From contig CP136491.1 of the NCBI GenBank assembly GCA_032768795.1, positions 496,001-560,000 of the forward strand: a stretch of DNA of 64,000 nt, in the 5' to 3' direction. This DNA comes from Tremella fuciformis (taxonomy: Eukaryota > Basidiomycota > Tremellomycetes > Tremellales > Tremellaceae). The notes under the pieces are model-generated. The model worked only from the letters and a program-made list of their open reading frames with translations. It did not search any database and had not been told where the DNA came from. Positions 1-64,000 of this stretch are shown here, piece after piece. The translations under genes and the position numbers were made by a program. Every line of letters starts with the position of its first letter. Within the stretch, counting starts at the first letter, position 1.

Positions 1-1738
1 CAGGCCATGATTGCCCTCGGCGGTGCCATCGGTACTGGTGAGTTGCGACCGAGGCGTGATGGCGCAAGGAATGTGGCGATGCGGAAAGTGGCGCTGACGA
101 AAAAGGTCTGTTCATCGGGTCCGGCGCCTCGCTCAGCTCGGGCGGTCCCGTCTCGCTCTGGCTCGCCTACACGTTCATGGCCGCCGCCGTGTACACCATG
201 GTCGTCGCCCTTGGCGAGATGGCCGCTCTTTTCCCCGTCTCGGGTGGCTTCACCCACTACGCCCACCGCTTCGTCGACCCCGCTCTCGGTTTCGCCCTCG
301 GCATCAACTACTGGTACTCGTACGCCATCACCATGCCGGTGGGCTGCACCTGGGTCGTATCTGGATTTTGCTGACCTGCAGACTGAAGTCGTGGCTGCCC
401 AGATCGTCATCTCGTACTGGGACACCAAGACGCCCGCGGCCGCCTACATCACCGTCATGCTCGTGCTCATCTTCGCCATCAACTTCTGGGGCGCGCGCGC
501 ATACGGCGAGGCCGAGTTCATCTTCTCCTCGATCAAAGTCATCACCATTGTCGGCCTGATCATCCTCGGCGTCGTGCTCATGTGCGGCGGCGGCCCCAAC
601 CATCACGCCCTCGGCTTCCACTACTGGAAGGAGGGCGCGTTCCACGGCATCTCGGTCGACGGCGGCGACACGACCGTCGACTCGAACTGGGGCAAGTTCC
701 TCGCCTTCTGGAACGTCTTCGTCCAGGCCGCCTTCTCCTTCCTCGGCACCGAGATCATCGCCACCACCCTCGGCGAGGCCGAAAACCCGCGCCGCGCTGT
801 CCCCCGCGCCATCCGCCGCGTCTTCTACCGTCTCGTGTTCTTCTACGTCGTTGGCATCTTCGTTATGTCGTGCATCGTCTCGTCCAACAACCCCGACCTC
901 CTCAGCGGCAGCGGGAACGGCAACTCGTCCCCCTGGGTGCTCGCCATCAAAGACGCCACCATCCCCGTCCTCCCGTCCATTGTCAACGCCGTCTTCCTCA
1001 TCTCCGCCTGGTCCGCCGGCAACTCGGACGTCTACGCCTCGTCGCGCACGCTGTATGGCATGGCCCTCGCCGGACAGCTCCCGCGCTTCATGCGCAAGTG
1101 CACCAAGCGCGGTCTTCCCATTTGGTGTGTTACCGCCACCTGCCTCCTCGGTTTCCTCGCGTACCTCAACACTGGTGGAGATGCCGCCGTGCAGGCGTTC
1201 AACTGGCTCTACAACATTTCGTCGATCACCGGTATCCTGACCTGGTGGTGAGTAACCTCCACTTCTTTTACCGTCCGTGCGCGCTGACCCCTATAGGACC
1301 ATCCTCTTCTCTTACCTCCGCTTCTACTACGGTATCCGCAAGCAGGGTCTCTCGCGCTCTGCCTTCCCCTTCATCGCCCCTCTGCAGCCCTACCTCTCAT
1401 GGGTCGGCCTGGTGTTCTTCACCCTTGTTCTGCTGTTCAACGGCTTCCCAGTCTTCCTCCGAGGTGTAAGTCCCTCTTTCTCTCTCCTCTCTTCATGGGC
1501 AGTGGCTGACTCGCCTCAGAACTGGTCAGTCAGCTCGTTCTTCGCCGCATACGTCACCATTCCCATCTACATCATCGCGTACTTGGGATGGAAGATCGCC
1601 AAGCGAACAAAGATGGTGCCTCTGGACCAGATCGACTTCGACACGGGCCGCAAGGAGCTCGATGAGATGGCCGAGCGCGATGCCGAGCGATACAAGGAGG
1701 ACACAATGTGGAAGCGGATCATGAGCGCTCTTTTCTGA
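1..1738 (+). CDS. Amino-acid permease (YAT/AAT family), 5' end cut by window
   Basis: This is a plasma-membrane amino-acid/proton symporter of the fungal YAT (GAP1-like) family. The visible exons are 1-37, 106-338, 382-1247, 1297-1465 and 1520-1738, giving 507 codons. The first exon opens in frame with QAMIALGGAIGTG, and splicing restores the TM1 signature GTGLFIGSG. The second junction gives AITMPTEVVAAQ, a family hallmark. Hydrophobic segments follow through the typical 12-TM layout. A charged cytosolic tail ends in WKRIMSALF. Full-length relatives have about 550-600 residues, so the N-terminal cytosolic tail lies outside the window. All four introns are 43-68 nt GT..AG. Substrate specificity cannot be told from sequence alone. 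It is convergent with ATP12. Confidence 0.93.
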
Positions 1739-2282
1739 GCGGGAGAGTTGTAAAAAGTTGCAAAGCGATTCAGAACAGAATCGACGGAATGATTACGCGA
1801 AGTTGTGGTGGAGGTGGACCGTGCGCGAGCCGCTCTTGCGAGCGGGCTCATGCATGGGGCTGCTTGCATGCGCTTCTCATGTCTTCATCTGACGAGAGTA
1901 CACATGCATAATACTGCTCTTGTTCACGACCACGCGGCCCGACGGAAAGAGAACAGGAGTGCGAGGAGGTGGGATAAGAGCGACGAGCGGAGGTGGAGGT
2001 GCCACGGATCCAGGTTTGCCACGCACACATTCTTAAAGCACTGACAGCACACTGAAACAAGCATCAACATCCACGCACGTCAGCTGACGAGATCAAGCCC
2101 GCGGCATGCATCGGCAAAGCAAGTGACTCTAAGCTCAGCCGGGTCGTGCCCCAGGCGCCATGGTATGACAGGTGTGATTCGCGACCTGCCTGCCTGGAAC
2201 CGCGCTATGCCTTGATCAACAAACAAGACACGCTCCCAAGCGCCCGCCGTATGTCCTGATAGTCGACATCATGGGCTGACGG
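1739..2282. other. Convergent intergenic region, permease/ATP12
   Basis: This 544-bp gap lies between two stop codons facing each other, so it should hold the two 3' UTRs. Around 1850-1910 there are several GCATGC/ATGCAT palindromes. I found no convincing gene, RNA or repeat. Confidence 0.5.
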
Positions 2283-3341
2283 TCATCCTTCATTCTGCCA
2301 CCCCCAACACCACTCACTATCTTCTACCTCGCCCCAGCGCGCGATCTGACTCCGCACCTCCACATGTGCCGCCTCGGCCGCCTCATTGGCCGACAGCTGC
2401 CCCTTGCACAACGCCAGCGCAATCACAAAGCTCTTTGACGCGTATGCCGCACGCTCAAAGGCTGCTCCGTCAGCCAAGTTTCCTCCGAATACGCAGCGAA
2501 GAAGAAGGTACAAACCTGCCAACTCCCAGATATCCATGCCCTTCACAACTGCTCTGAGCTTGGCCTCCACCTCGGCGCTCTGCTTGGCCGGCAGCAGTCC
2601 TTCTTGGACCTGCAGCTTGACTCCATAGCTCTTGTCGATCCACGCGAAGAGCGGGTCCCAGTGTTGCTTCTGCATCCGCACCAGCTCGTCTGGTCTGTCT
2701 TGGGGGAACCTGCGATGAGCCCGAATTCATGTGTCCAGCGTCGGCTAGCATGACCTACAAGATCGTGTCGGTCTCAAGATACCGCATGAGCGAGTCGATC
2801 ACGCCTTCTCGGATTTTGGGATCACCCAGTCCGTCAATTGCCCGGGAAGCGAGCGACGTCTGCCCTCAGCATCCCTCCCAGATATCGTAAAGCTTCGACT
2901 GACCACCGGAAGCGCATGCTGCTTCAGCACCTCGTCTTGGTTTTCCCATTCATTGGCGATGAGGAGCGCCAACAGTCGCCGATCTTTCGGCACGACGAGT
3001 TTGGTCCCACCCGGCGTCTTGAGATTCCGGTGGTCGAGCATGACGAGGTAGTCACCGTTCGGCTCCTCTTTGACATGTACAGTCTTCCAGAACCGCCGAA
3101 GAGTTATCTCAGCCCCTAGAATGTCAGCTGAGTCATGATATCTGCCTAGAAGCTGACGGTTGGTCTGGCTGAGTGCGGGGCCAGCCTTGACCTCGGCTCG
3201 TCGGAAGCTGGAGACAGTCAGGAGCCTCCGCCTTGCGTGCAGAGCCGCATGTGGCCGTGAAGCCCGCAGGAGAGGTCGGCAGCTTGCTGTGATGACGGAC
3301 CGACTACCGCTCGCCACGCTTGTCCGTAGTATAGAGGCCAT
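2283..3341 (-). CDS. ATP12: ATP synthase F1 assembly chaperone Atp12, mitochondrial
   Basis: Atp12 binds the unassembled F1 alpha subunit in the mitochondrial matrix and is needed to build F1-ATPase. The exons on the minus strand are 3341-3158, 3115-2904, 2859-2759 and 2709-2283, coding 307 residues. The N-terminus is basic and rich in S/R/A, as in a presequence. The spliced protein carries the family blocks TNRAEITLRRFWK, LPVTSLASRAIDGL, RYLETDTILF, and HWDPLFAWI near the C-terminal third. The start ATG at 3341 is the first in frame that leaves a presequence. The three introns are 42-49 nt. A 241-bp gap separates it from divergent UPF1. Confidence 0.93.
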
Positions 3342-3582
3342 CTTGCTCGGATTGCTGACACAAGTGTGCGAGCTGGACGAAATTGTAGCCTCTGGCATCA
3401 TCGATGGAAGTCTAGGGTGGAGGGCGCGGTCGGCGATCGCCGACTTGGTACGATTCGTCAATGGGCGAAACGACGAGCCAATATGCAGTCCTTTGACCTG
3501 TCTCTCGTCTCCTTGTACGTGACTGGCCGTCTCGAGACTCGCCAAGTCACTCCCGACCACAGCGAGACGAGGCAGTAGCGCG
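3342..3582. promoter_or_regulatory. Shared divergent promoter region, ATP12/UPF1
   Basis: This 241-bp interval lies between two start codons pointing away from each other, so it should carry both 5' UTRs and promoters. No TATA box is obvious, and no specific operator can be named. Confidence 0.4.
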
Positions 3583-6500
3583 ATGGACCCGTTTTCCAAT
3601 TTTGAAGGCGCGTCACAGGTCAGCGGTCCCAGCTCTATTGGGCGATTTGCCACTGATCATGCAGTACGGGGCGGATCAGGATGACACGACGTCCATGTAT
3701 TCGGGCATTGCCAATGGTGCACCGTCTCAGGCATCCTTCTCGACCCATAACCATACGAACGGACATGCGCACTCGGAGCTGGCAATGGGGCTACAGCACA
3801 TGTCGCTGAGCGGCCAAGCTGCGGCGCTCATGGATCCCGACGGAAGGGAGCTGGACGAGGTGCTCGACGAGGCGAGGGAGCAGCAGCCGCTGGGGTACGG
3901 CGTCGAGCATGCCTGCAGGTGAGCTGCACTCCAATCCCCTCAGGAACGAGCTCATTCGTCAGCTATTGCGGCATCCACAATCCGCAGTGCGTCGCGAAAT
4001 GCCTCACGTGCAACAAGTGGTTTTGCAATTCTCGGGGCAACACCTCGGCATCGCATATCGTCAACCACCTCGTCAAAGCCAAGCACAAGGAAGTCATCCT
4101 CCACAAAGACGGCCAGATGGGCGACCAGATCCTCGACTGCTACAACTGCGGCAACAGGAATGTCTTCATGCTTGGTTTCATCCCCGCCAAGACCGAGTCC
4201 GTCGTCATCTTGCTTTGTCGTCAGCCCTGCGCGGCTTTGACGAGCTCGAGAGACATCAACTGGGACACTGCCCAGTGGTCGTCCATCATTGATGACCGCC
4301 AGTTCCTCACGTGGATCACCAAAGTCCCGTCTGAAGCCGAGCAGCTGCGTGCGCGGCAGATCTCGATGGCTCAGATCGCAAAGCTTGAGGAGCTGTGGAG
4401 GGAAAACCCGAATGCTGGCCTGGAAGATGCCGAGGCTCAGGCGAACGAAGAGGAGATGCAGCCGATCCTGACGAGGTACGAGGACGCGTACCAGTACCAG
4501 AATATTTTCGGACCGCTCGTCAAGATTGAAGCCGACTACGATCGCAGGATGAAGGAGTCGCAGACCGAGAACGACATCACCATCCGCTGGGATATGGGTC
4601 TCAACCAGAAACGTCTCGCATGGTTCACGATGCCCAAGCTCGAGAGTGGGGAGGTCAGGCTGGTCGTCGGAGACGAGCTGCGGCTCAAGTTCGCCGGTGC
4701 GACTGCTGCAGTTGGCGGCATGAAAGGCTTGCAGGCCCTCGGCAGGAATGGGTGGGGGAACGATGAGCAGATCTGGGAAGGCGTCGGTAGTGTCATCAAG
4801 ACGCCCAACAGTGAGCTGACAGACGGCTGTTGGAGCACTAGCTTACATCCCAGACCTTTCAGACGAGATCTGCATCGAGCTGAGACGGAATGACGGGGTG
4901 CCCCTCGACTGCACGCATGGCTTCTCGGTCGACTTTGTGTGGAAGGCGACTAGCTTTGATCGCATGCAAATGGCCATGAAGACCTTTGCGGTGGACGAGA
5001 AGAGTGTCAGCGGCTATATTGTAAGCGGCTTTTGGCGATCATAGCTCTTGCTGATACGCAGTACCACAAACTCCTCGGTCACGAACTCGAGCCTCAAGTT
5101 CTCAGGACAACCGTAGGTGCTTTTGCGACCGTGACGCCCTCAGCTGACAAGACGCAGATGCCCAAGCGCTTCTCGGCGCCGAATCTCCCTGAGCTGAACC
5201 ACTCGCAGGTCGCTGCAGTCAAAGCCGTCTTGCAGAAACCGCTCAGCTTGATTCAAGGTCCTCCCGGTACGGGTAAAACTGTCACTTCGGCCTCAATTGT
5301 TTACCATCTGGCCAAGATGAACCCCGGGCAGGTGCTCGTGTGCGCTCCGTCCAACGTCGCCGTCGACCATCTTTGCGAGAAGATCCACCAGACCGGGCTT
5401 AAAGTCGTCCGAATCGCTGCCAAATCCAGGGAAGCGCTCGCCTCTGGTGTTGACTTTCTTGCTCTGCACAACCAGGTCGCCAAAGCAGATACTCACCCAG
5501 AGCTGCAGAAGCTGATCCAGCTGCGCAACGACCAGGGCGAACTGAGTCAGTCCGATGAGCGAAAATACAAATCCCTCGTCCGCGCTTGCGAGAAGGATAT
5601 CCTTGCAGCAGCCGATGTCATTTGCACGACCTGTGTCGGTGCTGGTGACCCTCGACTGAGCAGGATCAAATTCAGGACCGTCCTTATGGATGAAGCTACA
5701 CAGGCCGCCGAACCCGAGTGCATGATCCCGCTTGTCATGGGTTGCAAACAGGCCGTCCTGGTCGGCGATCATCAACAGCTTGGTCCCGTCATCATGAACA
5801 AGAAGGCCGCCCGAGCCGGTCTGCAGCAGTCACTGTTCGAGCGCCTTGTCGTCCTTGGCAACCGACCTATCCGGCTGCAAGTGCAGTACCGGATGCACCC
5901 CTGTCTGTCCGAGTTTCCCTCAAACATGTTCTACGAGGGTACATTGCAGAACGGTGTTACCGCTCCTGAGCGACTCAGGAAGAACGTCGATTTTCCCTGG
6001 CCCGTCAGCGACACGCCAATGTTCTTCCATCAGAACCTGGGAACAGAGGAGATCTCTTCGTCCGGCACATCTTTCCTCAATCGCACTGAAGCGTCCAACG
6101 TCGAGAAGATGGTCACCAAGTTCTTCAAATCTGGTGTTTTGCCCAGTCAGATCGGTGTCATCACCCCATACGAGGGCCAGAGGTCATACATTGCGACCTA
6201 CATGCAGTTACACGGCGCGCTCAAGAAGGAGTTGTATAAGGAGGTGGAAGTGGCGAGTGTGGATGCCTTCCAGGGACGAGAGAAGGATTACATTATTCTC
6301 AGTTGTGTGAGAAGCAATGAGCACCAGGGTATCGGATTCTTGAACGATCCGAGACGTCTCAACGTCGCTCTGACTCGAGCCAAGTATGGTGTGGTCATTC
6401 TAGGTAACCCGAAAGTGCTTTCAAAGGTAAGCGAATCTGAACTTACTGCGGGATCAGCTAACTTCCAGCACCCACTTTGGCTGTACCTGCTCACGCACTT

Positions 6501-7113
6501 CAAGGAGAAGAGCTGCTTTGTCGAAGGGCCATTGAGCAATCTGCAGCCGAGCATGATTCAGTTCTCCCGTCCCAAGAAGACTCTCGCCATGGCGCTCGAC
6601 CCCTTCCGCCGCAGAGAGGTCTCCGCCAACGAGTACCTCGACAAGACCACTATTCCAGGTCCGCAGACCGGCACTGCCGGCCGGTTCGACGCGGCTTACT
6701 ACCGCACACACGATCCGCTCGCCCACTCGTTGGCCGTGCCTCTCGCCCCTGATGCCCAGTCTGTCGTCTCGCAGGCTCTGACCTCTTTCCCGGCGTTCCC
6801 CGGCGGCAAGAAGTCGTACACGGGATATGCGAGCTCGATCATCTCGCAGCAGCCTCCGGACGACGCGAGCGTCATCAACGGCGCACATGGTGCGATCAAT
6901 GGCCAGAAAGGGATCTCATACTCTCAATACGATCGACTGCCCACCGGTGCACCTGGCATAGGCGGGATGCCTGCACACAAAAGGCGCCTGAGCATCGGCA
7001 GTATGGCTCCGAGTGACGCTCCGACCGCCTCGATGTACAATTACGCGTACAAGGCTGGCGACGATGACACGCAGTCGATCGCCCCCAGTCAAGCGGGCAT
7101 GACCGAGTTCTGA
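3583..7113 (+). CDS. UPF1: ATP-dependent RNA helicase UPF1 (nonsense-mediated decay)
   Basis: This is the SF1 helicase that drives nonsense-mediated mRNA decay in the cytoplasm. The exons are 3583-3618, 3665-3918, 3963-4810, 4854-5020, 5062-5112, 5158-6426 and 6469-7113, coding 1089 residues. The Cys/His-rich CH domain begins near residue 98 with [15 protein letters not shown] and continues with [10 protein letters not shown]. It is the platform for UPF2. Walker A GPPGTGKT lies near residue 486 and the Walker B variant DEATQAAEP near 630. Later motifs include [19 protein letters not shown] and [11 protein letters not shown]. The C-terminus is rich in S/T/Q with TQS and SQAGMTEF, like the phosphorylated SQ/TQ tail of UPF1. 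The 42-nt last intron keeps the frame open, so unspliced RNA would also read through. Confidence 0.97.
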
Positions 7114-7424
7114 GCGGACGCAGCCTACAATAGCTCGAGTCGGGAATCCTGTTATCCCAAGTGAGCGCGCAAAGACTCAGGTGTGCCAATCGCAGCTGGA
7201 TCTTGTCCCAGCATCAGGTCTGCGATGCTACGGCTCTTCTGCCCAAAAGCTGTTTGGTCGGCTGGCCGGACGAAGCATAGCGTCTTCAGGCAGATCGGAG
7301 CTGAGAGCATGCCATGCCTATGCAATACTCTGTATGCATGCATTGCGTGATGTCCCATCAAAGAAGATTGACAGCGCAATGCAATGCGTGACATCCCAAG
7401 ATAACAGCAAGCAATATCTATGCT
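7114..7424. other. Convergent intergenic region, UPF1/OAC1
   Basis: This 311-bp stretch between two converging stop codons probably holds the 3' UTRs. I see no further gene or repeat. Confidence 0.45.
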
Positions 7425-8776
7425 CTATGACGACTGCCACTTGTCCCGCAAACTCCTGTACTGTGTCATGATCAGCTGCTCGTCAGCCCCACCCTGGCAT
7501 GCTTGTGATACCTCACCTCGTTGGCGACAAGGGTGATGACCGTATGCGGGGCGATACGGAGGAAATGTGCCGTGGTGCCCTTGTACCACCCCGCGATACC
7601 CTCCGCCTTGAACGTCTTCCAGAGACAGTCTATGGGGTTGGTATAGAGCGCCCCGCGCACGCGGCCGGTGATCGGGTCCTTGACCGTATTTTGGTTGTAC
7701 ATCCGGGTCAGGACTGTATCTGCCGGCCTGTACGTCAGCGTCCAGCAAGGCGGGCGGGCCGAGAGCAGACACACTGCATGGCGGCACAGACGCAGATGCC
7801 CGAGACGGAGCTGGCGGCAAGGTAGGTACCAAACGAGTTCTCAGACCACCCCTGTTGTACCAACAGGCTCTTTCCGAGGTTGTACGACGGCAACTGCACA
7901 CTAGACCCCTGAAACAGCATCAGCATCGATCTTTCGCTCTGGACAGGAAAGAACGCGCCATGGCCGTACGGAGGATGGCGGCGTTGACGCCTCTCCATAG
8001 ACCCAACACCCCATCCGACTTCAAGATAGTACGCAAGGCATCAAACGAGCCGTTGTACTTGTGCTGCGCGCCGACGGGCAGAGCTGGCGAGTACGCCTGT
8101 ATACGTGCTTTGACAAGGAAGAGCGGCGAGCCCAATGCGGCTGTTGATCAGCTCCCGCCAGCAGAGAGGGCAAAGGCAGCTGACCGCCGATACAGCCTGT
8201 CAGTGCACCGGCTGTGAGTGCCGTCGAGACGAGACCGGCAGTGGGATCCCGGCCGATCGCTTTGTTCAACGTGCGCCGGATGGGCTCGTAGAACCCCAAC
8301 CGAGAGCCGTTGAGCAGTATCTGCCATCAGCGCCGTCGGGAATCAGTACAGTACGAGCAAGACGCACTTGGTAGCCGTACTGCCATCAGCATTTATGCTA
8401 CTCCATATAAAGCTCAACTCACAGCAGGGAATAATCCTCTTTGCAGCCCCCGGATCCCCTCGTGCCTCCACGTCTTGGCGAATACGTCCAAGACGTTCTT
8501 GTACACTCTCGGGGCGTTCGCGTCCGCCTTCTGCAGCTCGCCCTGCAGCTGCAACCGCGTCTTGCACACCTCGGGCATGTTCGCTGCCCATCAGCACCCC
8601 CTTCACCCTTTGATACCACCAAAGCACTCACACACCGTCACCGCAGCGCAGCCCGCGAGGCCGCCGCACATGAAGCTCTCCCAGAGGTTGAGCGGCGTGG
8701 CGACGACCTTGCTCGGGGTCGGCACGGGCGTCGAGACCGCCTTGGTGGGCATGGGCACCTGCACCGAGCTGGACAT
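7425..8776 (-). CDS. OAC1: Mitochondrial oxaloacetate-type carrier (Oac1/SLC25A34-35-like)
   Basis: This is an inner-membrane solute carrier of the SLC25 family and resembles yeast Oac1 (oxaloacetate/sulfate import). The eight minus-strand exons are 8776-8632, 8583-8423, 8379-8368, 8320-8185, 8140-7959, 7908-7775, 7727-7517 and 7475-7425, coding 343 residues. The three carrier repeats are visible: VTVSNMPEVCKTRLQLQGEL in a degenerate first repeat, GSPLFLVKARIQAYS in the second, and PADTVLTRMYNQ in the third. The third exon is only 12 nt and codes YGYQ. Intron 7909-7958 needs a GC donor (GCGCGT) to keep the frame and give RTAMGSSVQLPSYN. Substrate is inferred from family resemblance only. Confidence 0.9.
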
Positions 8777-9114
8777 GGCGCTTGAGCAGCAGGTATGAGG
8801 TGGCGAAAGAGAATGGGATGGGATGGGATTATGGGCGACCGGCGTCGAATTGGACTTTTCGGCCTGGCGGTCCGGCAATGAGACAATTTGTCACTGATCA
8901 CTTGGCAGTCCGAATTCGGAGGTGACTTTCCGCGAGTGTCCTCGTGTTTGATGCGTTTCCCGGGAGGATCTGGCCCTGGCTAGGTCGTGCGACACGCAGG
9001 CGTGCTACTGCAATATGGATTGGACTCTTGAAGTGACTTGTCGACGACGACTCGGCCAGTTTCCGGCCTCACCTCCGAACCATCTCTCCTCACGTGACCC
9101 ACCCTCTATCAAGC
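8777..9114. promoter_or_regulatory. Upstream region of OAC1
   Basis: This is 338 bp of GC-rich DNA upstream of the OAC1 start and before the MITE-like insertion. It includes a CACGTG hexamer (9091-9096), a possible bHLH site. No gene is seen. Confidence 0.35.
9104..9114. repeat. Target-site duplication, left copy
   Basis: CTCTATCAAGC here matches 9764-9774 exactly and brackets the MITE-like element. Confidence 0.7.
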
Positions 9115-9763
9115 GCGTGTATGATTTTACCGGCAACTAATACCATTTCACCGGCAACTTTGTAATACCTAACACCCCATCTAGCCAGCAACTTTCCTAA
9201 TATGTGTTATCCATGCGTGTGATTAGGAGGGTGATTGAAGCCTCTCTCAATGATTACTATGCATTGCTAATCGCTCGCAAAGAAGCAATACGAGCGCCGA
9301 TCGCTAACCTAATGTCATTAGCGATCAGCGATTAGCGATTAGCGAACGCGATTAGCGATCAGCGAATGCGATCAGAGATTAGCGATCGAGCCAAACACTG
9401 ATTAGAAAGCGTGATCCCTAACGTATTAGCCTTCCTATGGACGCTTTACTATTGATCGCATTTGAGTTTGTCCACTAATGACCGCTTGGCCCTTTCCTAA
9501 TGACCGCTTTCACTATTTCAGAGCTTCAAAGAGCTCTGTCCATGCACGAAGCGATCTGGTGTTCTGACAGCTTCTTATGCATATATGAGGTCCTAGCAAC
9601 AGCTTGACCGAGTCTCAGATGCATGCATGCAGTATTGAAAGAGTTGCTGGCTGGATGTATAAGAGTTGCTTTTCTAATGTAGCCGAATTGCGGATTAGAT
9701 GTCAGATTAGCTTGTAGCAAGTTGCCGGGCAAATGTAATTACTTGCCGGAATAATACAATTGG
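9115..9763. mobile_element. Non-autonomous DNA transposon (MITE; possibly Mutator-like)
   Basis: This interval is AT-richer than its surroundings, holds no sizeable ORF, and is flanked by a perfect 11-bp direct repeat CTCTATCAAGC at 9104-9114 and 9764-9774. Its ends are imperfect inverted repeats. The left end (about 9119-9165) contains ACCGGCAACT, CATTTCACCGGCAACTTTG and then AGCCAGCAACTTTC. The reverse complement of the right end (about 9715-9760) carries CCGGCAAGTAATTACATTTG and CCCGGCAACTTGC. The weaker CAGCCAGCAACTC block matches further in, near 9640-9655. Long TIRs with a duplication of this length recall Mutator-like elements (usually 8-11 bp). That family assignment is an inference. 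Confidence 0.72.
9298..9390. repeat. Short degenerate repeats of GCGATTA/GCGATCA
   Basis: Inside the MITE-like element, units such as GCGATTA, GCGATCA and GAGATTA follow one another in about ten imperfect copies. They probably arose by slippage within the element. Confidence 0.6.
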
Positions 9764-9774
9764 CTCTATCAAGC
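9764..9774. repeat. Target-site duplication, right copy
   Basis: This is the second copy of CTCTATCAAGC, directly after the right inverted end of the MITE-like element and 40 bp before the MED8 start codon. Confidence 0.7.
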
Positions 9775-9813
9775 AAGTCGCACCTCTTTTCATCACCTCA
9801 AACCTCACGCAAC

Positions 9814-10684
9814 ATGCAGGCGGCCAGACCAGCAGCCGCTCCCCCGCCTCAGCCGCCCACGACCCCAAATGTCCCCGTGTCGACGCTCCAGCAGCTCATA
9901 CCGCGGCTCACATCGACCATCAACGACATCGACACTTTCCGAACGGCCATCGGACAAGGACACCAAGATGGCACCATGCCAAGCTGGTATGCCGCTCTCC
10001 CATGCCTTCCACGGCTCGCTCATGCACAGGGACGTTCTGCTGCAACGCTACGGCATGCTGCTGGGTCGTGTCAGTGCCCTGCACGCATATATAGAGGCCC
10101 GGCCACCACCGCCTCCGGCCGGCGCACGGCCAGGCGCCCCTTCGAGCGCCGCCGGCGGTGAAGTGCCCAAGACCCAAGGATACTTTCTTCATCCGCTGCA
10201 TCCTCTGCCGGCAGATACGCCCGCCGGCTCTCTCGCGCCCGAGACGTTCTTCCAAGTGCTATCGACCCACACCAACCGCCCCCCACCAGAGCCCGATGCG
10301 CCAGGCGGAAGCGGTCGTCGAGGCGAGCTGCGAGCGATGGACGAGCGGCGTCTCGCAGCTGTAGAGGCAGACCTGCGGAAACGCGTGGAGCGGAGCCGTC
10401 AGCGCGCGAGGGCGGTCGTCGAGGAGCTCGAGAGACGGAGCGACGAGGTCGAGTGGGATATGCGGATACGGCCGGACGAGGCTGAAGATGACGACGAAGA
10501 AGAGGCGGACGAAGCAGCAACGAAAGTAGCAGCAACGGAGTCGAGCATTCAGGAGAGGACCGACGGCGACGTTGTGATTGTCGACAGAGCCTCGACGGAC
10601 CGCCCGCCAGATACCGCCAAAGCAAGGGCCGACTGGACACTCAACGACTTGGTGAAGCTCATCGACTCTGGCACTGTCCCTTGA
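9814..10684 (+). CDS. MED8: Mediator complex subunit 8-like protein
   Basis: This is a probable subunit of the Mediator head module, a nuclear coactivator of RNA polymerase II. The exons 9814-9986 and 10030-10684 code 275 residues. Splicing turns the local sequence into GTMPSWDVLLQRYGMLLGRV, which fits the Med8 helical pattern of a short helix, P-S-W and then a longer amphipathic helix. A proline/alanine-rich N-terminal leader precedes it, and a charged coiled-coil-like stretch (about residues 145-215) follows. The C-terminus LNDLVKLIDSGTVP resembles the closing helix of Med8. The call rests on motif pattern, since Med8 is poorly conserved. The MITE-like insertion ends just upstream and has replaced part of the promoter side. 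Confidence 0.72.
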
Positions 10685-10827
10685 TTGCAAATCACTGCAG
10701 CATGACCCCGGCATCCAGAATTCATCATGGCATATCCGTGTGCTCGTCAAACGAACCAGGCAATAGTCTATCCACCGCCATAGCAAACCATTATAGTCCC
10801 GATCACTACACCTTCGCGCCAAACCGC

Positions 10828-13800
10828 CTATTCGGGTGGTTGCGATTTGTCCCGCTTCATCGCCTTAAGGCTGAACTTGCCGGGACTGTCGCGCATGCTG
10901 CCTATGCTGCCAGACCGGCGTAGCCGACTGGGTGTGGCTCCACCAGGCGTCCAATCGAGTCGTAGGCGCAGGAGACCGCTGCCGTTCACCAACTCGACCG
11001 GTACTTCGGCAGACTGCAATGAGGGCGGTTGAAGATGCTTCCATATCTGTCATGAGCCAGTGCTCTGGCCAGTATGCAGATTGCTCACATCAATCTCTGC
11101 TTCGCCCAGCTCCGGGTCTCTCCCAAAGCTGTGGTGATCTAGAATCAGCCGATATTCCTTGTCACGAGCCTACTGAGCTCACCGAAGACGGTAGTTGTGA
11201 ATGAGGAAGTGCTTGGGTCGACCTTGAAAGAGAATGTTTCGTTCCTGCAACTCAATGCCAATTCCACTGAGTCTCGCAATAAGCTCACCATTCCGCCTCG
11301 CTGCCTTTTATGTGATCCGTCTTGTAGCTACGACTGCCCATCTTCAGCTGGACATAGGGTTTTGGTGCACCCTTTTCTCCGCCTTTAAGGTCCTTGATAC
11401 CGAGCACAGTAACGCTTAGAGTACCGCCTTCCCCAGCGGCTCCACCAGATGCGCCGATCTTGGGAGAACCAGGAGCAGGCACGGGCGGGGCGAGCTGTCC
11501 ATCGACAATTGTCGATGTTTGAGGAGGCGCAGAGACGTTGAAACCTCCATCGGCGGTCGGAGAGTCCAGAAGTCCGTCCGCTTGGGTGGCAGGCAACAGA
11601 ACCTCTTTACCGGTCTTGTCCTTTTTCTTGATCAACCCTACTTTCCGACCGGCGAAGCCTCCAATGCTGCCGACACCTTTGCCCACCCCTAATGCGACCG
11701 CCTCGCCGCCAAGGACCACGCCCTTGCCAACCGCAATCGGTGCACCGCCGACGGTCGTGATCGCTCTGCCGGCACTTGAGAAGGTGCTGGTCTTTTGCCT
11801 CGACCGAGCGATAACTGTCAAGTCAATATCGTGATCGATGTCAAAGGGATACGCTTACTTTCTGGCTGGAAGAGCATGCGTATGGTGAAAGTGCCCCGAT
11901 CTCCTTTCTCATGGACGACCGGCAAGGTCACCTCACTCGATTCAAACGGTTCCAAACTCGCCAAATCGATAAACCCTCCACCAAGAGAGGTGGAAGTGCC
12001 GACTCGATCCCAATCGTTGATCTCAAATGCAAATTTGGCTGCGACACGGGAAGGAACCATGACTTCGAAGCTTTCGTCCCAGACTGGATTCAGGTTCCTG
12101 TCCACTTAGCTCTTTCGTATCGCAGGGCTCGAGACACTGACTTCTTCTTGGTCTCCGACTTGAAGACCTTCATCCCATTCAGGGTGAAAACGACATAAGG
12201 ATCTGACTTTCCGCTTCTGTCCGCGGCCATGAGTCCTTTTGCGTTTAGCACATCGACTCTGAGCACGCCCATGTTGTTGATGCTTTCTCGTGGTTCGAGC
12301 TTGATGTCGACAGGCACATAGCGCGCGCTCATCTTGATCATAGATCGGTTGGATCCGTCGGCTTGAGACAGCAGGAAGTCTGCGGGGTGCTTGAGGCACT
12401 GTTCGAGGAAGTCCTTGGTGTCACACTTGAATTCAGCAACGATGTCGTCCTTGTCACTGTCATCGGCGGCGTTGATTCGAAGCCAAATGCGGCTAAAGTC
12501 GAGCTCTCGTACAAAGCCTTCGCCTACTTGATCCCATGTCGGATGGGTGCTTCGGGCCCTCGCTGAAGTGTACGCCGGCCAATAACCGTCGTCGAACATG
12601 ACTTCGAGTGCACCTTTGCGAGCGAGCTGACCAGAGATGACCTGGAAGACCAGTACACCAGATTCTGCCTATCAGGATCCGGGCACATAAAGTAAAGGGA
12701 CACTCACGGCAAGACATGAGCTCCTCCGCAGACAACTCGACTCCCTTTTCGGGATTCTCCGCGTCCGTGGGATCTCCGCCAGCCTTCGACTCCTTGGTCC
12801 CTGCGGTCTGCATCGATGCAACGGATGCTTGTGAGATGACCGATTGACCGCCAAGAGACTGAGACGGGCGATGTTGCATAGAGGCTCTCGAAACACCATT
12901 GACGACACCGTTCGGTCGGGCCGGGCTGATGGGCGCAGCAGTGACAGGCGTCCCAGTGCCGGTACCCGTCTGACTGCTTCCCTCAATGATCGAGCCATCG
13001 GCATTGACCTGTTCCTCCTCGATAGCCTCAGTGATAGGGGTCTTCTCCGGGTCGAAGCTGACGCCGCCTCTCAACGATACGGCTGGCTTGAAGTCTACTT
13101 CGTACACTAGCGTCCCCTTGTACGTGTTCGCCTTGTCGAGCTTGATCCGATCCGAGCGACTCTGCGGTCCCTTCGACGCGTATGGGTACTTGGGATCCGT
13201 GCCCGACTCGGCGAAATCGCTCGCTTTGACCTCGACGTAGCCCAGAGATCGATCCTTGCCGATGTTCTGATAGTCCATGACTTCGAGAATGATATGTTCT
13301 CTGAGAGTGTGCACGGGAACGTATACAATCTGATCCCATTCCGGATTGAGATTGTTGTTGATGACTTCTGTTCGCGCAGCCACCTTGTTGTTGCTCATGA
13401 CCCGGACATACGGGTCACTCTTGCCACCCAGGGTTGCCTCGACATTCTTCACATCGACAGCTTTCTTCAGCCAGAACCTGAGTATGCCGATGGGTGGGAC
13501 ATAGGCAGACGAGGCGTTCATACTGCCAGGCATGGAAACCGGCTTCCACTCCGCAGTGAGACGGAGTTTGCCGGCTCGGCTGTTCTTGAGGGGCAACCAG
13601 TCTTGTTGCCTCTCGCGCGCCTCGAGAAGGTCGGTCAGGCGTACGGTGAGGGTCCCCAATGTCGGATCAACAGCATAGTCCTGGACATCGACGATCTGCA
13701 GAGTGATGACTGAAGCATGCTTTTCGGGGACTAAGAATTCGGTGGCAGACTCGTAGATCGGCGAGTTGGCATGCTTGACCGTCTTGGTTCGGTAGACCTC

Positions 13801-16088
13801 TTCTCTGTTGCCTCCCAAGAAGACCTTGACATACGTGTTGAGGTCCCCGTGTTTGCGGCTGATATCAAGATCCTTGGCCTGGTGGATGGTGAGTCTGACA
13901 ATACCGGTCTGCGTGTCGGGCAGAGGCTCGAATGTACCATCCGGGTTCTTGGCCGGGGTGAGAACCGGATAGTACGCCAAGTCATAGCGCAACTCTCCTC
14001 GGTCCTTTCCTCCGCCGATGATCTTGCTCACTATTCCTTCCTGTTCGTTGTCTTCCTGGAGACCACCCAACTCCTGTGTCACCGTTCCAAGCAGGTTGTC
14101 CGGTCGGTGGTCATTGTAGTCGTACATGGACAAAGCAAGGACATCCGCCAGATTGTTGATCAGCAGGAACTGTGTGTCGTTGAATGTCGGATTTGAGGAA
14201 GAAGGGATGGTCTTGGTCTTTGCTGCCGCGGGTTTGGCCCCAAGCGCGATGGAGACGTATGGGTCTGGCGCACCACCACCAAGTTTGACTGCCTTGAGAC
14301 CACGAGCATCAATGATGTGTACCCTGAGGACACCGATGGCCGAGTCGAGCGGGTTGCCGGACAGCAATGCTTGCAGATCGATGGTGAAGACGTTAGGGTC
14401 GTACATCATGGGTCCGAGATTGGCGTGAACCTGATCACGGATGAATGGCGCCAACCCGGGAATGTTATTGATGTCGAAACCGAATTCTCCTCCGATCGGC
14501 TTGAGCACGTAGTCGAAGGTGGGCTTCTCGATAAAGCTCAATTCTACAGTCTGGATATGCGGGAAGTTGGTCATAAGCTTGAGCTTGATGCGCATCCGGC
14601 CGGTAAAGCTCATGTCCTCGAGCAATATGGGAAGGGACTTGGAGACCGGGCCCTTGCCGACCTTGATCGAGAGCACAACTTTCGGGTTGACGCGCTTTTG
14701 TGCTTGACGAGGCGTGATGTCCATGAGATCGTTGGGTGTGAACGAGAGAGCCCAGTCCATGATCACGACATCGTCGGGGCTGCAAAGTCAGCTCGTGAAT
14801 TTAGTAGCTGCCAGATATCTACGTCTTCGGGAATGTCCTGACGTAGTCGATCCTCGGGGCTTTCGTCCCAACTAAAGATCAGTGATGCACGAGTACGCCA
14901 AGCGCAACTTGCGGGTGAAGGTGGTCATGCGGATGCTCTCAAGGAAGCTTGGCGTGCTTGTCTCAAGGACAGCATCAACGCTGGCCACGATCGTTTGACT
15001 CAGAATTGGCTCGTATCTGGGTTCCGTCAGTAGTGGAGCATTCCCGCTGAGGCCCTAGCTCACATGAGCCAGAAGCGTTCGAGGAAAGAGTTCATCCAAT
15101 CTGCGCTCTCCGTCTCGGTGACAAGCCGCGTCTTGACTAGCTCCCGCTGTATGTCGTCTCTGGCCCTTTGGCGGGTACGTGTGATGGAGAGGGAGTAGTA
15201 CGATGCACAGAAGGCGAAGACGAGGATGATCCAACCCCAACCGAGATGAACAGCAGTCATGAATCGCGTAGCCAGGACGGCAAACAGGATCTATCCTTCA
15301 GCGACGGTGAATGGCCAGCTCGGGTCACTCACTACCGCCGCATTGTGGTACCATGCCCCATATGTCTGCTCAGAGCTAGTCAAAGGTCAGCATGTTCATC
15401 GTCGTGACCCAGAGAGCTTACAGGTAATCCGCCAACACGGAGAGCTGCTTCTGTGTCTCCACATCCGCCGTGCCGGCATTGGCGCTGGCCACGCGCGACC
15501 ATCCAGCCAGCACCCATGTGGGTATAGGCGGTGCCGCACCTGTCGGGACCGCGCCAGGCATGTCAGCCTAACACATCAGCGCAGCACACGTTCCACGCGG
15601 CGGATACTGACCGCACCGGCAACTTGGCCCTCGGCCTTGGATGCTCTGTCCACATCGTCGAGCGTGACAGTAGGTGCTGGTGCACGAGTCTTGCCAGACG
15701 TGTCCACGGCGACAGCTTCTCATGAGCATCGCCCCACATGCAAGGGGAGTGAACGCACAGTGCCCGGCCAAGCCGGCTTTATCGCGATGGAGACTCGGCA
15801 AGCCCAGCTGATCCTTGGCCTGCCTCATTGCCGCCGCTTTCTGCTGCGGCGTCGCCTCGGGATCGAAGGCCTACTCATCAGTAGCAACTCTGGTAGACCA
15901 GGGGCGCAGCGCTGAACGAAGAGGGCGGGACCTACGTGGACCGAAGCGCCCTTCTGCTCGTCCTGGGCGATCACGCCGCTCACAGCGCGCTTCTCGTCGT
16001 TGGTCATGCCGCCCGGGTCGGCCGCCGCCGGGTTGGCGGTACCATTGCCGTTGGGCAGGGCATGGTCGACCGCCTTGACGGCCGCCAT
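10828..16088 (-). CDS. Tricalbin (extended synaptotagmin): ER-plasma membrane tether with SMP and C2 domains
   Basis: Tricalbins anchor in the ER and tether it to the plasma membrane, moving lipid through their SMP domain. The fifteen minus-strand exons are 16088-15936, 15870-15759, 15715-15612, 15567-15422, 15375-15333, 15290-15064, 15016-14913, 14871-14823, 14779-12708, 12664-12142, 12097-11859, 11814-11289, 11244-11183, 11138-11089 and 11046-10828, coding 1542 residues. A hydrophobic hairpin around residues 190-230 includes GWGWIILVFAFCASYYS. The SMP domain follows, with blocks SADWMNSFLERFWLIYEPIL and VIMDWALSFTPND. Several C2 domains come next, one with SDPYVRVM and the last with PKPYVQLKMGSRSYKT. 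Intron 14872-14912 starts with GCAAGT, so it is a GC-AG intron. Confidence 0.95.
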
Positions 16089-16935
16089 TCCGCCCTCTCG
16101 AGATCAGGTGCGGAATACGGGGTTGGCGAGGTGGTCGTGGTTGAGGGATCAATCTGTGAAGGTGTCGAGTCGAGGTGGGCGATATCGTGAAGGACAGACG
16201 ATGGCGTGTCCTGCTTGCCCCACTGCTTCCTTCCTCTCTGAAGTACGAAGACCCAAGACGGCGAGGCAAAGCAGACAGGCAAGCTGTGCCGTCGACGTCT
16301 ATGTATAACCGGAGTGAGAGAGCACTTAGGGAGACGGCGTTGTCGTTCGGCCGGTAGTCCGTTTGTCCGTGTGAACCCTAATATACTAATCTCAGGGTCC
16401 ATGTCGTCATCTCAGCGTGCTAATCGCCCTGAACTAAATCTGGCACCAAACTGCCGCTCGTCGAAACTTTTGACCTCTTTGTTTTTGTCTCTTTGTTCAC
16501 CAAATCTCTAGCTGGAGAGACTTGCAGGGGTATGTCGGATGGCGAACCTGGAAGTCCTCGACGCGACGCAGCATCCACACATCGTGGACCATCGAGACCG
16601 TGCTTCTCGCTACTTACTCACAGCTCACGGCTCACCCCTCACTTTCCTCACCTCCCTCCTCCACACGCCTCCTTATTCACGATCGACGCTCAATTCGTTA
16701 GCGCTTCGGACGGGGAAAGGGAGGCGAGATCAGCCTCCAACTCGAGTCATCTGGCCTCGTCACCGCTTTAGTCGGCGGCAGCGGGGTCAGCACTCCTCCT
16801 GCTATCAGCTGGGGAGGGCATAGGGTGATTCGGGACATCACGACCAGTTAGACAGCTTGTAATGACGGATGCGATGCATGAGGGGTGTAATGCGGCTATG
16901 CAGGGTATATGATTGACGGGCAATATCATGATGAA
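16089..16935. promoter_or_regulatory. Intergenic region, tricalbin promoter side and COX15 3' side
   Basis: This 847-bp stretch lies upstream of the tricalbin ATG and downstream of the COX15 stop. The tricalbin promoter should be in the lower-numbered part and the COX15 3' UTR at the other end. Short ORFs are present on the plus strand, but none shows family features or splice continuity. No repeat was seen. Confidence 0.4.
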
Positions 16936-18534
16936 CTATAGAGTCTTGACCTTGGCGGCTGCCGAGGACAATGTTCGAAGCGCACGTCCTGGCCTGCGTA
17001 GGGTGCTGGCGAGGCCAAGGAGGCAGGTGAGGAGGACGACGCTGCCCGCTTGATGCGACGCGGCGAGTGGTACTGGAACAAGGTAGAGAAGGGTCGTGAT
17101 GCCGAGCGTGACCTGTGCGACGGCGGCGGCCGCGACCACATCGGCCATGCGGCGGGTCGAGCGAGGGAGGGCGGTTCGTAGAAGACCGGTGCGTGCGACT
17201 ATGGGCAAAGAGCATAGTAGCGTGAAAGTAGTGGTGGCCTGCGGGAGATGAGCATGATGATCCTTGGCATATCGTCAATCGCTTACAAGCACACGGTGAT
17301 CGAATTGAGCCGTCACTGGGTTCTCGAGGATGTTGCGCCACCACTTGTCCCCGCCATCCTCCCTCCGCGCGTATCGTGTATCCATCAATTCCTCTGTGGG
17401 AGGCACGAAACCCTCGCCCATGTAAGGAAACTCATTGTACACCAAGCCGGCATCGAGGCCGGCAACAAAGGCACCCGAAATAGCAGTGACGAGGAGCAGG
17501 GTAAGAGCAGAGTGGATGAGCATCTTGTACCGCCTGACAGCCGGGTTGCTGAGCATCGCCGTGATACGTCCGACGGCCGAAGGGTACTCGCGAAGTATGA
17601 CGTCTTGCCGCAAGCCGAGGGCAGTGGTGAGCATACCAATGTATAGCAAGAGAGCAGCGCCGAAGTGCGCCGCGAGGCGGTATTGCGAGACACGGGCGCG
17701 CGCCTTGTCCTCGATTATCTGCTGATTGAGGCCGGATTTCACCATGTACCATCCGAGAGCGCCCTGGAAGCCGATACCCAGACCGATAGCTAGTAGTTTG
17801 CCCTTCAGTGATGCGGGAAGGCGGTATCGAGTCAGGTAGTACAGGGTAGGAACGATGAAGCTGATGTTCAGCTACGGCGAGTCGGCGGATGGTACCACGG
17901 CTCACCCGACACCCAGCACTCTGCCTGCAATTCGGTGTGCCCACTCCATGTAGAAGATCTTTTTGAACTCCGCAATGTCAATGTTTGAGTTGTATAGTAC
18001 ACCCTCAGGGGACACCTTGTACTTGTCCCACTCCGCCGCCCACTGCTCATCTGTCAACGGAGGCAGGACGCCGGTGATAGGGTTCCACTCGACGATACTG
18101 AGGCCGGACTCGGTGAGACGGGTCAAGCCGCCAATGACCACGATTCCGAAGACGAGTGCCGAGCAGCCCAGGAGCCACCGCGGAAGCGAAGGCGGGATCG
18201 TCTCTCGTGACTTTGCTCTCGCGGCAGGGGCCGTTGTCGAAGCGGAAGTCAAAGGCGGAGTGGCAAACGCAGCAGAGGAGGCATGGCGCGAGGTGAAGAA
18301 GCCAACGGGGTGATGTCGCACCGAGGAGAAGTAGGCAGTGGGCAGGCGGGGCCGGGACGGGTGAGAGGGGTCGAAGAACCGGACCGGTCTGCTGGCGAGA
18401 CGTCTTGCCCCGGCGAGCTGTTGCGACAGTGAGGGGGCCGACGAAGCGATGCCGCGGGTCGCGGTACGCCTGATGACTGACGGGCCAGCCTGACACGCCG
18501 TGCGCAGGACGAGCGGCGAGAAGAGAGCCGCCAT
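16936..18534 (-). CDS. COX15: Heme A synthase, mitochondrial (Cox15)
   Basis: Cox15 oxidises heme O to heme A in the mitochondrial inner membrane for cytochrome c oxidase. The exons 18534-17906, 17860-17287 and 17238-16936 code 501 residues. A long S/R/A-rich presequence leads to the first membrane span with VVIGGLTRLTESGLSIVEW. The heme-binding His regions MEWAHRIAGRVLGVG (joined over intron 1 to FIVPTLYYL) and QYRLAAHFGAALLLYIG are clear. The block TAQFDHRVLATTTF forms over intron 2. In the middle, GLDAGLVYNEFPYMG matches the family. The start ATG at 18534 is the first in frame. It is divergent from tubulin cofactor C. Confidence 0.96.
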
Positions 18535-18712
18535 CTCTGGTGCTGGACTTAGCCCAAGGGAAGGTAAACGGAGAAAAGTCAGACAGAGATTGGGCCGTAT
18601 CGATCGGCAAGAACCGTTCTCGAGCTCAGCTTTCAGCTTTCAGGCACGAGGCAGGTGGGCCTATGAAATGTCGTGGATTGAGGATGGGCCTACATGAAGC
18701 AGTTGACATGAC
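18535..18712. promoter_or_regulatory. Shared divergent promoter region, COX15/tubulin cofactor C
   Basis: This 178-bp interval lies between two opposed start codons. It should carry both promoters and 5' UTRs. No specific binding site is recognised. Confidence 0.4.
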
Positions 18713-19898
18713 ATGGCGTCGGCAGAGGCGGCCGCGTACTTCCACAAGAAGTTCCAGGCGGGCCTACAAGGTGAGTCCGGCTCACTGAACATATGCTTGC
18801 GGTGGACGCTGACAGCTGCGCCAGCTTTCAATGAAGCTCTCCATCTGGCCACTCCTGATGTCACCCGGGCATCGTCCGAGCTGAAGGCGCTCAAGGGCGA
18901 GCTGTCAAGTGCATTGCCGACCCTGCCCCCCTACGATCAGCGGAGCCATGACTTGGTGAGGCATGCATTCGGCGGGAAAGCGCCGTGCTGACGGCTAGAA
19001 AGTCCGCGAGCTCGAGACTCGCCTGTTGGCCATCCGGCCGAAAGAGTCGAAACCGAGATTCGCATTCGGTGCCAAAGCACGACAAGCGACACAGCATGGC
19101 TCGCCAGATCAAGGCAGTAAGGCCAACCAGGATCAGATGGAACCGTTACAGGCAGCGTCCTCCACCGTTACCGCTGCAGGTGGCTCGGGTCCAGCAGCAG
19201 CCCCGGAACCAACCATCTACGCCCTGTCGGATTGCAAAGGCGCATCTCTGACTCTGTCCGACCTGCCCAACCCGACTGGGGAACATAGCAGCAGCCTCAC
19301 TGTTCTCTTGAAAGATCTCGAGGACTGCACCGTCGACCTGCGACCTGCCGCCGGAGTCTCGGCCCGCGTGAAGGCCATCCACGCCGAAGGGCTGAGCCGC
19401 ACATTGGTCATCGCCCCCATCATGGACGGCGCATGTATGCTGTCGCACCTCGAAGGGTGCCTCGTCGCGGTGGGATCCCAGCAGGTGTGTCTCGACATGT
19501 TACTCCTGGACATGGGTCCGAGCTGAGGGCAGTTCCGGATTCACGATTCGAAGGACACGACAGTCCTCCTGCATGTACCGTCCGTACCGATCATGGAGCA
19601 TTCTTCTGGCCTCAGGTTTGGGTCGTACCCATTCGAACCGGACAACACGCAGAATCGTGTAAGCTTCGCGACGCACTAAACGGTCGCCAAGATAGAGTGC
19701 TCACTGCAGACAAACCGTTTTGCCCAGGTACAGGATTTTGACTGGGTTCGTGAAGGCCCATCGCCAAATTGGAAGCTGCTCGACCCCCAAAGCCAGGCTA
19801 CGGTGTCGGGGCTCCTGCTAAAGACGTCCGCCAAGTCGTTCGACGCCGACGTCCGTAGTCAAATGTTGGCCGTCCTGCAGGCCGAGACGAGGGACTGA
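18713..19898 (+). CDS. Tubulin-folding cofactor C (TBCC domain protein)
   Basis: Cofactor C acts in the tubulin folding pathway, stimulating GTP hydrolysis by beta-tubulin so that assembled heterodimers are released (yeast Cin2). The exons 18713-18770, 18816-18955, 18999-19484, 19533-19658 and 19710-19898 code 332 residues. The N-terminus is helical, as in the TBCC spectrin-like domain. The C-terminal beta-helix is recognisable from IYALSDCKGASLTLSDL, GCLVAVGSQQFRIHDSKDTT, EHSSGLRFGSYPF and DFDWVREGPSPNWKLL. The GTPase-activating Arg is plausibly in QQFRIH, since the family has Q-x-R-x-H. Its stop lies 63 bp from the converging stop of the next gene. Confidence 0.92.
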
Positions 19899-19961
19899 AC
19901 AATCATACGATGCAATCTCCCACACGGTGAAATGCAGAATCTACACACGCAATTATACACG

Positions 19962-22900
19962 TTAAACAGATTGGACAGCACTTCCATTCCCGCTTGTCGC
20001 CCCACCACTGCCACCGCCCGCAGCACCGTTCACTCCGTTGAGCTCTTCGGGGGAGAACATCGTGATGTTCGCCGTCGATGTCCAGTTGAGCCATGCCATC
20101 ACGTCTTCCGCGCCGACCCCCTGGCCCCCTTGCAGGCTATTCGCGCCCAAACCAGCACCGTTGATGTCCGCTTGCTGTGGGGCGGCAAAGCCGACATTCG
20201 TCCATTGACCGATTCCCATCGTTCCGCCTGTTTGCCCAAAGCCTAATAGCGCATCGGCGTTGAGTCCGTTCCCAAAGTCGAATATGCCGTTATCCGCGCC
20301 GAGGTTCGGGATGAATGGCATACTTTGAGCATTCTGCGGCATGGGCTGGACACCGCCACCGCCGCTACCTGTGGACTTTGGCGTGGCGGGACTGTGACTT
20401 GATCCACCTAGCCCGGCTGCACCCGCTGGCGATGGTCCGGAGCTGGAACGGCTGCCGGATCGACCAACATAACCGCGACGAACGTCCATAGTGTCTTTCC
20501 AGGTGACCTTGTTATCCCTAGCAAATTTGCACAGCATCCCGTCTGGATGGTATGGCAAGTTGCCTGGAACGTGTCCGAGAGAAGTGGTAATGTGATCATT
20601 TTTCGAAGTCGGGTCACCTGGTCGTCGATCAAGATCAGGCCGTAGAGACGCGGATACAGACGCGCTCAGGCCTGTTATGTGACCCGGCGGGCCAATGACG
20701 GCGCCTGCTGTGATCCCCTTCCGTACCGCCTTGATCCATGGCCAATCCTGCGCAGACGAGTTGTAAGGGCGATTGTTCTCGCGGTGGATCTGAATGATCT
20801 GATTCTCCAGCATGCCGCAATGTCGAGCGCCCATGGCGAAGCGGTGGCCAAAGACGGCGAGCGCATTTCTGTCTCTGTCAGACAAGCAATACAAACCCAG
20901 CAACATCCGACTCACTTGAATACGTCAATTTCTGCAGCCAGCATGTTGACAGTGTACTGATCGCCTATCGTGAGGGCCTGCTCGAAAAACAGCAGCAAAG
21001 TGCGAGCAGCAGTGAAGAAATGTCTGGGCGTCAGCATCCCGTGAAGCGAAGCGCTGAATGTATACTCACGCAACCGTTATTGGTACAAGCATGAATGACA
21101 GGTCCAATCTACTCGTTGAGATTTGATATACCAAGCTCAGACAAGCCCGTGCAGCACCAAGCAGCCGTGTAGCCGAAAGGTCTGTTGGGTCGTCCAGGAT
21201 TGCAAAGGGTTCATGCAGATGAATGGTGGCGGTATGCGCAAAGAGTAAAGCGCTCTTATCGGTGAGCACTGCCGCGATACAATGTATGACACAAGAGAAC
21301 CCACCATGATGTCCGCATCGATGCCCTTGCCATGCCGGGCCTGCAATGGATCTCTCAGATTAGGCGGAAACGTCAGACTGCTTATGAGCGAGCTGCTATA
21401 CTGGGTCGGCTGACTTACCTTAGATTCCCGATGTCCGACTCGAGCGCTCTGAAAGCTTGGGTGCCAATCTGTGCCCCTCGATCCTCCTCAGGCAGCAATT
21501 TAATCATTCTGACATACTTGTTGACGCGATTGAGCAGTATGATGCCCTTGATCATCATGACAAAGCTGTCTTTGACGGGATGGTTCGTAAATAGGTCGGC
21601 AGAGTGCATAGTTTGAGGATTGGTGGGCATGTTGTCCTGCGGCTCAGCCTCTCGCCTAAACGTACCATGGACAGAGCCGGTAGGCTCACGCTCTTCTCAA
21701 AGTCGGCTGCGGAACAGGGCAGCCGGGCAGCCTGTGGGGTTAGACTTTGCTGTGTCATGGGTTTTGGGATAACTCACGACCTCTTCAAGCGCTAGCGAGG
21801 TGGACCAGCCAGCTGTCGATGAAGCTATCGTGTCCATAGCCACCACATATGACATTAAAGCGGTCCGTTCCTCTCGATCCCAATCTTCCGTTGGAGGCGG
21901 GATGATGGAACGCATGAAGCGGATGGGCCCCTTGAGATGATGCTCCACTTCTACGGAGTCGAGAGCCAGTCCCAGGGGAACGACGGCCCGACATACGGCA
22001 CCGATCGTCATCCACCCCTCGATCCATCGCGTATTCTGCTGACAATATGTGATCATGAGCGCTCGGGCTTGCAATGCTTCAACCATCTTGCGGCCGACGT
22101 TCTTGATGGGGTCTGATTCGCTCATGGCGTACCTGGCGTGGCGCTCGCCAAAGCAGGGGTCCCTAGCGATCGAGTTGTAGTCGTCTGCTGTTCCTAGTCC
22201 AAATTTTGCCCCGTGCATGCTCTGCTGGTCGACACGCTCTATCATTTCAGCCACCGAGCACGTCCGCACTACCGCGGTGTAGCGAGCGGACACGGCGCAG
22301 ATGGCGTGTATGAGCGCGACATGAGGAAAGTCGGGATGTGTCGGAGGTAGCGAGAGGCGAGCTAGGAAGCGTTGTTTGTGAAGCAGACGAGGAACTGAGG
22401 GGACGACGTTGAAGAAGGTGTTGACCATGTGATCTACGATGGCTGACAGTCAGCGGCATATCCTCGACTGCGCGCGAACTGACCGGGAGTAGGCAGATGA
22501 GGGGGCCATCCTGGCCAGATCATTTGCAAAAAGGGCAACCCTAGGTTGGCTGCTTCTCCATCCACTCCGTTGTTAGGCAGGTCTGGGTCTTGCCTGTCAA
22601 CGACGGTGTCCATCACCACAGGGGCTTTGCGAGGCGGAGCCAGATCGGGGATTGTTCCCAGAAAGTTCCCTTGGGAGTTGTCGTATATGTTCTGTAGAGG
22701 GTTGACATTGACATCGTTTCGAGCCGATGCAGGGAGACTGGTAGTCTGCGAGGGGAGGGCCGAGCCTTGTCCTACATTAGGGAATGGGTTATTAGGGTCG
22801 ATTGTCGCCGACATGGCCGAGCTGCTCTGCGGTGGGAAGGACATGTTTGACCACGGGCTGACGTTGCTGCCCAATGTGCCGGGCGCAGGGGCATAGGCCG

Positions 22901-23399
22901 GGTCGAATGCAGCTCCAGGCGAGTCATTTGGCCCACTTGCCACAAGTGCTGCCTGTAGCTCCGCTGCCATGGTCAGTCATGAGCGTCATGTCTCAGCTAC
23001 GGTGGCGAAAATGTGCTCACCTACTCTGGCTTCCAGCTTGCGAATGGCCTCCTGAGCATCGGCCTCCTCCTCTTCGATGTGTACGACGCCATTGCTGACT
23101 GCACTCCGTTTCCTTCCTTTTGGCAACGGCTCCTCTTCTTCGTGACCGTCGCCTTCCTCGTCATACCAGCACTGCACGCCGGCCTCGTCTCTCTCCTTGT
23201 CGGGCTGAGTCCGCTCCAGAAAGTGAAAGCTCCGGATGCACGATGAGCAGTGCGGCTTGCCTGCATCGCACTTGATCCTTCGCCTCCTGCATGGGATGCA
23301 CGCCGAGTTGCGCTTGAGCTGGTTGTTGGACCGGTTGAGCTTCCGCACTTTGGGACGGGTCTCGTCGGACGAGGCAGAAGGTCCCCGGTCGACTGGCAT
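19962..23399 (-). CDS. Zn2Cys6 transcription factor with fungal-specific regulatory domain
   Basis: This is a probable nuclear DNA-binding regulator. The minus-strand exons are 23399-23021, 22963-22484, 22442-21778, 21731-21690, 21636-21419, 21377-21305, 21254-21070, 21023-20916 and 20874-19962, coding 1020 residues. The zinc cluster near residue 35 reads CIPCRRRRIKCDAGKPHCSSC. Its sixth Cys comes only after about 22 more residues (GVQCWY), a much longer loop than the usual 6-8. The middle region has the fungal transcription-factor domain, including ICAVSARY, WMTIGAVCRAVVPLGL and HLHEPFAIL. The C-terminal 150 residues are rich in G/S/N/Q, as in an activation tail. The first in-frame ATG is at 23399. 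Target genes cannot be named. Confidence 0.9.
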
Positions 23400-24239
23400 G
23401 TCTTTGTCTCTTTGTTTGTCTTGATCTCGGCGTGCGTCTCGTTTCGGCCTGTTCGAAAGGTCGTCAGGTCGGTCAAAGTCGTCGGTGAAGAACAAGGACA
23501 GACTGGTCCGGATTGGAAGACGCGAGGTGATGCCGAGCGTCGTGAGCGTCCTCTCTTTGTCGGAAAAGGTCTGGATCGCTGATCGAAATATGCACAGGCC
23601 TGGCACCCCGAAAGCGATGTGATGTGGGGCAGAAGAAGATGGAGGAAAGGGGGGTCAAGAGCTAGCGCGAAAAAAGAGGTGAACCCAGCCAGAGACGGCG
23701 TGCGTGCGGTTATGACGGCGACGACGAGGAGCCTTCCGACATTGTCTCGTCTTCTTTGCTTCAAAAGAGACTATGTTTCCAAAAGGTTGAAAGGGCTCGG
23801 CGTCGGGGGCCGGCTCTCGCTGACACATTCGCCCGACCCTCCATCTATCCATCCTGCATGCGTTTCCCTATTCCCGGGTGGATACTCTAGTCTAATGGGC
23901 CCTCCGCCGCGCCGCCGCCGCCGAGAAAGAGCCAAGCTACGCGGCCTCTCGGCTCCCTCACCGGCACCTATCGTTTCAAATCCCACAAGCTCCATTTATT
24001 CCGTCGGGAACACGATCACATGCATTCCAGGCTAAACACCTGTTCAACGGGACTGGGGCACTCGCAATCGAGTTAGCGTCGTGATGGTGGTCTAGATGAG
24101 ATGCGATGTGCTGAGGGGAATGGCCGTGACGCCGAAGAATAAGCGGAGATAACATGAAACACGACGATTCATCTCGCAGATCATCGCAACTCGTTGACAG
24201 TCTTTCCGCCATCAGTCGTTTGCAACCGCCGCCCTGGTC
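23400..24239. promoter_or_regulatory. Divergent promoter region, Zn2Cys6 gene/hydrolase gene
   Basis: This is 840 bp between opposed start codons. It should include the long 5' leader of the regulator and the hydrolase promoter. GCCGCC-rich stretches occur near 23908-23923. No gene or repeat was found. Confidence 0.4.
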
Positions 24240-25844
24240 ATGGCGAGAGATGCGCGCCAGCTGGCACTGGCAACGGCCGCCGCCGTGGCAGGGCTTGGAG
24301 CACTAAGCTACGCGGTGTGGGAGTACAGGTCCCTCCTGCCATGGACCAGGCCAGATGAGCGGCGAGAGTGGGTCTTCTGTGCTGATGATCGCCATCGGGC
24401 GCCGAGCTCGCTGATCCAATTGCAGGATTTGGCACGAGCGCAACGCGGATCGGAAGGAGATGCTGTGGAGCAAGACTGCCAATCCGTTCGAAAGGATCGA
24501 CGATCCCACATACCATGGTCTCGCCCGTGGGTATTCATGCTGCAGCAGCTATCGAGGAGCTCGGTCATGGGTCCCGAGCGTCGAGTCTGTGTGCGGGCGC
24601 CGATGCTGACCCCACAGCCTTCTCGACGAGGAATGTCTGGATACCTACTGCGGACGGGACAAAGGTGCACGGCTGGCATGTGCTGTGAGCTTAGCGCTGC
24701 TCTAAGGGCGTCGCCGATTCATTCGTAGTCCGCACTCGGTCTACAAACGCCTTTGGGCTCGGAGACCGACATCGGACTTTGCAGAGAGCGAGTTCACGAC
24801 AGCTCTCGCCGAGCGGCCTACCGTTCTCTTCTGCCACGGGACTGTAGGTTGCACTGAGAAGCCTTTCCTGCAGCAGAGAGGGCTGATCCATAGGGGTGGA
24901 CAATCGCGGCGCCGCACAGGGTCGCCATCTTCTCCCTGATAGCCAACCGTCTCGACTGGTCAGCCTCGAAATTTGAGTTGCAAGAATGATAGCTGATCCA
25001 CAGCAACGTCGTCGCCGTTGACTATCGGGGATATGGACTCTCCCCAGGTGTTCCACTTGAACAGTCTTGCTACGAAGACGCCCGAGCGGCTTGGGACTGG
25101 GTCGCTTCGGCTGTTCAAGCGGGTCTACCAGATGTCAAGAAAGCCCAGGACCTCATTGCGGTCGTCGGACACAGCTTGGGCGGTCCCATAGGCAGTCACT
25201 TGGTGACACAACTGGAAGCGGAGGGTACGTTGTCAAGAACCGCTCATTTGCTTAGGCTCACACGGCAGGAGTGGAGCCGAGAGCCTTCGCGATTCTTGCC
25301 TCTTTCCCAGACATACCGCTTGTCATCAAAGAGCGAGTTGTATCACCGGAAGCACTCATCCGCGCTGACAACAGATCACCGATCTTTGCTGATCTGCGCC
25401 GCAAGCTGAAACTGTATGGCTTATCGGGCGAGCATTCCCTTTCCCTTCACCCGATCGGCGCTGAGTATACAGGCAGAGTCCTGAACGATACAAAGCAAGA
25501 CCAATATAACCTCCTGGGCCGGCTGACGGTGAGCCCAGGCGGCGATACACTCTGGAGACCGCTGATTTCGATAGACGCCGATCACCTGCCCGGTGCTTAT
25601 CGCTCATTCGACTGGAGATGAAATCCTCACTCAGTCGCACTTTGATGCCCTCTGCGCTGGCTTCTTGGTGGACAGGGAGCCAGAGAGCACCCAAGAACTG
25701 CCGAACGGCATGGTCACATCTCGGTATGCCGCACGGTCGGGCCAGGGGAAGACGATCACCTCGTTCGGTGCGTGGGGCAATCACTCCGAGCATGTGGGCA
25801 CAGAAGTCGTTGTTGATTTGATCGACGAGATCATGGATTTGTGA
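24240..25844 (+). CDS. Membrane-anchored alpha/beta hydrolase (ABHD12/BEM46-like)
   Basis: This is a serine hydrolase, probably a lipase or lysophospholipase on an internal membrane. The eight exons 24240-24367, 24426-24526, 24618-24684, 24729-24843, 24894-24958, 25004-25224, 25269-25528 and 25575-25844 code 408 residues. A hydrophobic segment at residues 8-28 should anchor it. The fold is marked by PTVLFCHGT at the oxyanion turn and VVAVDYRGYGLSPG. The nucleophile elbow is GHSLGGP, LLIAHSTGDE-like sequence (VLIAHSTGDEIL) holds the acid, and GNHSEH holds the catalytic His. The first two introns use GTGGGT donors. Without splicing the frame is broken repeatedly, so the gene is easily missed. 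The natural substrate is unknown. Confidence 0.88.
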
Positions 25845-25926
25845 GGGTGCAGCCCGTTGACTCCAAGACTGTTGAGTAGAAGAATCTGTCGATTATCTGT
25901 TTATGATTCTCATGACAATATGAATG

Positions 25927-28301
25927 CTAGGAGATGGCATATGGCCAGACAGTCGAGCCTCGTGCGAGAGTTTCGGAGACGACGTCGGCGCCCTTCTCAC
26001 CGATGATGAAGGCAATGGAAGCGGTATTGCAGCCGACATTGCGGGGGACGATAGAGTTATCTGCAATTTAGCATACATCGCAAGTGCATACTCGATCCGA
26101 GAGAAGAAGGACACACCGATAACTTTGAGGTTGACCGTGCCGTACACATTCAGCTTGGCGCCTACCACCCCATCCTGTCCACGCGCTTTCATGGCGCACG
26201 CCGATATACTGTGCCAAGTCGTCCCCACATTCTTCCTGACCCACTGCGCAATCGCCTCGTCGTCTTCTGCCGAGTATACGAGGAAAGTCGATCCAGAGGC
26301 TGGCGCGCCCTCCGCCTCACAGGCGGCTTTGGACCCGGGCGGGAAGCTAGGGTGCGTCGACACGACCTCCCCTGCGTAGTCGGACATTCTCCGTGCCACA
26401 TCTCGCAACCTGATCCAGTGTCAGTCGAGCGTGTACAGGCCCAATTACTGCGTTAGGATGAGTGAACGCACCACTTGTAAACCCAGATATGGGCGGCCAG
26501 ATCGGCAGGATGTTCCAACATATTCGTATGGAAATTGGGTCGAGCTGCCGGATCGGCGCTCGATATGTGTATCCGCCCTTTAGAAACGGGATCTCTATTT
26601 CAGCGCCTGCTGAATTGAAAAGACGGGGAAATTCACATGCAAGCCAGGCAGCGAGGGAGGTGTAGGTTCCCGGGGCCGACTTGGACCTGTCCCCAAGCAG
26701 GAATGGCACGCAGACTCCCGAGTGAGTCCAACATTCCCGGGGCCAGAACGGCGAGCCTTACTGCCTCCGAACAACGGTTTGTCTGTCTTGTCCATATTGT
26801 TGGCGGTCCACAGATCATTGAAGCTGCTTCTCAGGCTTGCTCTTAAATGCACAAAAGCGTACTCTTTGCCCAGGTTTGCCCTCTGAGCTTCCGTAGGTCG
26901 TACTTTGAATCCCCACTCTGAAAAAGCTCAGTCTCTTTCCCTTCATTAAGAGCGCTGGACTGACCTATACCAGTCGCAGCAAGTACACCCTTGCCTGTCT
27001 TCGCCCACAGCTCCTTCTGCTCTCGGACGACCGCTTCCTCCCCCTGCAGATACCTGTCCATGACGTTCGGCTTGCGGCGCACACGATATGACACGCCGCA
27101 GAACTGGTGGTCTTGATACTCCTTGCCAACCCCTGGCAAAGATATCCGCAGAGGAATGTTGCATCCCCCCAGGATTTCGGGACTGCCGATACCGCTTCTT
27201 TCCAGTATCAAGGGAGAGGCGAGGGACCCGGCGGACAGGATGACCTGTTTTCTGGCGGTGATGCGGACTTTCCGGCTGCCATCGATTGAACAGACGGCAA
27301 GGATACCTGTAGCAGTGTGCCTCCCCTCCTCTTCAGAGTCGGCAAACAGGACTTTATCCACAATGTGGTGATACAAAATACGTATTCTTGCTTTTGGGAG
27401 ATGAATGTACGCGTCAGACGCTGTTGATCTGCGACCAGTCTCGGGATTCACGAAGTTGGCGTGGCGTCCGACTGTCGTCAGTGTACGATCAGGATCACAT
27501 GGTTGAGCACTCACAGCCATGGGCGGTGCGATGATCAGTGAGGTCGTAAACGAAGGGCACATCGTGCGCGTCCTTGAATGCGGCAGCCATATTGACCCCA
27601 AAGTCCGCCAACTGCCTATCGCCTCAGCTTGCCTTACATCCCGCGATGACAAGAGCAGCTTACGATGAGTAGGCCAGGTGCACCGGACCGCAAGACCCGT
27701 GCAGCTTCTGTTCAATGCTTGAGCCATCAAAGGTGGCGTACTGCCTATAAGCAACGGCCGGTAGCTGAAGAACGACATTTACTCTGCTGAGATATAGACG
27801 TAGCTCTTGAAACGACCAGCCTGGCTGATCCCAGTCGTCAAAGTCAGACGCCGCTGCGTTGTTGTACGTCTTGTGATCAGATTGCAAACGCGTCCCAAGC
27901 AACACACTGACCATCCAGTTGACGCTGGATCCGCCTCCTAAGACCTTGCCGCATGGTACGACCGCGACACGACCGCCGAGCGCCTGGCCAGGTTGACTCG
28001 CGATGAGATCGACTGGACTGTCAGTTACCAGGTATTGATTGCGTTGCGTAGCTCACTGGATGGCGTCGGAGTGAATACTCGGAATATGGCTTCGAGAGGG
28101 ACTGATTGTCAGTACAATTGCTTTGGCCGCCACAGACTGCTCACTCTCTATCAAAGGGTCATCTCTATCATCCCCGCCGGCTTCAACGAGTACTATATCA
28201 AGGTTCGGAAATCGCTGGGCAAGCCTGCCGGCCACTACGCACCCAGCGATACCTCCTCCGGCGATGACAACATCTGCAGCGATCGTTTCGATCGTCTCCA
28301 T
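25927..28301 (-). CDS. GMC-family FAD oxidoreductase (alcohol oxidase/choline dehydrogenase-like)
   Basis: This flavoprotein probably oxidises an alcohol to an aldehyde. Twelve minus-strand exons run 28301-28145, 28101-28057, 28012-27912, 27869-27783, 27740-27664, 27615-27515, 27471-26971, 26917-26762, 26714-26637, 26592-26472, 26409-26117 and 26060-25927, coding 616 residues. The FAD-binding motif is VVIAGGGIAGCVVAGRL near the start. The GMC signatures are CGKVLGGGSSVNWM and GSLASPLILERSGIG. The active-site His lies in GTTWHSISACAM, and the second catalytic position is in RNVGCNTASIAF. An upstream ATG at 28598 is in frame, but the start at 28301 puts the FAD motif at the usual distance. It could feed the aldehyde dehydrogenase nearby. 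That link is inference. Confidence 0.9.
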
Positions 28302-28832
28302 GACCGTCGAGGACAAGAGATCAGGAGTACTCCCCGACCGAGCTCTCACAAGACAACTTATGTCAGGGCTTGGACCTAGATGGATGCCTTGAGGGCTTGA
28401 GCCCGAGCGCAGTCCATCGCTGTCTTGCCTTGTCGATTGGGCGTGCACATAGCCCAACAAGTCCGAGCTGGATTGACACTGTCGACTGGGCAATACCAAC
28501 GAAGCCGGACCGGCCGGCGGGTGGAGGAAGATCCGTACAAATCCCGGAGATGACCCTGGGCAGATAACGGCGCCGTCTTCTTCAATGGGGAGCTGCATTC
28601 GTCATGCTTCACGCCCTCCTCCGTACCACTCCCCCGGTCACTAGCTCAAAGCTGGACGCCAGGACGGTGGCCGTCCGAAACCCGGGACTCATCAAAGGCA
28701 TCCCGCGAATCGTTACCTTTTCGCCAGAGATAGCATCCAGCGATCCGCCTGTATGCCCCGATATATAGTACTGCCCCGTGCGTTCAAAGGGCACCCTCAC
28801 GTCTCTATCGGGCCCTCGAATTGGTAGCTACG
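28302..28832. promoter_or_regulatory. Divergent promoter region, GMC oxidoreductase/NCS1 permease
   Basis: This is 531 bp between opposed start codons. The minus strand is open in frame upstream of the GMC ATG, but that extension has no recognisable domain. A TATATA-containing stretch (GATATATAGTAC) lies near 28760-28771, about 65 bp before the permease ATG. Confidence 0.4.
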
Positions 28833-30547
28833 ATGGTGTCCTTCGCCGCTCTCAAGGAGAACAAGACGCTTCGCAAGATCGATGCGGCGCTGCGAGTCAA
28901 GCCCGACCCCGATGCCGACCCGGCACTCGCTTGGACCAACAAGGACTTGGACCCGGTCCCGCCTGAAAAGCGGACTTGGTGAGTGGCATCCGCTTCATCG
29001 GGACATGACAAGACACTGACGGGAGTCAGGGGACCCCTTGACATCTTTGGGTACTGGATCTCTGACCAGTATGCCACGGCGACCTGGGACCTCGGCTCTA
29101 CGATCGTCTCCCTCGGGCTGACGGCCCGTGAGGGCATTCCGCTCACCTTCTTCGCCTTCTTCTTCATCGGCATCATTCTCACACTGAACGGTCGTATCGG
29201 CTCGAACACTCATCTGTCTTTCCCGGTGATCGTGCGTGCCTCATTCGGCATGTGGGGTGGCTACATCGCCATCCTCGCCCGATCTACTCTGGCGATTTGC
29301 TGGCTCTGCATTTTAACCTGTGAGCTATCACAGCTCTACAGCCCTTCTGTTGTGCTGATGCGCTCCAAGACCAAGCTGGATCTATCACAGCCGTCATGTT
29401 GACAGCGATATGGCCGTCGTACGGTCGAATCAAGAACACTCTCCCGGAGGGGCTAGGCATCACCTCTCAGACCCTCCTTGGGTTCGCTATTTTCTGGATC
29501 ATCCAAACACCCTTGTGCTGCACGCCGGTACACAAGCTCAAGTACTTTTTCTGGTTCAAGATGGTCGTCTGCCCCATCACCTTCTTCGGCATGTTTATCT
29601 GGGGTCTCGTCGTCACTAAAGGTCACGCGCCCTACATCGATGGTCCACTGCAGATCAAGGGGTCCAAATTTTGGGCAGTCATACAGGCCCTCAACGCGTG
29701 CACCGGTCTTTACTCGACTCTATCGATCAATATCGCCGACTTTGCACGTTTCTCACGCTCCAATGCCGTGAACTGGTACCAGCTCATCGCGATCCCTCTC
29801 ACTGGGACAACGCCCGTCATTTGCTCCATCATTGCCGTGGCAGCCGCTAAACAGCTCTGGGGAATCGACGCATGGGACCCAGCCGAGCTCATCTCCCACT
29901 TCGACTCGCGAGCTGTACAATTCTTCGCCGCCTTCGGATTTCTTGTCGCCACCGTCGGCTCCAACATCTCTGCCAATTGCATCTCTTTCGCCACCGACTT
30001 CACAGCCATCCTCCCCCGATACTTCACCATCTTCCGGGCTGCACTCCTTGCCTCTGTGCTGTGCTTCGCGGTCAACCCGTGGAAGATCGTGACTAGCGCC
30101 CCAACCTTCTACAACTTTCTCGCCAGTTACCCAGTGTTCCTCGCGCCGGTCGCCACTATCATCTGCGTCGATTGGTACGTGGTCCGCAAGGGCAAGGTGC
30201 ACATTCGAGACCTGTACATCCCGCACGGCCGATACCACTATACATACGGCTTCAACTGGCGAGCTATTGCGGCTTGGATCATCGCTTTCGGTCCCAACCT
30301 TCCGGCCTTCGCCCACGCAGTCAACCCGTCCAACCCCGACGTTCAGCCTTACACGTATTACTTCTCCTGGTATTTCTCAACCTTTGTGTCGGGCGTAGCG
30401 TACTATATCATCAATCGCCTTGCGCCCCCTCGCGAGACATTTGTGACTGGAGCAATCTATGAGATCGAGGTGCCGCAGGTGGAGAACCCCGACGACAGGT
30501 CGGAGAAGGGCAGCATGAGCAGCGCACGTGTCGCCGAAGTCGTGTGA
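28833..30547 (+). CDS. NCS1-family nucleobase/hydantoin/allantoin-type permease
   Basis: This is a plasma-membrane symporter of the nucleobase-cation-symport-1 family, which includes fungal uracil, allantoin and uridine permeases and the bacterial hydantoin carrier Mhp1. The exons 28833-28978, 29030-29319 and 29370-30547 code 537 residues. After a hydrophilic N-terminus come WGPLDIFGYWISDQYATATW, GRIGSNTHLSFPVIVRASFG and, over intron 2, LTYQAGSITAVMLTAIWPSY, all family-typical. About twelve hydrophobic segments follow, including SINIADFARFSRS. The substrate cannot be fixed from sequence. Its place beside HyuA/HyuB makes a cyclic amide plausible. Confidence 0.92.
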
Positions 30548-31202
30548 CCTGCTGAGAATCGTTCAGGCTGGTGAGTTGGTGAGGGGGACCGGTGGTGCCG
30601 AGATGGATGAGAAGATTCGAATGGGGAGAGAAGCACGTTGTTTATTGATTCCATAGTTGGGGATGCACCCGTTCTGAGGCGCCCTTTCGTCTGTTCTGCA
30701 CTTCGTCTCCGCTGAGCTCGTCTTACACTGCATGGGGGTCTGTCCACTAAACGGCGCTCAAATCGTACTACAATTGTGCAAAGGAATAAAGTTCCCGGCA
30801 GATCATCTTGCGGTACCGGGGATATCCCGATTCCTCCAGTGTCACCTCGGTCCCGTACATTCTCCGCGCCGTAGCTGCGCGGCTGTAAGCTGGGCCCCGT
30901 AAGGCTTCCGAAAAGCGTCAGTCAAGGCCCGCTCACGACCACGAGGAAATGGCACAGTTCCGCCGGGACAGACCTCCCGTCCAATTTCCGGGGAATTTGC
31001 CCCTCGGACGCCTCGGGAGCCAATCACAACGCCTGGCTCCGTTGCTTCACACAGTAGGCAACATGGGAACCAAGCGGAATACGAGCGGGCCGCACAAGTT
31101 GGCCCCAAGCAGTAGCACAGTGCAGCGGACACCATCTGGGGGCTTTGAAGCTCTCCGTATGCATGGCACCCTCGAACGCTGTCTTGTTGGACATCATCGA
31201 CC
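30548..31202. promoter_or_regulatory. Upstream region of the DUF1445 gene
   Basis: These 655 bp separate the permease stop from the next start codon. A CCAATTTCCGGGG stretch lies at 30981-30993. The same ATTTCCGG core recurs in the HyuA/HyuB promoter. No gene was found. Confidence 0.35.
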
Positions 31203-32200
31203 ATGACGCTCATTGAGGCGTTCAAGACTGCCCGGGAAGTACGCCTGGCCGCTCGTTCGGGCGCCTTTCGCGGGTCCACCACAGGCCAGTGCGACCAATA
31301 TATCCAAGCCAACCTCATCATCGTGCCTTCGAAATACGCCAAGGACTTCCGTGGCCTGTGCCAGCGGAACCCGGTGTCTTGCCCCCTCCTAGCTGAGAGT
31401 CCTGCACCTGGTGACCCAACCTTTCCAGAAGTCGCGAAAGACTGCGACGTGCGCAAGGATGCCCCAGGGTACAATATGTGGGTGATCGGTGGTGCGTTGT
31501 GGGGCTGTCATTGACGAGAAGCTACGTGAATGGCAAAGCGACCCAGATTGATGTACCCAACATCGACTCGTTGTGGACGGAAGACAGCGTTGCCTTCCTC
31601 AGTGAGGCTCCAGATTCAAACAGAAAGAGCGCTCTGCTGACTCAGCAGTCGGCTGTTCCTTCTCGTTTGAAGGAACCCTTGCGACTGCGGGCCTGATACC
31701 ACGACACACGGAGCTGGGAATCAATGTTCCCATGTATCGCACCAAGGCAGCTCTTATGCCCTCTGGCGGTATGTGTCCTACAGCCCGCCGTGTGAATGCT
31801 CTGACGTGCCAACAGTGTTTGGAGGCAACATGGTCGTCTCCATGCGCCCGTATCGAGGGGAGGAGGTGGAGAAAGTCCGCGACCTGACGCGACCTTTCAG
31901 CAGAACGCACGGGGAGCCTGTGGCATGGGTGAGGCCCGCCAGCCCCGTACGAGAACAACGCTCATCAGTAAGGGATGGTCCGCTGTCAAGGCGCTGGGAA
32001 TCACAGACATACACACTGCCGATTTCGGTGATGCCCCTGTCTTTCGCGAAGGCGAGGTGCCAGTATTCTGGGCATGTGGCGTGACCCCTCAGCTATCAGT
32101 CATGAGCTCGCCAGATGTAAAAGGCACGGTCATCGGGCACGCCCCTGGTAAGATGATCTGCCTGGACTTGAAATGTGCGGATATTCTCGAGCAGCAGTAG
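31203..32200 (+). CDS. DUF1445 / putative hydro-lyase (D-glutamate cyclase-like)
   Basis: The DUF1445 family (YcsI in Bacillus, N-terminal half of mammalian D-glutamate cyclase) acts on small amino-acid-derived rings. The mammalian enzyme interconverts D-glutamate and 5-oxo-D-proline. Exons 31203-31477, 31522-31601, 31649-31768, 31816-31928 and 31973-32200 code 271 residues, the normal size for the free-standing family. Conserved blocks are [63 protein letters not shown] and [11 protein letters not shown]. The stop is 167 bp before the aldehyde dehydrogenase ATG on the same strand. A role in 5-oxoproline or hydantoin metabolism fits the neighbours but is inferred. Confidence 0.9.
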
Positions 32201-32367
32201 ATTCAGTTGTAACAGGCATGCATTCTTCGCAATGCCTGAAGGCAGCATCTCGGCGGGATTCTCCTCCGGGCTGGACACCCTACGCGGAATTTGAGCGGAG
32301 GTGATGTCGCCCGACCTGAGATTAAGAGCTGGCGCATTATGCAGCTTGCTAGACACCTTGAACAAGA

Positions 32368-33190
32368 ATGGTCAGCGTCAAACTGCGCACTGGAGTGACG
32401 GTCGATCTGCCAAATGGCCTCTTCATCAACAACCAGTTCGTGCCAGCCTTGGGCGGCGGGACAATCGACACGTACGATCCTTACACCGGCTCTTTGATTG
32501 CCAGTGTCTCGGCTGCAGAGTCTGCAGATGTGGACGTCGCCGTCAAAGCTGCCGAGGAGGCTCACCCGACGTGGAGGAAGGTCGCAGGCCCCACGAGAGC
32601 CAAGTTGCTCTGGAGACTGGCCGACCTGATCGAGCGCGATCTCGACATTCTTGCCGCACTCGAGGTCAGCTTGATGTGGTCACGGAAAATGAGAAGTCTG
32701 CTGATCCCCATAGGCTATGGACAATGGGAAGGCATACCAAATTGCTAAAGGCGATGTTCGCATGGCTGCCGACACTTTACGCTATTATGCTGGGTGGTGT
32801 GATAAGCACTATGGTCAGTTTCACCCCCCTTTGACTATATGGTGCAGATCCTGATCCCCGGGAGGTCAGACGGTAGATATGGGCGAAAGCTCGCTCAACT
32901 ACACCCGGCATGAACCTATCGGAGTGGTTGGGCAGATCATCCCCGTGGGTCTACTCTCAGATAGTCTTAGCGTCACTCATTCCTGACGTACGCTAGTGGA
33001 ACTTTCCCCTGCTCATATGGACTTGGAAGATCGCCCCCTCAGTGGCTTGCGGGAATGTGTCAATCATCAAGTCTGCAGAGCAGACGCCGTTGACTGCTCT
33101 TTACGCAGCCCAGCTTGTCAAAGAAGCAGGCTTCCTGCCCGGTGTTATCAATGTCCTCAGCGGGCTTGGCCGAACTGCTGGCGCTGCCAT
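32368..33190 (+). pseudogene. Aldehyde dehydrogenase, 5' part (gene split by a Gypsy element)
   Basis: This is the first half of an NAD(P)-dependent aldehyde dehydrogenase. Exons 32368-32664, 32714-32813, 32865-32944 and 32997-33190 code about 223 residues. They include FINNQFVPALGGG, RHEPIGVVGQIIPWNFPLL (formed over intron 3) and [13 protein letters not shown] of the cofactor domain. The frame runs without a stop into the element at 33191, in the codon following GRTAGAA. The last five bases GCCAT are the target duplication and recur at 40146-40150. Removing the element with one GCCAT rejoins the frame exactly, and the full protein would have 489 residues. With the 7-kb insertion in an exon the gene should be null. 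Confidence 0.93.
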
Positions 33191-33388
33191 TGTCGGGATC
33201 GGTGAACGCGAGTTGGTATGTGAGTGACTGCCTTGCTGGTCGACTGATATGCCAGGATGAGTTACCAGGTGACAGATGAATAATACATTCTTCGAAGAAG
33301 GTATCCTCTCCTTCTCAGTCTGTATATGTAGAGTTCTCACGGGTAGTCGGCTACTACGGACATGTCCGTGATGACGTATTCCATTACA
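33191..33388 (-). repeat. Gypsy element 3' LTR
   Basis: This 198-bp LTR is identical by eye to 39948-40145. On the plus strand it starts TGTCGGGATC and ends CCATTACA. It is preceded by target duplication GCCAT at 33186-33190. Confidence 0.95.
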
Positions 33389-33607
33389 GTCGCCTCCTCC
33401 TTTGTCCTCGGGCGTCGCGACCGAGCCTAGCGACGGGCGTCTCCTTGACGACGGTCGTGAGGGTGTCGACATGAGAACTGCAGAGTAGGGCGTGCAGTGA
33501 CGGGCGCGGTAATATATGAACCAGCCAGGTTGGGCGCCCGTTCTTCGTCCATCTCTCTTCTTTCTTGAATCCTCGAGCGACACCCCAACTTGCCAAGTAC
33601 GTTAACG

Positions 33608-34535
33608 ATGCCTGCTCGTATCTACACCGCCGCAGACGTGTCTGTATCCCCTCCTGCCTCGTACGCCATCGTCGATGCCAACGACGATTCGACTACATAC
33701 CGCATAGGCAACGGTAGAACGTACCGAGCGCGACATGTCGGCTTTGACGGGACCCTCACTCAGGCCAAGCATCGAGCGGCGGTACGTGGCAGTTACTGAG
33801 CGGTATTCGCTGACTAGTAGGATCTCTCCAACCAGCTATCTTCGACCTTAGCGGCGATGTCGGTTGATGAAGCTGGCCGGCACCGAGCTCATGTGATGCG
33901 CACCGCCGTGGCATTCATAGCAGCGTGGGATGGTCGGCTAAGGATCGTAAGGGCCGCCGACAGTGAGTCTATTCCGCGATTACACGGCTCATTACCAGAG
34001 TGTAATGCCTGCGAAAAGGCTGGCAAGCCTTGTGTCGTGGCCGCTATAGTACTCCAAGGAGGCGGGTCCCGCGCAGTTTCCTCGCAAGTACTGTTTTGTT
34101 CCTGCCAACTACGCTTACCTCAGCTGCGTGCGTTGTCACTCCCAGCATGGAGTTTCTTGCGACATCCAGCTCGGTCTTGCCCTAGGCAAACGTCCTCGGG
34201 GCACCGTTCGCGAAAGTGCCTGGCAGGAACTGGGCTCGACTCTGCAGGATCTACGGAGCGAGCTGTCGTCTACTGACCGCATGACCGCCCATGACAAGAA
34301 GAGATGGAAGGGGTACGTCGGGCGAGCCTTGTTTGTACGTTAGCATATTTGGTCACTTACGGTTGCTAATTGGCAGATAGTCGACGGATTCCAGGTCAAG
34401 ACGGAGCACAGGTCTCCCAAAAGGCCAGTTGACTATTCCAAGTATAGAGGCCGCGGCGGCTATGCACAGGAGTCGGACCCATCCGACGACGAGGCGACCG
34501 ATCAGGAGGACGCCGAGGCCGATGACGATGCGTAG
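33608..34535 (+). CDS. Antisense accessory gene carried by the Gypsy element (paired C-x2-C-x6-C motifs), possibly frameshifted
   Basis: This is a spliced gene on the strand opposite to gag-pol, inside the element. Exon 33608-33781 starts MPARIYTAADVSV. Introns 33782-33820, 33963-33998 and 34335-34376 have GT..AG ends. The frame gives CNACEKAGKPCVV at about 34001 and CVRCHSQHGVSCDI at about 34129, two C-x2-C-x6-C units like halves of a zinc cluster. A basic stretch (DKKRWKGYVGRALF) and a strongly acidic C-terminus (DPSDDEATDQEDAEADDDA) follow. Between the two Cys units (34034-34068) the frame changes, with no intron of normal length to explain it. This may be a frameshift or an unrecognised splice. 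I do not recognise the family; a DNA- or RNA-binding regulator is a guess. Confidence 0.55.
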
Positions 34536-34658
34536 TAGGTGTTGTAGGTTGGCGCTTCCTTCCTCTTCCGGGGCGTGTTGTACATAATTATGCGTTCTCT
34601 TGCATGTAATGACCGTCGCGTAGTTGGAACAACGAGTGTAGGTTATTGACAGGTACGC

Positions 34659-37600
34659 TCACGCGTACCTGTTAGGTACGAATCTCTTTCTCCTACTCTG
34701 GCTCTCCGAGTTTGAGTAGGCGTCGTACATGGTGGTGAAGGCAGGGTCGCTTTCCACCTCTGCCGCTGGTTCCCATGTACTGTCACTGATAGGCCATCCT
34801 ATCCACTTGATACGGTAGTGTTTGGAGGTAATCCCATGTTTGTCCTTGACCATTCGTTCGTCGAGGATCGCCTCGTAGGTATAACCGTTGTCATCTAACA
34901 CTATGTCGCTGACGGGCGACTGCGTAGGTTGTGACTGGCTAGTACTTGTTTCCTCTGAGGCGTAGAAGGGCTTCAGGTATTCCACGTTGATCACGTCGTG
35001 GATCCTGTAGGACTCGGGGAGGTGCAGCTTGTATGCGTTGTCGTTGACCTTTGCTGCCACCTTGAATGGTCCTAACCACCGGTTATCTAGCTTGGCTGAT
35101 GTCCTAGCTCCTTTGTAGTTTCGAGCAGAAAGTAAGACTAGGTCGCCCACTTTGAATGTCTGTAACCGGCGTTTACGGTCGTATTGCTGTTTGTTCTGTG
35201 CCCGTGCGTGCTTGATCTGTTCTTGAAGGTACTTGAATCTTTCAAATATCCTGCGTGTATACGTCACCCCCTCCTCGCTTTCGTGCGAGGAACTTCCCAA
35301 TGGGTCTGTCATATTCTGCCTAGGGGTGTAGCCGTACCAAGCATCGTAGGGGGTCATTCTGGTGGTTCCGTGCACCGTGGTGTTGTATACGAATTCCGCT
35401 GTAGGAAGCAGCACGGACCAGTCGTCCTGTTCGTAGTTGGCATATACGCGTAGGTACTGGCCCAGCCACTTGTTGACTATTTCGGTTTGCCCATCCGTTT
35501 GTGGGTGGTACGCGGTAGAGAACTTGAGGTCACAGCCAAGCTTACTGGTGACTGTGCGCCAGAAAGCTGACACGTACTGTGCTCCTCTGTCCGAGATGAT
35601 ACGGTCTGGTAACCCCGTTCTTGGGTAGACTTTCGTAAGAAACGCCTCCGCCAGGGTAGGGGCGTCGAGCTTGTCGATAGGTATAAAGATCGCCGCCTTC
35701 GTTAGCTGGTCTACCCAGACGCTGATGTTGGTATAGCCCTTGGAGTCCGGTAATTTGGTGATGTAGTCGGTAGATACAGTTGACCAGGGTCGCTCTGCCA
35801 CGGGTATGTCTAGCAGTAATCCTGGTTGTAGTTGGTTGGTATGTTTGGTCTTTTGGCACGTTTCGCAATGCTTTACCCATGTTTTGACGTCTCGTCGCAT
35901 CCTCGGCCACCAGAATCTTGCAAGTAGCCTGGATGTGGTCTTAGCCACCCCCGGGTGGCCAGCCGTCGGTAGGTTATGAGCCCATATGAGGACCGTGGTT
36001 CGTTGCTTCTCGGGCACGATAGGTAGGTCGTGGTAGTAGAAGAGGCCGTCCTTGTGTTTGTATTCTTCGGGATGGCTCTTCGTAAGAGCCACGTATTTTT
36101 GTTGTTCGTGCACATCCATGGCGCCTTTAAAGTCTTCTTGAGCCATAGGGTCCTTGTATTCGACCCTAGTTGCCAGGTACTGTGCTGAACAAAGCAACGC
36201 CTTGAAGTTGTGCGCGTTGAGTTCTGGTGACAAGGTGGTTGCTTTGGTGTCCGTAGGTCGATAGTCTGGTCGTCTGGACAGGGCATCTGGCTTGGTAGCT
36301 TGTTTGCCTGGCCTATATTGGATGACAAAGTCGAAATCGGCCATGTACTCGCTCCATCTAGCTTGCCTCCTTGTCAATTGCTTGGTGGTTAAGAAGTACT
36401 CTAGACTTCTGTGATCGGATAGTACGACCACTCGTACTCGGGTACCTTCGAGGTAATGTCGCCAATTCTTGAATGCGTACACGATGGCTAGGAACTCCTT
36501 GTCGTGAACTGGATAGTTGAGTTCTGCCGGATCCATCTTCCGAGAAGCATATGCGATGGGTCTGGTCGTACCATCTGGGTAGGTGTGTGACAGGATCGCA
36601 CCCAGAGCGTAGTCCGACGCGTCCGTTTCTAGTAATAGGGGAAGATTTGGGTCGTAGTGGCTGAGTACGGGAGCCGTAGTCATCGCTCGCTTGAGAGAAT
36701 CGAAAGCGTCCTGCTGTTTGGGTCCCCATTGGAAGGGCGTTCCCTTCTTGGTTAAGTCGTGTAAGGATTTGGCTATTACCGAAAAGTTCCTGATGAATCT
36801 GCGGTAGAAGTTGGCGAACCCTACAAACGACTGTGTCTCCTTCAAGTTCGTAGGCGTGGGCCAGTCCTGTACCGCCTCCACCTTCTTTGGGTCCATCTTG
36901 ATGCCGTTTTTGTTAAGAACGAAACCCAGGAACTCCACCTCGTTGCTGTGGAATTGGCATTTCGAGAGTTTGGCGAATAGCTTATACTCTCGTAGTCGTC
37001 GCAGGACTTCCTGTACGTGGCGGGTATGGTGTTCCAGATCCTTGGAGTACACCAATATATCGTCGAGGTATACAGCCACGTACTTGTCGAGTAGGTCGTG
37101 GAAGACGTGGTTGATAAATAGCTGGAACGAGCCTGGTGCATTGCAGAGCCCGAAGGGCATGACCAGGTACTCGTATTGTCCGAAGGGTGTGCGGAAGGCT
37201 GTCTTCCACTCATCCCCCTCCGCTATGCGGACGAGGTTGTATGCACCCCGTAGGTCTAACTTGGTAAACACGGTCGATCCACGTATCTGGTCGATTACGT
37301 CGCCTATCAGGGGCAAAGGGTATTTGTTCTTGATCGTCATGGCGTTGAGCTTGCGGTAATCGACGCATAACCGCAGACTTCCGTCCTTCTTTTTGACGAA
37401 TAGGACTGGTGCTCCTGCGGGGGATCGTAACTCTCTGATGAAGCCTTTATCCAGGTTTTCTCGCAGGTACGCCATTAGTTCTTCCCTTTCTCGTGGGCTA
37501 AGTGCGTAGATAGGCCCAGCTGGTGGTACCTTGTCCGAGCTCAGTTGGATGGCGTGGTCGAATTGCCGATGTTCTGGTAGCTTATCGGCCTGTCCTTTAT

Positions 37601-39911
37601 CGAATACGTCTTTGTAGTGTGCATATTCGGCAGGTAGCTCTGTCTCAGTAGGCGGTTCTGCCGTCGTGATGGCGGTGTAGAGCCACGCAGTGGCCTGGTC
37701 TGACGTCTTGTCTGTTGTGTCCCGTGGTGCTAGAGTTCTCGCGCTCCAGTCTACCACAGGCTGCACTTTGTCCAGAAAGGGCATGCCTAAGATCAAGTGT
37801 GCTATGCGTATCGGGGAGACTATGAAGTCGGCGTGATAAGGTTCGAACCCCCTTCCCAGTAGGACCGTAAGCTGTACTCGGTGGGTTAAGAGTCCGTACT
37901 CGGATACCCTGCCATCCGCCATTACCAATGGCGTTGGTCGTTTGAGTTTTGTCATGGGGAGGTGATGTCGAGCCACATACTCGTCGTCGACAAAGTTGGA
38001 CGTCGCTCCCGTATCTAGGAGGGCCCTAGCGGTCTCTCCAGGGATTTGTGATAGGCCAATCGGGACGTTGAACAGCCTTGTAGGCGTTTCATAATTGGCG
38101 CGTACGCCGTCCTCTTTTGATGTTCTTTTGGACCCTTCGAGGGGTTCCGTTTTGGTTAAGTACAAGGCAGACGGATCCGCCCTGCACGTCGCCTTCCTAA
38201 TGTAATTGCGTACTACGTTCTGTGTTTTAGCTACATACGTCTTCCGTTCCGCCTGTTCAGGCGTCAAATTCTTCTCGTTCCACCCTTGAATTTCTTGATA
38301 GCCTAGGTCCGGTATCACCTTGTGTAGACCTTTGTATTTGGCCATTACCCGGTTGAACCTGTCTCTCAAGTTTCTTTTCTGGGGCTCGCTTGGTGGAGTG
38401 AGTCTGACGTTCACTCTCTCTGTCGCCATCGAACCTTCTTGGCTGTTGACAGCTGCGTAATCGCCTGTTACGTGGTTCTCTGTGGTCTGATCGGTTGTGT
38501 CGGTTTGGGCTACGTTGATCCGGTGTGGCGGTAACTTGTTCTGTGGTCGAGTCCAACAGTTGTTGATCGTGTGGCCCATTTTCCCACAATAGGTGCAAGC
38601 CCCTGCCTCTATACGGGCCTTACGTTCTTCCTCCGAGAGAGGACCTCTCGGCTGTTGCGTGAACGTCCTGCCACTTTGAGGCTTAGGGGTTGTAGACTTG
38701 TTCGCCGTGCGTGGTGGTGACTCTCTGTTACTTGCCGTGTCCAATCCCACTTTTGGGCGGAAATGCCCTCGTACTTGTTGACTAGGGGTGTTGAATCGGG
38801 TATTTCCTTGGTGTCGGCCCGGCGGGTTTGGTCCCTGAAATGGGTGCTTGGGGTGCAACGCACGGACTTCTCGGTCTGCGTCGTCAATAGACAGGGTACG
38901 CTCGACTAGGTCGTTGAAGTCGCTGAATGTAGGGCGTGGTCGTTGCGTCATGAGTTCGCGTTGCAGGTACTCACGCAATCCCTTGTAGAAGGCCATGCAC
39001 TGCGTATCCGGTGACTGATTGGTCCGTGCTAGGATAGTACGGAACTTTACTACGTACTCAGAGGCCGACATGTTGCCTTGTCTGAGTCGGTCCAGTTCGA
39101 AGTAGGCCGAGAATTCCTCATGGTGACGGCCAAAGGTTCGTCGAAGCTCGGTCATAAACCCTACCAGGGTGGTAGGTTCTTGATTGTTGTCGACTAGGCC
39201 AGTGTACCACTGCTCCGCCTCGTCGCGTAGGTAGCCGGAAGCAAAGATCACTTTGAGCTCTTCGGTCGGGTAGATAGGTGCTGCGATTCGCAGGTATCTT
39301 TCGACTTGGTGCACAAAAGCATCCAGCTTCAGTCGGTCTAAATCGCCTCTAAAGACATCCGGCTTCTTGATATTCTTGGCGGCCTCGGCGGCCACCTTGA
39401 TGTCCACGGGTTGATTCAGCCCCGTAGTTGTCATGTACGGTTCTGTAGTCGACGTCCTCGGCTGTGTAGGCTCTCGGACAGGCTGTCTTCGTGCCTGCTC
39501 CATCTGTTGGAGCTGCATCTCGATCCTAGTTCGTTGGTCGAGTAGCTCTTGATACGTGGGACCTTGGCTAAGGTGCGGGGGATTGCCCCGCACAAAAGGG
39601 GTAACTCGGGGAATTTCTTCCTCCGCTAGTCGAGTTGATAGATAGTGCGAACCATGTACTCCGTTCGTATCCACCGGGTACGTTGTCGGTGGAGCCTCGA
39701 GTGGAGCGGTTCTTGAGTCGCTGTTGCCAGTCGTCGGCTGTTCTTCGAGTGGTTGCTCGAGATTGGACAACGGCGACGAGCGAGTAGTAGGTGACGAGGG
39801 TTGAGGGTGTATCTGAAGGCTTGTGTGGCTGTTATCGGCAGGTAGGGTCGCCTGGGCGTCGATTCCCGGCGCTCCTCCTGTTGGGTTCTGTCTCGTAGGT
39901 CTTCCTGACAT
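34659..39911 (-). CDS. Gag-Pol polyprotein of the Gypsy chromovirus, intact
   Basis: This single ORF of 1750 codons encodes all retrotransposition functions. The start ATG at 39911 gives MSGRPTRQNPTGG; the frame is open further up through the LTR, but without an ATG. Gag ends with a CCHC knuckle CTYCGKMGHTINNC near residue 439. The protease active site is LLDTGATSNF near 633. The reverse transcriptase has VYLDDILVYSKD near 948, followed by RNase H with LETDASDYALG. The integrase zinc finger ends CETCQKTK near 1349, and the core includes DRGAQYVSAF and TAYHPQTDGQTEIVNK. A C-terminal chromodomain (about 1675-1735) contains YRIKWIGWPISDSTWEP. I see no stop or frameshift, so the element could be active. 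Confidence 0.97.
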   Translation of the reverse strand: MSGRPTRQNPTGGAPGIDAQATLPADNSHTSLQIHPQPSSPTTRSSPLSNLEQPLEEQPTTGNSDSRTAPLEAPPTTYPVDTNGVHGSHYLSTRLAEEEIPRVTPFVRGNPPHLSQGPTYQELLDQRTRIEMQLQQMEQARRQPVREPTQPRTSTTEPYMTTTGLNQPVDIKVAAEAAKNIKKPDVFRGDLDRLKLDAFVHQVERYLRIAAPIYPTEELKVIFASGYLRDEAEQWYTGLVDNNQEPTTLVGFMTELRRTFGRHHEEFSAYFELDRLRQGNMSASEYVVKFRTILARTNQSPDTQCMAFYKGLREYLQRELMTQRPRPTFSDFNDLVERTLSIDDADREVRALHPKHPFQGPNPPGRHQGNTRFNTPSQQVRGHFRPKVGLDTASNRESPPRTANKSTTPKPQSGRTFTQQPRGPLSEEERKARIEAGACTYCGKMGHTINNCWTRPQNKLPPHRINVAQTDTTDQTTENHVTGDYAAVNSQEGSMATERVNVRLTPPSEPQKRNLRDRFNRVMAKYKGLHKVIPDLGYQEIQGWNEKNLTPEQAERKTYVAKTQNVVRNYIRKATCRADPSALYLTKTEPLEGSKRTSKEDGVRANYETPTRLFNVPIGLSQIPGETARALLDTGATSNFVDDEYVARHHLPMTKLKRPTPLVMADGRVSEYGLLTHRVQLTVLLGRGFEPYHADFIVSPIRIAHLILGMPFLDKVQPVVDWSARTLAPRDTTDKTSDQATAWLYTAITTAEPPTETELPAEYAHYKDVFDKGQADKLPEHRQFDHAIQLSSDKVPPAGPIYALSPREREELMAYLRENLDKGFIRELRSPAGAPVLFVKKKDGSLRLCVDYRKLNAMTIKNKYPLPLIGDVIDQIRGSTVFTKLDLRGAYNLVRIAEGDEWKTAFRTPFGQYEYLVMPFGLCNAPGSFQLFINHVFHDLLDKYVAVYLDDILVYSKDLEHHTRHVQEVLRRLREYKLFAKLSKCQFHSNEVEFLGFVLNKNGIKMDPKKVEAVQDWPTPTNLKETQSFVGFANFYRRFIRNFSVIAKSLHDLTKKGTPFQWGPKQQDAFDSLKRAMTTAPVLSHYDPNLPLLLETDASDYALGAILSHTYPDGTTRPIAYASRKMDPAELNYPVHDKEFLAIVYAFKNWRHYLEGTRVRVVVLSDHRSLEYFLTTKQLTRRQARWSEYMADFDFVIQYRPGKQATKPDALSRRPDYRPTDTKATTLSPELNAHNFKALLCSAQYLATRVEYKDPMAQEDFKGAMDVHEQQKYVALTKSHPEEYKHKDGLFYYHDLPIVPEKQRTTVLIWAHNLPTAGHPGVAKTTSRLLARFWWPRMRRDVKTWVKHCETCQKTKHTNQLQPGLLLDIPVAERPWSTVSTDYITKLPDSKGYTNISVWVDQLTKAAIFIPIDKLDAPTLAEAFLTKVYPRTGLPDRIISDRGAQYVSAFWRTVTSKLGCDLKFSTAYHPQTDGQTEIVNKWLGQYLRVYANYEQDDWSVLLPTAEFVYNTTVHGTTRMTPYDAWYGYTPRQNMTDPLGSSSHESEEGVTYTRRIFERFKYLQEQIKHARAQNKQQYDRKRRLQTFKVGDLVLLSARNYKGARTSAKLDNRWLGPFKVAAKVNDNAYKLHLPESYRIHDVINVEYLKPFYASEETSTSQSQPTQSPVSDIVLDDNGYTYEAILDERMVKDKHGITSKHYRIKWIGWPISDSTWEPAAEVESDPAFTTMYDAYSNSESQSRRKRFVPNRYA

Positions 39912-39932
39912 ACCTGTCGTCCACAAGTATGG

Positions 39933-39945
39933 GAAGAATGTATTA
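39933..39945 (-). promoter_or_regulatory. Self-priming site of the Gypsy element (PBS)
   Basis: Two bases inside the 5' LTR boundary, the element RNA would read UAAUACAUUCUUC. This is the perfect 13-nt reverse complement of GAAGAATGTATTA within the LTR (40038-40050). This is the arrangement known from Tf1-type self-primed chromoviruses, where the 5' end of the RNA folds back on the primer site. Confidence 0.75.
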
Positions 39946-39947
39946 AC

Positions 39948-40145
39948 TGTCGGGATCGGTGAACGCGAGTTGGTATGTGAGTGACTGCCTTGCTGGTCGA
40001 CTGATATGCCAGGATGAGTTACCAGGTGACAGATGAATAATACATTCTTCGAAGAAGGTATCCTCTCCTTCTCAGTCTGTATATGTAGAGTTCTCACGGG
40101 TAGTCGGCTACTACGGACATGTCCGTGATGACGTATTCCATTACA
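39948..40145 (-). repeat. Gypsy element 5' LTR with promoter
   Basis: This is the 5' LTR in element orientation and is followed on the plus strand by GCCAT at 40146-40150. It holds a TATA-like CTACATATACA (minus strand, about 40079-40089). About 30 nt downstream lies GAAGAATGTATTA, the proposed transcript start. Confidence 0.93.
40038..40050 (-). promoter_or_regulatory. Predicted 5' end of Gypsy RNA, pairs with the primer site
   Basis: GAAGAATGTATTA on the minus strand lies about 30 nt after the TATA-like box, where an RNA start would be expected. It is perfectly complementary to 39933-39945. It overlaps a 12-nt palindrome TTCTTCGAAGAA. Confidence 0.65.
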
Positions 40146-40150
40146 GCCAT

Positions 40151-41176
40151 GGCGGCCCATCCTCGCATTCGCAAAATAGCATTTACAGGAAGTACACCCG
40201 TCGGACGTATGGTACTTCCAGGTTCCCCTTGCAACAACGCCCGTGCTCACACTCGCAGATCATGAAAACTGCGGCCGAGTCCAATTTGAAACGAGTCACA
40301 TTGGAGCTGGGAGGCAAGTCACCGCATATTGGTGCGGGGTTTCTGCTGTAAGCGCTTCACGCTTGACGTCCAGTCTTTGCCGATGCCGAAATGGACAAGG
40401 CGGTCGAATCTGTGGCCATGGGGATCTTCTTCAACCATGGGTAAGTGGTTCAACCTTCGAGGCTGTTCCCGACTAACGTCAAAGCCAAAACTGCTGTGCG
40501 GGATCTAGGGCTTTCGTGCAATCCTCCATATATGACAAATTTATTGCTGCACTGCAAGCTCGGATACAAACGATCAATTTAGGTGACCCTTTCGCTGACC
40601 AGACCTTCCAGGGCCCGCAAGTATCGAAGATCCAATTTGATCGAATCATGACCTTGGTAAACGACGGTCTCTCGAGCGCGCGACTGGTGACAGGAGGAAA
40701 ACAGCACAGCCTAGGAGGCTTTTTCATTGAACCCACCATCTTTGCCGATGTACAGGCGGACTCCAAGGTAGATCCATTCAGTCATATTCAGAATAGAGCT
40801 CAGTTGTCACAGCTCCACGAAGAGATTTTCGGTCCGGTGCTCTGCGTCCATCGCTTCGACTCCGTTGAAGAGGTCGTCTCCAAAGCCAATGACACCGAAT
40901 TTGGTCTTGCTTCTGGCCTGCACACCACCAACTTGAACACTGCGATCCACGTCGCAAATGCACTTGAAGCTGGTGTCGTCTGGGTCAATCAGTACGGTGG
41001 TCTCCCTGCGTAAGCTTCGGGACACCAGATTGCGCGAGTGTCACACTGATAGCCGCAGTCAACTGCCAATGGGGGGCTACAAGCAGAGCGGTATCGGAAG
41101 GGACCTTGGTTCTTATGCGCTCGCAGAGTATACTCAAGTCAAGACAGTCCAGATCGGGCTCTCCATCGCGCACTAG
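40151..41176 (+). pseudogene. Aldehyde dehydrogenase, 3' part (gene split by a Gypsy element)
   Basis: This is the second half of the interrupted gene. The exons are 40151-40211 (resuming the split exon), 40259-40331, 40374-40440, 40485-40767, 40813-41009 and 41059-41176. It begins with RKIAFTGSTPVGR of the cofactor site. The catalytic centre follows with VTLELGGKSP and, over an intron, GQNCCAGSRAFV carrying the nucleophilic Cys. The C-terminal half contains [22 protein letters not shown] and YTQVKTVQ. No other lesion is visible, so the insertion is probably the only damage. The stop TAG is at 41174-41176, only 143 bp before the next gene. Confidence 0.92.
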
Positions 41177-41319
41177 ATTGTAGCTTGTAGCTTCATGTCT
41201 CCGTGCATCAGTCTGCAGTAATGGCCACCCATCGCTGGCATCTCAGGGTCCGCTTATTTCCGCTCGAACTCCGCTACCCTTGTCGGACCAGATTGTTGTA
41301 TTCCAACACTCACACCAAG

Positions 41320-44133
41320 ATGTCGGAAGCGGGTAGCAGTGCCTCGTCCGCCAAAAAGCGACAGAACGTGTCCAGAGCCTGCGTCAACTGTCGTGAAAGG
41401 TGGAGTCTTCCTGCAAGCATGCTGGTGACGCTGACAGACAAGAAAGAAAAGGTGTGATGGGGTGAGACCCAGGTGCGGAAAATGCGCGGCTCACAATGTA
41501 TGTCGGCCATGCTGTCTTGAGGCGCCCGAGTACAGGCGATTGACAGCTCAGGATGACTGTGTGTGGTCAGGCCGTGCCGACTGGCGCAAGCAGGTGTCTC
41601 GTCAAGAGGCTAACGAGCTGCGAAGCCGCATCAAAGAGATGGAAATGCAGCTCGATCGCGTTGCATCGGGATCCGGTGATGGCGATCTGATGACCGATAG
41701 TCATATTGCCCAGCAACACAGGGGCATAGGATTCTTCTCACAGGCTTCTGCTAGCTCGATCGCGCTCACGCATCTAGCCCAAGCTCGACCCGCGGACGGC
41801 CACTATGCCGTACCGGTCCAATCTCTCAACGGGAATATACCCAGAGGGGCAGAGCCTCGACCGATTCCAGGTCCAAGTTCGAGCTCGTCGGGGCAATCTC
41901 CTTTAGCAGCTGGCAGCATAGGCCGAGACGAGGAGCTGGAAGGCGTCATCGTAGGTACCAGAAAGACCCAACCGTCGCCTGTCTAAAGGGACAGGTACAA
42001 GACTCGGAAGGTTCTCTTCGTTATCACAATCCCACGAGCGCGTTTCATCACGCAGAAGCCGACCAGTGGGCGAGTGCATCACCTTGCTCTCCTACAAATG
42101 TCAAGGCCAGGCCAAATCGTGATTCGGCAATCCGCGATTATCAGAGATATCTGCCCCGCTTCTTCCTCACTTCGCACCAGCATGACTTAGCCTTGGACAG
42201 ATTTTTCCGATATTTCTCATCGTGGAGTGCGTATGACCGCTCCGTCCACTTGATCCCGACATAGAGTCTCATGGTTGACATTCAGCCCAGCGGGTGACGC
42301 CGCATCTGTTTTACCGTGACATGCAAGTCGCCCTTCGCGAGGAGAATGATGAGCACATTTCTACGAGAACGCCATATTATAGCCCGATGCTCCACAACAT
42401 GATCCTGGCATTGGGATTAGCCTATGCAGAGGAGCAACACCTCAGAGCACTTACTACTCGGACATTGTTCGCGGAGGAGGGCGCTCGACATCAATCCGTC
42501 GAATGCTCAGCCTCGTCGGTCGCAACGGTCCAAGCACTCGCTCTCTACGCCAGTTTCCACTCTACGAACGGAGACTACTCTTTAGGCTGGTTCCACTTCG
42601 GATCAGCTATGAGAGCATGCTATGCGTGTGAGTGAGGTGGCACTATCGGTTCCGACAGCTGAGGTATGGCAGTAGGCTTCAATATAGACGTCTCCAGTTT
42701 AGTCACACGGGGCAAACTTTCCAAGGAAGCCTTCTCGCAGGTCAGTCACCCTTCCTCTCCAGACTTATAAATGACCCACTCAGCGTTGCACGACTTTCTG
42801 GACCTGTTTCGCGCAAGAAGTGATGTGGGCCATATACATCGGTCGGGAACCCATGATACCTGACTACACGTACGGGCTCCTTCCCGCTCCAGACGGTATT
42901 TGACGCGCACAGAATAAGACCGCCAGAGGTAGATGCGGATACGGACGAGACTGAGTGGCACTGGCCGCATCCACCGGCAGGCACCTTCCCGTCTCAACGA
43001 TCATATCTCAGTGTGACCTTCGTGCACACAGCATCTCTGATGCAGATTGCAGCGTCCATCAACAAGAGCGTGTGAGCCCTTTGACTCTCTCTTAGTGTGA
43101 ATGTTCTAATGTCAAGATATTCTGTACGCTGCGAGAAAAGGCTATTGGTCACGAGCGGGCAAATTCACCAATTCAAGTAGATTCAAGACTCCTGTGCATA
43201 TGTTTCTGACCACAGCGACGCCTTGGACAGCTGGCGGGAGAGCCTTCCGAGACCTCTGTTGATTGCCTCCCAGGCGACGGACCCTGTACTCCCACACATC
43301 ATCATGCTTCATCTGGCCTGGTCTTGGGTCATCATACTCCTTTTTCAGCCCTTCAGTCAATTTGCCGCTCGATCCCCCAACACTGGGCGCATAGCCCCAT
43401 TTGGGGAGATCTCAACAGTCGCTATGACTGTAAGTTCACGTAACATTCCCTTCTGCTCGTGACCTCGTGACAGCGGGAATGACCCAGCAGCGATGCCATC
43501 AAGCTAGCATTCGAATCCTGCAATTGACCGAAACGTGGCGAACCCAGCATGGGCTTCGCTTCTGTCCACCGACCATGGCGCAGGTCGTGTATACGGCCGG
43601 CACAACTTTCCTGCTTGCTGCAGCGCAAGCTGCTCTGCCGGAGCGGGCAAAAGCAGCCCTTGACAATGTTCAGAGCTGTCTCAATTCCCTGAGGGAGATA
43701 GGGATGACCTGGGCGGCCGGGTCTCAAAAGGCGTCTATCCTGCAACGCCTACTGGCCGAGTATGGGCAGACCAGCTTCGTGCCGGCAAGCAGTACACGTC
43801 CTGCATCGGAGAGCCAAGAGGCGCAGAGACAAGGACAGCTTCTTGTGAGTCGTCTTACATGGTGTTGCTTCTCACGCAGTCCGTGGCTGACGACGAAGGA
43901 GGAGCAAACATTTCCCATCGTTTCGGAGAGCGAATTGTAAATCCGTGCCCATTCACCTAGTGACTGGCCATGCTGAGAACAGTAGCATGCCTATGGACCA
44001 GGGTTTGCTGGATCGGTCTTGGGTCCCCGAAGCGACTACCGATGACTTCATTCAAAGTCTCCTAAACCAGATCTCGATGCCCATGTCGGGGGATTCGGAT
44101 CTCCTTGCATTGCTCGGAGAGATGAATCAATAG
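41320..44133 (+). CDS. Zn2Cys6 transcription factor, candidate regulator of the hydantoinase-type cluster
   Basis: This is a nuclear zinc-cluster activator. Thirteen exons are inferred: 41320-41399, 41443-41497, 41552-41950, 41995-42226, 42286-42627, 42673-42740, 42784-42869, 42913-43071, 43117-43176, 43216-43429, 43488-43844, 43880-43936 and 43978-44133, coding 754 residues. Splicing yields the binuclear cluster CVNCRERKKRC with DGVRPRCGKC and a final Cys in DDCVWSG. A predicted coiled coil follows (ANELRSRIKEMEMQL). The fungal regulatory domain includes MILALGLAYAEE, ALALYASF, EVMWAIYIGREP and LHLAWSWVIILLFQPF. Two introns are unusually short (39 and 35 nt). It lies between the aldehyde dehydrogenase and HyuB, so local regulation is likely but unproven. 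Confidence 0.87.
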
Positions 44134-44231
44134 GATAAGTGCACCGAGATCTGCGAGTCCTCCATGCTTCGCCTGCATCCGTCAAAAGTAGAAAATGCAT
44201 GTCGCCCAATATCGTTAAGGAGAGAATGAGC

Positions 44232-46278
44232 TCAAGCTCCAAACGCCTGCTCTGCGGCGGTCCGCTCAGCCAAGCTACCGCGAGCAGCAAAGGAGAGCTT
44301 GCGGCGCGTTCTACCAGCCTGAATCCGCTTAGACTTGGGACCCCAGCCACCACCGCCCGGTGTGTTGATGACCAGACGATCCCCTGCGCCCAACTTGACA
44401 GTCACCTTTCCTCCAAGATTGATTTTGCGTACAGGACCAGCACCGGTCGGGGGTCTCTTGATCCAGGTATTGACACCCATAGACGCGTCTTCGCCGCCTT
44501 CGAGTCCTGACCGACCTCAGCGGCTGTTCACTTGTTGACCGGCTCTTTGCTTACCATACGGCGCACGGGCTCGACGCTCTGTCAACAAAGAGACAGTGAT
44601 AGGCTCTAAGAACTCCATTTCTCTGATGACACCATTGCCACCGACATACTGCCCTTGACCTCCGGATTCTGGGCGGTAGCCGAATCGGTGCAGTATGACC
44701 GGGTAACGTCTCTCGAGAATCTCGGGGTCGGTGATGCGTGTGTTCGTCATGTGGCAGTGAACGCCCGAGGCTCCATCCCACGTAGGTCCGGCACCGCTGC
44801 CACCTGCAATGGTCTCGTAGTAGCCCCAGCCTTTCCGCACTTCGCCCGTCTCGGGGTCTTTCCCCCCAGCGCCAAAGGTCAGACTGCGTGTGAGTATCCG
44901 AGAAATAGCAAGCGACAACGCTTACTTGTTGCAGCACCCTTGTGAAGCGGCACAGGCCTGGAATGCCTTGAGGACCGTATCGGTGATCCGCTGAGAGGTG
45001 AGGACATTCCCCGCGCATACCGCAGCTGTCGGTGAGGGGTTCAGGAGGCATTCGTCTGGTATGAAGACTTTGAGTTAGAGCTGTGAACGTGGAGTTGTGA
45101 CTTTGGACTTACTTTCCAGTGGGACGATACACCCAGCGTTGAGTGGGATGTCTTCTCCAACCATTGCCCGCATGCAGTAAATGATGGCCGAATGGACGAC
45201 GGAGATGGGGGCGTTGAGGTTGCCGTTCAACTCACTGCCGGTCCCTGTGAAGTCGAACTTGGCTGTGCCCTTCTCCGGTTCGATGGTGACTTTGAGCTTG
45301 ATGGGGGAACCGTCGTCGAGATAATCGACCGCGGTGAGGACGTTGCTTCCAGCTTTCTCAACCGACTTTTTCAACAAGTTTTGCACTGCAACGGCCGCAT
45401 TGCTAAGGGTGAGCACTGCTGCAAAACTTCCTGCCGAGCGCTCACTCGCGGATATGAGCCATGTAATCGTGCACGACCTCGAGAGAGTGCTCTGTCACCA
45501 AGGCGTTGAGGAGTTGAGCGCCCTTGTGATTCGCGGCTATTTGCTGGGAATGAGTGAACCGCCAGCGCGAACCATATTGTACCTACCGCTTTGAGGTCAC
45601 TCTCGACATCTTTGTAATTCCTGCATCCACTGCATCCCGGCTCCTTGGCCGGCTCCTCCACTAGCAGTCGGTACAGTCCTTCGGCATTGAATTTGCCTTG
45701 GGAGACTACTTTGAATGAGATGATCTCCGCGCCTTCTTGAGCAAGGGTCGTGCTATTCGAGGGCATCGACCCAGCGATGATGCCACCGATATCGGCGTGA
45801 TGCGCTCTGCTCGCGGTGAAGAAGATGATTTCGCCTTCGTTGAAGACAGGCGTGACGACGGTCAAATCGGGCAGATGCGATCCGAAAGAGGTGGGCGAGT
45901 TGCTGAGGATTACATCGCCTGGTTGGAGAGTCGCCTTGTGTTTGGCAAGCTGAAACTTGACACAGTGCGACATGGAGCCGAGGTGTACCGGGATGAACCT
46001 GAGATGTCATCAGTCACTCTCATCCTGAGTCGTTCGGAGAGCTCACGGCGCGTTGGCAACCAGGTCGCCGGTGGGCGAGAAGAGGGCACAGGAGTAGTCC
46101 AATCTCTCCTTGATGTTGGTGGAGATACTCGTCTGCTGCAGCGACTTGCCCATGGCTTCTGCAATGGACATGAAGCGATTGGAGCTGCCTGTAAGATACT
46201 GCTCTGCTTCCGGCGAGTCGCGACTGACAACAAGGACAGGAGGATAGCATCGTGCGGCCTGGGAACAATCGTGGTCAT
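44232..46278 (-). CDS. HyuB-type subunit of hydantoinase/5-oxoprolinase family
   Basis: HyuB proteins form the second subunit (or C-terminal half) of ATP-dependent amidohydrolases and carboxylases such as N-methylhydantoinase, 5-oxoprolinase and acetone carboxylase. The minus-strand exons are 46278-46229, 46184-46047, 45998-45587, 45543-45446, 45402-45113, 45055-44926, 44883-44555 and 44506-44232, coding 573 residues, the size of a stand-alone HyuB. Signature blocks are [69 protein letters not shown] and [13 protein letters not shown]. The C-terminus has TPGGGGWG. It is transcribed away from HyuA. In most fungi the 5-oxoprolinase is one fused chain, so separate genes are notable. Confidence 0.93.
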
Positions 46279-46634
46279 CTCGTCGGCGTCGAGCAGGTCC
46301 GCGACGTCGGTTGTGAGATGTATGAGGACAAGTACCTCTCACTTCGTTACCTCTCATCTCATGATCGGCCTATGCATGACAGTGCCTGCTAGTGTTGCAG
46401 AGACCGGAGCAAAATCCCGGCCACTGGATCTTGCTGGCAACGTCACATGACTCGCCGGAATTCGCACGGGGGCCGCTCTTCAGCGGAAAATGGGCGGACT
46501 CCAGCTCATTTCCGGTCCATGTCGAGCCAATCTCCGGAGCTGATTTCCGATAGGCACTTGCATGCATGCGCGATGCGTGTTCAGAAATGTTCAAGTTGTG
46601 TTACTGTGCGGCCTGCTAGTGTACTTGCTGCATC
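46279..46634. promoter_or_regulatory. Divergent promoter of HyuB and HyuA
   Basis: The two start codons point away from each other across 356 bp. The interval holds several CGG/CCG triplets suited to zinc-cluster binding: GCCGGAATTCG near 46453, CATTTCCGG at 46507-46515, CTCCGGAG near 46532 and GATTTCCGA at 46542-46550. The neighbouring Zn2Cys6 gene is the obvious candidate to bind here. The binding claim is inference. Confidence 0.5.
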
Positions 46635-49173
46635 ATGACGATTCTACTTGAGCCGAGATACAACATCCGTGTCAGCATCGATCGCGTGAGTGGCGTCCCC
46701 TCCTGACCAAGGTAAGCCTGATCGTCCAGGGCGGAACCTTCACAGATGTACACTACTCGTTCGTGGATCCACAGATGGGTTTGCGGACAGATGCGATCCT
46801 GAAGCTTCTTTCTCAAGATCCTGCCAATTATGCAGATGCGCCAACGGAAGGGGTCCGGCGGGTACTGGAGATCGTGACGGGGAAGACTTTCCCTCGCAAA
46901 GAGCCTCTACCGACCCATCACTTGGGTGAGGACAAGCGATTGTCGGAGATTGTCTGAGCTGACCAATCTAGACTTTGTCCGACTTTCGACAACCGTAGCC
47001 ACGAATGCCTTGCTGGAGCGCAAAGGAGCCAAACACGCGCTGTTGATCACCAAAGGGTTCGGCGACCTGTTGTCTATTGGCAATCAAGCCAGACCGAAGA
47101 TCTTCGACTTGCACATCCAAAAAGCCGAGCACCTTTATGGTCATGTCGTAGAGATCGATGAGCGGGTGACCCTTGTCGGCTTCTCATCCGATCCGGAACA
47201 GGCGAGCCACGCCCTCAACTTTGGCAAAGATGGCAACGTCTCTAGAGATTACGCCGGATTTGGTTCCCAGCAGGGTCTCGTCAGTAAAGGAGCAAAGGTA
47301 GTGCAGGGTGTCAGTGGGGAGGCTGTCCACATCATCAAGCCCATCGATGAGAGCTGCGTTCGCGTGCAGCTCCAATCGATCTATCAGCAAGGCTACCGTT
47401 CTTTGGCGGTGGTACTCATCCATTCTTATACCTATCCGGAGCACGAGCTCGCCATCGGCCGCATCGCTCGCGAGATCGGCTTCACCCAGGTCTCTCTGTC
47501 CTCTCAACTCCTTTCCATGATTCGCATGGTCCCTCGCGGCGTGTCAACTACTGCCGACGCCTATCTTACGCCAGTACTCGATGACTACCTCGATGGCTTT
47601 TATTCGGGCTTTAAAGGGGGACGACAAGGGGACCTGACGGTCGAGTTCATGGGCTCCGATGGAGGTTTGACAGATCTCAAGGTACGTGCGGAGCTACCGA
47701 GAAGTATAGGAGTGCTGCTGATGATTCCAGAATTTCTCGGGACTGAAATCGATCTTGTCTGGCCCAGCAGGAGGTGTGGTCGGACTCGCCACCACCTGCT
47801 TCGACCCTCGGGAGGGGTCGCCGATCATTGGGTTCGACGTTGGAGGTACCAGCACGGACGTCTCCCGTTTTGCAGGAAAGTTCGAGACTGTTTACGAGAC
47901 AACAACCGCAGGCATATCGATTCAGTCCCCTCAACTGGACATCAATACGGTTGCCGCTGGCGGAGGGTCTTGCCTGACCTTCAAGAATGGCATGTTCCGG
48001 GCTGGGCCCGAATCTGCTGGGGCGCACCCAGGGCCTGCATGTTACCGCAAAGGTGGACCCCTGGCATTGACTGATGCCAACTTATACCTTGGACGTCTAG
48101 TGCCGAAATAGTGAGTGTATCTGCTTGAACACTTCCCTACGTGGCTGATTGATCTAGCTTTCCCAAGTGTTTTGGTCCGAAGGAAGACGAGCCTTTAGAT
48201 CCGTTAGCCACGGAAAAGGCTTTCGCCCAGCTGGCTCAGGAGATCTCGGCAGAGACACGGACACCCATCAGCATGGACAAGATGGTCTCGGGGTTTGTTG
48301 CGATTGCCAACGAGACCATGTCCAGGCCCATCCGAGCTTTGACTGAAGCTCGTGGCCTTGCGACCTCGAAGCATGTGCTTGCCTCATTTGGTGGTGCAGG
48401 CGGACAGCATGCTTGCGAGATCGCCGAGATCTTGGGCATTCGCCGGGTCCTCATTCACCGATTCTCCTCGGTTCTCTCCGCTTATGGTCTTGCCATGGCA
48501 GATCGAGTGTTCGAGCTTCAACAGCCAGCCTCCGCATACTACCGCCCGGATAATTTTCCTATGTTACATGCTCGACTTGACGCGTTGGCGAGCAAAGTCC
48601 GGCAAGAGCTACAATCGCAGAATTTCGAGGACGATCAGATCCAGCTAGAGTATAATCTGCATATGCGTTTCGACGGCAGCGACACTTCCATGATGATCGC
48701 GGCGCCCGCAGACGGCTCGATGGACTTTGAGAACGAGTTCCGGCAGGCATACAAGCGGGAGTTCGGCTTTTTGCTCGAGACCCCGATAGTCGTCGATGAC
48801 ATCAAAGTCAAAGGCGTCGGCAAGTCGCTCACACAAGAGTTGCCAACGATGTATGACGAGGCTGCGAGGTTGAAGCACAGAGTGGTCGATACCCGAGTAG
48901 AGAGCCCAAAGGTGTCAGGGTTCCAAGAGGTTTATGTCTCGCCGCCAGGCGAGTCCAGCGGCCTCAGAGTGAAAACACCCATCGTTGAGCTGGGGCAGCT
49001 GGAAGCCGGTGATGTGGTAGCTGGGCCCGCACTCGTCATTGATGCCACCCAGACCATCTTCGTGAACGCGTGAGTCCATGAGTCCCAGACTCGCTGCGTC
49101 CGAGCTGACATTGAACAGTAGATGGTCAGCTCTCACAACGTCGAGACATTTGATGATCTCTCGAACGGATTGA
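46635..49173 (+). CDS. HyuA-type ATPase subunit of hydantoinase/5-oxoprolinase family
   Basis: HyuA is the ASKHA-fold ATPase subunit that activates the amide of hydantoin- or oxoproline-like rings. The exons 46635-46685, 46730-46925, 46972-47681, 47731-48110, 48158-49069 and 49119-49173 code 767 residues. The N-terminal phosphate motif [13 protein letters not shown] forms over intron 1. [20 protein letters not shown] and TKGFGDLL follow. The second phosphate motif is [14 protein letters not shown]. Further blocks include [35 protein letters not shown] and [18 protein letters not shown]-terminal HyuA domain is present ([20 protein letters not shown]). Length matches a stand-alone HyuA plus a short tail. 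With HyuB it would form a two-subunit enzyme. Confidence 0.95.
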
Positions 49174-49368
49174 CTGTCGCCCACAAGCGTCGTGAATTAT
49201 TTGTAGATTGTAGGTGATGCTTTCATGCATCCGTCATTCCAGTCTCGTCACGTGACTCGATCGGACTACACCGGCTTTCATCTCCGCGGCCTCGTCTTTA
49301 CCTCGCAGCCGCCAACAGCCCATTTAGAAACCTTGACTGTTGCTTTCGCCTCTCGCTGTGCATGCAGT

Positions 49369-50477
49369 ATGGCGGCATCCTCCTCTTCATACGTAGCAGG
49401 CTTAGTGCCCAAAATACGCAAGGTCCTAGCATCGGCCGACCTGACAACGGTGTAAGCGTCATGCGTCTCCCCTGATCGCGCCAAGCCGAGCACAACCTGC
49501 TGTCATCCAGCACTCAGGCTGACACTCAGTTCCGCCAAAGCAGTTCGCAAACAACTCATCTCTCAAGGGGAGAACGAGGACCTTATCAAGGCATCCCGAG
49601 TAGAGATTGACGAGCATATCAGCGAGATTTACGAGGAGTTGGCGCGGGCGACCGACCAACCTTCTTCCGATGATGTACCGCTCGGCGCCGCTCCATCCAG
49701 CGTGGTGGCAATGCCTCAGTCGTCACAGCCCGAGCCTCTGAGTAGAAAGGTGAAGAAGGAGACCTCGAGATCGCCCGAACGCAAACCTCGTTCGGCGAAA
49801 ACGGATCCGGAGATTCGCGCGAATGAGACGGACGAGCAAATGGCAATGCGACTGCAACGAGAATACGACCTGATCGAGGGTCGTTCGAGACCCAGCAGAA
49901 GTGCCGCTACGGGACGTAACCCTCGCAAGCAATCGAAGAGCTCTGCTAAGCGCAAATCGAGAGCCACAGTGAGTGACGGGGAAGACGGGAATGGCGACGG
50001 TTCCAAGAAGAGGAGAGGCGGAGGCGGGAGTGGGGCATTCAACAAGGAGTTGATCCTGAGGTAAGCATTCTTCAGCGCGTGTAAAGGCCACTGAGACTAC
50101 CGTCTGACTCCTAGTGACGAGCTGGCGGCGTTTACGGGTGAAGCGCGCCTCTCGCGACCCCAAACCGTGAAAAGGATATGGGACTACGTCAAAGCCAATG
50201 ATCTTCAAGACCCGGGCGACAAGCGATTTATCATGTGTGACGCGCGACTGAGAGCGGTCTTCCACACTGACCGCCTGCACATGTTCACGTACGTCTGGCT
50301 CGGTATACTTGCGGGAATGCTCTGACGTACAGCATGAACAAGTTACTCGTACCCCACTTCCGCGATCCAGATGAGGTCATATACAAGGACGAGCCAGCTC
50401 CCTTCAAATCTGAGCCTGCGACCAGCCTTACGCGCCAAGACTACGGTGTAGTCGACGACGGGAGTGATTCGGACTGA
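49369..50477 (+). CDS. DEK-C and SWIB/MDM2 domain protein (Uaf30/Tri1-like)
   Basis: This is a probable nuclear chromatin or rDNA transcription factor. The exons 49369-49451, 49530-50060, 50115-50288 and 50333-50477 code 310 residues. Residues about 10-65 resemble a DEK C-terminal domain (SAKAVRKQLISQGENEDL). A charged, Ser-rich linker with basic runs (SSAKRKSRAT, GSKKRRGGGG) looks like a nuclear localisation region. The SWIB domain follows with LSRPQTVKRIWDYVKANDLQ and FIMCDARLRAVF, ending MNKLLVPHF. Yeast relatives are Uaf30, a subunit of the RNA polymerase I upstream activating factor, and Tri1. Which one this matches is not decided. Confidence 0.88.
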
Positions 50478-50977
50478 CACAATGTCTCGCGCACTTGGTC
50501 TTTGAATCCTTTCGGAGCGAGCTACACCTCTTGTACAGATCTTGTATTTCACGATGCTACATGCCAGTGCTCCTTGCACGCGGACCCTCAACTTGTCTCA
50601 GGTTGACCGATGAGGTCGCTACGCTGTCGGGATCCAAACTTGGAGCGTAACTCCCTCACTCGACGACTTTTCTATGCAAAATCATGCGATCTCCTTGGGC
50701 AGCTGCACACCGGGCTTCCTCGTCTTCAATCGCCTGCTCTGGTCAACTCTTGGACTGTCACTTCGTCATTGGCCAACGAGAGTGCAGAAGTGTGACTGTT
50801 TGCCTTGACACTTTGTCCGCGGGCTCCGCACGGTGGAGTTGACGGAATACAAAGGGGTGAGTCGAAGGCTAAAGACAGAGACGCGCGGGACGTGAAACGA
50901 GTAGCATGTAGGAGACTGACCTTTCATCCTCGCTCCGTGGCATTTAGTGGAGCTACAGCGAGCTTTCGAGTAGAGTG
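50478..50977. other. Intergenic region after the SWIB gene
   Basis: This is 500 bp with no supported gene. Base composition becomes more AT-rich toward the ABC-transporter fragment. It may mark the border between the host neighbourhood and the repeat island. Confidence 0.35.
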
Positions 50978-52275
50978 ATGAGAGCCTCGCTCCGGCCCCC
51001 TCGCTCTCTCTTCCAACTCATTTATTCTGCGCTCCTCAAGGTACTGCAAGCAACGATGGAGAGCAAATACCCTCCTCTGCCCTTGTGGTTGAATCTGGCA
51101 AACTATTCAGCGTTGTTTGCCCTAGGCATCAGCGTTGGAGGGTCACTTCTGCTTCTTGCCACCAAGCCCAGAGGCGAAGCTGGCACAGGACAGATCCAAC
51201 TTCCCATGCACGCAGAGCTGCCAATGTCAAACCAAAAGGAGCTTGAAAAGATACTGTTATCGCATGTTGATACAAGTCTCAAGAAAGATGGAGTACCAGT
51301 GGACCTTGAAGCCTTCTGGAATACTGTGAGTTTGCCAGTCCAATCATAGGGTGCACTGATGGTCAGGTGTTCTGGCGGCGCGGTATTCTACTGCTTGCTG
51401 TCTTCCTCAACTTCGCTTTGCAGCTGGGTCACAGTATTGTGTTTCTCCCTAACAACATTGATCAAGACCTCGCCAAACAGGTCCTTGACATTCTGGTTGC
51501 GGCCTATAGATTGGGGCTGGCTCTGACTTACATCTCAACATCCAGTCTACAGCAACACTGCTCTATCACCATTCACCTCTGCTCCCTGGGCTTAATCCAA
51601 CTCATCACACAGTATCTCTTTACCTTTGGTCAAGCACTCTCAATGTTGGATGTTCCAGCAAGTCATTGGTCTGACCATGCTGCTTTTGTACTGTCTCTTG
51701 CTCAACTTGCTGCTGCAGTTCTGATTCCCCTTGGTCCCAAGTTGTATCAAGATCCCTCTAGGATGTATAACTCTGCAGTGTCTGCAAAACTCAACAGCAT
51801 CCCATCAACAGTCGCAACAAATGTCATTGGGGACGTCTCCAGCACAATGCTTGGAAAGGCATTGTTGTTCTTTGTCTTTCCAATGCTTGTAAGGGCAGCC
51901 AAGATGGAGCAAGTTGACGTGGATGAGCTACCGCTGCTACCTTCTGACTTGCGAACTCAAAATATAGTGCCACAAGTGGCTGACGTCTGGATACCTCAAT
52001 GTGTCAAGCAATGGGGTGCCACCTGGGAGATTATCTACCTCGTATGGAGCCCTCAGCTCAAGGCCGTTCTGAAATGTGCGCACTTTGAACTATAGAGATA
52101 TCAGTACTGACAGCAAGATTGCACCATAGTAGTTGTGGTTACACCACTTGCTTATCTTCCACATTGGTGCTTGCAGCAAATTTTGGTTCTTCTGGATCAG
52201 CAGCACCCTCATGTGTCAGCGCTCCCATTTGTCCTTCTACTTGTTATTGGACGGTCACGTGATGCAGGAAAGTGA
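50978..52275 (+). pseudogene. Truncated ABC-transporter (ABCC/MRP-like) N-terminal fragment
   Basis: Exons 50978-51325, 51367-52075 and 52118-52275 encode up to 404 residues of membrane-rich protein. The pattern resembles the N-terminal TMD0/linker part of fungal multidrug-resistance ABCC transporters, notably the linker DVDELPLLPSDLRTQNIV and the following WSPQLKAVLKYCTIVVVV. Nucleotide-binding domains are absent. Likeness to a transporter stops near 52250 within VLLLVIGR, and a stop follows at 52273-52275, where repeat DNA with a gag-like ORF begins. Base composition is visibly more AT-rich than neighbouring genes. This is most simply a relic cut by an insertion or rearrangement; a horizontally acquired or fast-evolving gene is an alternative. 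The family call rests on a few blocks. Confidence 0.6.
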
Positions 52276-52323
52276 CTTGAGGGCTCCGAGCGAGGTTGAG
52301 AACGTCTCTCAACCGTCACTTTC
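52268..52323. repeat. Imperfect inverted repeat at the start of the gag-like element
   Basis: GAAAGTGACTTGAG at 52268-52281 pairs with CTCAACCGTCACTTTC at 52308-52323, leaving a 26-nt loop and a 2-nt bulge. It sits at the border between the ABC fragment and the gag-like ORF and may be part of the element's leader. Confidence 0.45.
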
Positions 52324-52496
52324 GCGCCCACGGCACCGCACTCGTCACCGCGGTCCTCGCAATCGTTCTGGAGCAAGCAGGAGCACCGGGGTGTAGGTCT
52401 GCGTGAGTGGGAGTGCGGCGGGCCTTTAAACAGCCGCTCTAAACGAGCGTCATTCGTTGGTCTTGTCCGGCGCTGATCCACACTCCAACACCACCC

Positions 52497-53669
52497 ATGC
52501 CGGCGGCCCGCACCCGCCAGGGAGCCGCTGGCGCCGCACCCGCCCTCACCCCCGGCCAGAAAGCCGCTGCCACTCGGCGAAGGAACGCAGAGGCGCGCCG
52601 CCTGCAACAGGAGAGGCAGGCTCGGGGCAACCAGGATGCCGAGGGCAGTGGGGGCACGGTCCGCTTTGACATACCCGACGACGAGACGGCATTCGTCTCG
52701 GCAGGGCACTTGCAACAGAGCCTCTCCCATGTCACGGCCACCATGGCCGCGACTGACGAGCATGTCGAGTCCATCTCCTCCAAAGTAGACGAGCTCGGGT
52801 CCAAGCTCGACGCTCTGATCGCCCGCCTCGGCGACCCAAGCCCGTCGTCAACAGCGCTCACCCCGACTCACAGCGCGCCGGCGGGGAGCAGCACGGCGCA
52901 GACCGTTCCACTCAGAGGCCAGCACGGTGAGTGCCCGCCCATATCTCGCCGCTACGGGTACATCGACGAGAAGCTCCGGGGTGAGGCGATGGCCGGCACA
53001 ATGGCCCCAGAGAAACTCCCACTTCTCCTGCCGGCCAGCTCTGCCCTTGCCACCCGGCAAGGGGAAGACGACGACACCTTTGAGGTCAACGGCGTCACTG
53101 TCACGAAGAAGAAGGTTCCCGACCAGGCCGCCGTCCTCGCAAAGTTCGTTCGCGGCATCCCAAAGCCATCGGCATTTGCGGCGGCCTGGGGCATCTACAC
53201 GGACCTCCTACTCCACGGGATGGCTGCTTTTGACGCCAAGTCGGTCGCCAACGCCCACTCAGCTCTGCTGAGTCACGCCACATGGGTCCTGGAGCACGCG
53301 GAGAACTTCACCTGGGAGTCCATCATGTTGTACCACCTGACGGTCTCGAACGAGCGGAAGGACGGCTTCACCTGCGGCCTTTGGTACAAGAACTACGATG
53401 GCGACGCCTGGGGCACCATCGCAGTCCGCAAAGCTCCGGCGCAAACCAACGCTCGCTCCGCACATCAGAACGCCCGACCACCCGCGCCAACCCCGGCGCC
53501 AGCCAGTCGCCCGCTCCCCACGACATCCGCTCCACGCGGGCGCGCCTGCGTCAACTGGAACGCTGGGGTGTGCAACACCGACCCTTGCCCGAGGGGCTAC
53601 CGCCACGTCTGCAAGCGGTGCCAGGGCTCGCATGTCATCCGCGACTGTCCCAAGGACAAGCCCGAATAG
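52497..53669 (+). CDS. Orphan gag-like protein with C-terminal zinc knuckle (retroelement fragment)
   Basis: This intact 390-residue ORF starts at the ATG at 52497. The N-terminus is Ala/Arg-rich and a predicted coiled coil follows (about residues 75-115). The C-terminal 45 residues hold CVNWNAGVCNTDPCPRGYRH followed by CKRCQGSHVIRDC, a C/H-rich pattern common in gag-like ORFs of basidiomycete tyrosine-recombinase (DIRS/Ngaro) retroelements. No reverse transcriptase follows: about 450 bp downstream the sequence runs into the Copia LTR at 54121. The element is therefore probably truncated by that insertion. The DIRS/Ngaro label is from memory of the motif style and is uncertain. Confidence 0.6.
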   Translation: MPAARTRQGAAGAAPALTPGQKAAATRRRNAEARRLQQERQARGNQDAEGSGGTVRFDIPDDETAFVSAGHLQQSLSHVTATMAATDEHVESISSKVDELGSKLDALIARLGDPSPSSTALTPTHSAPAGSSTAQTVPLRGQHGECPPISRRYGYIDEKLRGEAMAGTMAPEKLPLLLPASSALATRQGEDDDTFEVNGVTVTKKKVPDQAAVLAKFVRGIPKPSAFAAAWGIYTDLLLHGMAAFDAKSVANAHSALLSHATWVLEHAENFTWESIMLYHLTVSNERKDGFTCGLWYKNYDGDAWGTIAVRKAPAQTNARSAHQNARPPAPTPAPASRPLPTTSAPRGRACVNWNAGVCNTDPCPRGYRHVCKRCQGSHVIRDCPKDKPE

Positions 53670-53672
53670 GAC

Positions 53673-54120
53673 CACGCCTCTGTGCAGGGATTCGCCAGTT
53701 TCGGTTCAACAGGTGAGCAGGGCCTACCTCTGTCTCTACCTTCGGCATCTTTCGATCCGCCGCATTCAGCAGGGCTTGCCCCTCCGCTGCACAGCACGAG
53801 GACAAGGGATCACACCCCCTTGTCCCGACCGCTGCATGTTTTCTCAGCCGGGCTGTGCCCGCCGCTGCATATCCCCCAGCCGGGCTGCGCCCGCCGCTGC
53901 ACACACACCTTTCTCCAGCAGGACTTCACCCACTGCTGCCGAGCACACACCTCAGACTGGCCGTACCAGACACTGACAGGTGCAGATATTATAATCGAGA
54001 TCTCCCGTCTCGCCGCCGAGGCTGGCCTCACGCCACCGGCTTCCCCACCACAACCACGCCCCAATACCCGCTGTGCATACCCCATCTTTGATCCGACCGA
54101 CCGGCCCGCAACCACATCCC
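53673..54120. repeat. Degenerate short repeats between the gag-like ORF and the Copia LTR
   Basis: Units of about 36 bp built around CAGCCGGGCTGTGCCC and CGCCGCTGCA recur imperfectly three or four times between about 53760 and 53915. A plus-strand frame runs through them to a stop inside the LTR (54132-54134). It could be the start of a second ORF of the gag-like element. Confidence 0.45.
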
Positions 54121-54438
54121 CGACGGAATCTTAGCTCTGAGGCAATGGGATTCCGGTCACCTGTTGCCCGCTCAGCACTTGCTATGAGTGATGCATTCGG
54201 ACTTACCTGTTGCCCGCTCAGCACTTGCTATGAGTGATGAGGAGGGCAACAGGCGGCGGCATTCTACAAGGTCGTCGAGGGTGTCGGCGTTATAAGCGGA
54301 GTTATCGTTGGTGGCAGCTTCTCTGCCTCGTCGAGGGTGAACCTCGTCGAGGCACAACCTCGTCGAGGATCGAGTAGCCTCGACGAGGTTACTCGAAGAT
54401 GAGTCAAGCTCATGTGAGCGTACCACCTATTTCCGTCG
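54121..54438 (-). repeat. Copia outer element 3' LTR (318 bp)
   Basis: It begins CGACGGAATC and ends TTTCCGTCG on the plus strand, the same length as the inner copy's LTRs with scattered differences. It carries two copies of a 34-bp direct repeat and several CCTCGTCGAGG palindromes. Confidence 0.9.
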
Positions 54439-54457
54439 CCTCCCCTCGCGAGCATGT

Positions 54458-56137
54458 CTATTGACTCATCTGCCCTCCTTCTCCTTGTCTTTCCAATCCC
54501 AGTAACTGCCGGAGCTGTCTTGTCTTCTCGGCCGAAAGGGTCTTGGTCAGGATGTCGGCTCGATTGCTGTCCGTTGGTGTGTATTTGAGCTCAAGCAGAC
54601 CACCAGCTTGATGCTCTCGTATCCACTGGGCTCGCATGTCGAATGCTTTGTTCAACTTGAACCCGTGTTGATGTTTGGCCAGTTGAATGGCCCCATTGTT
54701 GTCGTTGTAGATGGGCACTGCTCCATCTATGCCTAGGTCGAGGTCGTTCAATAGTTGCCTGAGCCATATTGCCTCTTTGCCCGCTTCTGTCGATGCAAGG
54801 AGCTCTGCCTGTGTCGTCGACAGTGCGACTGTCGGTTGTCGCCTGCTTTTCCATGATACGATGCCTCCGTAGGTGTTGAAGATATAGCCAGTTGTTGATC
54901 GGCGTGTATCGAGACATCCACCCCAGTCTGCGTCCGCCCATCCCAACAGTGCTCGTCTCCCTCCATGAGCATCGAAGGTGAGAGCAAGATCCGAGGTTCC
55001 TCGAAGATACCTCAGTAGGTGCTTTGCGGCCCTCCAATGCGCGAGTGACCATTTGCTTATGAAGCGACACAGCAGTGAGGCTGCGTAGGCGATGTCGGGT
55101 CGGGTGATAGTGGCGATATAGAGGATTGACCCGGCGAGTGCAGGAAACGGTTTGTCTCGAGCCTCCTCGACCTCCTTTGGCGTAGCCTCGACGAGCTTTG
55201 CGTCTGGCAAGATTGTCTTGCAGGCTTTCCCGGTTTCACCGAAGCGTTGAAGAACTGCCTCGATGTAGTGCTCTTGTGATAGGTACATCTTCTTGTTTGG
55301 CCTGTCTCGGTAGATGTTGATACCGAGGAAGTATGAGACCGGTCCTTGATCCTTGCACTCAAGTTCCTTGTCGATCCTCCGCTTGATCTCGTCGATTGTT
55401 GATCGATCGTTGCCGGCTATGAGCATGTCGTCAACATGGACTGAGATCATGCACCGCTTGTGTCCTTGTCGCAGCGAGTAGATGCATGGGTCCGCTAGGG
55501 TCGGTTTGAAGCCTAGCTCCCGTAGGAACTCGTCGAGGCGCTTGTTGAACAAGTGCGGTGATTGTCGGAGACCGTATAATGACTTCCGGAGGTGCAGGAC
55601 GTGATCGGCAGCGATGTCGCTACCTTCTGGTGGCTCGATGAAGATGTCCTTGTCGATATTGGCCTTGAGGAATGCGCCGATGATGTCGATTTGGTCGCAT
55701 TCCCAGTCGAGGTAGTTAACGATGGTGAGGAATAGGCGGAATGAAGACTTGTGGGTGACCGATGCAAAGAGTTCGTCGAAATCCCGTCCTGAGACTTGTT
55801 GGAACCCTCTCACGACGAATCTAGCCTTGTATTGGCTTGCTTTGCCCGTGTCCCCGTCGATTTTGCGGGTGAAGACCCATTTGCCTGTAAGGGTGCGGTG
55901 GTTCTCTCTGGGGACTTTCTCCCACACTCCGTATTTCTCCATCTTTGTCATCTCCTCGTCCATGGCCCTGTTCCACTCCTCCCAGTCTGCAGCTCGACGA
56001 GCTTCGGTGTATGACTGAGGGTTGGTGAGTGACTGGGCTGATAACGCGTGCTCGATGGCTACTCGGTTATAGTCCATGTCGATGTCGTGCAGAGGGTGAT
56101 GACTGGGCTCTTGACCTGCTAGTCTCCCGGACCGTCT
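54458..56137 (-). pseudogene. Copia outer polyprotein, reverse transcriptase/RNase H half
   Basis: The C-terminal half of the outer polyprotein is an open frame ending at the stop 54458-54460. It includes the start of the reverse transcriptase (LTGKWVFTRKIDGDTGKA), the catalytic MISVHVDDMLIAGND, and RNase H with DTRRSTTGYIFNTYGG and LSTTQAELLASTEAGK. The frame is broken only by the inner element at 56138; its other part lies at 61188-64000. The catalytic box reads HVDD rather than the usual YVDD, in both copies. The stretch is about 560 codons. Confidence 0.9.
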
Positions 56138-56455
56138 CGACGGAATCGTAGCTCTGAGGCAATGGGATTCCGGTCACCTGTTGCCCGCTCAGCACTTGCT
56201 ATGAGTGATGCATTCGGACTTACCTGTTGCCCGCTCAGCACTTGCTATGAGTGATGAGGAGGGCAACAGGCGGCGGCATTCTACAAGGTCGTCGAGGGTG
56301 TCGGCGTTATATGCGGAGTTATCGTTGTGGCAGCTTCCCCTGCCTCGTCGAGGATGAACCTCGTCGAGGCACAACCTCGTCGAGGATGTGTGTGCCTCGA
56401 CGAGGCTACTCGAGGCTGAGTCAAGCTCATGTGAGCGTACTACCTATTTCCGTTG
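56138..56455 (-). repeat. Copia inner element 3' LTR (318 bp)
   Basis: It matches 60865-61182 by eye over its length. It contains a 34-bp direct repeat (CCTGTTGCCCGCTCAGCACT...) twice, separated by about 13 bp, then four CCTCGTCGAGG-type palindromes. Confidence 0.93.
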
Positions 56456-56474
56456 CCTCCCCTCGCGAGCATGT

Positions 56475-59400
56475 CTATTGACTCTGCTGCTCTGCTTCTC
56501 CTTGTCTTCCCAAGCCCAGTAGCTGCCGAAGCTGTCTCGTCTTCTCGGCCGAAAGGTTCTTGGTCAGGATGTCGGCTCGGTTGCTGTCCGTTGGTGTGTA
56601 TTTGAGCTCAAGCAGTCCACCAGCTTGATGCTCTCGTATCCACTGGGCTCGCATGTCGAATGCTTTGTTCAGTTTGAACCCGTGTTGATGTTTGGCCAGT
56701 TGAATGGCTCCATTGTTGTCGTTGTAGATGGGCACTGCTCCATCTATACCTAGGTCGAGGTCGCTCAATAGTTGCCTGAGCCATATTGCCTCTTTGCCCG
56801 CTTCTGTTGATGCTAGGAGTTCGGCCTGTGTCGTCGAGAGTGCGACTGTTGGTTGTCGCCTGCTTTTCCATGACACAATGCCCCCGTATGTATTGAAGAC
56901 GTAGCCGGTTGTAGATCGACGTGTGTCGAGACATCCACCCCAGTCTGCGTCTGCCCAGCCTAGCAGTGCTCTTCTCCCTGCATGTGCGTCAAAGGTGAGT
57001 GCGAGATCTGATGTTCCTCGCAGGTACCTCAACAGGTGCTTTGCGGCCCTCCAGTGTGTGAGAGACCATTTGCTGATGAAGCGACAGAGCAGTGATGCTG
57101 CGTAGGCGATGTCGGGTCGGGTGATCGTGGCAATATAGAGGATTGACCCGGCGAGTGCTGGAAATGGTTTATCTCGAGCCTCGTCGACCTCCTTTTGCGT
57201 AGCCTCGACGAGCTTTGCGTCTGGCAAGATTGTCTTGCAGGCTTTGCCGGGTTCACCGAAGCGTTGAAGAACTGCCTCGATGTAGTGCTCTTGTGACAGG
57301 TACATCTTCTTGTTTGGCCTGTCTCGGTAGATGTTGATACCGAGGAAGTAAGAAACCGGTCCTTGGTCCTTGCACTCGAGTTCCTTGTTGATCTTCCGTT
57401 TGATCTCGTCGATTGTTGATCGATCGTTGCCAGCTATGAGCATGTCGTCAACGTGGACTGAGATCATGCACCGCTTGTGTCCTTGTCGCAGCGAGTAGAT
57501 GCATGGATCCGCTAGGGTCGGTTTGAAGCCTAGCTCCCGTAGGAACTCGTCGAGGCGCTTGTTGAACAAGTGCGGTGATTGTCGGAGACCGTATAGTGAT
57601 TTCCGGAGGTGCAGGACGTGTCCGGCGGCAATGTCGCTGCCTTCTGGTGGCTCGATGAAGATGTCCTTGTCGATGTTGGCCTTGAGGAATGCTCCAATGA
57701 TGTCTATTTGGTCGCATTCCCAGTCGAGGTAGTTGACGATGGAGAGGAATAGGCGGAATGATGACTTGTGGGTGACCGAAGCAAAGAGTTCGTCAAAATC
57801 TCGTCCTGAGACCTGTTGAAATCCTCTCACGACGAATCTGGCCTTGTGCTGACTCGCTTTGCCCGTGTCCCCGTCGATCTTGCGAGTGAATACCCATTTG
57901 CCTGTAAGAGTACGGTGATTCTCCTTGGGGACCATCTCCCACACTCCGTACTTCTCCATCTTTCCCATCTCCTCGTCCATGGCCGATTTCCAATCCTCCC
58001 AGTCTGCGGCTCGACGAGCTTCGGCGTAAGACTGGGGGTTGTTGAGTGACTGGGCTGATAACGCGTGCTCTATGGCTACTCGGTTATAGTCCATGTCGAT
58101 GTCGTGCAGAGGGTGATGACTAGGTTCTTGGCCTGCTAGTCTCCCCGACCGTCTTGGCTCATCTGCATTGGCCGCTGTGGGCTCGTTTAGTCGACGATCG
58201 GGATCCTCTGGTCCGTCGTCGGGATTCGGTTCCGGGCTCGGTGCATCCTCTCGAATGTACTCATTGGCCCAGCCTCTCCCTTGCCTGGGTACGGCTTGGG
58301 GAGGTATGTCGTCCATCTCTTCCCCTTGTTCCTCTTCTTCTGGTTCCTCCCCTGCCTCGACTATCTCGTTCAGCTCGATGGATGTATCGTCATCCTCGTC
58401 GAGGCTCGTCGATGGTCGTCGAGGTCCAGGTTGAGGCGGCTCCAGGATCTGTCGTGGTTCATCTGAACTGGGCGTTGTCTTCCTGCCCGTGATGAATGTG
58501 ACGTCTCGGCTTGCGATGACCCTGTTGGATTGGGTCAGCACCTTGTAGCCCCAGCTCCCTTCTGTGTACCCCAGCAGTCGACCGCATTGTCCCCGCTCGT
58601 CGAGCTTCGATGCGGGGTTCACAACTCGATAGATGCAGTGATGGCCGAATGGCTGCATCCCCTGGTACTGCAGGTCGATATCGTGGTCTGGTCGGAAGAG
58701 CGTTATCGGGATTTTCGCGTGGGAGCCTGGCAGCCTGTTCCGAGTGAAGACTACATACCGCAGTGCATCTACCCAGAACTGGGTTGGCAAGTTCGAGTCC
58801 GCAAGACATGTCCGGATGTCATTGAGGATGGTAAGATGGACGCGCTCGACTCGACTGTTTTGGTTGTGTGCGTCGGTCGGCGTGAGGGTGTGCTCAATTC
58901 CCTTGCTTTTGCACCAGTGGCTGAATTCCTTGCTCGTGAATTCGCCTCCTTGGTCTGAGCGGATGGTCTTGACTGTTCGATCAAGCTGATTCTCTGCCAA
59001 CTTGATATAGTCTTGCAGTGCTTCGGCTGCATCCGACTTCTTCTTGAGTGGTATGGCCTGCACGTATTTGCTGTGGTCGTCATAGCAGGTGAGGAAGTAT
59101 TGGAAGCCTTCTCTCGACTGGACGGTTGCTGGTCCCCATAGATCAACTGATACCTCGACGAGGGGCTTGCTGGCTCGACGAGGGTTAGGTAGAGATGCCG
59201 AGCGCGTTGCCTTCCCTTTCAGGCAATCCATGCATTCGACTCTCCGAAATGACCCTGTCCACTTTGCGCCTAGCTTCCCCTCTTTCCCGAGCTCCCACAC
59301 CTTCCTCATGTTCGAGTGACCTAGGCGTTTGTGCCAGGTGAGGAGGCGAGTGTCTTCGGCTTCAGTGTTTTCTATTGCCTGAAGTGCTCGGTGAATGCGC

Positions 59401-60767
59401 GAGGTGGTGCGTACCGGTGTGTCGTCTACAACCCATAGGTTGCCAAGTTTCTTTCCCCGGAGGATGACCTTCCCTTTCTCGACCAATGTAGCCGAGTCCT
59501 TCGAGAAGCGCCAGTGTGTCCCTGTGTACGGACCGAGGCGCTGTGTTGAGAGGAGGTTGTGCGAGAATGATGGAACGTAGAGGGCGTTGTTGTACCATAC
59601 GTTGTTGAAGGTGAGGCGGCCGGAGTGTGTAGCTTCGACAATCGATCCGTCTCCAATTTGGATCTTGACGGCCTTGTCGAGTTTGGTGAGATGTGAGAGA
59701 AGGTGCTTGTCCTTGATGAATGGACTGGTGGCACCGCTGTCGATGATGATGGAGGTGGATGGGAGGTTGTCGTTGGCGTGTAGTGCAATCTCCGTCGCAT
59801 AATATCCTTCCTCCTTTGTCTCCCTCGACGAGCCTCTCTTGTTCTCACTCGATGAGTCATCCTCTGACTCCATCTGCTCTCTTGCCTTCTTCGCTTGTCC
59901 TCCCTGCTTCCTTCCCTTGGCTGCTTCCCTGGCCGACCTTTGCTCCTGGATGTGCTTCGGCACTCCAATCACTTTCCAGCACTCATCTGTGGAGTGCCTC
60001 CCCTGATCCGGATGGTGGATGCATCTCTTGCTTGCCGGTTTCTGCAGAGATTTGCTGAGCATCCCCATCTCGTTTACGCTCTCGCCCTTTTGTTGACGTC
60101 TGCGATGTTCATCGGCGACCCTATCGATAACCTCGTCAAGGTGGATCTTGTTCGACGAGGTCCCTGAGTAGAAGGTCGATGCGAGGAGGCCGTATGAGGA
60201 CGGTAGGCGACGGATGGCGGCGTATGCGCCAATCTGGTTGGCGAATTGCTCAAGGGTGAGCTTGGAAGTGATGGCGGAGGAGGTGATTTTGGCCAGTTGC
60301 GACCGGATAGCTGTGAGATGAGGTTCGGGGTCCTCATTCTCTGGGATGGTCTCGCCAAATATCGATGACCATAATTCGGCTAGGCGAGATCCGTTGTCGG
60401 CCCCATATGTGGTGACCAGATGATCGTAGAGCCCCTTCGGTTGAGGATTCTCGAAGTCGATCAGGTTCGAGGGAAGCTTGTTTTGGACAGTCTCTGTCAG
60501 ACTGCCGTAGAGAGTGGAGAGGGCGGTGGACTGCTCCTTCTCATGCTCGTATAGAGCAACTGCTCTCTTTGATGTCTCGGCTGCTGTCGCCGGACTTGAC
60601 ACTGGATATCGAGCCTCGACGAGTGCCCGAATCGCTGACGCGTCCTTGGTGATGTGGGGTACGAGACCGGCGGATCCGAGGACGACTCGAATCTCGCGCA
60701 CCCACTGGGCGTAGTTGTCGCGCCCGTTGAGCTTGCGCTCCTCTTTCACCGTCTGCACAGATGGCAT
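56475..60767 (-). CDS. Copia polyprotein, intact (gag-protease-integrase-RT-RNase H)
   Basis: This single ORF of 1430 residues starts at the ATG at 60767. The gag part ends with a His/Cys knuckle-like CIHHPDQGRHSTDECW. The protease site is IIDSGATSPFIKD. The pre-integrase zinc finger is WHKRLGHSNMRKVW with CMDCLKGKA. The integrase core runs from DLWGPATVQSREGF through RSDQGGEFTSKEF to NQNSRVERVH. The reverse transcriptase contains LTGKWVFTRKIDGDTGKA and MISVHVDDMLIAGND, and the RNase H region contains ADWGGCLDTRRSTTGY. Integrase before reverse transcriptase is the Copia order. No stop or frameshift is seen, so it may be active. Confidence 0.96.
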   Translation of the reverse strand: MPSVQTVKEERKLNGRDNYAQWVREIRVVLGSAGLVPHITKDASAIRALVEARYPVSSPATAAETSKRAVALYEHEKEQSTALSTLYGSLTETVQNKLPSNLIDFENPQPKGLYDHLVTTYGADNGSRLAELWSSIFGETIPENEDPEPHLTAIRSQLAKITSSAITSKLTLEQFANQIGAYAAIRRLPSSYGLLASTFYSGTSSNKIHLDEVIDRVADEHRRRQQKGESVNEMGMLSKSLQKPASKRCIHHPDQGRHSTDECWKVIGVPKHIQEQRSAREAAKGRKQGGQAKKAREQMESEDDSSSENKRGSSRETKEEGYYATEIALHANDNLPSTSIIIDSGATSPFIKDKHLLSHLTKLDKAVKIQIGDGSIVEATHSGRLTFNNVWYNNALYVPSFSHNLLSTQRLGPYTGTHWRFSKDSATLVEKGKVILRGKKLGNLWVVDDTPVRTTSRIHRALQAIENTEAEDTRLLTWHKRLGHSNMRKVWELGKEGKLGAKWTGSFRRVECMDCLKGKATRSASLPNPRRASKPLVEVSVDLWGPATVQSREGFQYFLTCYDDHSKYVQAIPLKKKSDAAEALQDYIKLAENQLDRTVKTIRSDQGGEFTSKEFSHWCKSKGIEHTLTPTDAHNQNSRVERVHLTILNDIRTCLADSNLPTQFWVDALRYVVFTRNRLPGSHAKIPITLFRPDHDIDLQYQGMQPFGHHCIYRVVNPASKLDERGQCGRLLGYTEGSWGYKVLTQSNRVIASRDVTFITGRKTTPSSDEPRQILEPPQPGPRRPSTSLDEDDDTSIELNEIVEAGEEPEEEEQGEEMDDIPPQAVPRQGRGWANEYIREDAPSPEPNPDDGPEDPDRRLNEPTAANADEPRRSGRLAGQEPSHHPLHDIDMDYNRVAIEHALSAQSLNNPQSYAEARRAADWEDWKSAMDEEMGKMEKYGVWEMVPKENHRTLTGKWVFTRKIDGDTGKASQHKARFVVRGFQQVSGRDFDELFASVTHKSSFRLFLSIVNYLDWECDQIDIIGAFLKANIDKDIFIEPPEGSDIAAGHVLHLRKSLYGLRQSPHLFNKRLDEFLRELGFKPTLADPCIYSLRQGHKRCMISVHVDDMLIAGNDRSTIDEIKRKINKELECKDQGPVSYFLGINIYRDRPNKKMYLSQEHYIEAVLQRFGEPGKACKTILPDAKLVEATQKEVDEARDKPFPALAGSILYIATITRPDIAYAASLLCRFISKWSLTHWRAAKHLLRYLRGTSDLALTFDAHAGRRALLGWADADWGGCLDTRRSTTGYVFNTYGGIVSWKSRRQPTVALSTTQAELLASTEAGKEAIWLRQLLSDLDLGIDGAVPIYNDNNGAIQLAKHQHGFKLNKAFDMRAQWIREHQAGGLLELKYTPTDSNRADILTKNLSAEKTRQLRQLLGLGRQGEAEQQSQ

Positions 60768-60864
60768 GACGGAGGACCACTTCGAGGCTGGCGGTGCGTA
60801 GGCAAGGTCGACGAGTTTGTTGACGCGTTCTATCTACCGCGACTTGTCGAACGAGACGTTACCA

Positions 60865-61182
60865 CGACGGAATCGTAGCTCTGAGGCAATGGGATTCCGG
60901 TCACCTGTTGCCCGCTCAGCACTTGCTATGAGTGATGCATTCGGACTTACCTGTTGCCCGCTCAGCACTTGCTATGAGTGATGAGGAGGGCAACAGGCGG
61001 CGGCATTCTACAAGGTCGTCGAGGGTGTCGGCGTTATATGCGGAGTTATCGTTGTGGCAGCTTCCCCTGCCTCGTCGAGGATGAACCTCGTCGAGGCACA
61101 ACCTCGTCGAGGATGTGTGTGCCTCGACGAGGCTACTCGAGGCTGAGTCAAGCTCATGTGAGCGTACTACCTATTTCCGTTG
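60865..61182 (-). repeat. Copia inner element 5' LTR (318 bp)
   Basis: This is the 5' LTR in element orientation. It is followed on the plus strand by target duplication CGTCT at 61183-61187, after which the outer element's coding sequence resumes. Confidence 0.93.
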
Positions 61183-61187
61183 CGTCT

Positions 61188-62349
61188 TGGTTCATCTGCA
61201 TCGGCCTCTATGGGCTGGTTTAGCCGACGATCTGGATCCTCTGGTCCGTCGTCGGGGTTCGGTTCTGGGCTCGGTGCATCCTCTCGAATGTATTCGTTGG
61301 CCCAGCCTCTCCCTTGCCTTGGCACGGCTTGGGGAGGTATGTCGTCCATCTCTTCCCTTTGTTCCTCTTCTTCTGGTGCCTCCCCTGCCTCGACTATCTC
61401 GTTCAGCTCGATTGATGTATCGTCATCCTCGTCGAGGCTCGTCGATGCTTGTCGAGGTTCAGGTTGAGGCGGCTCCAGAATCCGTCGCGGTTCATCTGAA
61501 CGTGGCGTTGTCTTCTTGCCCGTGATGAATGTAACGTCTCGACTTGCGATGACCCTGTTGGTTTGGGTCAACACCTTGTAGCCCCAGCTCCCTTCTGTGT
61601 ATCCCAGCAGTCGACCGCATTGACCCCGCTCGTCGAGCTTTGATGCGGGGCTCACAACTCGATAGATGCAGTGTTGGCCAAATGGCTGCATTCCTTCATA
61701 TCGTATGTCAATGTCGTGATGTGGTCGAAAGAGAGCGACAGGGATTTTTCCTTGGGAGTCTGGTAGCCTGTTTCTGGTGAAGACTACATATCGTAATGCG
61801 TCGACCCAGAATTGACTTGACAGGTTCGAGTCCGCGAGACATGTGCGGATGTCATTGAGGATGGTGAGATGGACGCGCTCGACTCGACTGTTTTGATTGT
61901 GTGCGTCGGTCGGCGTGAGGGTATGCTCAATTCCCTTGCTTTTACACCAGTGGCTGAATTCCTTGCTCGTGAACTCGCCTCCTTGGTCTGAGCGGATGGT
62001 CTTGACTGTTCGATCAAGCTGATTCTCTGCCAACTTGATATAGTCTTGCAGTGCTTCGGCTGCATCCGACTTCTTCTTGAGTGGTATGGCCTGCACGTAT
62101 TTGCTGTGGTCGTCATAGCAGGTGAGGAAGTATTGGAAGCCTTCTCTCGACTGGACGGTCGCTGGTCCCCATAGATCGACTGATACCTCGACGAGGGGCT
62201 TGCTGGCTCGACGAGGGTTAGGTAGAGATGCCGAGCGCGTTGCCTTCCCTTTCAGGCAATCCATGCATTCGACTCTCCGAAATGACCCTGTCCACTTTGC
62301 GCCTAGCTTCCCCTCTTTCCCGAGCTCCCACACCTTCCTCATGTTCGAG
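61188..62349 (-). pseudogene. Copia outer polyprotein, integrase part
   Basis: An open frame of the outer element lies between the two insertions. It carries the second half of the integrase zinc finger (CMDCLKGKATRS), the integrase core (DLWGPATVQSREGF, RSDQGGEFTSKEF, NQNSRVERVH) and the acidic linker before the reverse transcriptase. It ends at 62349, where a solo LTR splits the codons for LGHSNMRKVW. Most differences from the inner copy are below about 61950. Confidence 0.88.
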
Positions 62350-62755
62350 TGTCACGAGGCCTGGCCGGTCGTCGACTGATAGGCCCTCTCACACGTGCTG
62401 TCTGTCGATCTGTCTCTGTCCTCCACGAGAAGGTGTGTCCTACAGCCTCTCGTGCGTCGACAACACGGCTGCGCCGTTACTTTCTATCCATGGGACTCAA
62501 TACCACGGTGCTAAGGACGGTCTACGGGTGAGGACTTGTATATATATATCACCCGTGCCCTCCTCTGCACCGCCTTGGGCTTTCTCCTTGAAACACCATC
62601 GACGAGGCTCGAGCTCTAAAGTCGTCGAGGCTACTCGAGCGTCGTCGAGGCTACTCGAGGATCGACGATAGGCTCACGTGTTTGACAGGCGTGCTGGGCT
62701 GGAACGAGGCTCGTAGGCGTGCTTTGGTGATCATGGAGGCGTGGCCGACGTGACA
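62350..62755. mobile_element. Solo LTR of another LTR retrotransposon (406 bp)
   Basis: It begins TGTCACGAGGCC and ends GGCCGACGTGACA, so the termini are TG..CA and inverted (TGTCACG/CGTGACA). It is flanked by the 5-bp duplication TCGAG at 62345-62349 and 62756-62760. Removing it restores the outer Copia frame to match the inner copy. A TATATATATA run lies at about 62538-62548. Its CGTCGAGGCTACTCGAG repeats resemble motifs in the Copia LTR. Orientation is not determined. Confidence 0.85.
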
Positions 62756-62760
62756 TCGAG

Positions 62761-64000
62761 TGACCTAGACGTTTGTGCCAGGTGAGGAGGCGAGTGTCTT
62801 TGGCTTCAGTGTTTTCTATTGCCTGAAGTGCTCGGTGAATGCGCGAGGTGGTGCGTACCGGTGTGTCGTCTACAACCCATAGGTTGCCAAGTTTCTTTCC
62901 CCGGAGGATGACCTTCCCTTTCTCGACCAATGTAGCCGAGTCCTTCGAGAAGCGCCAGTGTGTCCCTGTGTACGGACCGAGGCGCTGTGTTGAGAGGAGG
63001 TTGTGCGAGAATGATGGAACGTAGAGGGCGTTGTTGTACCATACGTTGTTGAAGGTGAGGCGGCCGGAGTGTGTAGCTTCGACAATCGATCCGTCTCCAA
63101 TTTGGATCTTGACGGCCTTGTCGAGTTTGGTGAGATGTGAGAGAAGGTGCTTGTCCTTGATGAATGGACTGGTGGCACCGCTGTCGATGATGATGGAGGT
63201 GGATGGGAGGTTGTCGTTGGCGTGTAGTGCAATCTCCGTCGCATAATAGCCTTCCTCCTTTGTCTCCCTCGACGAGCCTCTCTTGTTCTCACTCGATGAG
63301 TCATCCCCTGACTCCATCTGCTCTCTTGCCTTCTTCGCTTGTCCTCCCTGCTTCCTTCCCTTGGCTGCTTCCCTGGCCGACCTTTGCTCCTGGATGTGCT
63401 TCGGCACTCCAATCACTTTCCAGCACTCATCTGTGGAGTGCCTCCCCTGATCCGGATGGTGGATGCATCTCTTGCTTGCCGGTTTCTGCAGAGATTTGCT
63501 GAGCATCCCCATCTCGTTTACGCTCTCGCCCTTTTGTTGACGTCTGCGATGTTCATCGGCGACCCTATCGATAACCTCGTCAAGGTGGATCTTGTTCGAC
63601 GAGGTCCCTGAGTAGAAGGTCGATGCGAGGAGGCCGTATGAGGACGGTAGGCGACGGATGGCGGCGTATGCGCCAATCTGGTTGGCGAATTGCTCAAGGG
63701 TGAGCTTGGAAGTGATGGCGGAGGAGGTGATTTTGGCCAGTTGCGACCGGATAGCTGTGAGATGAGGTTCGGGGTCCTCATTCTCTGGGATGGTCTCGCC
63801 AAATATCGATGACCATAATTCGGCTAGGCGAGATCCGTTGTCGGCCCCATATGTGGTGACCAGATGATCGTAGAGCCCCTTCGGTTGAGGATTCTCGAAG
63901 TCGATCAGGTTCGAGGGAAGCTTGTTTTGGACAGTCTCTGTCAGACTGCCGTAGAGAGTGGAGAGGGCGGTGGACTGCTCCTTCTCATGCTCGTATAGAG
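62761..64000 (-). pseudogene. Copia outer polyprotein, gag-protease part (runs off window)
   Basis: This is an open frame of the outer element from the pre-integrase region up through protease (IIDSGATSPFIKD) and the knuckle CIHHPDQGRHSTDECW into gag, cut by the window end. It is nearly identical to the inner copy at 59317-60556, with only occasional base changes such as E to G in the EQMES(E/G)DDSS stretch. Confidence 0.88.

Follow-up and report, generated by a model that had tools for sequence, protein, structure and literature searches.

Results

The locus lies in Tremella fuciformis (GCA_032768795.1, CP136491.1:496,001-560,000, forward strand), and all positions given here are those within this 64,000-nt window, the whole stretch of DNA that was analysed. 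A sequence-only reading had placed seven genes together: a GMC oxidoreductase, an NCS1 permease, a DUF1445 protein, an aldehyde dehydrogenase (ALDH), a Zn2Cys6 regulator, HyuB and HyuA (Table 1). All seven are present, and each of the six other than ALDH yields a gene model with an open frame and ordinary introns, but the ALDH gene is split by an LTR retrotransposon. As that reading also held, we see no unrelated gene from the permease to HyuA other than the element and a small antisense open frame within it, and within the window none separates the NCS1 and DUF1445 genes. The GMC and permease genes are divergent and have a 531-bp intergenic region in common. The regulator frame is open to its stop, with several equally possible solutions for the last two splices in gene modelling; the Pfam scan of this protein took in its first 420 aa.

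Table 1. Genes and other features of the locus, with positions in the 64,000-nt window
Feature	Position	Strand	Details
GMC oxidoreductase, alcohol-oxidase-like	25927..28301	-	617 aa model, 11 exons; Pfam GMC_oxred_N + GMC_oxred_C
NCS1-family permease	28833..30547	+	537 aa, 3 exons; Transp_cyt_pur 220.7 bits
DUF1445 protein (Pfam D-Glu_cyclase, UPF0317)	31203..32200	+	271 aa, 5 exons; PF07286 189.9 bits
ALDH 5' part	32368..33190	+	4 exon pieces, 223 aa; stops at insertion
Target site duplication GCCAT, left copy	33186..33190	+	5 bp
LTR retrotransposon	33191..40145	-	6,955 bp, within ALDH coding exon; one long gag-pol-like frame, - strand (label by eye)
Element 3' LTR	33191..33388	-	198 bp
Element 5' LTR	39948..40145	-	198 bp
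Target site duplication GCCAT, right copy	40146..40150	+	5 bp
ALDH 3' part	40151..41176	+	280 aa, open to stop; catalytic Cys region GQNCCAG retained
Zn2Cys6 / Fungal_trans transcription factor	41320..44133	+	about 735-760 aa, about 13 exons; PF00172 + PF04082
HyuB / oxoprolinase B subunit	44232..46278	-	573 aa, 8 exons; PF02538 666 bits
HyuB-HyuA divergent intergenic region	46279..46634	.	356 bp; presumed shared promoter
HyuA / oxoprolinase A subunit	46635..49217	+	778 aa, 6 exons; Hydant_A_N + Hydantoinase_A

The insertion is marked by an LTR pair, a target duplication and a host gene that is continuous across the site. The two LTRs are identical (198/198 bases) and have TG..CA ends, and the two ALDH halves, each open in the models, correspond in alignment to residues 4-226 and 228-463 of a Kwoniella bestiolae ALDH that has no interruption. 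The halves are thus one residue apart in this relative, which places the element inside a coding exon. Because its LTRs are identical the insertion is recent; the LTR copies scored in the genome number 40, at 97-100% identity. ALDH had been proposed to oxidise a semialdehyde downstream, and while the gene is there, the step is interrupted in this isolate, such that the ALDH branch is probably dead unless another ALDH substitutes. That ALDH belongs with its neighbours in a module is unproven.

HyuB scores 666 bits against a curated cut-off of 26.8 for the Pfam Hydantoinase_B domain, and HyuA, scanned in two pieces, likewise exceeds the curated cut-offs for Hydant_A_N, at 135 bits, and for Hydantoinase_A, at 104 bits. 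The ATP motifs of HyuA (DRGGT16, DVGGT355 and PGP419) are present, as is the Asp-His-Asp-His metal tetrad of HyuB (D46, H104, D107 and H129, by comparison with the CapB residues described in PMC8453981), and nine fused HyuA-HyuB proteins encoded at bacterial DUF1445 loci share 42-49% identity with HyuB. As a 5-oxoprolinase-like enzyme is reported to act on caprolactam and not on 5-oxoproline (PMC6061476), sequence does not fix the substrate within this family. Caprolactam itself is weakened as a substrate, since the vicinal Cys410-Cys411 of CapB described in PMC8453981 aligns with Cys416-His417 in HyuB and the Cys pair is absent; HyuB reaches 160 bits with the CapB equivalog model against a cut-off of 1000.

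The permease belongs to the NCS1 family, matching Mhp1 at an E of about 1e-13, and keeps the equivalents of Mhp1 Trp117 and Asn318 as Trp140 and the Asn of an SAN stretch. The position of Gln121 is taken by Leu144, in an aligned first stretch that is weak (1.5 bits) and in which another permease of the same genome (cluster C3, below), having Gln, aligns gap-free. The three residues of an Mhp1-type hydantoin carrier are therefore not all found, and as Gln121 of Mhp1 is described as binding hydantoin, with a change to Leu lowering both uptake and binding (PMC4195764), the earlier suggestion of hydantoin as substrate loses ground. The best database matches of the permease are from Fusarium and Pseudohyphozyma, not Kwoniella, and its membership of a module is weakly supported. 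The GMC label is borne out by the Pfam domains and can be refined to alcohol-oxidase-like, as the nearest solved structures are one entry labelled GMC oxidoreductase followed by six alcohol oxidases. Adjacency is what ties this protein to the other genes, and its membership is unproven.

The DUF1445 protein is a member of PF07286, with the invariant columns of the family present, and scores 289 bits, under the cut-off of 324, with the NCBIfam model named putative hydro-lyase. It had been supposed to make or open 5-oxo-D-proline, which is not established: the cyclase assay described in PMC5339696 used a two-domain mouse protein, with the racemase homology placed in DUF4392 and not in DUF1445, and the Pfam scan of the T. 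fuciformis protein gave no DUF4392. We found no agreed function for this widespread family. At 47 of 80 bacterial DUF1445 loci the fetched flanks contain a 5-oxoprolinase-type gene, which is of HyuA/HyuB type at 20, of PxpABC type at 27 and of both types at none (P of no overlap 6e-5), the remaining 33 having neither. That the two types occur as alternatives points to 5-oxoproline. Neither NCS1 nor GMC was matched at any of the 80.

Within its own genome T. fuciformis has 11 HyuB and four DUF1445 loci. Leaving aside the DUF1445 gene of the present locus, two of the remaining three have a HyuB locus nearby, at 9.5 and 12.3 kb. The linkage is not tight (0/3 within 5 kb, 1/3 within 10 kb), and no match to HyuA/HyuB turned up in the 30 kb fetched for the fourth DUF1445 locus (C2:3187 kb). 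Two further clusters, C8 and C3, carry relatives of HyuA, HyuB, DUF1445 and the regulator, the regulator relative being strong in C8 (E 7e-83), where it is the best match elsewhere in the genome, and weak in C3 (E 2e-11). Regulator paralogues lie within 15 kb of HyuB at 5 of 20 loci against 0.22 expected (binomial p 2e-6); eight of the 11 HyuB loci are within 175 kb of contig ends, and with both restricted to contig-end zones the proximity gives p 6e-4. The permease is less clearly linked, with other NCS1 loci within 15 kb of HyuB in 1/14 cases (p 0.15) and within 15 kb of any Hydantoinase_A locus, S-Me-THD-type HyuA included, in 3/14 (p 8e-4). An NCS1 permease lies 6 kb from HyuB in C3, and C8 has a sugar-type transporter and no NCS1 match. 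The motif AGCGGA was seen 8 times upstream of other cluster genes against 0.97 expected, and is absent from the GMC/NCS1 region. The predicted co-occurrence is thus found in two own-genome clusters for HyuA, HyuB, DUF1445 and the regulator, weakly for NCS1 and not for GMC.

Among other fungi, the best database matches of DUF1445 and HyuB are both from K. bestiolae (I302_100011, 64%, and I302_100009, 72%), two locus tags apart and each on a contig 8,410,264 bases long; the best fungal match of an ALDH half is also from this species. In Marasmius tenuissimus the corresponding genes (AAF712_007240 and AAF712_003923) are far apart, so that HyuB and DUF1445 co-occur in one of the two species comparable by tag among the matches listed (120 each for DUF1445 and HyuB). 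By these within-genome and cross-species tests the core grouping is beyond chance.

Discussion

These results support a catabolic module of HyuA, HyuB, DUF1445 and the Zn2Cys6 regulator. Of the coherent seven-gene set proposed earlier these four stand, with weak evidence for NCS1 and adjacency alone for GMC, and the substrate class named there, a cyclic amide, is reasonable. Given the permease Leu at the Gln121 position and a HyuB that lacks the caprolactamase Cys pair, 5-oxoproline or a close relative would suit the proteins better than hydantoin or caprolactam, and on balance we lean towards a lactam-utilisation module with a linked regulator in this yeast-like basidiomycete; its probable substrate is 5-oxoproline or a five-ring lactam close to it. 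In such a module the permease would take up the ring compound, and, following the family mechanism, HyuA would activate it with ATP and HyuB, via its bound metal, would open the amide ring to give an amino acid such as glutamate. DUF1445, whose association with these enzymes is observed, may aid the same step, or its part may be to handle the opposite stereoisomer or some related ligand, and the neighbouring Zn2Cys6 protein, judged by its recurring linkage, would turn the genes on. Oxidation of a side chain, or of an aldehyde further downstream, might be the task of ALDH and possibly of the GMC alcohol oxidase as well; the two enzymes fit the simplest pathway poorly, as 5-oxoproline to glutamate needs neither.

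Several known systems resemble this arrangement in part. Bacterial HyuA/HyuB-type (OplA-like) loci likewise have the ring-opening family beside DUF1445, although the proteins observed at those loci include nine long fusions whereas the T. fuciformis genes are split, and none of the 80 bacterial loci gave a match to NCS1 or GMC. To our knowledge regulators of the Zn2Cys6 class are not to be expected in bacteria. The pxpTABC and ycsFGI-kipIA operons of C. glutamicum and B. subtilis are described as systems for using 5-oxoproline that have a transporter and a regulator linked to them (PMC13274462), and ycsI is placed downstream of ycsG in the B. subtilis pxp operon (PMC10448178); in database matches, proteins named YcsI (UPF0317) carry PF07286. 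PxpABC is, however, a different ATP-dependent 5-oxoprolinase, with LamB_YcsF and carboxyltransferase-like subunits and an NRAMP-like transporter, and the one LamB_YcsF match in the T. fuciformis genome is away from the cluster. The eukaryotic 5-oxoprolinase OXP1/OPLAH has the same A-like and B-like parts as our pair, but as a single chain of about 137 kDa (PMC6061476) rather than from two divergently transcribed genes. The adjacent 5-oxoprolinase genes reported in Cryptococcus neoformans, CNAG_06872/06873 (PMC7067042), are perhaps an A/B pair of the T. fuciformis kind. In Pseudomonas jessenii the HyuA/HyuB-family lactamase CapAB is described as clustered with an aldehyde dehydrogenase, as here (PMC6061476), but the CapB Cys pair is not conserved, the T. 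fuciformis proteins score far below the CapA and CapB equivalog cut-offs, and no omega-aminotransferase is among the genes seen in the stretch. The hxn nicotinate cluster of Aspergillus nidulans is also a fungal, regulator-linked cluster for N-heterocycle catabolism (PMC5746545), but its enzymes are others, its regulator is of Cys2His2 type and its host is an ascomycete.

It is possible, although not the reading we prefer, that HyuA, HyuB, DUF1445 and the regulator alone belong together and that the permease, GMC protein and ALDH serve other purposes and stand beside them by chance. This would accord with the lack of GMC and NCS1 at all 80 bacterial loci, of AGCGGA in the GMC/NCS1 region and of an NCS1 match in C8 beside its sugar-type transporter, and with the single other NCS1 locus near HyuB; however, the C3 permease, the count around any Hydantoinase_A locus and the uninterrupted NCS1-DUF1445 neighbourhood argue for the permease.

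We consider it rather unlikely that a true cluster serves some other ring, be it a substituted hydantoin, a cyclic dipeptide, a larger lactam or a lactam whose hydroxymethyl side chain is oxidised to a carboxylate by GMC and ALDH before ring opening. An alcohol-oxidase-like GMC protein and an ALDH in one stretch would make an alcohol-to-acid pair, HyuA/HyuB family members are reported to act on differing rings (PMC8453981, PMC6061476), and NCS1 is the family of Mhp1, but Leu144, the missing Cys pair and the alternation of oxoprolinase types at bacterial DUF1445 loci all count against it. It is more improbable still that the cluster is decaying and non-functional, with the retrotransposon as one step of loss: the element does disrupt ALDH, but the other genes are modelled as open frames, HyuA and HyuB retain their active-site residues, both ALDH halves are open and the identical LTRs mark the insertion as recent.

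Beyond the favoured 5-oxoproline-type module, we tentatively suggest that there may be a family of parallel lactam-opening modules, with a relative of the regulator within 15 kb at at least five others, and that DUF1445 may, in bacteria and fungi alike, be a partner dedicated to 5-oxoprolinases of two unrelated types. The pairing of DUF1445 with either type, in bacteria and in this fungus, makes its role directly testable, and the linkage of regulator to ring-opening enzyme across paralogous loci should allow substrate specificity to be read from induction. The disrupted ALDH gene serves as a natural knockout for comparison with sister strains, if those are without the insertion. If our suggestion is correct, the parallel modules would constitute a regulator-by-regulator diet of ring amides, and an active retrotransposon would now be depriving the present module of a step that oxidises a side chain.

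Gene content and the interrupted ALDH gene

The window spans C2:496001-560000 in a genome of 28.1 Mb on 11 contigs. Its genes were modelled by means of a simple splice-aware script, followed by manual correction (see table). The sequence-only reading had proposed that seven genes at 25927..49173 form a fungal cluster for the catabolism of cyclic amides (hydantoin, 5-oxoproline or lactam). From the sequence comparisons below we regard as real a regulator-linked core that is predicted to open lactams; the ALDH gene of the proposed set is interrupted, membership of the NCS1 permease is uncertain, and that of the GMC oxidase is unproven.

Features of the window and of related loci elsewhere in the genome
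Feature	Position	Strand	Basis
Several Zn2Cys6-like open frames	19962-23654	-	read by eye
GMC oxidoreductase	28301..25927	-	gene model; Pfam
NCS1 permease	28833..30547	+	gene model; Pfam
DUF1445	31203..32200	+	gene model; Pfam
ALDH, two pieces	32368..33190 and 40151..41176	+	gene models; Pfam on pieces
Retrotransposon	33191..40145		
Antisense intron-containing open frame	33608-34535	+	weak, split gene model
Zn2Cys6 regulator	41320..44133	+	gene model; Pfam on first 420 aa
HyuB	46278..44232	-	gene model; Pfam
HyuA	46635..49217	+	gene model; Pfam on pieces
Long open frames	54461-63998	-	read by eye
S-Me-THD-like Hydantoinase_A locus near NCS1 permease (L049)	C4:2483-2489 kb		
S-Me-THD-like Hydantoinase_A locus near NCS1 permease (L051/L052)	C4:2318-2326 kb		
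C8 cluster (L043-L045)	C8:1405-1435 kb		

For the last two splices of the regulator model several in-frame solutions are possible. The Zn2Cys6-like open frames to the left of the cluster suggest another transcription factor, and the long open frames at the other end of the window resemble retroelement polyproteins.

The two LTRs of the retrotransposon are identical at 198 of 198 positions, their ends read TG..CA, and the element is flanked by a 5-bp duplication, GCCAT. The ALDH pieces on either side align to residues 4-226 (64% identity) and 228-463 (59%) of a Kwoniella bestiolae ALDH (P0250), the 3' piece having in this alignment a wrong last splice that was corrected in a later model. As the two alignments lie one residue apart on P0250, the element interrupts a coding exon; to describe it merely as lying between genes, as had been done, understates its effect. 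Given the identical LTRs, the duplication and the abutting halves, we reject ALDH as a working gene of the cluster. A genome search that scored 40 of 56 candidates gave 40 LTR copies with identities of 97-100%, and ten of these, this pair included, match at 100%; the family is young and numerous and has probably moved recently. Between the end of pol and the 3' LTR, the element contains the antisense open frame listed in the table, which has no assigned family and a Cys-rich stretch read by eye.

Linkage within the genome

To count loci, match rows were merged by hand, from 45 rows to 11 loci for HyuB, 28 to 13 for Hydantoinase_A, 10 to 4 for DUF1445 and 45 to 15 for NCS1; for the regulator, 35 rows minus 7 in the window gave 20 paralogue loci, and for ALDH 11 of 69 candidates were scored. 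With the linkage limit of 15 kb, picked after viewing the data (5, 10, 20 and 30 kb were also computed), and with binomial tests that presume uniform placement except in a single contig-end test, 5 of the 20 regulator paralogues lie near a HyuB locus versus 0.22 expected (p 2e-6). Four of these 20 are within 5 kb, and the linkage has a p of 6e-4 when both families are confined to contig-end zones. There are two paralogous clusters. That on contig C8 comprises DUF1445, HyuA, HyuB and a paralogue of the regulator (35-39% identity, E 7e-83) that ranks first in the whole genome after the window itself, and that on contig C3 comprises NCS1, HyuA, HyuB, DUF1445 and a weaker relative of the regulator (E 2e-11). 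The C8 cluster further encodes an FAD enzyme of the DAO family together with a sugar-type transporter, and a long reading frame close to it appears copia-like by eye.

DUF1445 is likewise associated with HyuB, as two of its three loci outside the window have a HyuB locus at a distance of 9.5 and 12.3 kb, respectively (p 4e-4 with the 15-kb limit), with none of the three within 5 kb and one within 10 kb; around the third (C2:3187 kb), 30 kb of sequence gave no match to HyuA or HyuB. For NCS1, 1 of 14 other loci is near HyuB (p 0.15) and 3 of 14 are near any Hydantoinase_A locus (p 8e-4), two of the latter adjoining S-Me-THD-like (DUF917-type) domains. The genome has three GMC loci, and the two outside the window are not close to HyuB. 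Eight of the 11 HyuB loci lie no more than 175 kb from the end of a contig (binomial p 1.4e-5), with this limit set post hoc and one locus (on C1) of unlisted end distance scored as a miss.

A 356-bp region separates the divergent genes HyuA and HyuB, and one of 531 bp the divergent pair GMC and NCS1. Of five intergenic regions, all but the GMC/NCS1 region show enrichment of a short motif; as this motif was one among thousands tested and recurs only weakly elsewhere, we treat it as a regulatory lead only.

Predicted functions and substrate

The two phosphate motifs are present in HyuA together with the PGP motif, and the metal tetrad described for CapB of caprolactamase is present in HyuB. PMC8453981 describes ATP activation in subunit A and metal-assisted ring opening in subunit B, and if this mechanism is borrowed HyuA would activate the ring with ATP and HyuB would open it with a metal. 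Membership of the caprolactamase (CapAB) group itself is rejected both by a cysteine-pair test and by score. A hydantoin carrier of the Mhp1 type, to which the NCS1 family had been linked in the sequence-only reading, is rejected by a residue test, since the permease has Leu at the position of Mhp1 Gln121; in the alignments this position is Gln in the C3 permease and Leu or Gln in related fungal permeases. According to PMC4195764, the change to Leu, which is natural in the uridine transporter Fui1, reduces hydantoin uptake and binding by Mhp1. Because of this residue we favour 5-oxoproline or a near relative, rather than hydantoin, as the predicted substrate.

The Pfam name of DUF1445 (D-Glu_cyclase) is rejected as proof of D-glutamate cyclase activity in the light of the literature on the mouse enzyme. 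The DUF1445 model is similar to UPF0317 proteins of solved structure and has a distant resemblance to NrpR MJ0159. NrpR senses 2-oxoglutarate, and this modelled likeness may hint at, though it does not prove, a glutamate-like ligand for DUF1445.

Comparison with other fungi and with bacteria

Cross-species synteny was judged from locus-tag numbers in the lists for DUF1445 and HyuB (best 120 each), whose top matches come from Kwoniella, Cryptococcus and similar basidiomycete yeasts; the genome was accordingly taken to be that of a presumed tremellomycete-like fungus. K. bestiolae holds the best match of both DUF1445 (I302_100011) and HyuB (I302_100009), in both cases on a contig 8,410,264 bases long, and the distance of two between the tags implies that the genes are neighbours in this species. 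In Marasmius tenuissimus, the only other species with comparable tags among the 120 listed each, the two are far apart, so that closeness is seen in one of two species. The low tag numbers in K. bestiolae indicate a position possibly near a contig end too. Relatives of ALDH, NCS1 and GMC were sought together with a chimeric query. Among the 120 matches listed, the top one of ALDH type was a cockroach (Blattella) protein, put aside as non-fungal, and the best fungal match of the ALDH half is from K. bestiolae, with no tag. The best NCS1 matches in the same list are from Fusarium decemcellulare and Pseudohyphozyma bogoriensis (70-71%), followed by 58%, a patchy distribution of the nearest permease relatives that could reflect horizontal transfer or loss. 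GMC is absent from the list, which is filled by ALDH proteins and so uninformative for GMC.

In bacteria we considered the best 80 of 591 confirmed DUF1445 loci (L054-L133) from a genome scan, for which the four query proteins had identities confirmed by Pfam; the values are raw counts, taken without a random-locus control set, in flanks that measure at most 10 kb and at many loci are shorter. HyuA and HyuB, or a fused protein, are present at 20 of the 80, and LamB_YcsF or a carboxyltransferase-like subunit of PxpABC, the other 5-oxoprolinase type, at 27. No locus has both types and 33 have neither, the absence of overlap having a probability of 6e-5; where DUF1445 has an oxoprolinase neighbour, it is of one type or the other. 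Nine of the fused proteins are 42-49% identical to HyuB and 35-39% to HyuA of the window. Matches lie within 5 kb of DUF1445 in 15/19 cases for HyuA, 23/27 for LamB_YcsF and 15/24 for carboxyltransferase, an excess seen despite similar inner and outer flank lengths. ALDH occurs at 4 of these 80 loci, and NCS1 and GMC at none. DUF4392, the other domain of mouse D-glutamate cyclase, is present at 12 of the 80, nine of which have PxpABC-type genes and none the HyuA/HyuB type.

Relation to known systems

Searches of the open-licence literature turned up no account of such a gene set clustered in a fungus. The pxpTABC operon (PMC13274462), the caprolactam cluster (PMC6061476) and the hxn cluster (PMC5746545) are close systems. 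If true, the proposed DUF1445 partnership and the proposed family of parallel modules would raise the significance of the cluster.
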